In this document: one piece after another, positions 1 through 64,000 of the stretch
Position numbering within the stretch: position 1 is the stretch's first letter
How the letters are laid out: each line of letters begins with the position of its first letter
Assembly: GCF_000003605.2 (NCBI RefSeq)
Contig: NW_003141835.1
Span: 12,822 to 76,821 of the forward strand
DNA from: Saccoglossus kowalevskii
Taxonomy: Eukaryota; Hemichordata; Enteropneusta; Harrimaniidae
DNA length: 64,000 nucleotides
Reading direction: 5' to 3'
The notes under the pieces: generated by a model
The model's database searches: none
What the model saw: only the letters and a program-made list of their open reading frames with translations
Told to the model about the DNA's origin: nothing
Position numbers and translations under genes: made by a program

Positions 1-169
1 TTTCAATGACGCGAAGCTGATGCCACAATGATGTGATGCTGAGGCGACAATGAAGCCATGCGTAGGCGACAATGATGCCACAAAAGCCAAAGCTTCCGCG
101 AGAACTGTACTGTATGCTACTGTGTTGCTCAACATAGTAGTTTATGATATCAATTTCTTGTTATTTCAG
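1..169. repeat. Short imperfect repeat in intron before first visible exon
   Basis: Positions 1-80 repeat a degenerate unit of roughly 20 bases built on gatgccacaatgatg and aggcgacaatga. The rest is intron leading to the TTATTTCAG acceptor at 161-169. No exon is seen here. Confidence 0.5.
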
Positions 170-319
170 CCAAGATTGGATCATGCCCAGCTGTGGAACA
201 AGTAAAATACATGTTTGGTGATCGATGCGACTCTGAATGTCAATCTGATACTGATTGCCGTGGTGCTCTCAAATGCTGTAGCAATAATTGTGGTACTTTG
301 TGTGTCCCTCCAAAAATGG
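170..319 (+). CDS. Exon: WAP module
   Basis: Acceptor ttatttcag and donor gtaggt. The peptide has IGSCPAVEQ at the start and all eight WAP cysteines, ending CCSNNCGTLC. The C2-C3 loop holds three residues with Asp after C2, far shorter than the inhibitory loop of elafin. The exon opens in phase 1, which proves that coding sequence exists left of the window. Confidence 0.92.
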
Positions 320-3300
320 GTAGGTTGTAAGGTGTTTCTTTCCTCCAGTGGAATTAAAATTCTGAAATGCAACTTGGATAGTGGGCATCTTGCTGTTAAA
401 ATAATATCACAGAACATTTACTGATTAGATTGAAATCACAACTTTTTTCACTTCTTAGTAAAGGTTGTTTTTGGCTATTTACCATTTATTTTTTCAACTG
501 TCTGCACACTAAGGGTCAAAAATAAATCTAAAAAACAATAGATTTTGCCATGCTTTAAATAGCTGTATCAACACTAATAGATGTGTTTGAATACTTTCCT
601 TTACTTACATTGGACACAGAAGTCCTATTGTGTACGACTAATATAATCTTGTCACTGAACACAAACTTTTGCACAGCGCAAAAGGTTTTTGGTTGAAATT
701 TTTGGCCATAATCTCTCATTAAATTTTCACTACAAGCAGGAAAAAGTATACAATGAAAAAGTTATAAAAAGTTTTGCAAAGATGGACTTTGCCAGTATAG
801 AGATGCATCAGTCTTCGCTACATGTCAGTCATTACGGTTGCTGTACATGTATTGCCTTTGTTGCATACTTTGTGATATTCACATTATTGGTATAACCTTA
901 TGTCATTTAGAAATGTGTGCATCACAGTTACTGTTGAGTTTTTTCTGAATTTCAGAAAAATAATTTTAATGAATTAAAAAAAAAATAAAATCTAATGTTC
1001 TATGATATTTTAATTCAAATGGAACTTTTTTAGCTCCGCTGTCGACTTTGTCGAGCGGAGCTTATCATATGAGTGGTTGTCCGTCGTCGTCCGTCCATGT
1101 CAATGTTTTACTTTTTAGACTTCTTCTTGAAAACTACAAGCCTGAATGCTCTGATACTTGATGTATATGTACCTTGGGTAGACCTCTCTTAGGTTTGTTC
1201 ATTTCATGTTGATATCTTCAATTCTCTAATTTTGGTGAATATTTTTGTCATTTTTGGTGAAAAGTGATATTTTCGACTTCTTGTTAAAAACCGCAAGTGC
1301 GATTGCTTTGATATTACATATATAGGTACTACATGTGGACCTCTCTCAGATTTGTTCATTTTGTGATGATATCTTCAATTCTCTAATTTTGGTGAATATT
1401 TTTGTCATTTTTGGTAAAAAGTGATATTTTCGACTTCTTGTTAAAAACCAATAGTTCAATTGCTTTGATATTAAATATATAGATACTACATGTAGACCTC
1501 TCTCAGATTTGTTCATTTTGTGATGATATCTTCAATTCTCTAATTTTGGTGACTATTTTTGTCATTTTTGGTGAAAAGTGATATTTTCGACTTCTTGTTA
1601 AAAACCGCAAGTGCAATTGCTTTGATATTATAGATATAGGTACTACATGTGGACCTCTCTCAGATTTGTTCATTTTGTAATGATATCTTTAATTCTCTAA
1701 TTTTGGTGAATATTTTTGCCATTTTTGGTAGAAAGTGATATTTTCGACTTCTTGTTAAAAACTGTAAGTCCTGTTGCTTTGATACTATACATATTGTTCA
1801 TTTTCTAATGATGTCTTCAGTTCTTTAATTGAAATGTGCATTGCTAACAGCGGAGCTATCTCAGCCGATAGGCTGCTTGTATTTTTATCTGAGCGTTTGG
1901 TAATTGCTTTCCATACACAGTAATCTTGTTCTTATATGTACCTTTAGATAATCATGGCAGCTGCCCAGTTCCTATTTCTATCCAAGACAAGACGTGTTCC
2001 AACAAATGTAACATTGACAGAGATTGCTCTCATTATGAGAAATGTTGCACAAATGGATGTGGTAAAGTGTGTGTCTCTTCTAAACCTAGAGGTAAGACTT
2101 CAATGTTACATAGCAATTAGCCAGGCCATTCTTGGGTGTACTCAGAATTGCTGGATTTTAGACTACTGGCAATCAGTGTAGACATAGAATTCTGTGTTGA
2201 CTATGTAGTAACATGGCAATCTGCCAGTCCATTCTTGGGTGTACTCAGAATTGCTGGATTTTTGACTACTGGCAATCAGTGTAGACATAGAATTCTGTGT
2301 TGACTATGTAGTAACATAGCAATCTGCCAGTCCATTCTTGGGTGTACTCAGAATTGCTGGATTTTAGACGACTGGCAATCAGTGTAGACATAGAATTCTG
2401 TGTTGACTATGTAGTAACATAGCAATCTGCCAGTCCATTCTTGGGTGTACTCAGAATTGCTGGATTTTAGACGACTGGCAATCAGTGTAGACATAGAATT
2501 CTGACTATGTAGTAACATGGCAATCTGCCAGTCCATTCTTGGGTGTACTCAGAATTTCTGGATTTTTGACTACTGGCAATCAGTGTAGACATAGAATTCT
2601 GTGTTGACTATGTAGTAACATAGCAATCTGCCAGTCCATTCTTGGGTGTACTCAGAATTGCTGGATTTTAGACTACTGGCAATCAGTGGAGACATAGAAT
2701 TCTGTGTTGACTACCTATGTACTAATGTAGTTACACAGTAATTCGCCAAGCTGTTCTTTTTTGGGTGTACCAAGAATGTCGTGATTCAAGACTAGGGAAT
2801 TACCATTTAAATGTACAAAATATTGCACCAAATTGTCACTGGAAAAATGATGGAAATCATAGAAATATTAACAATAGCTGTTCTTTAATGTTTTTTCTTC
2901 ACAGAGAAGCCAGGTATGTGTCCAGCAGTTACTAATTTCCCAGTAACCACATGTGACATTGACTGCACCAATGATAACGACTGTGTTGGTACAAAGAAAT
3001 GCTGTCAGACAACTTGTGGTACTGTCTGTGTTGCAGCTGAATTTGAAGGTTCGTAATTACATACCTTTTTAAAATTATTCAGAAGAATATACATAGTTCA
3101 ACATCTTTCATTGCGATGCAGGAAATGTGTCTAATATCATTAGGCTTCAACTATATTGATCAAAACATCTCTTAGAAAATACTAAAAAGTATACTCTATC
3201 TTTGCATTCATTAGACACTACCAGTACTTCACGTAATATTGAGAAAGTGTGCCCCGCTGTCAGCAGTGACACCTTTGGTACATGTGTAAATAACTGTGTT

Positions 3301-6300
3301 GAAGATGGCGAGTGTGAGCTTGGTGAGAAATGTTGCAGTAATGGTTGTGGTACTCACTGTATCAAGGCTGTTGATCCAGGTATTGTCTTTAACACAACTG
3401 GCACAGTAGTAGCCTCCATTTTAATTTATTTTGAGCTAATCAGATTCAAGCATTATTGCTTTTTTGGTAGCTCTGCTGGTGACTTCATCGAGCAAATCTT
3501 ATCGTATTACTGATTTTTAGTCATCTGTCATCTACATCAACTTTTTACATTTTCGACTTCTTCTTAAAAACTTCAAGTCTGATTACTGAAATGATACTTG
3601 GTACCTTGAGTAAACCTTTCTTAGATTTGTTCATTTCATGATGATATCTTCAATTATCTCAAAATATTCTTTGAGCTATAAAAATTCAGGCATCTGAAAT
3701 TTTATTATTTTATATGATAATTTAAAAATAATATATTTGTAAAATCTCTGGTTCTTATGTGAAATTATCACTACCGGTCTAATCTACCATGTCAAAAGCG
3801 ACACATTTTTGTGTTGGTTTTCATGTGTAGCCTGATTAACAGGCATTCAACACAATTTAATATTAATAATCAATGAGTGGAGACTATTTTACTTTGCATG
3901 GTTCAGATTTTATCGGCCTGCACTATGTTTGGATAACTAGACTTTCATTGTACTGGTCTTGCAGACCTCAGGGAATAGATCATTTTCTGTTCACTGCAAG
4001 AATCACGCGTTATGCGTGAAATCAAACGTAAAAGTTTGGACAAACAAAGGTCATAGCGTCGTAGTGGCGTCAAACATTGCATGGGATTTGACAAACACGA
4101 AAATATTTTGGGGGCTTTTCCATGCTTAATAATTTGCTGTACACATTTGATGATAGGCAATTTCGATTAAGTAAGGGTATTCGAAAGCAATATTCCTCTG
4201 TCGAAGATCGGCCGGTCAATGTAAGCTACGAAATAAAGAAATTCAGATTAAAAATCAAATTGTTTGTTTTTTGCGGCAGACGTTCGACGCACGTCTTTCA
4301 TGCATCTCACGAGATCTCGCAGTTGAACGGAAAATCACCTATAGATCAATTCTAAGCATATTCAGTTGGCTTTTCATTTTTCTTAGGGCTAGATTATCAG
4401 GTTTTATCATATATCAAACAATATACCTTGTTCACAGGATATACTGTATTGAAACAATCTCTTTCTATCCACAACAGCTACTCCTCCTTGTTGGACTGAA
4501 AAAGATCATGTCCCAACCACCACATTTGGTGGAGTTTCTTTACCAGTATATGGACATCATGTTCCTACTTGTGATTCTGAAGGATTCCACACACCAAAGC
4601 AATGTAACCCATCTACTGGTATTTGCTGGTGTGTTGATAGGTGTGGCTCTACTATTGATGGAACTCAAACAATGGACGATTTGACATGCGGTAAGTTTAT
4701 TATTCTGTCGTTTCATTTCTGTAAATATCATTATAATCCCAACATCACTGTATATTGATTATTTTTGTTGAAAACAGTAAATGTAGCGATATGAACATTT
4801 ACATAATTGATTTACTGTAAAATCTGTATTAGAAACCGCGGCTTCTCAAATGGTATAATGCAAATAGAGGGGATGCGGCTTCTTTTAGAGCACCTACAAA
4901 TATGAGAAATGATGAATTTTTGGTTCTCAATTATTCAAAAAGAATGGGGCAACTTCTATTAGGGATACAGCTTCTAATACAGATTTTACCGTACTTATTG
5001 TTGTTTTATTAAGTTTACTGTTAGTTATTAAAACATGCTTCATCTGAATCTAGCCATCTGATTGGCTGAAACAAGGTCTTATATAATCGGCACAGGAAAC
5101 CTTGTATTTCTGTCCTGAAACTGAATGAACTAGCTGACGTATTTATCTGAATCAAGATCACACAATTGTGATACACTGTTCATACATGTAGTTATTGCCA
5201 GGGTTAGATGAACTGATCAGAACAGGGAAACTTAGTACAATTATTAACACTAATTCCTGTTTCCCAAACTGATAGCATTCACATTACTCATGTTTCATTT
5301 CTTATAGCTGTCACCTACACTCACTTCGCAATATTTTAAAAATTGTTTCAAATATGCCGCTGTCTTCTTAAGGACTTTCTGTCCATTGTTTTTTTTGTAT
5401 ATTTTTTTGTATAAGTACACATGTGCAAAAAAACTACCGGGTACATCGCATCTATCCATAAATTGGGAATTAAGAATTACTATTGCCTAAAATTATTACA
5501 AATTTAGGGAGAAAACCTTACTATGACTATTCATATTGTACAATTTAACATGTGACTTCATTGTTAACACTTGCAGGGCCGTGTCATCTTTTTTATAAAT
5601 TTGCATATAGGCAAGGAGTTTCAACATCAAAATGTTTATTTTTGTTTCAGTGTGTGTTAAAATAAATGATCTAACATTGTGATTTTATAGACATCATGAA
5701 ATTTACTTTGATCTTAGGTCGGCAACTATGTTTTCATGCAGAATCCTAATATGATTTCTTTATTTATCAGAACCCAAAATGACTCCCTGCCATGACAAGA
5801 AAAAGCAGCTGAGAGGTAGTGCACCAGGTTTACTTGGTAGACATCGTGTAGAGTGTACTGAAGAGGGATTATATGAAAAACGTCAATGTCATGGATCCAC
5901 TTGCTGGTGTACTGATAGATGTGGAAATGAGGTAGCAGGTACACGTGGACACATCACAACTGTGTCTTGTGGTGAGTATTGCAGTTTGTAATCTTCACAC
6001 TATAAAACCTAAAAAACTTAAGACCCTACACTTGACTATCACTCACCCAAACCAAGACCCAGAAATCTAATCATCACATCTACTGAATCATATTACTGAA
6101 AAATGCTTTAATTTCATTTGGAATATATTTTTTTGAAGGGATGGATCAGTAAAAATAAAATCCAGTGAAAACACTTTTTTCCACATATTTTACTTTCAAC
6201 TCATCAGTGAAATCAGTGAAAATCAAAATCAGTGAAAAATGAACTTCATACGAAATAGCAAATATGTCTTTCAACAAAAATAATTCTAGCTAAAAGTATT

Positions 6301-9300
6301 TGCAGTACATGTATTCTGAATCGATACCATAGCTTCCCTAAACACTCACATTACTGTGTTCATTTTTAGCTCCCAGGCTATTCTCAAAAGACAATGCCTG
6401 AATTAGGTTCTGTATTTCCATCCCTCGTCTCATCTCCTAGATTAAATACAGAACAAATTAGTATTATGTTTTGAAATATCTGTGTTGGTTTTCATAGAAT
6501 GCCGCAAGGGAGAACGTGCTTGGAATTGTGCCAGGAATCCTTGTGATGGTGTCACATGTACTGCTTATCCAGAAGCTATTTGCAAACCTAACATGTGTGA
6601 TGGATGCAAAGCTGAATTCTGGATGAATGAGGAAAAAGTTGACTGTGAAATCAGTAAGTGCACACACAAAATGTATTGACAATCTCTTTAACGAATGCAG
6701 TCTTCAAAAATATTGCCAGTAGAAATCAGTGTCTTTAATACTTGGTATCAATGTGGCAGTTGTGTGTATACGCAGTAGGACCTTAGTGATAGCTCAACAT
6801 AGGTACTGTTTGGTAGGTTTTTCCCGATTCACTGTTTTTAATATCAGATATTTATTTACCAGTGAAATCTTGATTGATACAAATTTGGAAAACTAGCATA
6901 TAGTGATTAAAAGCAATTACAATGAATTTGATGACATATACCGGTACATGGTTGATTGTTATCACCTAATATCACTTATTGGTAGAGCTGGTTGTTACAA
7001 ATGACATCATGTGGTAGTATTACCTATGCATCAAAAGTGAATGGATAATACACCCTATCAATCCATGAGTATCAACCACCTCTAAGAATACTGTAAAATA
7101 CTTTATTTTCACTTGGAATTTATTTTCGCTATTTTCATTGAAGGGATGATTCAGTGGCAATAAAATCTAACGAATTTACTAATTTTCACTGGGTTTAAAT
7201 TTCACTGATTTAGAATTTCAGGCATATTTAGTGGGTTTTAAATTCACGGTTTTATCATTTAGATAATGCGTTCTATGCTCAAATAATTTATATATAGCAC
7301 ATTTTCCAGTCAGAAAAATAAGTGAATAATTAACCCTTTCATGGTACTTTTTTTCTATACTAGTATTTTACATTCAACTCATCAAAAATCAGTTAGAATA
7401 AATTTCATACAAAACACCCAAAAATTCTTTTCTACAGTGATATAAAGTGATATCAGGTGATATCATTTTCAATCACATGACAAAAAAATATAAATAAAGC
7501 GTATTATTATACGAACATGTAACCTGTAACTGTCTATTCAAAATATTGTTTTAGCTGAATTACTGGTACCGGTACATCAACTCTAGGAGAAAAGATTTAC
7601 TGAAAATGTTTATGTACATTGTTTTTTTTTGTAGAAAAGCAAGGTGTGTGTCCTTTGAGCACTGACATGCCTCTTACATGTGTATCCGAATGTGTTAAGG
7701 ATGGTGACTGTTCCGGAACACGTAAATGTTGTAATAATGGATGTGCATCTGTCTGTGTCAGTCCACGACCACAAGGTATGACAAAGCTTATACATCATAC
7801 ACATTTATATTTTGACATGTGCCATACATGTACATGTACCGATACATCATGACAAAGGGGTTGTCCAAAAAACCCGGAACTGGAACTGGAACTGGAGCAT
7901 GAAATAAAAAATATTTGGAAGCAACAAGGAAGTCACAGGACTTAAGTGTAACACATCGGCCCAAGACGTGAAGTGCGCTCTAAAGCGGAAACATCGTAAA
8001 CATGCGCTTTCTGCCTATTATTTCATCCACATTATTAGAATGAGTGTACACACAACTGCAAATTGCGATTATAATAAAATAAATAATATTAATAATATAC
8101 AAACTAAGTCCATTAATACAATATCACTTATATTGAACAAACGTTAACCATATGTCGAAATATACCGGGTTTTTTAGACAACCTGACAAAGGTGTATCTA
8201 TGGTTAAGTAAGTCATATTTTAATGATCCAGTATGCAAGACATTCAATTTTTTAAGCTCAGCTGTTGACTTTGTTATCTTTAATTCTCTAATTTTGATGA
8301 TTATTTTTGTCATTTTTGGTAAAAAGTGATATTTTCGACTTCTTCAAGTCCAATTGCATTGATACTATATCTCAGCTGAGAGGCTGCTTGTTGTTTGTAT
8401 GTTTTTCTTTTTAGAGATGTGCTTTTAATAGATCTAGAGAAAATACAGTATTTGTCCCATTAGAAGCATATCTTGTATGTATACTGAAAACTGACCCAAA
8501 CTAATTTGGGCTTCATTGTTCTAGTATAAGCAAACCAAAGATTGTAATCTCTGTTCTCTGTAGTAAAATGAACTATGGAAGTAGCAAGTCAAGTTCTGTG
8601 CATGCAAGATTTTGATATGTAGGAACGTAAAGTACCATACAAACGAGAGTTTGCTACATAGCAATGCCAAGTGTAATGCGTGCAGGGCTGTGCTACTAAA
8701 ATAGTGTTTCTTGAGATTTTTTTGTCATTTGTCATTTTCAAACAATAGTGGTATAGAGAGATATAATTTCTTAATAACAAGAACTAAATAATATGAAAGT
8801 GCTGTTTTTTTTGTGATGCAGAGAAACATGGAAACTGTCCAGCTATCACCTTGGATACTATTGGTTCATGTACTGTGGAGTGTATCAATGATTACAATTG
8901 TCATGGAAACAGCAAGTGTTGCTTCAATGGCTGCGGTAAAACATGTACGCTGCCAACTACCACAAGTAAGTGTTTATGTTTTTATTTTTCTTCTGAAACT
9001 ACTACTTAACTTCGTCTCTATTACCTGCACTTGGCATTCAAGTCTTCTCGGACCAGCGACCAATCAGATTTTATGTTACATGCTACTAGGCAATTTGTTG
9101 CGTGGAATTAAAGGCTTTGGATTAAAACTGGAGTGTGATAAAACTTGTATGTGATAATAATAAAACAATTATGTCATTTATTTGCTTTTGACAGTTCAAT
9201 TCAAAATCATGTCAAATAAATACAGGCAACATGACACGGAATATGCGTCTTAGCTGTTACAATCATTCACGTAACAGCGATGCCTATACAACCGTAAAAC

Positions 9301-12300
9301 TAGATGCAAATCATCAGGGGTTGGCTTAATTTTCATATATTGTAAAAACTGTTTAAAAGCAGGTTTTCTATATTTTCAGTAACCTCATCTTCATTTCAAT
9401 ATTTGTGTACCAAATAAATTTGTTCTCTGTAGCTAACTCAAGAACGTGTCCAGTGCCTTGGGAAAGCTGCACTGTTAATGAGAAACGCAACGAATGTAGA
9501 CTTGATGAAGAATGTACTGCAGATCGTAAATGCTGTGAGACTGGATGTGGAATGCGCTGTACAACAACAACAACAACAGCACACACTACAAAAACCAGTA
9601 AGAATTGCAGAATTTTGATTATTTTACATTACATTGCTCAACTGTGTAAACAAACAGGCTGAAGCCAAAAATGTACTTAAATTAATATAGAAATTTAACT
9701 GAACTACATGTATAGGGGTATATATATAAACAAACCTTTTATTATTTTTGGCTTTATCTACATTCCCAATATTTCCTGTTACTTGAAAACAAAAACACAT
9801 CACTGCAGAATAAATCGCAATAATTTCCAGTGCATTATTATTTATTTGCACACTGTTCTACAATGTATATTCTAATTGTCTCTTTAATAGTGAAATATGG
9901 TACGTGTCCAGCACCATCTTTCTTGAAATGTGAATATGCTAATGAGTGTATTACTGATGCAGAATGTGTTGAGAATCACAAATGTTGCAGCAATGGATGT
10001 GGCCGTGTGTGTACTCCCCCTAAAACCATGGGTAGGTAGATTGCCAGATTTTAACGATCATGCATCTAATTCAGACTTCTTGTCACATGTTGGTGCTGTC
10101 TTTTTTAAATAACTGGGAATTCAACGTGTTTTATACACATGCAAACAAAATTAATAGATAAAAAATATCTACTTTTTAAATATGCTTCAAGTTGTTGTTC
10201 ACGATATACCGGTGTATGTACTATAATATTAATTTAACTTAATTTAGCAAGAAACAACATTTTCAAAATTGTAAAATAATGACATTTTTAAAATAAAGGA
10301 AGTCGCAGTGAAAATTTTACAGGGGTTAATAAGACATTGTCATAGCAACCATATTAAATAAACATCAATTATTTATTGAATGACTGAAATTGAGAATTAT
10401 TGATGATTAATATATTTCATTGTTTCATTTAGAAAAATATGGTCGTTGTCCTCACAATGTAGTGAACTCTGAGACGTGTAACTCTGAGACTATCATCAAT
10501 CATGAATGTTCAGTTGATGACCAGTGTACTGGTAGTAAGAAATGCTGCATGCAGGGATGTAATCGTGTCTGTGTTGACGTCTGGAATACAGGTAACAATG
10601 TTTTCTACTTCAATCAGAGTTTAGCTTCTCGTCTTGGGGAAAATTAGAAAATTTTATCATGACACAATTTTAATTTTTTTTCACAACAACAAGCCATTTT
10701 TGGGTCATGTATGCACTACCGTAAAATCTGTATTAGAAGCCGCATCCCTGTGAGAAGTCGCACCTATTCTTTTCAAACAATTGAGAACCAACATTTCATT
10801 GTTTCTCATAATAGAACTCTAATAACTCTAATAGAAGCCGCATTCTATCTGTTGCATTGTACCATTTTAATAGAAGTCGCAGCTTCTAATACAGATTTTA
10901 CAGTACTATTAGAGATGCACTTTTAATAGAGCAAATATGGTATAAATGTTTTACTCAATGACTTTTAAATTACAGTTAAAGTTGGTGAATGTCCAGCTTG
11001 GACAGATAATGACTTTGATACATGTATTACTGAATACCAATGTAATACTGATAATGACTGTAATACTGGAAGTAAATGCTGTAACTCACCTTGTGGTGGT
11101 ATGGTATGCAGAAATCCTACTTCAAGTAAGTACCTAATCCCGCAAACTCCCTTAATGTAGCAACAAGGGAAAGTTATTTTAAAGTTAGTATGCCATATGC
11201 ACTACTGTATTCATCTATTTCTAAGCTTTTAGATGACGTATAGGTGTTCTAGTAGCATGCTTAGTAACTATTACGAAATATCAGAATCACAGATCAGTTT
11301 TTAACTTCTTTTGCCCTGTTTCGTACAATAGTGCCACTTAACTTACAGCTATTTACACAAAAATTAAGAAAGAAATGTGAGTGCTGGTATATGAGGATGT
11401 GGCTATGATATTTTAAACTGAACAATTATATTTTGTTATTAACTAAAATATTCATGATATAGTATTAAAACTTTCACTGTTTTATTACAAAATAACCAGA
11501 ACAGCTTCTCTTATTATTTCAGCTGAAACTTGTGAATATAATGGTGTGACACATATCCATGGCGACATATGGCAACCAGACACCTGCACTACCTGCAAGT
11601 GTTTGACTGGTCAGACCAAGTGTACCCAAATTGCCTGTCCTAAATTGGAATACGACTGTGTTCCTACTCCTGTAGAAGGTCAATGCTGCCCTACACTCAA
11701 CTGTGAAAAGACAAAGTATGAATTTTGTGAGTATCAAGCATTAAGTGCACTTTCCCGTACTTTTCATAATTTTCAGGCTCAGCTACAACCATAAAGTCCC
11801 AGTGGCAGCGGCCGTCGCCCCTCAAAAAAAATGTTGAAGGGGCGTCGCCTGCCAAAGAAAGCTGAAACCCTTGTATGTCAGCAAAATTTGCCTCTCAAAA
11901 TACTGGGAATAGCATTTCGGAGGGTCTAGATTTCAAAATTGAGCAACAGTAGCATTTATTGTGTACTGAATTATAAAAATAGATTTATTTTGAACATAGT
12001 CTTTTTCATTTATGTGCAGAGCTTTTACATTGTACTTATTATAGCTAGCTTAGCTTCATAACGATAATATTATAAACCATTTTAAATCCGTGACTGAAAA
12101 ATGTTCCCTAATCTTTGTAAAAATTTCTCATACACAAAATTTTGTCTTCAAAAATCATTAAAAAATGAAAAAATTCTTAGTAGCAAAAATTAAATGGTTT
12201 CAAGCATGTTCTATTACATGTGTGCAAGTTACAAATGCTAAAGGATGATATCTAGGCTAGGTGTTAAAAATAACGAATTATTGTATTATTTATACATGTA

Positions 12301-15300
12301 CCAATGGCATATGCTCACTCTGCAGTAGTAAATGTAGTAAATTGAGATTTTTTCTTTTTAAAGTATGAAACATCTTGAGAAGAATTGGCAAAAAGAAACT
12401 TCTGATGTAAATAGAAAAAATGTTTGCCATTTCAAATTTTCTGTTCTCAATTATCAAAATTTACTAACACTCCAGAGGCACCAGTCAACCACCAATTCAT
12501 TTTAGTTATTCCTGTGACTTGGCAACTGGTTTATTTTAACTGATTGAGACTGATTTACTTGATATTTGTTTATAGTGCGATGTGAATCTGTAGATGGCAC
12601 AAGTCACATGCATGGTGAGACCTGGTACCCAGACAGCTGTTCAAAATGTGAATGCCATGATGGTAAAATACTGTGTTCAACATTCACTTGTTCTTCTGAA
12701 GTGACTGTCAATACACCTGGCTGCAAGATTGTAGAAGTTCCTGATCGTTGCTGTCCTGAGGTTGTGTGTGAAGACCGTAAGTATGACTTGTCATAAAATC
12801 GATGTTTCTTTCTTATTTCTCTCATAAACTCTTAGCGTGTTTTTGCCTTGTTCTCAATTTGTCGAAGTTTGTCAAAAAACAAAGTATTTCATTTCAGGGG
12901 GTGATTTTGTTTAGGTGGCAAGCTTTGATTTATATCGAAATTTATACTAGTATATAAAAACTACTGGGGGGTACATGTGCCTTTGATTAATAAATATCAA
13001 CTTATTTGTCTTTCTTTTCCACTTTTCCTTCAACAGGTTGCATCGACCATGAAGGTCACTATCGCTATGAGAATGACATATGGTATTCTGACAGCTGTAC
13101 ACAATGTATGTGTCGTAACAATGAGGTCACATGTACTAAAGAGACGTGCCATAACATCAATGACTCAAACTTCCCTGAAGGTTGCCATTATGAAGAGGTT
13201 AGGGGACAATGCTGTCCAAATGTCATCTGTCCTTCAGAGATAGGTAAGTGAAATCAAAAATAAAACTAATACATATGTATGTATTAAACAATTTTTTTTT
13301 AAAAATGTTTTTGTGCCAGGCGACAGTTCTGGACCCTGAGTGTCACTGTTGTCTTTCCTGCCTTTTGTTTTGAAAGTGAAAATTGCAAGTGCATTTTTGC
13401 CACAGAAGTCATATTCATGTTGGGGACTACATGACAGGGCTGTGCGGCCATCTCTCTATCAAATGTCAATTTTAATGCGCTATCCTGGTGTCGGTCGAAC
13501 ACAAGCACCTGCGGACCTTAACCAAGGTTCCCCCAAAGTCGCATTCGTTAATGAATGAATCTCGGCCAGTGGAATTGGCCTTCCCATTGAGACTGTGGCA
13601 CACTCATCCAGGGTAAGGGTTGACCCTTTTGATGTTTAGTTAGGATTTGAACTTGGGTCTACCGATCATGTGTCTGATGCGATAACCACTATGCTACCAG
13701 TGACTGGTAACAGTGTTTACGACATGAATTTCGCCTGTTTCTCACATGACTTTGTGTGACACAGTCTCTATGATCACTGATATTCTGAAGACGGGAGAAG
13801 AAATTGTAAAATAAAAGTTCCTTGTAATAATATGAGATTTGAGAATAATTGTGCCTGCCTGTGCATATCCAGTGCTTGAACTTCAAAGTTGAGTGACGCC
13901 CATATCTAGGGCCAACATTTTTAAAATGGTCTCAGCATATACATGTAGGAATAATATAGGGAATATCAAAGAGCTTCAAGATGAATTCAACAACAAGGCA
14001 ATTGCTTTCAACTCCTCCTGCTATATGGCTTACCAGCTGCAAAACTAAATCTGTTGCAAAGAGCCAAGAATAGTGCTGCTCGTCTCATTACTCGCACAAA
14101 AAAGTTTGATTATATAACACCAATACTCCAACAGTTGCACTGGCTTCCAGTCACAGAATCCAATTCAAAATACTCCTCATTACTTACAGAGCTCTACATC
14201 AGTTGACTCCACCATACATTTCGGATCTCGTACAACAAAGTAATCCTGGTAGAATTCTTCACTCTAGCAACAAGCAATTACTCAAAGTACCAAAAACCAG
14301 ACTTACTAGTAAACCATATGGTGACCGATAATTCTCACATTCATCTCCTTCAATATGGAATCATCTATCAAATGACATTTGCAAATGTTAACACATTCAA
14401 ATCCGCTCTATATAAACAATATTATTATTATTATTATCCTCCATAAAGTTAAAGCCCTGCGTACCAAGATGTACATGTTCATTGAAATTAAGACTTTTAT
14501 TAATAAAGCTGTCAGTACTGTATTTACTGTATAAGGATTAAAGTCAATTGACTATCATATTTTTATCCCTTGATGACTAGAAGATAGAGATTCAAGCTGT
14601 CATGATGATGGTAAAACATATGGACATGGTAGTGCATGGATGCAGTCATCATGTAACTATTGTATGTGTCGCAATGGTGAGATGATCTGTAGATCCACAG
14701 ACTGTCCTCAATTTGAGAACCCAATACTTCGTGGATGTACACAGATGTATGTAGATGGAAAATGCTGCCCTGAAATAGTATGCAACAAAGGTGAGTTATC
14801 TCTACATCCAACCATGTTCCCGCGGTCAAACTGCAATGGGATTTTGAAGGATGATTACTACATCGTTATTACTTCAATTTGTGTTTAGGGCAAAAATTAA
14901 TTAAATTTCATTACAAATTGCATTTATCATGTCGCATAAAATCCATTAAATGGAAACAAAGTGAATTGCTGTAGAAAAATTGCTGTAAAATTGTGTGTTT
15001 AATTTTAATGGATTTGATGTTGCAGTTACTAGGCTTTAATTTTACTGATTGTGAAGAAAAAAACAATACATTCTTTTGTTAAATTTGCAGATTCAATGGG
15101 TTTACAGCAAATCTCAGAAGTATTGGGGCAGCCAATTTGCAAACTCGCTAGCGAATTGGCTAACTGCTTGGGTTTTGACTAAACACTTGGCTTTTGAATC
15201 TCGCTGGCGCCGACTTGTGATCGGACCCACTCTGGACGAGTCTATATTGCATTAGGGGACATAAAATGCTTTTACTCAGCCTGGTACATGTCTGGATTCC

Positions 15301-18300
15301 CCTGAATAATTTGCTTTGCGAGGTGTGATAATGTGAAAGTAGTTTATTTGGTCAGCCTGAGAATATGATGAATGTGATTAATCCACCGATATGTGAGTAG
15401 CCATCTTGAACACTGCTTGGAACTAAATAAAAAGACAGGCAGAGAAAGTTTCCTACAAATCAAGAAGAAAATAAACTTTCACATCCAAACGATTCGTTGC
15501 GGTAACATTAAGCCAACGACTAATAAAATTTGACTTCATGTATCGTGGGCAACCACTTGTATACGAACACCTCATTATCAGAACATAGTACACTGGTATA
15601 TTTGAAAGCGAAATCGCCATCCAACTGCTAGACCATCGCTGATTAGCTCCTGAAGTATGACAAATGTCCCCTACTGTTAAATAGATTGACCCAGAGTGGG
15701 CGTGACCACAAGACGGCGCCAGTGAGATTCGAAAACCAACTGTTTAGTCAAAACCAAAGCAGTTAGCCAATTCGCTAGCGAGTTTGCAAATTGGCTGCCC
15801 CAATACTTCTGAGACTTGCTGTAATTTAGCTGTTAAGAGAAAATAAAACACAGCAGATAATTAAGTACTATGCAGTAATTGTGTTCTAAGATCCTACTTT
15901 CATCCTTCCATTTAAAACATTTAATTCAAACACAAATCATGTACTTACTTCAAACTCAATTCTGACTGAATTTTGTATTAATTTTGAAAGTGTAATACAT
16001 GTACAAACCATCACCTGCTGAAACATCCATTAACACGGTAACATTGTCCACCTTAATGATTTCAGAACCCACCTGCTCACATAATGGTGAGACCCATTAC
16101 CATGGTGAGAGCTGGCATCCGGATACTTGCTCCACATGCACATGTGACCAAGGAGTGACTAACTGTCTGGTAACCAACTGTCAAGAACCGGGTCCAGGAT
16201 GTACTGCCAGATTTGTAGAAAATCAATGCTGTCCTGAAATCACGTGTCAAACATACCATCACGGTAAGTGATATCTTCCATATTACCTGCTAGCTCCGAG
16301 AATACTGAAAATACTACATGTGGCCGCATGAACTCTTAGAAAATTGCAAATTTTTGTTCACACTACTACGGCATTGTTGGCTTGCCTGGAATGAACAGGG
16401 ATGTTCAGGATGCATTCTTACAATAACAATTTTTGTGAAATAATTGGGTCTTCTTGATTGCAGTACCAATGTGTAACAGCAGTGGCATATGGCATACAAA
16501 TGGTGAGACTTGGCTGGAGAGTGACTGTGATATATGTACTTGCCATAATGGTTTAACTACATGTACTTCAATTGAATGTCCAATGCTTACCCAAACACCA
16601 GGCTGTCACATTGTATACGAAGAAGGACAGTGCTGCCCAGTAAAAATCTGCCGTGGAACAAGTAAGTTTCATCCACTCATAATGGTTTACATGTACTGTG
16701 ATTGAATGTCAAATATTTGAAAGTTATTCCCAAAAAATATCATTTTGTTGTTTGTCAATTTGTATGATTTCATTTGTATCATATATGTATATTGCCAAAT
16801 GCGCGCCTGTATTCTTCTGCACCTTTGATAATAGCATTTTGAAAACTCAATAGAAGTTAACCTTTTCACTACCAGTTCCCTCTTTTCATCACAAATTCAC
16901 AAAATAGTCTAAACTTTCCTTCGGAAGATTGGGACAAATACAGCCAAATTTTTTGCATAAAAACTTAAAATTGACTCAAATTTTGTCTGTTGGCTCCAAA
17001 ATTCGGGTTCATTTCCAGGAATATATTCAGCTGGCAAGTCAATTTTATCTGCCTTCTGGTAAGAAAACATGTTTACTATGCTAAAATGCAAAACAAATTG
17101 CCAAACTTTACACAGTTTATTCAACTTCTGAAAAGAATATACCACATTGAAAGTTTCATTGCTAAACAGAGCAATAATACATGATGTATTCCAGGTAATA
17201 ATGTAATTCATACTTATGTAACCTTTGATGAAAAGCCCAATAAAATATATTTAAATACAAAAAAAATAATACAAGAAAAATGTGCAGACAAATTTGGGCA
17301 AAAAAGTCTGGTGGTGAAAAGGATAAACACAAATAACTGAGAGCGAGAAAGCAAGATCTTTTTTTGCTGCTCAAATGATGTTCCATTATCCGTCAACTTG
17401 TCCACTTTTCTAAATATCTTAGTCAGTAGAACAATGATTACGGAAGAAGAAAATTTGCAGCAGGAATTTGTGTAATCCAATATCACTGGAGTTGCATGCT
17501 CTTATAACTAGTACCCTTGTGTATTACAGAGGACATGTGTGCCCGTGGGGACATTAGACACAGTGATGGTGAGACATATTCCATCCACACCAACACTAAC
17601 ATTGAAGACCTTCATACATGGAATAGAAAAATGATATCAACAGGTTGTGCTACTTGTACCTGTATGAAAGGTCGCATATCATGCATGGAGAACGTCTGTC
17701 CTGAAGTACGCCCTGATTGCCGCGTCGTTGAAAATGAAAGAGATAATGAGTGTGCTTGTCCTACCATAGTCTGCCCAGAAAGTAAGTACTGTTTAAATGT
17801 AAGTACGCTTTTTGCATTTCATTTCATAGTATGCTGTTTGCTTTGTTTATTTTTACCATAAAGTGACCATGAGGATTGTCTCAGAGAAATTCTGGGCTCC
17901 TTTGCATGTAACCTTTTCATTGCTACATTCTTCAATACATTTGTCACCTTCCACTATGATTTGAAAATCAATTCTTTTTTTTAATTTTGGTGAAACTATA
18001 ATATGTTGCCCTCACAGATTCTTATGGAAGATAGTGCATAGGAAAGTACTATTCCAAAGCAAAAAGTTTTCTTAGGAGCCTCTTTCTGAATTTCACCAGA
18101 AAGGCCTCTCCCACTGAAAACTGTGGGGGCGCTAGACTTATGAAAAGGGTCTACAGCTAATGCATAAACAAAGTTGCATTAACATGGTGTAATGAACCTA
18201 GCAGTAAACTCAGCTTTCACCATAGCCGAAATGTAGTGATACCGAAAGGGTTAAAGTTCACAATGGTATTAATATAATGTGTTGCTGGCTTGTTAGGTAT

Positions 18301-21300
18301 GTCCTCACATTGTGCTGTGTCAGGATATGTACAATAAACCAGAGTAACTGCACTTGCTTGCTAGCACTCTTTTGTGTCATGATACACAATACACCACCAT
18401 ACAACAGTAAAACAATTGTTTCATAAATATTTGATAAATTTATCAAATTTCCTACAAAAAAAGTAGTATGTTGGATATTATTTATATCAAACAGAAATGA
18501 AATTTTCATGAAGCAATTGTTTAACTATTTAAACACCAAAGCCAATTTTTGTCACCAATTCCAAATTAATCCCTCTTAATTTTTTTCAAAAAATTTCATC
18601 AAGACCTGTATGTAAGTTATGTGTATTTGGTCCAAAATTATAACAAAGAAATTATAGAAAAATGAATAAAAATGTGAAAAATGTTGCAACAAAATAATGT
18701 CGACAAAAAGGGTGAAGCTTAATTTGAGCTAATATTAAAAATAGTGAAAAGCTTATGAATTCGATACAAGTCACATATTATTCCACCTCCCCAAGTGTTA
18801 AATTCCATAAAATTCTAAGTTTTGTAAAATTTCATTTACTTTGAACTGAATGATCGTAATTTCCCATTACCTACATGTCCAAATAAAAATTATGTAGCTT
18901 AATTCTGTGAAAGGTAAAAAAATAAATAACTTTGGTGTTGAACCCTTTAAACATCTTATTATCATTTCCCGTCAACATTTATTTGTTTTTCTATAATTTC
19001 TTCCCAAATCAACATACTTTTCCCATTGGTTAGTTTTGATTAAAATTTTTAAAAAAAATATATGAAAACATTTTTAATATTTTCATTCTGTGAATGAAGG
19101 CAAAAGTTGACTTTGGTGTTCACTGTTATTATTATGAAATTAGACAAACTGTGAAATATTTTCCTCAATTTCATCATCTCCTTTCTAGTGATTTAATCAT
19201 TGCAGAAACTTTGTTGGATGGTAATCAGTCTGTTTAATCATGGAACTATAAACCCCAGGAAGAACAACCACTTCGTTTCCTTTGAACTATGATAGTTGCC
19301 GCGATGTCGAATGTTTATTTTGACTGTTTATTTTGTCGCATTAAAAAATAAGCCGATTTACGCAAATGAACGTTTATCTCCGACTATCGGTCATTTTCGG
19401 AGTCAATCGGACGACTCCGGGAGATCACGTGACCGAGTTGTTCCGGTTATAGCATAAAAAAACAATGGCGCCAAGACAAAAACACTGATAAATGATCGAC
19501 ATTCAACGGGGAAAGAAAACACATTGCCACTTCTGGCGATCGAAGGGAAACACGGAATTAGTCGGGATATCTCAACAACAAACAGCTCACCAAACCCCAT
19601 GTTTCGCAAACTTTCGCAACCTTATTTTTTCGAGGGTTGAAAAAAACAAGAAGTAATCTAAAAACGACATTAAAAATTATGAAAACTCGCTAAAACTCCG
19701 ACCCGTTGCATGATNNNNNNNNNNNNNNNNNNNNNNNNNNNNNNNNNNNNNNNNNNNNNNNNNNCAACCTTATTTTTTCGAGGGTTGAAAAAAACAAGAA
19801 GTAATCTAAAAACGACATTAAAAATTATGAAAACTCGCTAAAACTCCGACCCGTTGCATGATTTCCGGTACACTGAAGGTCACCCTGCAGACCGACTTGT
19901 TTGCGCATGCGTAGTGAACGAAATATTTTACTGCGCAGATATGAAATTTTTTTTTCAAGTTTTCCGTTTTCAGCAAAGCGGTTGAAACGGGCGTATCGGC
20001 GGCAACTAACATGGAGTATGACTAATGTCGTGGAAACAAAAGCGAAAGCACTGTAAGATAAACTAAGACAAAGGTTTTTTTAATCCTCTTAGTTTCGTTG
20101 TTCTTCCTGGGGTTTATAGTTCCATGGTTTAATCATGAAGCTCAATAAAGAGCTCCATGATTAAATAAAAATTGAGGTTTAATCCAAATATTGTTTGCTT
20201 TCAGATTATGCAAGTCACTGGGTACAGTGTGTGTGCTTGGCAAATGTATTCAATGTATGATAAGAAAAGTAAACAAATAATTATGTAACAAGTTACACTT
20301 GAACCCTTATTCTGCCTGCCTAATGCACTTTCAAGATGACTTGACCAGATGAGGGTTAATACTGCATTTACTACATCTCAGATGCATTTAGATTAGTAAT
20401 CATTGCTCTTATATTATCACATCACCTGCTGTAGGCGTCCACGAACAGACAAAAATAGTGAAAAAAAGCAGCTTTAGCAGGCATTGTCATGCAGGGTTCT
20501 CCCCAGCAGTTAGAGAATGGTGGACAGTATGAATATTCATTAGCTCATTAATATTCATAAGCTCATTAATATTCAACATTTTGAGAATGAGTACTGTAAA
20601 ATACTTTATTTTCGCTTGCAATTAATTTTCGCTGAAGGAGTGATCCAGTGAAAATAAAATCCAGCGAATAAATTTTTTCCCCCTATATTTTACATTCAAC
20701 TTGTCATAAATCAGTGAAAATTAATTCTACACAAAACACCAGCGAAAATTAATTACAGCTAAAATAAAGTATTTTACAGTATTTCTTTCAACAGGAGTCA
20801 AAATACTAGGTCATGCGTATGTGTTTTCTACAGACACTGATGTTTCCCATTAGTATATCATCTGTTCTTTAATTAATTGCAGAGAAGTCAGGTGTTTGCC
20901 CTATCCCTAACGTCCACAATGTCCGTACTTGCGACAATGAGTGTGATGCTGACACACACTGTACCGATGACCATAAATGCTGCTTTAATGGATGTGGAAT
21001 GACATGTACAAAACCAGTTATTGAAGGTGGGTAACAGGATTTATGTAAATTGATAATTTATTTGAAGTACATTTTCATGAATTTTGCTTAATTTTTGTTA
21101 ATAAATTAAATAACCCACAGACATGATTAGTTTAATTTTGATAAACATGCATATTGATTATCTATTGTTAGCTCATTTCTGATATCTAAAAAAATCAGAT
21201 TTAAATTGAATTCATCACAGAGGTGCTCTGGAAATAAAATAAAAACCATGGAGGAAAATTCAAATGTATTTTCTGTATGTATTATAAATTTTGATACTGT

Positions 21301-24300
21301 GAATCACATTGTTTTCATCTCATATTAGTTGCCAAGCTTCTCATTTGAAAAGCAAATCTTAAATTTTGAATTATTTTCAATGTGTCTCCAATACTTTAAG
21401 CACACAGGAGTTCTTTCTAAGCTTTCTTTGATTGTTAAATCTTGTGTGAAATTTATTCCCTTATAATCTTTCTCATCGTAGGCTGCTTTGATGTCTTTGG
21501 TGTGCTGCGTAGCCATGGTGATATTTGGCACAAATCAGACTGTAGTATATGCGAATGTGTTAACGACCAATCTATCTGTACTGAAAGTAAATGCCCAGAA
21601 GTTCCATCCCACTGCACTGTCAGACCAGTTGATGGTCAGTGCTGCGGTGAATTAGTCTGTGAAAATACATACCCTGCGACATGTAAGTTGTTATTGTAGT
21701 ACTCATTGTGATCAGTGGTATGGTAGTGTCTGAATTACAATTAACACATCGCCTGTTAAAACCTCCACCAACCGTGGCTATAAATGTCATATTACGGAGT
21801 CAGCAGGCTATGCTTTTAACTTTTTCACCACCAGTTCCCTCTTTTCATCATGAATTTACAAACTAGTCCTGTTTATGGTGTGCACTTTCCTCCTGAAGAT
21901 TGGGACAAACATAGCCCAATTTTATGAGTGAAAACTGAGAATTGACTAAAATTTTGTCTTTTTGGCTCTAAAATTAGGGTTCATTCCCAGAAATATTGAA
22001 GAATATAAGAAAAAAAGTGCAGTAAAATTTGGATGAGAAAGTCTTATTAAAGTTAATATGCGTGACATGATACCCCCCCCTTCTCAGTAGCAAATTTAAA
22101 TTTAGATATTTGTATAAAATAAAAAATAATATGTATGCAAATTAATTTCCGGTAACATGAATATTATAGGGCATGATGTTCAAATCAATGGGATTAATTA
22201 ACGTGTTATTATTTGTGTTATTAATAGCATGTAGTCATGGTAACAAGGTATACCCTGTAGACAGTACATGGGTGGTTGATAGCTGTACCACTTGTAGCTG
22301 TATTGATGGTGTAACAGTGTGTGATTCCGTAACCTGCCCCACAACCAATGTACCCGGATGTAGACCATCCTATGTGAAAGGGAAATGCTGCCCAGAAAAG
22401 ATTTGCAAAGAACGTAAGTATAAAGTAACTTAAAGTTCCCTCTGATAATACTTTTCAGCTCCGCTATCGACTTTGTCGAACAGAGCTTATCATATGAGTG
22501 ATTGTTCGTCATCCACATTAATCCTTCATGGTGTTTGTTCTCATTAATTAAAGTCTAAATTAGTGTTGAACCATGGGATGAGAAGAAAAATCTGATAGTA
22601 ATGAAATTTTAAAGAAACAAAAACAGCACAATTTTGTGATAAGTAAAAATTCTAGAAGCCAATAAATTACGAACATTTGCCAAATATTCAGATGGTTGAA
22701 TGCAGTATTCTGTGGGACGGATATTCGGACAACCACAGCTGGTGATAACAACTCCTATGTTAGTTGTTGAGACTCTTGAACAGTGTAACAAGATTTACCC
22801 CGACATGTACAACATATATAAATTTGGTTGTTTGGGATTGTTTCATAGTTGAGTTTGTACTGTTTTTTTTTTTACTTTAGCTGTTTTCACCGGCTCTTCG
22901 ACTGGTGTTTCACAGCAGCTTGCACAGAGTCCATGGATACACATGGCACCATAGAACGTTCTGTGACATAGCTCTTTTCCCATTAATAGGATCAACCTCT
23001 ACTTTTGTATCAGTTTTATCCTTATATATGTTACATGTATAAATGTTAAAATACAGATTTAATTTTTTTTTGTAGCTGACAGTTGTGATGTAAACGGTGA
23101 AGTTCACCTGAATGGAGAGGTCTGGTATTTGAATGAATGCAACAGATGTCACTGTGTCAAGGGTAAATACTACTGTACAGAGACTAAATGCCCAGTACCA
23201 CAAGAAGGCTGTCAATATGATATGACACGTACTGTGAATAAACAATGCTGCAAGAACATTACATGCACTACCTCAAGTAAGTTATTTATTCAAACATTTA
23301 GGACATTTGTTGATTCTTCTATGGGTGATATGCTGATTTAACACAGTGTATTCTGGGTAATGAAATGCATGATGGTTATTGAGTCACCAATGCATTATGC
23401 AGGGTTTGCGCTAGTGTCTCGGCAAGACAAGACCCACTTACAAAATTTTAAGAAACTGAAATTTAACCCTGGATAACTTTATTAGAGATTGGACCCCAGC
23501 TTGCCTGAAAACTGTTGTGTTGAAATCTGTGGGTGATTTATGAAAATAAACTGCAATGCATTGTGAGCAATTCAAGTATAGTTGATTTAATCACCAGTGC
23601 CTCTGTGGATTGTCCGATTATTGTATTTGCTCTATTAGTAGCACTTGCACTTCTTTAATAACATAGATGTGCCAATGGTCAAACTTGAATTTATATAATT
23701 TATAATTTATTTATAATTTATGATACAAATGATGCAACCTTGAAGCTGTGCATCTAATTAAAGTATGGTAAATGCGGTGATTCTTTGTTATTTATGGAAA
23801 ACTTTATGTTTTGTCTGATTATATAGTTTAAATTATTTTTCTTGGCAGGTTCTGAGAAGACATGTGAATACATGGGTGAAATGAAAAACTCAGGTGAAGT
23901 ATGGAAAAAAGATTCCTGCACAGTGTGTGAATGTGATGAAGGCAAGACAATGTGCACTGTCAATACCTGCCCTAAAATGAGTGTGCGTCCAGGATGTCAT
24001 GCTGTTAAAGTGAATGGACAATGCTGCCCTGAGATAGTCTGTCGTAATAGTAAGTCTACCTTGTCTTACAATTTATAGTACCAAAGTACTGTAAAATCTG
24101 TATTAAAAGCCACAGCTTCTATTAAAATGGTACAATGCAACAGAGGGTATTCGGCTTCTATTAGAGCATCTACACATATGAGAAATGGTGAATTTTTGGA
24201 TCTCAATTGTTCAAAAAAAATCGGTACAGCTTCTATTAGGGATGCGGCTTCTAATACAGATTTTACGGTAGTAAGAAGTAAGCTACACCGGGCTTTACAT

Positions 24301-27300
24301 GAGGATATTAGATAATAAGAGATTGATGTAGATAATAATGAAATTATATGAAGAACTTGATATATTTAATTTCTTAGTTTTAACTGATAGTATGGTTCAC
24401 TAGGGGAAAAATTGTTTGTTGTTTGGATTGAAATTCAGGGGGAAGGTAATTTAGGGGGAACATATTCTTTTAAACACTTCTTCTACCATCTCTTCCCTGA
24501 ATGTTTATTGCTTCATCTTTGAATTCTTTTAAATGCTTCTTCCACCATTTCTCCCCTGAATTTCTTTTGGTCCATCCTTTAATCCTTCTCAACACTTCTT
24601 TTACCAAATCTCCCCTTTATTTTTTAATGGTCCATCCCTTAATCCTTCTCAACACTTCTTCAACTGTCTCTCCCCTGAATTTAAATGGTTAATCCCTTAA
24701 TCTTATTATCTACTTCGCATTACTTCATTTTGCTTATAGAGAAATAAATAGAATTGTAAAACTGTAGATCTTTGCTGCCACTCGACTAGCTTTACAATGT
24801 GAAATTACTGCTCACTTTGTAAATAAATAAAATACCAACTTTGTTTCATTTGAATTTAGTGCATAGCTGTATGATTGATGGTGTAGAACATCGCAACGGT
24901 GAACAGTGGATGCACGATAATTGTACCATCTGTAGATGTGAACTTGGACATAAATACTGCACAACCAAGACCTGTGCTGAACCTAGCAACTATTGTGCAT
25001 ACTCTACTCAAGTAACACCAGGAACTTGCTGTCCTCCTGTACTCTGTCCTTTTGAAACATGTGAGTGGGAAATTATAATTGATTCAACCATTGAATTGAT
25101 TTGATAAATTTGTGTAATGATAATGATGCTGATGATGACGATGATAATGATGATAGTTTTTCTTACTTTCAATTTTACAGCTACTAGAATGTGCAGAGAA
25201 AATGTTGGAGACGTTATGAAGAACTTCAAACATGGTGAAACTTGGATGCGTGATTCATGTAGTCAGTGTACTTGTCATCATGGTACTGCACTTTGTCAAG
25301 ATCAAACCTGTCCTATGTCTGTATCTCCTGGATGTCGTACTGTACCAGTTGATGGACAGTGCTGTCCTAACATTGTGTGTGATACAGGTTTGTCATATTC
25401 AACTCTGTCTCGTTCTGATACTAAGAATACCTCATACATTTGTTTGCTCTGGACTTGACTGATGAAAACACATTTGCTATTAATCTTTAATTTTCTATCA
25501 TTCACAGTAAAAATTGGCCAGTGTCCAGTTGTGAACCCATTCATGTCGAAGTCAATCACTGTCGATACCTGCATGTCGGACACGGATTGCTCTGGCACAA
25601 CTAAATGCTGTTCCAATGGTATTGCATTCACTTGTATGGCCCCCTGGACTGTTGAGAAACCAGGCATGTGCCCCCAAACCAATCCACTTACAACACCACT
25701 GCGTAATATGTGCGTAACAGAGTGTACTAATGATATGGACTGTGTAAATGAATGGAAGTGTTGCAGTGAAGGTGGATGCAGCATGATTTGTCGTCCTCCT
25801 GTTACCATGACAAACACAAAGACCAGGAATTTTGAAAACATGAAAGAACCAATGACAAGAAAAGTTTCCATGCTGACAGGCACATGTAAGTAACTACCGT
25901 TTACTCTTCTTTAGCACTGAATGTCTTAAACTGATTGACATTTATAGTTTTACCTTCTGGTATTATTTGTTGTCAAGGCGATCAAGATGCAATATAAAAA
26001 ATAATGGCTAATAGTCATAAATAAACAAAACAACAATTTACAAATTATGGGAAAAAAAAAAAAATGTTTACACAAGATTTTAATCTGATTTTGCATGTCT
26101 GAGAGTATATGTGAACTTGTATTCAAAAATGAAAATGTTTTTAAACTTGATTACATATGATTAAAGAATTTCTAGAAAACAGTAAACATCTCAGAAAAGG
26201 GGACGAACATGTATTGATTAAATGAAGGATAATTAAAAATAGGATCTGACTTCTTAAATTTATTTTTTCACAAGGACCAGTACAATGTATACCATGAGAC
26301 TTACATTAAATAATTTGTTCAAATTTCAGACAAGTCTGGTGAGTGTCCTAATATCTCGCCATATGGATGGAATTCTGGTGTATGCGTGTCTCATTGTACT
26401 TTAGATATTGACTGCCCTGGTGACAACAAATGCTGTTCCAATGGATGTGGAGCAATGTGTATGCCACCTAAGAATCCTAGTAAGTCATTATTTCATAATC
26501 CTACAATTGTTGAACTTCAGTGTGGTTTTAAAGTGGTTTTAAAGTAACCTTGATCTGGAAAACTGCTATCTCCATGCAACATTTTAATTTAATAATGGAA
26601 CATTGACATGGATGGTCAAACGTGAAATTAAAATTTGTATATTTGTAATCAAATAATAATTTTTTGTTTCTAAATGTACTCAGGATTCAATATTATTCCA
26701 TTTTCATAATTCAACCAATTATTTTGCTGGAAATTCCATAAAACTTATTGAAAATTAGTTTTTGTTCACTCACTTGCGTATAGTATAAATTTGAGTTTTC
26801 ATTCTTTTGAAGTGTCATCTTGTTGGGATTGACAGTGTTTTTTTTTTATATTTACATTTTTTTGTGCCAGGTGACAGTTCAGAACATTGAATGTCACTGT
26901 TGTCTCTCCTGACTTTGTTTTTGTATGTGTAAATTGCAAGTGCTAGTGCTGACACATAGTGCAATTTTTCCACCAAAGCCATATTCATTTTTGGGACCAC
27001 ATGACAGGGCTGTACGTCCATCTCTCTATCAAATGGCAATTTAATGGACCTGCGGACATTAACCAAGGTTCCCCCAAAGTCGCATTGGTTTAATAATGAA
27101 TGAATCTTGGCCAGTAGATTTGACCATTCCATTTAGTCTATGGCACATTCGCCCAAGGGTAGGGGTCGACCATTTTTGATGTTCAGCCTAAGGTAGGATT
27201 TGAACTTGGGTCATGAGTCTGATGCAACAACCACTGTGCATGCTACCAGTGACCGGAATTGACAATGTTGTTGTCAAAACAAACACCACTTACAATGTCT

Positions 27301-30300
27301 CTAGGAATATTACAATGTTACAGGAGAAACTAATAGGGCATTAGCTGTTTTGCTGATCAGTTTATTTCAGGCTTTCTTTGTAAGCAATTTGTATTGTTGA
27401 GAGAACTAAATAAGAGCATTCATACATTGCATATTTCGGTTCTCTTTGCAGCCAAATTTGGTATGTGTCCATTCAATCAACCACGTGGTGTCTGTAAACG
27501 TGTTATCAATACCTGTACTGAAGACTCTGATTGCATTGGAAATAAGAAATGCTGTAACAATGGATGTGGTCTCAAGTGTGTTGTCCCTGATGTTGACAGT
27601 AAGTGATCACTCCTATATAGTAGTGGTTTGTTCTTGTAATATTAGTATTCAACATCAGCTCAAATTACTAAAAATATCAAGTTCTGAACCATTCCGCAAT
27701 AAATTATTGAAATTGTTCATGCATCTCATAAGTGGAGAATAATTAAAAATATCAATACAATATTGTGATATACATGTACTGTAAGACTATGTCCAGAAAG
27801 TAAAATACTGACAATGTGCTGTGTATGTTGGTGTGGCTCAGTAGAGTCAAATAAGATAAATGAATTAGTACTGAATAATGACATTTTGTATTTTTATTCA
27901 GCTACAATCTGCACATCAGTACCAGCAACGTGCACTGAGAAGTGCCTTGAAGGTTATGCCACCAATGATAAGGGCTGTGAAATCTGCAAGTGTAAGAAAA
28001 CACCTGAGATGTGTGGAACTGAAGTCATGTGTGATCTATTCTGTCAGTACGGATTTGCCACAGACAATAGAGGCTGTGAAATCTGCAAGTGTAAGGAACC
28101 AAGTAAGTTATTAAATTAGTTTGGCAGCCAGTCATTACTCTCTGTTGTATCATCTGTGGTTGGGTTCGGTCGCCACATTCCAACTTGAGTAAGGATTTCA
28201 GCCGAACAACTTGAACTCTCACGAATTACTAGTTAACACAAACTGCATTTATTTGCAAACAAAACTCTTCAAACAAAAGTGTAAACTTCTGATAAATACA
28301 TAAACTTGTAGAATGCCTTAAAACATGATGAACTAACTGACCCACAGTTCAGCACAGACTAAAACTAGAACAGAACTACCGTTTAACTTTTAAAAGGAAA
28401 ATAGAACATTACGGCGTTAACCAATCAGTGACTGCGTACTAAATTAATAATGGAGTATCAGCCAAAATCTATGGCTTATTATGTTTTAAACGATATCATC
28501 ACTGTATCTCCAATAGAAGTGTACATATTATAAAGGAAATGAATTTATTGTGTCAATTTACTATCGGTATACCTAAATACAGTATTTTAAATAATTAATG
28601 ATAAAGCTGTATTGAAAATGCTTATTTTCTAGATACTGTGTAATTAATTATCTCTAACCCTTGATGTTTTTTAATTTTAATAAAATATTTGCGTTGTATT
28701 TGATTTGTTATCAGCAATGCCAACAATGAATATGATGTCACCAGAAATAAGTTCATTATTCTGTAAACCAATCACAAGAGAGACATGTAGCGTGAAATGT
28801 AACCATGGATACATGACTGATAGCATTGGATGTGAACTCTGTGCCTGCCAAAAACCAGGTAAGAGATGATTATTAACTTAAATTTACCCTTATGTTATTC
28901 TAAAAAAATCATCACATATTTATACAAAAATTGCCTTTACTTTCCTCTCATACTGGTGTATAGTTTTATCTTATTGTTGCACATCAAGGGAATACGCTTC
29001 ACTGTTACTATGTGTGTTGTGTTACAGAAACTGAGTGTACACCATTAACTGCCTGTGCACAGTACTGTCCATATGGATATGCTACAAATACTGATGGATG
29101 CAAAATGTGTATGTGCAAACAACCTAGTAAGTATTATCTTGTCTTGTCTGGGAAACATCTCCTGATGGTATTCTCGGGAGTGGACATCCGGGCATTTTCA
29201 GCACATGGCAACCAACACGGTGAAAACAAAGGCCGAAAACTCTCAGAAAACGGTACTTTGGGATGGTTGTTAAGACTCCCCTGAACAGTGTAACAAGATT
29301 ATACCCATGCATGTGTAACACATATAAATTTGATTGTTTTTCAAATTTTCACCGGCTCTTCGCTCGGCGTTCCGCGTACCTCAGCAGTGTGCGCAGAGCC
29401 CATAGAAATACATGGTACAGTGGTGCGCGTGTTAGCAAACGTGGAATGTCTTGTGACGTAGCTCTGCCCCGAGGATAGTGTATTCACTTTCAATTCATGG
29501 GTAGAATAGAAACTGAAAGCCCCCTCTACAGATAGGTGAAATGAACGGGAAAACGCAGGTGATATGTAAGCTGATTATAAATGATCATATGAGACTGCAG
29601 GCAGTTTATGTATGAGGGCACTGTATGATGTATGAGGGTGCTACATTGGTGTGGATGGGGAGCATCATACTATGGCGTTGAGGGTTTTATTGGTTGTCTG
29701 GGAGTGATGCTACCTTGTTTTCTTATTTAAATTACATTCTTGTGTGCAACAAATTTATATATACCGGTAATGTTTAACTTGAAAGAAATGTTATCAAGTG
29801 ATGAATTTTGTAATATCACCGGTGATTACCGGTACATGTGTTGAAATATTTTAATTTTTATCATGTCATTTATTACAGCAATCTCCTTCTTACCAACTGG
29901 TCTGTGTACACCATTGACTACAGAAACATGTGACAAGACATGTTCAAATGGATATGCCACCAATGAAATAGGATGTGCTGTATGTAAATGTATGAGAGCT
30001 GGTGAGTAATTAGTAAACTAAGGAGTCCTGTATCCCAAGCCCCCTAAGTGAGCAATAGTAAAACTATTTTAGATTACACATCTTTCAAATTCTGTAAAAT
30101 ACATTATATTTCCTAGTTAAAATTACTGGTAATTAATTAATTAAGACTTTTGGGTGTTTTGTTTGGAATATATTTTCACTGATTTTTAATGAGTTGAGTA
30201 TAAAATGTTGAAAGGGTATATTCACTGAATTTTATTTTTACTGAATCATCCCTATCAAGGAAAATAAATTCGAACCGAAAATAAAGTATTTTACTACAGT

Positions 30301-33300
30301 ATGCAGTCTTGTAGTGGAGGCCTTGTCTTGATCACTCAATACCCACTTTACATGTAGTTATAAATGAAGGCCACAATGCCCCATCCCTTTAACAAATTGA
30401 ACAATTTGATTTTGAACTTCAATTTTTTTTTATAGCTCTAAGTTGAAATTCCGATTTTTGAGAAGGGATTATTGTGTTGAGATACCCTTACCTGATGAAA
30501 AGTGACCATCATTAAATGTGTATAGCACATTATTTAAGCACGAAAATACTCATATAATACATTCACTTTCGTCAGTTCCCATGTGATGTTGACGTCAGTA
30601 CAACACTATAACCTTTCTTTGTTTTGTTTTTACGTTCGATTTCATGCATATCGCAGGATATGGTCTATTACTATATTACGGAAAATGGTCTATTACTACA
30701 GCATATTCTTTTTTCATAATATTTTCACAGAAAGTGAATGTGTAAGAATGGAAAGCTGTAATATCAGATGCCCATTTGGCTATGCTACAGACGACACTAG
30801 ATGTAAAATCTGCAAATGCAAATTGCCAAGTAAGATAAAATGAATAAATTTCTTCTCATAAAATACTTTCTGTAAAACATTATCACTGCTAGTAATATTT
30901 ATGATATGATAGCTAGAGGGCACATTTCTTCAGATTGTGTATGATTATGTATTTTACGTTCTGTAAAATCATTTCTTTTCATTGGCAATCTATTTCAGTA
31001 TTTTGATATTTTTAGTGTATTCCCTGGGTTCATGAGTTACATTGTTATTTCATATGTTCACATATTCATATGAATTTAATTTCAAATTAACGAATTTCAC
31101 TTGATAGCGAAAATTAAAATCCAGTGAATAATTAATTCATTTACAGTATTGTATTCTTGCTGAATAATTAATAATATGCCACAAATGCCAATATGAAAAA
31201 TATTTAGAAAAACTGGTAATACCAGAAAAATTTTTTTTTGTTGAAACTGTTAAATCAAAACAAAATTTATCAAATGTATATTCACTCCTACATTTTTACC
31301 TTGCCCGTACCATCAAAGATGGAAGGGAAAGGTATATTAAGGGAAAAATTTGTCTTTAATATTATTTGTCCTGTGTCATTATAGCTATGTGTCCTCCAGT
31401 TAATTCTGAGAATTGCAATGAGGAATGCACATATGGTTATATCACTGACAAGTTTGGATGTGAAATCTGTTCCTGTAAATCCCCTGAGATGGGATGCAAC
31501 GTGGATGAATCAACTGAAATGATACGCATGAAAGAAACGTGTGCTTTTGGTCTGTGTACTGATGCCAATGGTTGTGATGAGAACAAATGTAAGATGCCAT
31601 GTAAGTATAAAACAAACATTTTCTGTAACCACTCTAAAAATATTTCCTTTTCTCCTTCACCATTTTCTCTTCCTCCATACTTTCCACATCCCAGTGGGCC
31701 ACACAAAATAATAATTGACACTATATATGACAGCATATGACACCACAAATATGTGTGGTCTATAGTGACATATATTTGAAATAAATAAAAAAAGTAATGC
31801 TTAAAGCGCCTAGCAAAACACATAAAAAGTTCTCAATGACAATAAGCCTGTTTTATTTATTAGGTTTTTAACTTTTAAAATTGTGTTGTTATTCTTTACA
31901 TCAAGTGGTTGATAATTTCATAACCTGAGAGCCGCATAATAGAAGACATGTAAATGTTGGTGTATTTAAAAATTTATATTTTGAGCACAGACTAGCCAGA
32001 CAACAAGCTGTCATTAGATTTGATAAATCAGGGAGCTGTATAATGAATGGCGAGAAAGCTTAGCAGTAAAATTTTATAATTAATTTTTATTCTTCGTTAC
32101 TAACAGCTACATGTACTGCAGTCACTCCCATGACATGCAAGCTGAACTGTCTCTATGGTATGGCCACTGATAAATATGGATGTGAGACATGTATGTGCAA
32201 GAAACCAGGTAAGGATGCAAGTTGACACAAAATCTATTAATTCTATTATTTAACCAAGATTTATAAGATGAGGCTATGCAATGAAAATTGAATGCGAATT
32301 AAAGAAGTCACATAAACTGCGATATGATCACAAAATTGCTAGGAAAACCTTATTCCTAGAAATCTCAATGCAGATTAGTGACAGAACCAGTTCGTGTTCA
32401 ATTCAGACCCTTTTTTGTAGTGTCTTTGTATATTCACAAAGCATGTACTTGTGTTTTGCATTATTGAATGGGGGCAATAATCTCAGTCATTTCCATGCAC
32501 CCACTGCATTCTGTAATGCTAGTAATTGAAACTGTGTTTGATTGACGTGCATGGAATGGGATCACTTTCACAAATCATGAGGATTTGCTTCTTATTACAT
32601 CTTCATCACATATATTATACATATATTTATTTAATAAATCTTTAGTATTAAATATATTACTCTTCCAGTGCAGCCCTATAATATATGTAAAAATGTTTGT
32701 CTATTTGGTTTTAATAGCTATTGGTAATGTTTGTTTTTCCAGTAACCCAGTGCAGTCCTATCAGCAATGACATGTGTACAAACTTCTGTCCATTTGGTTT
32801 AGCTACAGACAGTGTTGGTTGTGAAATCTGTCGCTGTAAACAACCAAGTAAGTAGAAAACATGATAAAGTGACTACCTGGTCACTTGATGATTTGATTGG
32901 TCAAACCTTTTTTAGTTCATGACAAAATGTTCACTTGATGAATTGATTGGTCAAAAACTTTCCATTTAATGACACTTTATTTGATTGGCCAAAACTTTTC
33001 CAATTAATGACACTTGATTTAATTGGTCAAAACCTTTTTAGTTCATGACATCATGTTCACTTGATGATTTGATTGGTCAAAACCNNNNNNNNNNNNNNNN
33101 NNNNNNNNNNNNNNNNNNNNNNNNNNNNNNNNNNNNNNNNNNNNNNNNNNNNNNNNNNNNNNNNNNNNNNNNNNNNNNNNNNNNNNNNNNNNNNNNNNNN
33201 NNNNNNNNNNNNNNNNNNNNNNNNNNNNNNNNNNNNNNNNNNNNNNNNNNNNNNNNNNNNNNNNNNNNNNNNNNNNNNNNNNNNNNNNNNNNNNNNNNNN

Positions 33301-36300
33301 NNNNNNNNNNNNNNNNNNNNNNNNNNNNNNNNNNNNNNNNNNNNNNNNNNNNNNNNNNNNNNNNNNNNNNNNNNNNNNNNNNNNNNNNNNNNNNNNNNNN
33401 NNNNNNNNNNNNNNNNNNNNNNNNNNNNNNNNNNNNNNNNNNNNNNNNNNNNNNNNNNNNNNNNNNNNNNNNNNNNNNNNNNNNNNNNNNNNNNNNNNNN
33501 NNNNNNNNNNNNNNNNNNNNNNNNNNNNNNNNNNNNNNNNNNNNNNNNNNNNNNNNNNNNNNNNNNNNNNNNNNNNNNNNNNNNNNNNNNNNNNNNNNNN
33601 NNNNNNNNNNNNNNNNNNNNNNNNNNNNNNNNNNNNNNNNNNNNNNNNNNNNNNNNNNNNNNNNNNNNNNNNNNNNNNNNNNNNNNNNNNNNNNNNNNNN
33701 NNNNNNNNNNNNNNNNNNNNNNNNNNNNNNNNNNNNNNNNNNNNNNNNNNNNNNNNNNNNNNNNNNNNNNNNNNNNNNNNNNNNNNNNNNNNNNNNNNNN
33801 NNNNNNNNNNNNNNNNNNNNNNNNNNNNNNNNNNNNNNNNNNNNNNNNNNNNNNNNNNNNNNNNNNNNNNNNNNNNNNNNNNNNNNNNNNNNNNNNNNNN
33901 NNNNNNNNNNNNNNNNNNNNNNNNNNNNNNNNNNNNNNNNNNNNNNNNNNNNNNNNNNNNNNNNNNNNNNNNNNNNNNNNNNNNNNNNNNNNNNNNNNNN
34001 NNNNNNNNNNNNNNNNNNNNNNNNNNGATTGGTCAAAAATTCTGCATATCATGAAAATATTGCCACTTGATAATGACCATTAAATGAATTATCTATACAT
34101 GTAGCAATGCAAACAAATGACCCTCAACCATGCAAGTAAGTGTTATGATATCAGAGTTTTAAATATGTCAAAATTGAATTTTGTTGTCCATTTTTGGAAA
34201 TTCTATATTGTTTAATTTTTTGGCTACACAGATATTATGATGCAAATGACTTCTATGGATAAAGCACTAACAATGCCAACTACACCTCTGTGTATGCCTG
34301 TCACCTGTGAACTTCAGTGTAGGAATGGTCTTGCCACTGATATGCTTGGCTGTGAGACCTGTGCCTGCAAGAAACAAGGTATACCTACCGGGTAGATAGT
34401 ATTCTCTTCAAAACTACTCAGCATGCCTGTGTATTGTATTTGTTTTCTTTTATTGTAGTATTACTTTATTATCTTTGTTTAGAAATTTAAAGTAGCAGTC
34501 AGTGAAAAATCGTAATATGAAACCGTAGTTAATGTGTAACCCTAGTCAATACCAAATCAAATTATGTATCAAAAATACATACCATACTTTTCATAAATGA
34601 TCACTAAAATAACGTACCCATTGATACATACATTTGTATACATGTAGAAGATATTCAATCCGTAACTGTATTTATTAAACATTGAAATGTAGTAATTTTC
34701 ATATGTTTCTATTAATTTTTAATAAATACGAAATTACCCAGTTAGGAATTTTGATATCCTGTTTATTACATGTATGCATTTCCAGTTGTTTCATTAGCAG
34801 AAACTAACATCCCCTTTGAATCTTTAAATACGATTTAAAACAAAAACTCTTATTGGTGAAACTGAACATTCAGATTGATCAAATAATTTTAACAAAAATT
34901 TGACTAATTATTAAACAAGCTATGTTTTAGCATTTTAGGAGGAGACTATTCTATGACATCACAATTTAAAATCTCATGCAAGAACCAATCAGATTTGCAG
35001 CTCAGGGGTTCAATATGAAAAAAAATATCGCATGGCCTTATGTCACTGCTACTGTATACATGTGATAAATAAAATTACAATGTAGATAATCTTATCAGCT
35101 TTTTACCTGCATGTGCTTTGATTTCAGATGCTGAATGTCCAGTTGTACTTGATAACATCAATTGTCCATTAAAAGATGTTTGTCCTTATGATTTAGCTAC
35201 TAACATAAATGGATGTGAAATCTGTCAATGTAAACAGCCAAGTAAGTTATCCTTTTCTGTTTTCACTTTTTTTGCCACAGAAATCATATTCATGTTTGGG
35301 AGGTATGTAAATGTACGGTAAAACAGCCATTGCGAGCGTCGCTGCGAGTTCGCAATGGCGAAAAAACGGGCGATTGTGAATTCGCAATGGCAAAAAAACT
35401 GACGATTGAGAGTTCGCAATGGCAAAAAAACTGACGATTGAGAGTTCGCAATGCCACAAAAACAGTCGACTGAGAGTTCACAGTAAGACATAAAACAAAA
35501 GGCTGATTTATATTGTTGAGCGTTGCTGCAGTGGAAAATAGAAAACAGTTTTTAAATGTCGTGTGAACCATCAAAGGTATGTCGACAGGCAACCAATGGT
35601 AGATGTGGATTCACGCAACCCTTCTGTTACATTGTACCAAACATGAAGCGGAGAGATTTGACACAGCATAATAAAAGTCAAACTCTCTTGCGAGGACGTT
35701 TCATTTGATGAATTATTTGAGGGAAAAAACGTTGCGACAGGATGTAATTCACAGCGTTCCGCAGAACCATTGTATTCATAATTCGAATTGCAAAACAACC
35801 CCGAACGTGGTGTGCAGTCTGCAGACAGCGGTACGTTTCACCTGCAAACTGCACTGCAATCTGAATCATTACAAATATAAAAACCTGAGCATCATTTTAT
35901 TTTTGTTACATATTTGTACATATTTTCCAGATAACGAGAAGTTTGTTTCATCATTGTATTATATTCCTGAGATCACACATAATTTTAAGTACGATGCGTC
36001 TTTTTTTACGAAATTGATAATTTTAAGCAGTCTCGAGCTTGATGCAGAAATGGAATTTCCCAAGTGGTTCAATTATCGCCTGTTTTTTCGCCATTGCGAA
36101 CTCGCAGCGACGCTCGCAATGGCTGTTTTACCGTACATTTACATACCTCTGTTTGGGACTACATGACAGGGCTGTGCGGCCTATCAAATGGCAGTTTAAT
36201 GAGCTATCCTGGCATCAACCAGGCTCGGTCGAACACAAGCACCTGCAGACCTTAACCAAGCCTTCCCATTGTGTCTGTGATATACACTCACCCAGGGTAG

Positions 36301-39300
36301 GGGTCGACCCTTTTGATGTTCAGCCTGAGGTAGGATTTGAACTTGGGTCTATCGATCATGATTCTGATGCGACAACCACTATGCTACCAGTGACCGGTAC
36401 AAGTATTTAAAACGTTCACGGTCGCCTACAAGTCAGGTCGAAGAATAGTTTGCTCGTTTTCACTTGATTCCTGAGTAACCCATTCATGTATATATGTTTT
36501 GAAATACTGAGTTGATTGTAGTTTTCACTAATACATGTATTTTAACTTTCATTTATAATAGTCAACTGTGAACCGATGAGTGCACTGACGTGTCCTGAGA
36601 CATGTGTTAATGGATATGCCACTGATGAGAGAGGATGTGAAATCTGTGAATGTAAAAAACCAAGTAAGTCTACATCTGTGTTAATCGAAGATGTGTCATT
36701 ACTGTTTTGTTAGTCCACTCAGACAGTTTTGGGGGAGGGTGATCAAATTGAATCTTTGGTGATCACCTCTGCATACATCACGTACAATTTTTATGTAGAT
36801 ACCACTGAATTAAAAATCAAATTATTGTAATTATGTGTTTTTTATCGATATTCTAGTCTTGGAATGCTCTCCTATGACTCTTATGACTTGTGCAAAGACA
36901 TGTACATATGGATATGCCACCAATGAACGCAGATGTGAAATATGCATGTGCAAACAACCAAGTAAGTACAGTACACTTTTAAAGTGAATGAAGGCAAAGA
37001 ATGTTTATGAATTCTAGTAAACCACTATGTATATGATCCACACAGTATACACTATGCTCCCCTCACTATACACTATTATACACACCATATAAACTATGAT
37101 CTATACACTATTACCCCCTTACTATACACTATGATACAATTCATACAAGCTATGATCTATACACTATGATCTACCTAATATACACTGCTTCCGTCACTAT
37201 ACACTATGATCCACCTAATACACTCTATGATCCACACATACAAACACTGTTCCAAATAATTTACATTATGGTCCTCATACCATATATTATGTTTCACACA
37301 CTATATGATATAGATCATACACTGTATTTCACACACAATATACAATGATCTACACATTTTGTTTTTTTGATTAACTACGAATGACTGGTGGCATTTTGAA
37401 TGTAGAATAGAATGTCTTTTTTTCACTCATCTGTTTCTCTGGTATTAAATAACAAATTATTATTTTTTTCTTTACAGCAACAACAGCAGTGACTATAATG
37501 AATACTCCAGTGTGTGAAGCGGTCAGATGCCGAATGTTCTGTCAGGAAGGATGGGCTACTGATTCTTATGGTTGTGATACATGCAAGTGTAAAAAAGCTG
37601 GTAAAATATTTTTTTTTTCCTTTCTTCAAGGTTTTCTAACAATAAGAAATGCTTACGAGGATACCTCAAAGTATGCATAAAGACAGTACAGCAGAAGTAC
37701 TGACCGGTGTATAGCATAGGTTGATGCAACCACATACTGTCTGAGTGCATACTTTGCTGTGCCCTCATATTAACTTCGTTGGTGTATATCTCTTATACAC
37801 CATTCTGTATTATTCATAACTTTACATTCCTTTATGAAATCTGCATTTTGTTGTGTACAGTGTACCTATTATTGTGAAAGCTACGTCTACATGTGAGTGA
37901 CAATGTATTTATTCTGAAAGGAGTTAGATACACTGTTATATTATTCTGTTTATAGTTAATGAATGCCCAGTTATCACTGAAGAGATGTGCCCGATGAAGA
38001 AGCAATGTCCAAGAGGTCTGGCAACCAATGAAGATGGATGTGAAATCTGTAAATGCAAACTGCCAGGTACAAATAATAGATCTAGTTTAAATAAATAATA
38101 CACTCTGAAAAATAAAAAATTTAGAAACAGCTAAATGTCAATAATTTGCAGTACATTTGAATTTTATTTCTGCTGTATGTTTGTGAAGAAAATATACAGT
38201 AGTTTAAAGTGGGAGGGTCGTCACCTGCGCATGTACGAGAATTTAGTCCCAAGCGACGATAACAATGGATGCTAAAATTGCGAAGACTCATGGATAGATG
38301 CTTGTTTGTAAACAATGACACGCTATGGTCATCTGACGCATGTGCAGGTGTCGACACCCTCGCATTAATACTTATCACATTGCATTCTGCAAGCCTCAAC
38401 AGATAGCCAAAATGAATGGGGGGAGAAAAACGATGTCAGCTTCTGATGTGTCTTAAAAATCAACTATTAGAATACAATGTCACATTTTCACTTGTAATGT
38501 AATGTTTTCTGTTTTCACTGTCAGTGGTGTGTTTACCAATGGATGAATCTGCCTGCACTGAAACATGTCGTAATGGATTTGCTACTGACACTAGTGGATG
38601 TGAAATCTGCAAATGCAAGAAGATTCCAACAGGTAAGAGAATACAATGAACTTCTTAGGGGTTTTAAAGTCATGTAATATTCATGTCCAAGTAAGTCATC
38701 AAATCTGCCATCTTGTCTGTCCTAGTTTATATTTAGTCTAGTTACACTCACTAATACCACATTGTGTCAGATAAATTATTTGAAATACATATATATTTGT
38801 TTTGAAAAAAATCGCCCTTCTTAGCAAAACAAAAATTTTGTTTTTAGATATTGAGCAAAAAAAATACAATTTTAAATTAATAAAATTCACTTTACAACTA
38901 ACAAAAGTATATGATGTGAGCATAGTCAAATGCCATTTTCATTGGGAAAATAAGTAACTGAAACCTGGACCTGGGAGCTGATTCATGATCTGACAGAATA
39001 TTTCTGTTGTTTTGCAGCTGTATCAAAAAATCTCAGGAATAGTGATCTAGTGTGTCCACCAACATCATCTGAAACATTTGGTATTTGTTTGACTACATGC
39101 AGTCGTGACTCTGAGTGTGAATCTGATGAAATGTGCTGCAGTAATGGATGTGGTCGTATGTGTACTAAATCTGTCAGAGCTGGTAAGTGCTGGTCATCAT
39201 TTTACTAAACATGCCACAGCTGGTAAGTGCTGGTTATATGTGTACTAAATCTGTCAGAGCTGGTAAGTGCTGGTCATCATTTTACTAAATCTGTCAGCTG

Positions 39301-42300
39301 GTAAGTGCTGGTCATCATTTACTAAACCTGTCAGAGCTGGTAAATGCTGGTCATCATTTTACTAAACCTGTCAGAGCTGGTAAATGCTGGTCATCATTTT
39401 ACTAAACCTGTCAGAGCTGGTAAATGCTGGTCATCATTTTACTAAACCTGTCAGAGCTGGTAAATGCTGGTCATCATTTTACTAAATCTGTCAGCGATGC
39501 TAAGTGCTGGTCATCATTTTACTAAACCTGTCAGAGCTGGTAAATGCTGGTCATCATTTTACTAAACCTGTCAGAGCTGGTAAATGCTGGTCATCATTTT
39601 ACTAAACCTGTCAGAGCTGGTAAATGCTGGTCATCATTTTACTAAACCTGTCAGAGCTGGTAAGTGCTGGTCATATGTGTACTAAACCTGTCAGACCTGG
39701 TAAGTGCTGGTCATATGTGTACTAAACCTGTCAGACCTGGTAAGGGCTGGTCATGAGTGTACTAAATCTGTCAGAGCTGGTAAGTGCTGGTCATCATTTT
39801 ACTAAATCTGTCAGAGCTGGTAAGTGCTGGTCATCATTTTACTAAACCTATCAGAGCTGGTAAATGCTGGTCATCATTTTACTAAACCTGTCAGAGCTGG
39901 TAAATGCTGGTCATCATTTTACTAAACCTGTCAGAGCTGGTAAGTGCTGGTTATCATTTTACTAAACCTGTCAGAGCTGGTAAATGCTGGTCATCATTTT
40001 ACTAAACCTGTCAGACCTGGTAAGTGCTGGTCATATGTGTACTAAACCTGTCAGACGCTGGTCATATGTGTACTAAACCTGTCAGACCTGGTAAGTGCTG
40101 GTCATATGTGTACTAAACCTGTCAGACCTGGTAAGGGCTGGTCATAATTGTACTAAACCTGTTCTGTATTAATTGTTTTTTCACAGATTCATTGTGCAAA
40201 CTTGTAGACAAAGAAACATGTAAATTGGACTGTACGCATGGCTTTGCAACGGACTACGATGGATGTGAAATATGCATGTGTAAATCACTTCCATACATTA
40301 CCTATAATGTTATTAAGATGACTCCATCTCCAATGTGTAGACCTGTTACTAAGGAGACATGTGCCAAGACCTGTAACCATGGCTATGCTACTGATGACAT
40401 GGGATGTGAGGTCTGTGTTTGCAGAATACCAGGTTAGTTTCTGATGGTATTTTTATGTGAGTTGTGAAGCGTATCTCAATTCATTCAACTGTAAATCTTT
40501 TGCACATTCATATTTGATGAACATGCTCTTAAAATTATGCATGAAATAAGGTTATATACTTCTCAGCAACATGACATACCATAATCCTTCCATGACTTTT
40601 ATCATCTTATTTCTTCAAAAAATCCATACACCTCAAAACATAACTAATGTAGAATGCTATATTTCCAATAAACATACCTTGAACAGTTAGAGGGTAAATA
40701 TGCAATACAAATATTTAATAAATTTACAACAAGTTCCTATAAATTTCACATTGAAATAGAGAGATATACAGAACCCAAAACTAAGTTTGAAGATAGATAG
40801 TGTGAGTTTTTTGGGGATGAAACAGATTTCATTACAGAGTACTAGAAAAGCTTACTATGTATTTATGCTGTCTTCATCTATTCCTGGAATGTTCATAAAT
40901 TGTAGATTTAATTTTCTAGTGAAAATGTCAGAAATGAATTCTAAGTGAAAATGAAAAATTCTCCTGTACCAAAGTCTTCTCAAGTTTGAGACGTTTTGAT
41001 CATAATTTCATCATTTTATTTTTGTAGACATAGATTGTCCAGTGGTTAATGAGGTGACCTGTCCCTTGAAGCATACCTCACCATATGGACTTGCTACCGA
41101 CCACAATGGTTGTGATATCTGTATGCAAAGACAACCCATCATGTGCACTCCAAATACATGCTCCACACACTGTGTTGATGGATATGCTACAAACGACAAA
41201 GGATGTGAAATCTGTGAATGCAAGAAACCAGGTGACTTTAGTTTTATTTGTTCTTTCGACTTTATTTTATTCCAAAAAAATTAATTTTCTTCTTACTTTC
41301 CAAAGTCATTCAGAAAATGTAAATAAGTGTGTGGTCACTGAAAACATTTTAAAAGGACTGTTGTTTTTGTGCCTATGGCAAATGTATTTTCACAATTTGA
41401 TAAAATAACTTTTGTGCATTTTTATGTATTTTTTATATTTTTTTTTTATTTTGAACCAATGGCTACAGATCTTGGTAAATATTTTTGAAAATTATAGGTA
41501 TATTTTTTTGTGTGGAAGATGATAAAATGTAACTAGATGATGAAATGTAACTAAGTACATCATTTCATTTTATTGCTGCATGTATTGTGAAGAAGAATTG
41601 AACCTTTGACCTTTAAACACCAAACCCAACTTTTGTCACTTTCTAGAAAATAAATACCTAATTTTCAAAAAGATCTGTTGACATAATTTAAAAAATATTT
41701 TCAAACATTTTGATCAAAATCTGTAGGCAGTAAGAAATGATGTTTTATTAGAATTTAATTTTTGTTTAAAATTGTTGCAAGGAAAATAGAGTTTACAAGT
41801 ATGTCTTTGATTTACAGCAATAATTTGTCAGACTGTCACAACTAAAAATTGCCCAAACATGGCATACTGTCCAAATGGCCTTGCAACTAACCCAAGCAGA
41901 TGTGAAATATGCAAATGCAAGATGCCAGAAGGTAAGGGAATCCCTAACTATTTTTTAATTATTTTTAATTTTATGTAGCTTAACTTTGGTTGGATCAATC
42001 ATTGTCATCCAACAAATGGAAACATGAATAAAAAAATAAAATCATTTTATTTTCAGTGACAACTTTATTGAGTATGGAAACAAGCATGACATCAAGTAAC
42101 AAGAAAATTATCAGTTACAAACCAGAAACTGTTACGTGCCAAAAAGTAACCCCATTGTCTTGCCGTAAGACCTGTCACTATGGTTATGCAACCGATACTC
42201 AGGGTTGTGAAGTCTGTGAGTGCAAGCAGAAAGGTTAGTTACTGTAAAATACTTTATTTTTGCTGAAAAGATTTTTTAGGTGTTCTGTATGAAATTTATT

Positions 42301-45300
42301 TTCACTGATTTTTGACAAGTTGAATGTAAAATATAGGAAAAAAGGTGTATTCACTGGAATTTATTTTCACTGAATCATTCCTTCAGCGAAAATTAATTCC
42401 AAGCAAAAAAATAAAATATTATACAGTATGTCACATATCATTAGAATGTTATTTCTATGTACACCCACCCCCTGAGTGGAAATCTACCTCATATTGTACA
42501 GCTTTACTTCAAACATGGTTACCACAGTGCAGATAAAAATTAAATGATTCAAATATATAATAAAACAATGATATTCCAGATTAATTTTATCCCAATTCAG
42601 TGTATATTGAATTGACACTGTTTTATTGATTGAATAATAAAAAGTCATCATTTGACTAAGTTTATTATATGATTACTCAGTATAAACACATGCGCTTGCT
42701 TTGAGCTTGACTGTATAAGATAAGATAAATGCTTGACATTACAGTTTCAGACTGTTCAACAGTACATGAGTCCAGCTGTCCAGAGAAAAACCATTGTTCA
42801 TATGGATTGAAAACCAATGTTGATGGCTGTGAAATCTGTGAATGTAAACAACCAGGTAAATATCATGATAATAATGATATAATAATTTATATAATACTCA
42901 GATCCTGCAATGTACATATTTTTGAGTTGTGTATTGTTTCAGAGTTCTTGGTTTTCATGGTGGGGGCTCATGACATGTCCATACGGTATATTTCTTGTCA
43001 GCCAATGGAATTCATTGTGTGCCCCCCCCCTGTTTTGCCAAAGTACATGTAATAAACTTTATTTGTCATGTAACTATTTGTGTTTGTGTCATAAACTTGT
43101 TACTTAACTTTTAATATATTTATATCTTGCTTACAGTTATGTGTACTCGTTTATCCATGAACACTTGTAAACTCACTTGTAAATATGGATACGCTACCGA
43201 CATAGACGGGTGTGAAAAATGTGAATGTAAAAAATCACGTAAGTAATAATTTCATTCTATTAAAGCAGGGGAGTCATCACCTGCGCATGCGTCAGATGGC
43301 CATAGCGTGTCACTGTTTACAAACAAGTGTCTACCCATGAACCTTTGCGTTTTTAGCGTGTGTTGTTTTCGTCATTTGGGACTCAATTCCCACGCGTGTG
43401 CAGGTGACAACCCTCTCGCTTTAAAGTGCTACTTCTGTATATGACTTCAGATAGTGAAAATTGGCAGATCAGCCCTTGATTTATTATTTTACATGTAACA
43501 TTTATCCTAATAAAGTTGATCTTTCAATTCACAGCCATGGAGTGTACTCCCATCAATCCATTGACATGCAGGAAGACGTGCCAATTAGGTTTAGCCACTG
43601 ACTTGAACAACTGTGAAATGTGTAAATGCAAACAACCAAGTAAGTCTTATCTCAAATAGTATGTGTCACATGAAGTTTGTTTGAGTAAATTCTCTAATTT
43701 TGATGAATACTTTTGTCATTTTTGGTTAAAATTGATATTTTTGACTTCTTGTTAAAAACAACAAGTCCGATTGCTTTGATATTATACATATAGGTACTAC
43801 AGGTAGACCTCTCTCAGATTTGTTCATTTTCTTATGATATCTTCAATTTTTTAATTTAAATGTGCATTGCTAGCAGCGGAGCTATCTCAGCTGAGAGGCT
43901 GCTTGTTGATATAACCATGATGTTGAATGTTCGTATTCTGAATTTAAAAGTGCAATTTGAAATACATTGTACTTCAAAATTCTGAACTATATATTTAGTC
44001 ATTTGGTTAGGGTACAGGCACACAGCTTTGAGCAACAACAAGTTGCTGAGATGTAATCAAATAGAATATCACATGAAAATCTGACACTTGAAAATTGCCT
44101 GTTGTCACGTATAAAGAAAAAAAAAAACGGCGTATTTAGAATGATTTTCAAAATAAAGGGGTTGACCATCAGAAACTTGGAGGTTGGTGGGGTGATGAAT
44201 TGAAAAAAGATAACAATCTACACAAAAATAATCCTGAAAAATAATACTACAGGGAAAAAAATGTATTTATAAAAAATAAATATTGCCACTATGACTGATG
44301 GTGAGTTTATATTAAACGTTTCATTGTCTTTCATTCTAGCTGTTATTGTCAATATGAATTCCACCAACCCACTCCATACTACCAGTTCAGTCAACAAAAT
44401 GTTTGGTGTCATGGCATCTCATTGGATACCATCCGTGACCTGCTCACCTTTGACCTCAATGACCTGCACTAAAACATGTCCAAATGGATACACAACAGAC
44501 ACAGTTGGATGCGATATCTGTGAATGCAGAAAATCAAGTGAGTCCTGTAATCTGAATAATATGTATTTAATATGTTAGGAATCTGAATATTTATCAGAAG
44601 ACTATTATTGCTTGAATAATAAATAAATTGTTGCAAAGTCTAATTATAAGAAATTATTACTAACAGCAAGTCTCAGAAGTATTGGCTGCCCCAATGCTTC
44701 TGAAACTTGCTGTAAAATGTAACTCAGTAGGAATTGGATGCCTAAAACATCTGAACCCCGCTGTCGACATCTTGGTTACATGTGTTTAACAATTTAGATT
44801 GAGATTGTCATTTTGTATTTGGATGACCAAATTTGACTCTGTGAACTCATTAGCAAACATGATTGAGTTTGTTTATGTATTAAAATATGCATGCCTTGTT
44901 CTGATGATGTTATTAAAGAGCAATGTCATAAACTGAGTATTATATTGTGGTTTATTTCATTCCACATGACTGCCTCTTATCCAATCAACATGGTGTTCCT
45001 GGATGAGCCTGTACTGATCACTGTTTTATGTATTTTAGAAACTGAGTGCCCATTGAGGAAACGTGAAGTCTGTCCATTGTTTGATCGTTATGTTTCTCTG
45101 AATGAGCCTGTACTGACCACTGTTTTATGTATTTTAGAAACTGAGTGCCCAGTGATGAAACGTGAAGTCTGTCCATTGGTTGATCGTTATTTTTCTCTGA
45201 ATGAGCCTGTACTGACCACTGTTTTATGTATTTTAGAAACTGAGTGCCCAGTGATGAAACGTGAAGTCTGTCCATTGGTTGATCGTTGCGAATTCGGATT

Positions 45301-48300
45301 GATGACTAACACTGAGGGATGTATGATCTGTAAATGCAAACAGCCAAGTAAGTTATCAGACATTTGTTTTTGTTTATAACAATTTAAAAACCACTCAAAA
45401 GATGAAAATTGTGGGAGATTAATATGATTGAAAACAGAAACTTTAATTTTTAGAATAATTGGATGAAAACTGGTTGCTGTAAAGTACTTTATTTTCACGC
45501 AGAATTTGTTGTAGTTGAAGGGATGATTCAATGAAAATAAAATCCAGTGAAAAAAAGCTTTTTTCGTATATTTTACATTCAACTCATCAAAAGTCAAAAT
45601 AACTTCATACAAAACAACTAAAATGTGTTTCAGCAAAAATTAATTCCAGCTAAAATAAAGTATTTCACAGTGTAATACAACTAATACAATTGGATGTAAA
45701 GTGATCGAACAGGAGCAATCACATGTACACTCAATTCTTTTCCTTTTCAAAAAAACTGAACACTTTTTCACTAATTCGTACCTTTCTACAAACCACTAGT
45801 GTAATAAAAAAAAACAGTAAACCAAATAGCCATATGATAATACAATAACCGTAATTAATTTTTTTTATTTTCCAGGTCTGTGCAACATAATGAATATGAA
45901 AATGAAGAAGACTGATTGTATCTATGGTTACGCAACTGATGAAAATGGATGTGAAACCAATGAATGCAAGAAACCTTGTAAGTAACTGGCTTCTGCATTT
46001 CACCAAGCTGTGTATATAGCTATGGAGTTTTCTTTTGACACATTTCTCAGTCTCAAAATTAAAAACGCCTGAAGGAACCAAAATACCCAGTATTTACTGA
46101 AATGTACTCATCATCACATGTGTCCCAAAACACTGACTAATATGTTAGAATGTCAGTGGAGATTAACATGAAAATAACATTTAATGTTTTCCTACGTTGT
46201 TTTTGCAGTACATGAATGTTCTTCCATGACCTGTGACCTTAAATGCACACATGGATATGCAACTGACATGACAAGATGCAACGTCTGCAAGTGTAAACAA
46301 CCAAGTAAGTTTTATAATATTGTAAATTGATTACATGTTGATTACCATATTTGTTTTGTTAAATCACCCAATAAAAGTATGTATTGTTCCATTACAAGCA
46401 CAACCTTGTTAGCTGATGTTGTCCTGTCCATTTATATAAAAAAATTATTCTTACTTGTGATTGAAAAATGTACAAATACAAAAACAAAATGTAAAAAGTC
46501 TAGAATTTTGAGGTATAATTAAAATGTGAAATGTTGCATGAAAATGAAAGAGCATATAATAATATAGTAGCTGTGCCACTTTATTAATTGCTAAATTTAT
46601 TTTGAACATGATCATTGGTGTTAATTATGTCAACATGGAAAGTCAAAGAATAATTTAAATAAAAATATTATTTAATATTCGTAATGTTGGGAATATTGAC
46701 ATTTTTAAAGAAACTTAATTTTTTAAGCATTACCTATTGTGATTTTAACTTTATAATAACATTTTAAGCTCCACTGTCAACTTTTTCAAGCAGAGCTTAT
46801 CATATGATATCAATAGGTGATTTTCCGTACAATTGCGAGATCTCGCGAGATGCATGAAAGACGCACATCGAACGTCTGCTGTAAAAATCGAACGATTTGA
46901 TTTTCAACTCGAATTTCTTTATTTCGTAGCTCACATCGACCGGCCGATCTTCGACAGAGGAATATTGCTTCCGAATACCCTCACTTAATCGAAATTGTCT
47001 ATCATCAAATGTGGACAGCACATTATTAAGCATGGAAATGTCCCCCAAAATACTTTCGCGTTTGTTGAATCCCACGCGATGTTTGATGCCACTACGACGC
47101 TATGACCTTTGTTTGTCCTGTTTTTACATTCGATTTCACGCATAACGCGTGATTCTCGCAGTGAACGGAAAATGGTCTATTGACGATATCTTCAATTCTC
47201 TAATTTTGATGAATATTTTTGGTAAAAAGTGATATTTTGACTTCCGACAAGTCCGATTGCTTTGGTACTTTCTCAGATTTGTTCATTTCGTGATGATATC
47301 TTCAATTCTGATGAATAATTTTGTCATTTTTGGAAAAATTTTGAAAAATTGATGCCTCTGATATTATACATATAGGTACCTCATGTGAACCGATCTCAGA
47401 TTTGTTCACTTCATGATGATATATCTTCAATTTTCTAATTGAAATGTACATTGCTTAAGAGGCTGTTTGTTAACAATAATAATAAATGTATTTCATTTTT
47501 TTTTTACAGAAACCCCTGTGGATTTCCTGACATATTTCCCTACAACTTACAGTACTCCAAAGATGCTGCCCACTACCAATATGGACATCCCATATATGCG
47601 TATCTTTGAAGAACTCTGTCATCCAGTCAACCCTACCACTTGTACTTTGAAATGTGTTAATGGATATGCTACTGATAGAACAGGCTGTGAAATCTGCAAG
47701 TGTAAGAAGACAGGTATGTTTCTATGGAAACGAACTGATCATTTTTGAAACTGTTTTAATTTAACCACAAGATATTGTACAATTGCAATATGCTGTGAAT
47801 TGTGAATATCTCATAGTATATCTGGCTGCAGCCATGATTTTATTTTAAATGTAATTCTGAGACATGAAAATAACTAATAAAGCACAAAAATCTATGTGTA
47901 AATGTGATTCAAAACAAAATGAAATGGGCCCTGGAACCAAATTGGTTATAGAAACATTGAGCTGTGGTGGAAATTTGCATCCCTTTTTTGGTATTATGAA
48001 GTTTATTCATTTTATATATAGTTTCCTGTTAGCGGCAACGTTGGCATATGTAAAATTGTCTCAATTGTCATAAAAAATACAGTGTAAACAAACAGTACTT
48101 ATTGCCAAGTACAATCATGTATTAGATTACAAATATAAGTTTTTGTCTAACTCATACACCAGTTTTGTATTCCAATTTGCAACTAATATGTAAATAATAT
48201 GTAAATATGTTATGCTTTATTCTTCACTACAGAAGCTGAATGCCCCGAGTTATCTATCCATATTTGTTCTAAAAAGAGTACCTGTTCCTATGACTTAGCT

Positions 48301-51300
48301 ACCGATGAGAATGGCTGTGAAATTTGTGCCTGCAAAAAACCAGGTAAAATAATTTACATAATGTGAAATAACAGTTTCATGGTTTACTGAACAAAATTTA
48401 GCCCACTTATTTAGTTAACACTGAAGGTATTCCCAAAGAAACGGTGCCTTCAATTAGAATGTTTCCTAACTGCTTTGTGTAAGTTAACAGTTTCATGGTT
48501 CCCATGTCTCTGAAACTGTTTCAGACTTTCCATTTTGTTTACTAAATATGTACCACTTACTGTGTGCATTTGTGCCAAAAACAGCCCACCTATTTAGTTA
48601 CCAATGAAAGTGCCTACATTTTCCAATATCTGCTTTTTATTTTTTGTAAATTTAACAGTTTCATGACTACCTATTTCAGTGGCTGCTCATTGACTTCTCA
48701 TACATTGTACTCTTTCAGTAAAAGAACATGACCTGGGAATCCAAAACAAGTTTAATTTGAATCTATACATTATGTTTAATTTTCAGTGACTTGCCCACCA
48801 GTGAACCATTATACTTGTCCTAAAGTGTGTCACTATGGTTACGCTACTGACCATACTGGCTGCTCCATCTGCCAATGTGTTAGCACCAGTAAGTATAACA
48901 CAGATTGTACTTCCTGTAAAATAATATACATGTATCTTGAAAAGTTCACCAATCAATTATAATTCTATGCAAATATCTCTAGTTCATGAATTATTTGGTA
49001 CTTTTTGGTTTATATGTATAAATGAAATAGAAATTGTACCATATTTGTAAGTATGTCAAAGATTTATTTGTGTTTGATATTAAGGTTCCAAATGTCCAAC
49101 TATCAATCCATTTACCTGTCTGAAGACTTGTAAAGATGGTTATGCCACAGATGAGGAAGGCTGTCCAATTTGTCGCTGCCATCAACCTAGTAAGTATATT
49201 TTGCAATAAAACAATTTGCTGTAATTTCTTTTAATCAAATAGAATTTGTTAATTTACCTTATTTGGGGGTAAGCTGCATCACAAACATTGAACAGATTCC
49301 AAATTATGTATGTCATTTTCATCCAAACACTTTCTTTACTTACATTGAAAGGATCAGAATAAAGTGCATGATGGAAATATAAATCAAGTACAATTTTGTA
49401 ATGTATCTTTTTGGACATTCCAGTTGTTAAATTATGACTACAAGTGGAAAAAAGATGTAAAATAATATGGTTATCGTGAGAAAGTCGCAACGTATGCACT
49501 TAGGCGGTACTGGAATGCACCAACCTCAATTACGTTTCTGCTGATATGATTACTTCAATGCCTTTGTGCAAAATTTGTGTTGTGATCACCTCATGATAGT
49601 ACAATTTATCTCAAAGCTTCTTTTAATGAACATACAATCAAAAAAATATCCGCTTTCAAATGAGTTTCTTCTCATTTAGTAAATATTTCACAGTCACTTA
49701 TGTACATGCGAATATTTCAGTCACTTAATTGATATGTACATGCTAATATTTCAGTCACTTATTTGATATGTACATGCTAATATTTCAGTAAGCAAGATGG
49801 GCACCTCTATGCAGATGTTCTTGCAAAATAAAATGGATAAATGTCCTGAATTTGAGTGTAAAACAGTCTGTCAAAATGGATATGCTACCAACAGCGAAGG
49901 CTGCCATATCTGCTCCTGTAAGAAGACCGAACGTGAATGTGCCCACACTCCCATGTGTAGCGAACACTGCCCTCTTGGGTTTGAAACAACAGAAGATGGT
50001 TGCTCCACATGCACATGCAAGAAACCCAAGATGTGCACTCCAGTGAATCCAAATACATGCACTAAAGTCTGCCCACGTGGCTATGCCACAGATATACAGG
50101 GATGTGATGTTTGTCAGTGTAAGAAATCAGGTATGTTTTAAATACTCATTCAATGTTGTTGTTCACATTTACCAAGTCTCCTTAATAGACTTTTACTAAT
50201 GTAGTGCCACAGTAAGCACATTCCATCACATCAGGATGTTCTAGGTTTGATTCCTGGTGCCCACTGTTCACTCAGCATTATGTACCATCGATCTGCTTCG
50301 CCTTTGTGTGACTTAATCACCTGTGCTCTTGCAATCAGTACTAAACGGATATCGAGAGAGACAGCAAGGACTTCAAGGTCTCGCAAATTCATTTGGACCA
50401 TAAATATAAAAAAAAAAGTTGTATATGCATATGTCTCTATTCCAGTTTGTGTTTCCAGTTTGTCTGGCTGAATCTTTTTTTATGGGATATTATTTATAAC
50501 TATGTTTATAACCAGCCAAATAGATTACTGTAAAACACGTCTTTTTAGCTAGCATATCAATTTAGAATAAAGTATATTATTGCAATGGGATTGTTGTCAT
50601 TTTAGCTATGAAAATTAAGATTTTGTTAGTCCCCGGGGACTCCGTGTGTGCGTGCGTCTGTGCGCGCGTCTGTGCGCGCGTCTGTGCGTGCGTCCGGACC
50701 TGTATCTTAGAACTGCCTAGACCAATTACAATCAAACTTCACACATACATCATACATGATATTATACATATGCACGTCAATTTGTTTCACAATCTGATTC
50801 AAGATGGCAAAATCAAGCATTTCTCGGCTGTTTACAGATGGATTTTGTTAAAACTTGGTATATACATTAGAAATTACAGGACCTTGTTAATTCATGTATG
50901 GAGTCAAATTTGCTAACATGGCATGGAGCTATTTCAATGTGTTTTACAGTATTCCACCCAGTCCAGTGCCATTATACAGAATTGTTGCTTGAATGTATTT
51001 TCATGTATTCTATAATTTGTTGATCATAATAATATTTTCTTTACTGCACAGTGACTGAATGCGCACGAAGCATGGTAGATCTGCAATGCATGTTGATTAA
51101 TGAATGCCCATATGATTTAGCAACTGACATGTATGGATGTGAAATCTGTCAATGTAAGATGCCACCACTAGTACCTAAGAAGACTGTTACCTGTTCTCTC
51201 ATTACTCCCGAGACCTGCAGTGAATCATGTGACAATGGTTATGCCACCGATGACACTGGATGTGAAATCTGCAAATGTGCACGCCCAGGTAGGTTTGTTA

Positions 51301-54300
51301 TAGATTATAAATTTCAAACTACTCATTAAATTCATATGCAATTTAGTGACTACTGAATAAATAAACTGAGATACTGGTTTCACACCTGTAATTTAAGTTG
51401 TGTCTTCGGTTAGATCGGTTAGGAAGCACTGTAAAGCCCTAACAAAATTTGGCACTGAGCTATTTTTAATTATTATTAATTAAAGCTATTATTAATTGAT
51501 TAAGATAAATATTAATCTTAAAAAAGTGATGGTCATCACTGCTGCATTCATTCAATACACTATGCAAATATTTATACTAAGCAATTCAATTTCCTTCCCT
51601 CAGAGAAAATTTGGCACTGAGCTATTCTCTAAAAATAAGTTAACTGGAATACTCAAGGATGATGGTCATTGCAACCACATTCATTTAATATAATTTACAT
51701 ACATTGTATTAGCATGTGTGTCAAATACTGTACATTGTTTATTTACAAAAATTCTAAATTTCTGTGGCTGCGATAACTTTGCCTTTTATGGAATGCACAA
51801 ATTTTAGGCAAAAAGTTGACGGGATGAAGTTTTGTTATGCATATGGTAATGTCACTGAGCTAACACATCAGTTAATCTAATACACTGACAGTTGACCACC
51901 CATTTATTATTAATATTTCAATGTTCACTTCACAGATTATGAATGTTCTGTTATGCGTGAATCTACCTGCCCAATAATGAATAAATGCATGTATGGATTG
52001 GCGACTGATATGCGAGGATGCAGAATCTGTAAATGCAAGATTCCAGGCGAGTAGTTCTTTCATCAATCTCAATATTTCGTTCAGCTGAATTTTGAAAGCC
52101 AGGGTTTTAGATAACATTCTATGCATCCATCTATGTATCCACACCTGTATCTCAGACATGCCAGAAATGATTATGTTCAAACTTCACACATGCATCGTAC
52201 ATCTTGGGATACAAATGCACATACATTCATTTTTATTATCCATTTAATTTTATCAAAATATAATATCTCTGCCATTCAGGAACTGGTTTTTGAACGTGCA
52301 TCAAAATATTTGCTCAAACTTGGTACTTACATATGACATGGCAACTTGATGCATGTCTTAATTTTTGTTTTGAAGATCATTTTCAAAATGACCGACTAGT
52401 GGCCATTTTGTTTTAAAGAAAACTTTTTCATCCTTTTGGAACTGATTCAAATATTATATACGTTACATTATGTCATGTTCTGATGCTGATTCAAAATAGT
52501 TCCCTGGGTTCAGATTTTTTGTATGACAGGGACTACGTCATGTCAATGACTAGTTCTCCATAAATATTTGTTGGGAAATAAAAAACAATTTTGTTTTTTA
52601 ATACAAATGATATTGTAAAAAGTTTTCTCACACTTAAAGTTGATTTTGTGAAACAAACCTGAAGTTACATGTCTAAGCAAGCATTGATAACTCGAACAAT
52701 TGCTTATTATTATAAATGTAAATAAATGTAAATGTCCATAATATTGAGTTTTCAAATGACCATAATATGTTTGTTATTCTTACATTTATAGCCGTATGTC
52801 CAAAAATGACTTGCACTTCACGGTGTGCAACTGGATTCGCTACTGATGATAATGGATGTGAAATATGTCAATGTAAGAGAGAAAACACTGACATGATCTG
52901 TCAAGAAATCACGTCTGATAACTGTCCTAAAACATGTGTACATGGATTAGCTACTGATACCAACAAATGTGAAACATGCACTTGTAAAAAACCATGTAAG
53001 TATCAATAGATCTTTATAGATGTTCTATGATTGCCATCAAAGATTTATGCCTACCAATAGCAACCCCAATATTACTCTGTTTACTTCTGTTTGGTTCGTG
53101 TCATACTGTAAATTACTTTATTTTCGCTTGGATTTAATATTTGCTATTTTCGCAGAAGAAATGATTCAGTGAAAATACAATCCAGCGAATATACCTTTTT
53201 CCTATATTTTAACATTCAACTCGCCAAAAATCAGTGAAAAAAAAAATCCAAACAAAACACCTGAAATGTTTTTCCAGCAAAAATTAATTCCAGCTAAAAT
53301 AAAGTATTTTACAGTAATAACTTTATTGAGTAATATTTTTTACAATTAATGCAACAATTACCATTATTTGCAACATATAAAATGCACACTAGACTTTTTG
53401 AGTTGTTTCTTGTATAGCCATTAAAACCCCCCTCTTTTTTTGAATTTAAAGGTTGACAATTTATGTTATCACTGTCTCTAAGCAAACATCAAACATTACG
53501 TNNNNNNNNNNNNNNNNNNNNNNNNNNNNNNNNNNNNNNNNNNNNNNNNNNNNNNNNNNNNNNNNNNNNNNNNNNNNNNNNNNNNNNNNNNNNNNNNNNN
53601 NNNNNNNNNNNNNNNNNNNNNNNNNNNNNNNNNNNNNNNNNNNNNNNNNNNNNNNNNNNNNNNNNNNNNNNNNNNNNNNNNNNNNNNNNNNNNNNNNNNN
53701 NNNNNNNNNNNNNNNNNNNNNNNNNNNNNNNNNNNNNNNNNNNNNNNNNNNNNNNNNNNNNNNNNNNNNNNNNNNNNNNNNNNNNNNNNNNNNNNNNNNN
53801 NNNNNNNNNNNNNNNNNNNNNNNNNNNNNNNNNNNNNNNNNNNNNNNNNNNNNNNNNNNNNNNNNNNNNNNNNNNNNNNNNNNNNNNNNNNNNNNNNNNN
53901 NNNNNNNNNNNNNNNNNNNNNNNNNNNNNNNNNNNNNNNNNNNNNNNNNNNNNNNNNNNNNNNNNNNNNNNNNNNNNNNNNNNNNNNNNNNNNNNNNNNN
54001 NNNNNNNNNNNNNNNNNNNNNNNNNNNNNNNNNNNNNNNNNNNNNNNNNNNNNNNNNNNNNNNNNNNNTCCCCATGCAGAACGTCAACAGAATCTTGCAT
54101 TACAGTTGTGAAGACAATAAATTTATTTTTGTGAGTTCAGTGCAATATGTCTGCTTATGATTAGTATAACACAGTAACATTTTTGTCCAAGTTATCCCAA
54201 ATTGTTAGGGCTTTCAACTAAGTTTTGCAGACAATACAACTATGAGACCTGTATGAATTACTGAGTTACTGGTTACAAATTTTTATCTTGTATTTATAGT

Positions 54301-57300
54301 GAATAAGTATTATTCCAAAAAAGTTGTAAATTAGTTGTAAATACCTTTGGGTTCACAACTTGCTGGCATTCACATGTCTTTTTGGCTATTCCATCTAACC
54401 TCCTCCGACTGGCTTTCTTTGATTGTTATTACTTAAAGCGAGGGAGTTGTCACCTGTGCATGCATCAGATGGCCATAGTGTGTCATTGTTTACAACAAAC
54501 GTCTACCCATGAGCCCCTGCATTTTTAGCGTGTGTTGTTATTGTCGCTTGGGACTCAACTTCGGCGCGTGCGCAGGTGACAACCCTCCTGCTTCAATATC
54601 CCATTTTGAAATTTGGGTTTATTATATACTGAGTTTTCAAACCTGTGTTTTCTTGTCAGCTATCACCTATATGACTGTTATTCATCAAGTAATGCAGAGG
54701 AACATTCTAGGAATGTCACCTTACATGCCAATGGAAATGATGAGTAAAATTACAACCACACACACACAATGTCAACAAGTATCCTGCAAAATGTACTGCC
54801 AGTATGGTTTCCAGATTGATGACAAAACTGGATGCGAGACTTGTATTTGCAAGAAAGGTAAATACATGTAGTATAATTCATTTTATAAATTCTAGTGATA
54901 TGAATTATTACATCAGTAATTTTTTGTCATGTAGAGTAACCTAACCTTTCACTACAAGACTGAGGTAATTTAATTTTTCAGTGTGAAAGTCTTTTTTGCA
55001 GTGAAACCTGTTTAAACTGAACACTATGGGAATGAGTTATTGTTTCCAGTGTATAGAGGTCTTTTATATTTTTAAACCTGTCTATACTGAACACTAAAGA
55101 GACTGAGATATTGTATCCAATTTATAGAGATCTTTTATACTTTTAAACCTGTCTATACTGAACACTACAAAGACTGAGATATTGTATCCAATTTATAGAG
55201 GTCTTTTATACTTTCAAACCTGTCTATACTAAACGCTAAAGGGACTGAGATATTGTTTCCAGTGTATAGAGGTCTTTTATACTTTTAAACCTGTCTATAC
55301 TGAACATTAAAAAGACTGAGATATTGTTTCCAGTTTATAGAGGTCTTTTATACTTTCAAACCTGTCTATACTAAACGCTAAAAAGACTGAGATATTGTTT
55401 CCAGTGTATAGAGGTCTTTTATACTTTTAAACCTGTCTATACTGAACATTAAAAAGACTGAGATATTGTTTCCAGTGTATAGAGGTCTTTTATACATTTA
55501 AACCTATCTATACTGAACACTACAATAACTGAGATATTGTATCCAATTTATAGAGGTCTTTTATACTTTCAAACCTGTCTGTACTAAACGCTAAAGGGAC
55601 TGAGATATTGTTTCCAGTTTATAGAGGTCTTTTATACTTTTAAACCTATCTATACTGAACACTAAGGGACTGAGATATTGTATAATATATAAAAACCTTT
55701 ATTGATATCGTATCCCTTCTGGGATCTAGATTAGAATACAATAAGGATATAAGGAACAATAAAATACATAAGTAATAATAATAATAAAAAAGAAATAAAT
55801 AGTAATACTGTGAAAATATTATTATATAAATATTTTTTGGTATTATTTTGAGGCAGCTGGTAAATTGCTTTTCATGAAATTCTCTCTTTTAGTGAAACAG
55901 TCGCTGATAAACTTGGCAATTGCTTGGACGGTTTCAGAACATTTTGTTATTGAGAAGTGCTTTCAGATTACTGGATAAGTTTACATTTTCAAACAAAGCA
56001 TCTCTTTCAAATTTGTACAGGTTACAGTTGAAGAGGAAGTGTTCTTCATCTTCAATTTCATTGGAGTCACAGACAGGGCATGTTCTATTTGAGATATCTA
56101 TGTTGTGATATCGCCCAACTTCAATCTGAAGTATGTGGGCACTTATCCTCAGTTTAGTCATAGATGATCTGTGGATGGGGTTTTTAATAATTTCAAGGTA
56201 TTTTTCAAGTGCAAAATCAGTTTTCAGCTGTCTGTAGGTACAAAGTTTATTTTTGTGATTAGTGCCTTTATTGTCATTATGCATTGTGTCTGTGCAGTGT
56301 TTTTCAAACATATTTTTTAGTTTTTTTGTAGCTAATGGGATAATACTGTTTTTTTCGCAAACATCACTAATTTCTAAAAGGTTCAGTAATTTTTTTATAC
56401 CTGTGGTCCAATTACTGACGTTTTCTTTGTCCAAATTGGTGTATCCAGTTTATAGAGGTCTTTTATACTTTTAAACCTGTCTATACTGAACACTAAAAGG
56501 ACTGAGATATTGTTTCCAGTTTATAGAGGTCTTTTATACTTTTAAACCTATCTATACTGAACACTACAAAGACTGAGATATTGTATCCAATTTATAGAGG
56601 TCTTTTATACTTTCAAACCTATCTATACTAAACGCTAAAAAGACTGAGATATTGTTTCCAGTGTATAGAGGTCTTTTATATTTTCAAACCTGTCTATACT
56701 GAACACTAAAGGGACTGAGATATTGTATCCAATTTATAGAGGTCTTTTATACTTTCAAACCTGTCTATACTAAACGCTAAAGGGACTGAGATATTGTATC
56801 CAGTTTATAGAGGTCTTTTATACTTTCAAACCTGTCTATACTAAATGCTAAAAAGACTGAGATATTGTTTCCAGTGTATAGAGGTCTTTTATATTTTCAA
56901 ACCTGTCTATACTGAACACTACAAAGACTGAGATATTGTTTCCAGTGTATAGAGGTTTTTTATATTTTCAAACCTGTCTATACTGAACACTAAAGAGACT
57001 GAGATATTGTTTCCAGTTTATAGAGGTCTTTTATACTTTTAAACCTGTCTATACTGAACACTAAAAAGACTGAATTATTGTTTCCAGTTTATAGAGGTCT
57101 TTTGTGTAGTGAAACTGGTCTCAACTGAACACTAAGAACTGAGATAATTGGTCAGCTTACAGAGATATTTTCGGTATTGAAACTTGTCTGTGAAATGGTC
57201 AGTCAGAATTTATATTGACTGAGGCATGATGTACATTCATTTTAAGTTAAATATTTGTATATTAATTTCAGCTCCCAAGATAGGATGTCCAGCTGTCACC

Positions 57301-60300
57301 TATGGTACTGTTGGTATGTGCGCAGAATTCTGTAAGAATGACAATGAATGTCCACATGACACACTCTGCTGTTCAAATGGATGCGGAAAGTCATGCACAA
57401 AGGCAACATTTGGTAAGTGTTGAAAGCACATGCTATGGGAAAGTTCTTGAATTTGAAAATTATGTGCATTGGGTCTGAAATTAATCAAAATTTCATACAG
57501 AATATATGAAAATGTGCATGAAATTGGATCAACATATTCTAGAGATATAAGCATGTAGAGTGTTGTATGTTGGAATTCTTACTGTATGCCTACAAGTGAA
57601 ACATCAAAAGATATAACATAATAGGGGCATCGCCAGACCATTGACTATCATGTTATTTTAAACAATTTAGTGACTTTATCTTTTCTTACAGAGTGTGTTG
57701 ATGAACATGGTATGTCTCATTCGGAAGGCAGTCTGTGGAACCGTGATTCATGTACTAGATGTAGCTGTGTTCGTGGTAATGTCAAATGTACCACTATGGA
57801 ATGTCAACCAATTCCTGAAGGATATAAACCAGTTTTCACCAGCGGACAATGCTGTCCATCATATGAATATGGTATGTGGTTTTAAGACATCATGCTTGAT
57901 GCAATATTTCTAGACAGATTTGATTTTTTTGTAAAAAAAACAACAAAACGTGATTGCTCAAATGAGTAATACCTTCAACTATAGCTTACCCAGAAAGTAG
58001 TTATAAATTAGTGAATATTTTTTTTTCATCAGAAACCACTACCTGTGAAGCAAGAGAAGGACAGAAATGGATGGATGATATCTGTACTAACTGTACCTGT
58101 GTGGATGGAATGGCTCGCTGTGTAGCTCAGAGTTGTCCACAGATCAAACCAGGTTGTAATCCAGTCTATAAACCAGGCCAGTGCTGTCCTGACATGGAAT
58201 GTACTGGTAAGTATGTGATGTTTTCTATGCAGTTACACTTTGTAATATGGTGGGTCATGCTAATGGTTATTTTGCTGTTATATCATGACAAATAGAACGG
58301 GGCCAACACACTGTAAGTAAACAGTGCATAGACACGTAACAGGAAATTAGGATTTTTTCAGGAGATAATCTGAACTGACTAATCAAAGACTGATTTACAT
58401 GTAACACTTCACAACTCATTGTCAACTGTACAGTTTACCCATTCACACTTGGCACCATTTTAAATCGTATTCTTGAATACGCATCGCCGACTTGGGAAAA
58501 ACTGGAAACGACCTGAAAATGACTCCTAACTTAAGAGTACTCGAAGTACATTTCTGAAACACTTCTGCATTAAAAAATGTCTGTGACTCAAATACATTTG
58601 CGTTTTTTTGTTTTTTTTAAACTAAATGATCGCCCATCTGCCCAAACATTGCCCATGAGGTAGTGTATCGCACAAATACAATACTTGTTCTCTACTGCTG
58701 TTATTATTAAACAACACCATCTTCTATTTTTAAAAACAAATAATTGGTTCTTGCCAACTAATCACTCCACTCATGAGAAAAACACACATACATTTTCATA
58801 TTCTGTAAATTGACTTTTATGTTAATAACAGGATGTATGACAGATACCGGCAAACATCATGAAGAAGGTCAGTCTTGGAATGCTGATACGTGTACAACAT
58901 GTACCTGTGTTAATGGTAACAGTGTGTGTACCTCAATGACTTGTCAGATGCCAGAGCCAGGATGTACTGTGATTCCAAAAGATGGACAGTGTTGTCCTAC
59001 CATTGTTTGTAACAAGAAAGGTGAGATTGTCATATTGTTGAGGTGGCATGCTAGCATATGCACTAGGCAGAATTTGATATGTCAAAAAAACCTGTCAGCA
59101 AGTGTGCTGCTCTCTGATTGATCTGAAATGTAGGTGTTAGGGTTGGGTAGCCAATCAGGAACAATCTTGTAAACAAGCTTGTCATTGACTCATATCCCCT
59201 AGGTCTGTCATACAAAAAAAAAAGGTACTCAGTTTGTATGTGACCCTGTTGTAGAAATGGTATTGGAAACAATAGAACATTTCACCTTGAAATGTGATGC
59301 TTTTTCCAGACAGAGAAAAATTATGATGAATAAAATCAAACACACCTTACTGAGTATAATAAATTTAACATGTGAGAGGATGTCTCCCAAGGCGATGAAC
59401 TGCTGATTTCTCTCTTGAATGAAACTAACTAGGGCTTGAACTTGAACTTTGTAGAAAAATTAGATAACAATTCCTCATTGATACAGTTGAACTAAGAAAT
59501 TCATGTGTGTAATTTTTAAATACCTATTAAACCAACTTTTTAGCTTCTCTGTTGACTTTGTTGAGCAGAGCTTATCATATGAGTGCAAGATCCAAGTTGA
59601 CATTCTCAAAAACTACAAGCCTGAATGCTTTGATTCTTGGTGTACCTTGGGTAGACCTCACTTAGATTTGTTCATTCCATGATGAAATCTTTAATTCTCA
59701 AATGTTAGTGAATATTTTTGTAATTTTTGGTAAAAAGTGATATTTTCGACTTCTTGTTAAAAGTCGCAAGTCCAATTGCTTTGATATTACATATATAGGT
59801 ACTACATGTGGACCTTTCTCAGATTTGTTCATTTTGTAATGATATCTTCAATTCTCTAATTTTAGTGAACATTTTTGTAAAAAGGGATATTGTTGAAAAT
59901 TGCAAATTTGATTGTTTTGCTGCACCTAATTGCTTCAAACCTGTATTTGTACTTATTGGTGAGCTCCTGATATAAAAAGGTTGCAACAAATAAATAAATA
60001 AAAAAAAATAGAAAACTTGATGCAGATAAAAATTAATTAGCATTATCATGACTGTGTGTTTTCAGGTGATGTAAAGCCATGCATGGCAGCTTGGCATTCA
60101 GTTCCCACGATGATGTTAATGGGAAACCCAGTGCCAGCAATCGGTGCCTTTGTACCTGTCTGTGATCTGAATGGTTATTTTAATGCTACGCAGTGCCATG
60201 CACATACAGGTTATTGTTGGTGTGTAGATAGATTTGGAAATGAAACACCAGGCACTCGCACTGGTAATGGTGTACCAGATTGTGGTGAGTATCAAGTCAA

Positions 60301-62803: not shown

Positions 62804-62905
62804 ACTATTTAAAATCTGTGAGAAAGTATACTGAGGTTCTTTAGGCATGGAATTGTTGTGACTTGTGAAATACATGTAAAAACTCTCTAATCCTGACCAC
62901 TTTTA

Positions 62906-62911
62906 AATAAA
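62906..62911 (+). terminator. Candidate polyadenylation signal
   Basis: AATAAA, 103 bp after the TAA of the presumed last exon. In DNA this AT-rich the hexamer occurs by chance, so the assignment rests on position only. Confidence 0.45.
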
Positions 62912-63020
62912 AAAAACAAATACTGATTCAGATTTTGGCCAAGTGACATGTTTAAATACTAGTATATTTTGTTTGTTACCATGACAGCCATTAGAAGTCT
63001 CTTAGTAGATCGCAGATGAC

Positions 63021-63777
63021 CCAGCGGAGCTGTTGGTATGGGAGTCCCTTTGGCGGCGTCCGCCTCGCGTTCCGTGTCCCGTGTGAAGTTTTCCTTTAAA
63101 CGACTTTTTCTTCAAAAGTACTTACCAATTACATTCATATTTGTACCATAGGTACTTAGGGTGGTCCTCAGTCAGATTTGGTAAATTCGTGTCAAAATAT
63201 GCAAATTTGGATTTTTAGTGAATATTTTTGTCACTTTTGGTAAAATGTTTTATTTCTGACAACTAGTCTCACACCGTAAGTCCAAATGCTTTCATATTTG
63301 CAGGAATGATACGTGGGGTGGTTCTCTGTCAGATTTGTTAAATTTGTGTCAAAATATGCAAATTTTGATTTTTAGTGAATATTTTTGTCATTTTTGGTAA
63401 AAAATGTTATTTTCGACAACTAGTCCAAAACCGTAAGTCCAAATGCTTTGATATTTGCAGCAATGGTACTTGGGGTGGTCCTCTGTCAGATTTGTTAAAT
63501 TTGTGTCAAAATGTGCAAATTTTCATATAATTTTTTTCTTGACTATTTCTCAGGTTTTTGCACACCCACGATTTCTTAAGTTTAGCCTCAATGATGTTTG
63601 TCCAATAAAATGCGCTTTCCTTATGAACACTATAAAAGTTCATAATTGCAACTGCAAGCAACTGTAACTCAAGTGCAATGTTCTCTAAATGACTGACTAT
63701 GAATATTACAACCATAATGCCACTTTACTGATTCTTGTTCCATGATAATAAAGACAGCGAAGCTATTTCAACCGTCA
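63021..63777. mobile_element. Diverged relative of the hairpin-ended element
   Basis: ccagcggagctgttggtatg at the left, three tandem units of about 155 bp (cagatttgttaaatttgtgt + caaaatatgcaaat ... ttttggtaaa) and gcgaagctatttcaaccgtc at the right. Same architecture as 1031-1880 but clearly older or a separate subfamily. The rest of the window to 64000 shows nothing further. Confidence 0.65.
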
Positions 63778-64000
63778 GGTATATGTTTTTGAACACAAGC
63801 GACCTGACTGATTTCAACATTCTCTCACAATATCACTCTTCATCCACAAAAACAAGTGTTGAATGTGACATCAGTGAATGCACCAATGTTGGTGATGTGG
63901 TTTATCCATATAAAAGAAAATTCAAATGTCGAATGAATGTGATATGTTTTGGAACAAAGATGAATAATTTCATAGCAAATCAAAGAAATAATATATTTGT

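Follow-up and report, generated by a model that had tools for sequence, protein, structure and literature searches.

The window analysed here, a 64,000-nucleotide stretch of Saccoglossus kowalevskii contig NW_003141835.1, carries on its forward strand, between 27910 and 54857, an array of 43 antistasin-like units, all lying in phase-1 exons, as resolved by a profile scan and a landmark parse. WAP, VWC and thyroglobulin-1 exons accompany these units, and the gene is of an antistasin/WAP/VWC, matrix-like type; the contig runs to 80,840, with N throughout the 12,821 bases ahead of the window. All 20 exon starts named in the first-pass annotation (34232, 35128, 36562, 36857, 42057 and so on to 54660) coincide with an in-phase AG. 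In an own-genome search, 42 of the 43 units were flagged over the Pfam cut-off for PF02822 (21.2 bits), unit 8 being the exception; the weakest unit flagged was unit 20 (21.2 bits), and one three-unit exon scored 68.9 bits. The array does not contain the 10-Cys antistasin/hirustasin domain, in which an N-terminal four-Cys half precedes the six-Cys half: there is no room for the former, since the spacers are short (5-8 residues at the six linker-free fused junctions) or the linker is free of Cys.

Units were typed as A where five residues separate Cys2 and Cys3, as L where a Met/Thr/Pro linker is present, and as B otherwise, with unit 5 and its eight-residue linker assigned to B. The wide loop occurs in nine of the 43 units (12, 16, 20, 22, 24, 28, 32, 38 and 40) and the linker in ten (3, 11, 15, 19, 23, 27, 31, 35, 39 and 43), giving the string BB LBBB BBBB LABB LABB LABA LABB LABB LABB LBBA LABB L (Table 1). 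The four-unit L-A-B-B order first read from these types is real, being exact in six of the ten blocks counted from unit 3, a number that no word exceeds whatever the register; the shuffled mean was 2.0, and the maximum in 20,000 shuffles was 5. To the five clean runs already recognised, a sixth can be added (units 15-18, which enclose a WAP exon), but the earlier account was silent on the four blocks of ten that deviate (3-6, 7-10, 19-22 and 35-38).

Table 1. Units, blocks and inserted exon of the antistasin-like array (window positions).
Feature	Position	Strand	Details
Units 1-2, sharing an exon; odd-even dimer at the head of the array, without linker	27902..28102	+	AG at 8 nt, unlike every other odd exon lacking a linker
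Block 3-6, LBBB	28715..30829	+	L3 28762, even 4 29036, odd 5 29905 (eight-residue linker), even 6 30739 (without Gly before Cys4)
Block 7-10, BBBB	31385..32847	+	7 (31390, without linker) fused to 8 (31495); 9 (32112), 10 (32751)
Unit 8	31495	+	4/6 Cys positions present; Cys1-Cys3 distance 14 = A width
Block 11-14, clean LABB	34232..36961	+	L11, A12, odd B13, even B14
Block 15-18, clean LABB	37478..40290	+	L15, A16, odd B17, WAP exon, even B18 (fused to unit 19)
WAP exon between units 17 and 18 (start = first Cys)	39053..39182	+	Pfam WAP 2.4e-10
Block 19-22, LABA	40291..41931	+	L19 = second half of unit-18 exon; A20 fused to odd B21; A22 off-register
Block 23-26, clean LABB	42057..43639	+	L23, A24, odd B25, even B26
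Block 27-30, clean LABB	44340..46304	+	L27, A28, odd B29 (four-Cys), even B30
Block 31-34, clean LABB	47510..49189	+	L31, A32, odd B33, even B34
Block 35-38, LBBA	49789..51164	+	L35, 36 (narrow loop) and 37 in one exon; A38 off-register, fused to L39
Block 39-42, clean LABB	51165..52995	+	L39 = second half of A38 exon; A40; odd B41 fused to even B42
Unit 43, last, L type	54660..54857	+	Downstream of N gap 53502-54068

The four-unit period is nevertheless not the basic one; a stronger period of two, previously overlooked, is primary, and the four-unit period is weaker and laid on top of it. Parity of unit number changes six times on the tree against 14.6 in shuffled labels (0/1000 as low), and in pairwise similarity over the 43 units it reaches z = 11, compared with z = 8 for position modulo 4. 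This signal persists without the tail (z 7.5), without the Cys1-Cys2 region (z 12.0) and without loop plus tail (z 8.2), and 34 of 43 units find their best partner within their own parity, against 21 expected. Splice sites follow the same alternation: in all 17 exons that begin with an even unit the first Cys is preceded at exactly 8 nt by an AG, which lies at 5 nt in eight of the nine odd linker-free exons. At the six linker-free fused junctions, Cys6 is separated from the next Cys1 by 6, 6, 6 and 8 residues from odd to even and by 5 and 5 from even to odd, in agreement, with one exception, with the two acceptor offsets of unfused exons. Further marks of parity are found in the tails, which are Lys-rich in odd and K-x-Pro in even units (tail Pro in 20/21 even versus 8/22 odd units), and in the residue after Gly, odd units being mostly Gly-Tyr and even units mostly Gly-Leu. 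The alternation is maintained across the WAP exon between units 17 and 18, and as it is unbroken on both sides of the two N gaps in the array (33085-34026 and 53502-54068), any units hidden there would be even in number.

The unit types are placed within this alternation. All A units, including those of the clean blocks, are even-numbered and all L units odd. Linkers occur in 0/21 even units, in 10/11 units equal to 3 modulo 4 and in 0/11 equal to 1 modulo 4 (1/11 counting unit 5; Fisher p 3.4e-5 without it), while wide loops occur in 0/22 odd units, 7/10 units at 0 modulo 4 and 2/11 at 2 modulo 4 (Fisher p 0.03 within the even class). Furthermore, the Gly before Cys4 is absent only in units 6, 14, 22, 26, 30 and 42, all at 2 modulo 4, a regularity seen post hoc. 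The two B units of a clean block, described at the outset as alike, are of different kinds, the first odd and the second even, as parity in both similarity and acceptor offset indicates.

Clustering of the units bears out this layered arrangement in part. The expectation that all A units group together largely holds: they require one change among the 21 even units (7.0 shuffled, 0/1000) in an analysis that retains three of the five loop residues, although with all loop columns removed the count rises to four changes (9/1000 shuffles as low), pairwise similarity still giving p 0.0001. The corresponding expectation for L fails, with eight changes among 22 odd units (7.5 shuffled, 783/1000 as low) and nine without loop columns (954/1000). 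A separate L lineage was rejected at the present resolution; the tree, built on 33 columns, has only 2/40 branches starred. The even class shows a four-period with loop and tail excluded (p = 0.0043); odd-class cores show none (p = 0.24; 0.08-0.75 over column subsets), so that without the linker L and odd B are indistinguishable. Units at the same position are therefore more alike than neighbours for parity and for A among even units, and not for L versus odd B. Grouping by neighbourhood, which the first-pass annotation had named as the outcome that would refute block growth, is absent (quarters of the array 26 versus 24.3 shuffled; blocks of four 34 versus 33.1).

Other tests of the four-unit layer are mixed. 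The labels 0 and 2 modulo 4 among even units are non-significant on the tree (6 versus 7.3, 235/1000), odd-unit similarity fails to predict that of the even partners (r = 0.00, p = 0.5), and lag-4 neighbours show no special likeness once class is controlled (z -1.75). A block test with four-unit blocks from unit 3 gave p = 0.0075, other starts giving 0.13-0.65; it is not clean support, because period 5 was also positive for each of the four starts examined (p 0.000-0.003), probably as odd periods cycle through the classes. Longer blocks of 8, 16 or 20 units were considered and set aside: lag 20 stood out in a first scan (z 4.4) and, taken alone with class controlled, gave p 0.01, but the maximum over lags 1-36 gave p 0.31 under the same control. 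The best collinear segment was likewise non-significant with class controlled (p 0.59).

Intron comparison, proposed earlier as a check on block duplication, revealed mainly dispersed repeats and no clear block signal, so that four-exon copying is read from unit order and is unseen in the DNA. The longest-matching intron pairs (26-27 with 30-31; 5-6 with 30-31) proved to be dispersed repeats occurring elsewhere in the window; introns 37-38 and 40-41 share a 78-bp match (74%) found only there, and their block positions differ.

The parity, acceptor offsets, linker positions and A clustering observed among the units make it likely that the array is a nested super-repeat, in which growth by blocks stands as previously proposed, with two exons as the basic block and the four-exon block as a second, later layer. 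The ancestral pair would have comprised symmetrical phase-1 exons, an odd type with its acceptor 5 nt before Cys1 and an even type with its acceptor at 8 nt, and tandem copying would have raised it to some 21 pairs. Early on, one even unit would have gained two residues between Cys2 and Cys3, becoming A, while in alternate pairs the odd units would have come to carry the Met/Thr/Pro linker, becoming L; two pairs would then have been copied together, yielding L-A-B(odd)-B(even). Intron losses may later have fused exons, one WAP exon may have entered and a few units may have switched type, leaving the register undisturbed. As copying mechanism we infer unequal crossing-over in introns.

Growth by pairs only, with the four-unit order left by local conversions or by linkers and wide loops that happened to fall in alternate pairs, would account for the excess of the parity signal over the four-unit signal, for the four deviating blocks and for odd-class cores devoid of a four-period. 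It is nonetheless rather unlikely, given that none of the ten linkers falls at 1 modulo 4, that even units keep their four-period without loop and tail, and that none of 20,000 shuffles matched the type string. The possibility that selection set the period, with units added singly and types converging by position under a need for spacing that alternates and for a hinge at each fourth module, draws on the scattered L cores, the uncorrelated partner similarities and the unremarkable lag-4 neighbours. We regard it as quite improbable: acceptor offset, tail Pro, Tyr/Leu after Gly and loop share one parity, A units cluster even without loop columns, and convergence would be needed at many unrelated sites simultaneously.

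The period might also be an artefact of introns misread as linkers and types sorted by eye. AT-rich introns not infrequently contain 100-nt open frames, linker length in units 15, 27, 31 and 43 depends on the farther of at least two possible acceptors, and unit 31 has a second AG 5 nt before Cys1. In the other eight linker-bearing exons (unit 5 included), however, a phase-1 polypyrimidine-backed AG never lies less than 23 nt from Cys1. Moreover, over 227 linker residues, counting those of unit 5, Met, Thr and Pro together make up 40% and Cys is absent, whereas the corresponding figures for intronic open frames (10,183 residues) are 12% and 4%; the Met/Thr/Pro content of the linkers was reached in 0/5000 resamples of those frames. 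By their composition the linkers look like genuine coding sequence, and parity requires no typing at all, which leaves the artefact barely credible.

The nested super-repeat has a close parallel in the titin A-band, another long array of small modules, where block position predicts module type and linker and where growth was nested, from short to longer blocks (PMC10665226). Titin differs in consisting of Fn3/Ig modules, intracellular in muscle and arranged in longer blocks (PMC10665226), whereas the present array consists of cystine-rich antistasin units ordered in twos within fours, the splice acceptor offset serving as a second record. A similar 2-to-4 logic is seen in MCRA of Hirudo medicinalis, in which a two-domain antistasin structure was duplicated to four, domains I and III grouping together and domain IV grouping with domain II of two-domain CRA; MCRA is, however, an anticoagulant of four 10-Cys domains, one disrupted, rather than 43 six-Cys half-domains (PMC12838937). 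In domain content, the gene resembles the Lottia gigantea shell-matrix proteins Lotgi1|201804 and Lotgi1|239125, in which antistasin-like domains intervene between WAP groups within a single protein (PMC3374290, PMC4094399); these are about 85 and 103 kDa, and the description consulted gives no order of antistasin units (PMC3374290). CRIM1 likewise joins VWC and antistasin-like domains in one extracellular protein, but it has an IGFBP motif, a transmembrane segment and only four antistasin units versus 43 here (PMC11922885).

Module arrays often lose the record of their own growth. In this array, the splice-site offset, the loop length and the linker, marks of three different kinds, concur over most of the 43 units, which allows a duplication order to be put forward for testing in relatives. 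The exon order appears to record growth in two stages, first through copies of a pair and then through copies of two pairs together; within the open-licence literature searched, no description of internal order in an antistasin array was found.

At the protein level, the product would be a secreted cystine-rich strand of short four-module rods hinged by flexible linkers rather than a set of 43 protease inhibitors. Titin super-repeats match the thick filament, and by analogy it may tentatively be suggested, as a possibility short of even chances, that spacers alternating between 5 and 6 residues, with a hinge at each fourth unit, act as an assembly rule fixing the geometry of a giant extracellular fibre. 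If true, a spacing rule would have been kept for geometry's sake along all 43 modules, despite the fusion of exons and the insertion of a WAP exon, and the acceptor offset would be an exon-level fossil, the pair predating the four-block. Disulfides in antistasin and hirustasin link Cys 5-8, 6-9 and 7-10, corresponding to unit Cys 1-4, 2-5 and 3-6 (PMC6265900). In all three altered units, Cys losses are paired as that published scheme predicts, units 8 and 29 being without Cys2 and Cys5 and unit 20 without Cys3 and Cys6 (PMC6265900). A structure predicted for the exon of units 38-39 (7 rows, pLDDT 73, pTM 0.36), a model too weak to rely on, contains two short-strand pairs, one per unit. Antistasin-type inhibitors present a cleavable P1 residue after Cys2, often Arg or Lys, which in antistasin we take to be Arg34. 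At the putative P1 site, located from the common Cys pattern and from an alignment to antistasin 1SKZ that is itself weak (E 0.043), Lys or Arg occurs in 8 of the 32 non-A units having Cys2 and Pro in seven of nine A units, a composition that suggests a structural, not inhibitory, role for most units.

The order of unit types along the array retains a period of four, which the first-pass annotation had described as L-A-B-B (a unit with a Met/Thr/Pro-rich linker, L; a wide-loop unit with five residues between Cys2 and Cys3, A; two standard units with three, B), together with a period of two that it had missed and that is the stronger by pairwise similarity. The L-A-B-B order holds in 6 of the 10 four-unit blocks counted from unit 3 and fails in the other four, and the autocorrelation of the type string by itself is z 6.3 at lag 4 and z 6.5 at lag 8. 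Linkers occur in 10/11 units at positions 3 mod 4 vs 0/11 at 1 mod 4 (Fisher 3.4e-5; 1/11 with unit 5 and its eight-residue linker counted in), and the Gly before Cys4 is missing in units 6, 14, 22, 26, 30 and 42, all at 2 mod 4, a post hoc regularity. Unit 8, left out of class A in all tests, stands at an A position, and its Cys1 and Cys3 are 14 apart, as in A units.

The array itself, recovered by a profile built from 40 regex seeds and a subsequent landmark parse, comprises 43 antistasin-like six-Cys units, of which unit 8 is degenerate. Pfam, applied to eight peptides of which two gave no match, matched PF02822 to two array exons, one of three units (68.9 bits) and one of two (50.6 bits), assigned WAP, VWC and thyroglobulin-1 to exons outside it, and WAP to one inside. 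Searching the species' own assembly for PF02822 (572 Mb, 4,830 contigs, E up to 10, 54 candidates scored; counts are lower bounds) yielded at least 42 places, all on the contig from which the window is taken (C3296, window at 12822-76821) and corresponding to units 1-43 minus unit 8.

Features of the array and its surroundings
Feature	Units	Position (nt)	Detail
Antistasin-like array	1-43	27910-54857	all + strand
Linker type (L)	3, 11, 15, 19, 23, 27, 31, 35, 39, 43
Wide loop (A)	12, 16, 20, 22, 24, 28, 32, 38, 40
Units in common exons	1-2, 7-8, 18-19, 20-21, 35-36-37, 38-39, 41-42
Cys loss	8	31495-31599	Cys2 + Cys5
Cys loss	29	45881-45976	Cys2 + Cys5
Cys loss	20	41036-41137	Cys3 + Cys6
Possible GC donor	40	52046-52052	CCAG|GCGAGT
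99-bp (33-codon) repeat	28	44999-45287	2.9 copies, 96% alike
34-bp repeat	35	49682-49789	2.7 copies
40-bp minisatellite		39163-40162	~25 copies
WAP/VWC exons		1-27500, 57286-62000	flanking the array
Thyroglobulin-1 exon		5887	Pfam
Second thyroglobulin-1-like open frame		L011 ~2132	judged by eye
Two Cys-rich modules		~6527-6650, 61933-62030	NPCD...CxGC motifs, no Pfam match

Computed without Cys columns and the two extra loop residues, pairwise similarity is structured by parity (z 11.1) and less by position mod 4 (z 8.1), with even periods also raised (mod 6 z 3.7, mod 8 z 5.0, mod 16 z 3.9) and no structure for mod 3, 5 or 7. Parity holds even within units 1-11 (z 4.1, p 0.001), a stretch with no visible L-A-B-B order. 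Taken by itself, the Cys3-Cys6 segment shows the signal, as does the tail; the Cys1-Cys3 segment shows it more weakly (p 0.03). Among the columns responsible are the residue after Gly (Tyr in 16/22 odd, Leu in 13/21 even units) and the Lys and Pro of the tail. Splice sites bear the same imprint: the acceptor AG lies exactly 8 nt before the Cys1 codon in 17/17 even exon-initial units and 5 nt before it in 8/9 odd linker-free ones, unit 1 being the exception (Fisher p 1.8e-5 over 24 exons, with units 20, 31 and 32 omitted and unit 24 in neither class). Units 20, 24 and 32 have a second AG closer to Cys1, chosen by the automatic nearest-AG rule. These offsets imply Cys6-to-Cys1 spacings of 6 residues odd-to-even and 5 even-to-odd, and five of the six linker-free junctions within common exons have the expected length (6, 6, 6 and 5, 5), the unit 41-42 junction having 8.

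Because just 2 of 40 inner branches of the maximum-likelihood tree (43 rows, 33 columns) were starred, label-change counts were used. Parity required 6 changes vs 14.6 when shuffled (0/1000) and mod 4 required 19 vs 24.3 (7/1000), while mod 3 and mod 5 labels matched shuffling; so did quarters of the array and blocks of four, so that clustering by neighbourhood, the outcome named as refuting a block history, is absent. The expectation that A units would group was largely borne out, A vs non-A among even units taking a single change (0/1000), with three of the five loop residues kept. With all loop columns removed from the tree, the count rose to 4 (shuffled 7.0, 9/1000), parity staying at 6 (0/1000), and pairwise similarity without the loop gave p 0.0001. 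The raw 0-vs-2 mod 4 label of even units was not significant on the tree (6 vs 7.3, 235/1000), owing in part to units 22 and 38, A units that stand at 2 mod 4; pairwise similarity gave it p 0.0027 (p 0.0043 without loop and tail). The corresponding expectation for L units failed, L being inseparable from B among odd units (8 changes vs 7.5 shuffled; by similarity, the mod 4 label gives p 0.24 and the L label p 0.18). Across parity, units 8 and 29 form a pair of sister rows (98/91).

In tests of whole-block copying, odd-unit similarity did not predict that of even partners (r 0.00). Mean between-position correlation over ten four-unit blocks was 0.18 (p 0.0075) in the L-A-B-B register, vs p 0.13-0.65 in others; this test is given little weight because period 5 was positive too, at 4/4 starts tried. 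The proposed intron similarity between blocks was not clearly found: the longest matches are dispersed repeats present outside the array too, and one 78-bp match joins introns from different block positions. The copying is therefore old, and we infer the size of the copied unit from the order. The model for super-repeats of this kind is the titin A-band (PMC10665226), and in MCRA antistasin domains have duplicated from two to four (PMC12838937); the only match to a search of open-licence papers for antistasin super-repeats or tandem arrays contained no antistasin.

Antistasin (1SKZ) aligns weakly (E 0.043), and this alignment together with the common Cys pattern places the residue after Cys2 of each unit on P1, Arg34 in antistasin. 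This weakly aligned site holds K/R in 8 of the 32 non-A units having Cys2, and in 7 of 9 A units Pro, which at P1 is at odds with a standard-mechanism inhibitor. Trypsin-inhibiting members are reported with Arg or Lys there (PMC6265900), and the antistasin-domain pattern printed in PMC12838937 allows 3-4 residues at the loop, so that A loops of five fall outside it. Cysteine losses in units 8, 29 and 20 are the pairs expected from the 5-8, 6-9, 7-10 bonding (PMC6265900), and speak for modules that would be folded and under constraint. Given the P1 residues, the A loops and the paired losses, a structural, hinged strand is the favoured reading of the putative product, of which a minority of units may be inhibitory. 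WAP and antistasin domains are combined in limpet shell proteins (PMC3374290).

A phase-1 acceptor is present at 35/35 exon-initial units. Of the 35 exon ends, the script assigned donors to 33: 29 lie 10 nt past the Cys6 codon, and those of units 17, 22, 43 and 19 lie elsewhere; GTTAGT stands at the usual place in unit 19, where the script rule missed it, and in unit 23, left unassigned. Unit 40, the other unassigned one, has no GT there but GCGAGT, consistent with a possible GC-AG intron. The 99-bp repeat duplicates, in frame, the acceptor together with the beginning of the unit 28 exon, setting three in-phase acceptors in a row, and may be a partial duplication of this exon still under way; the 34-bp repeat, with TTTCAG in its consensus, lies immediately 5' of the unit 35 exon. 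The minisatellite repeats the last codons of the WAP exon inside the array and its 5' splice site, with 13 exact GTAAG copies giving many donor sites in a row. Strict motifs matched 12 WAP (one inside the array) and 16 VWC modules in the window, all on the + strand, and the gene may extend over the entire contig.
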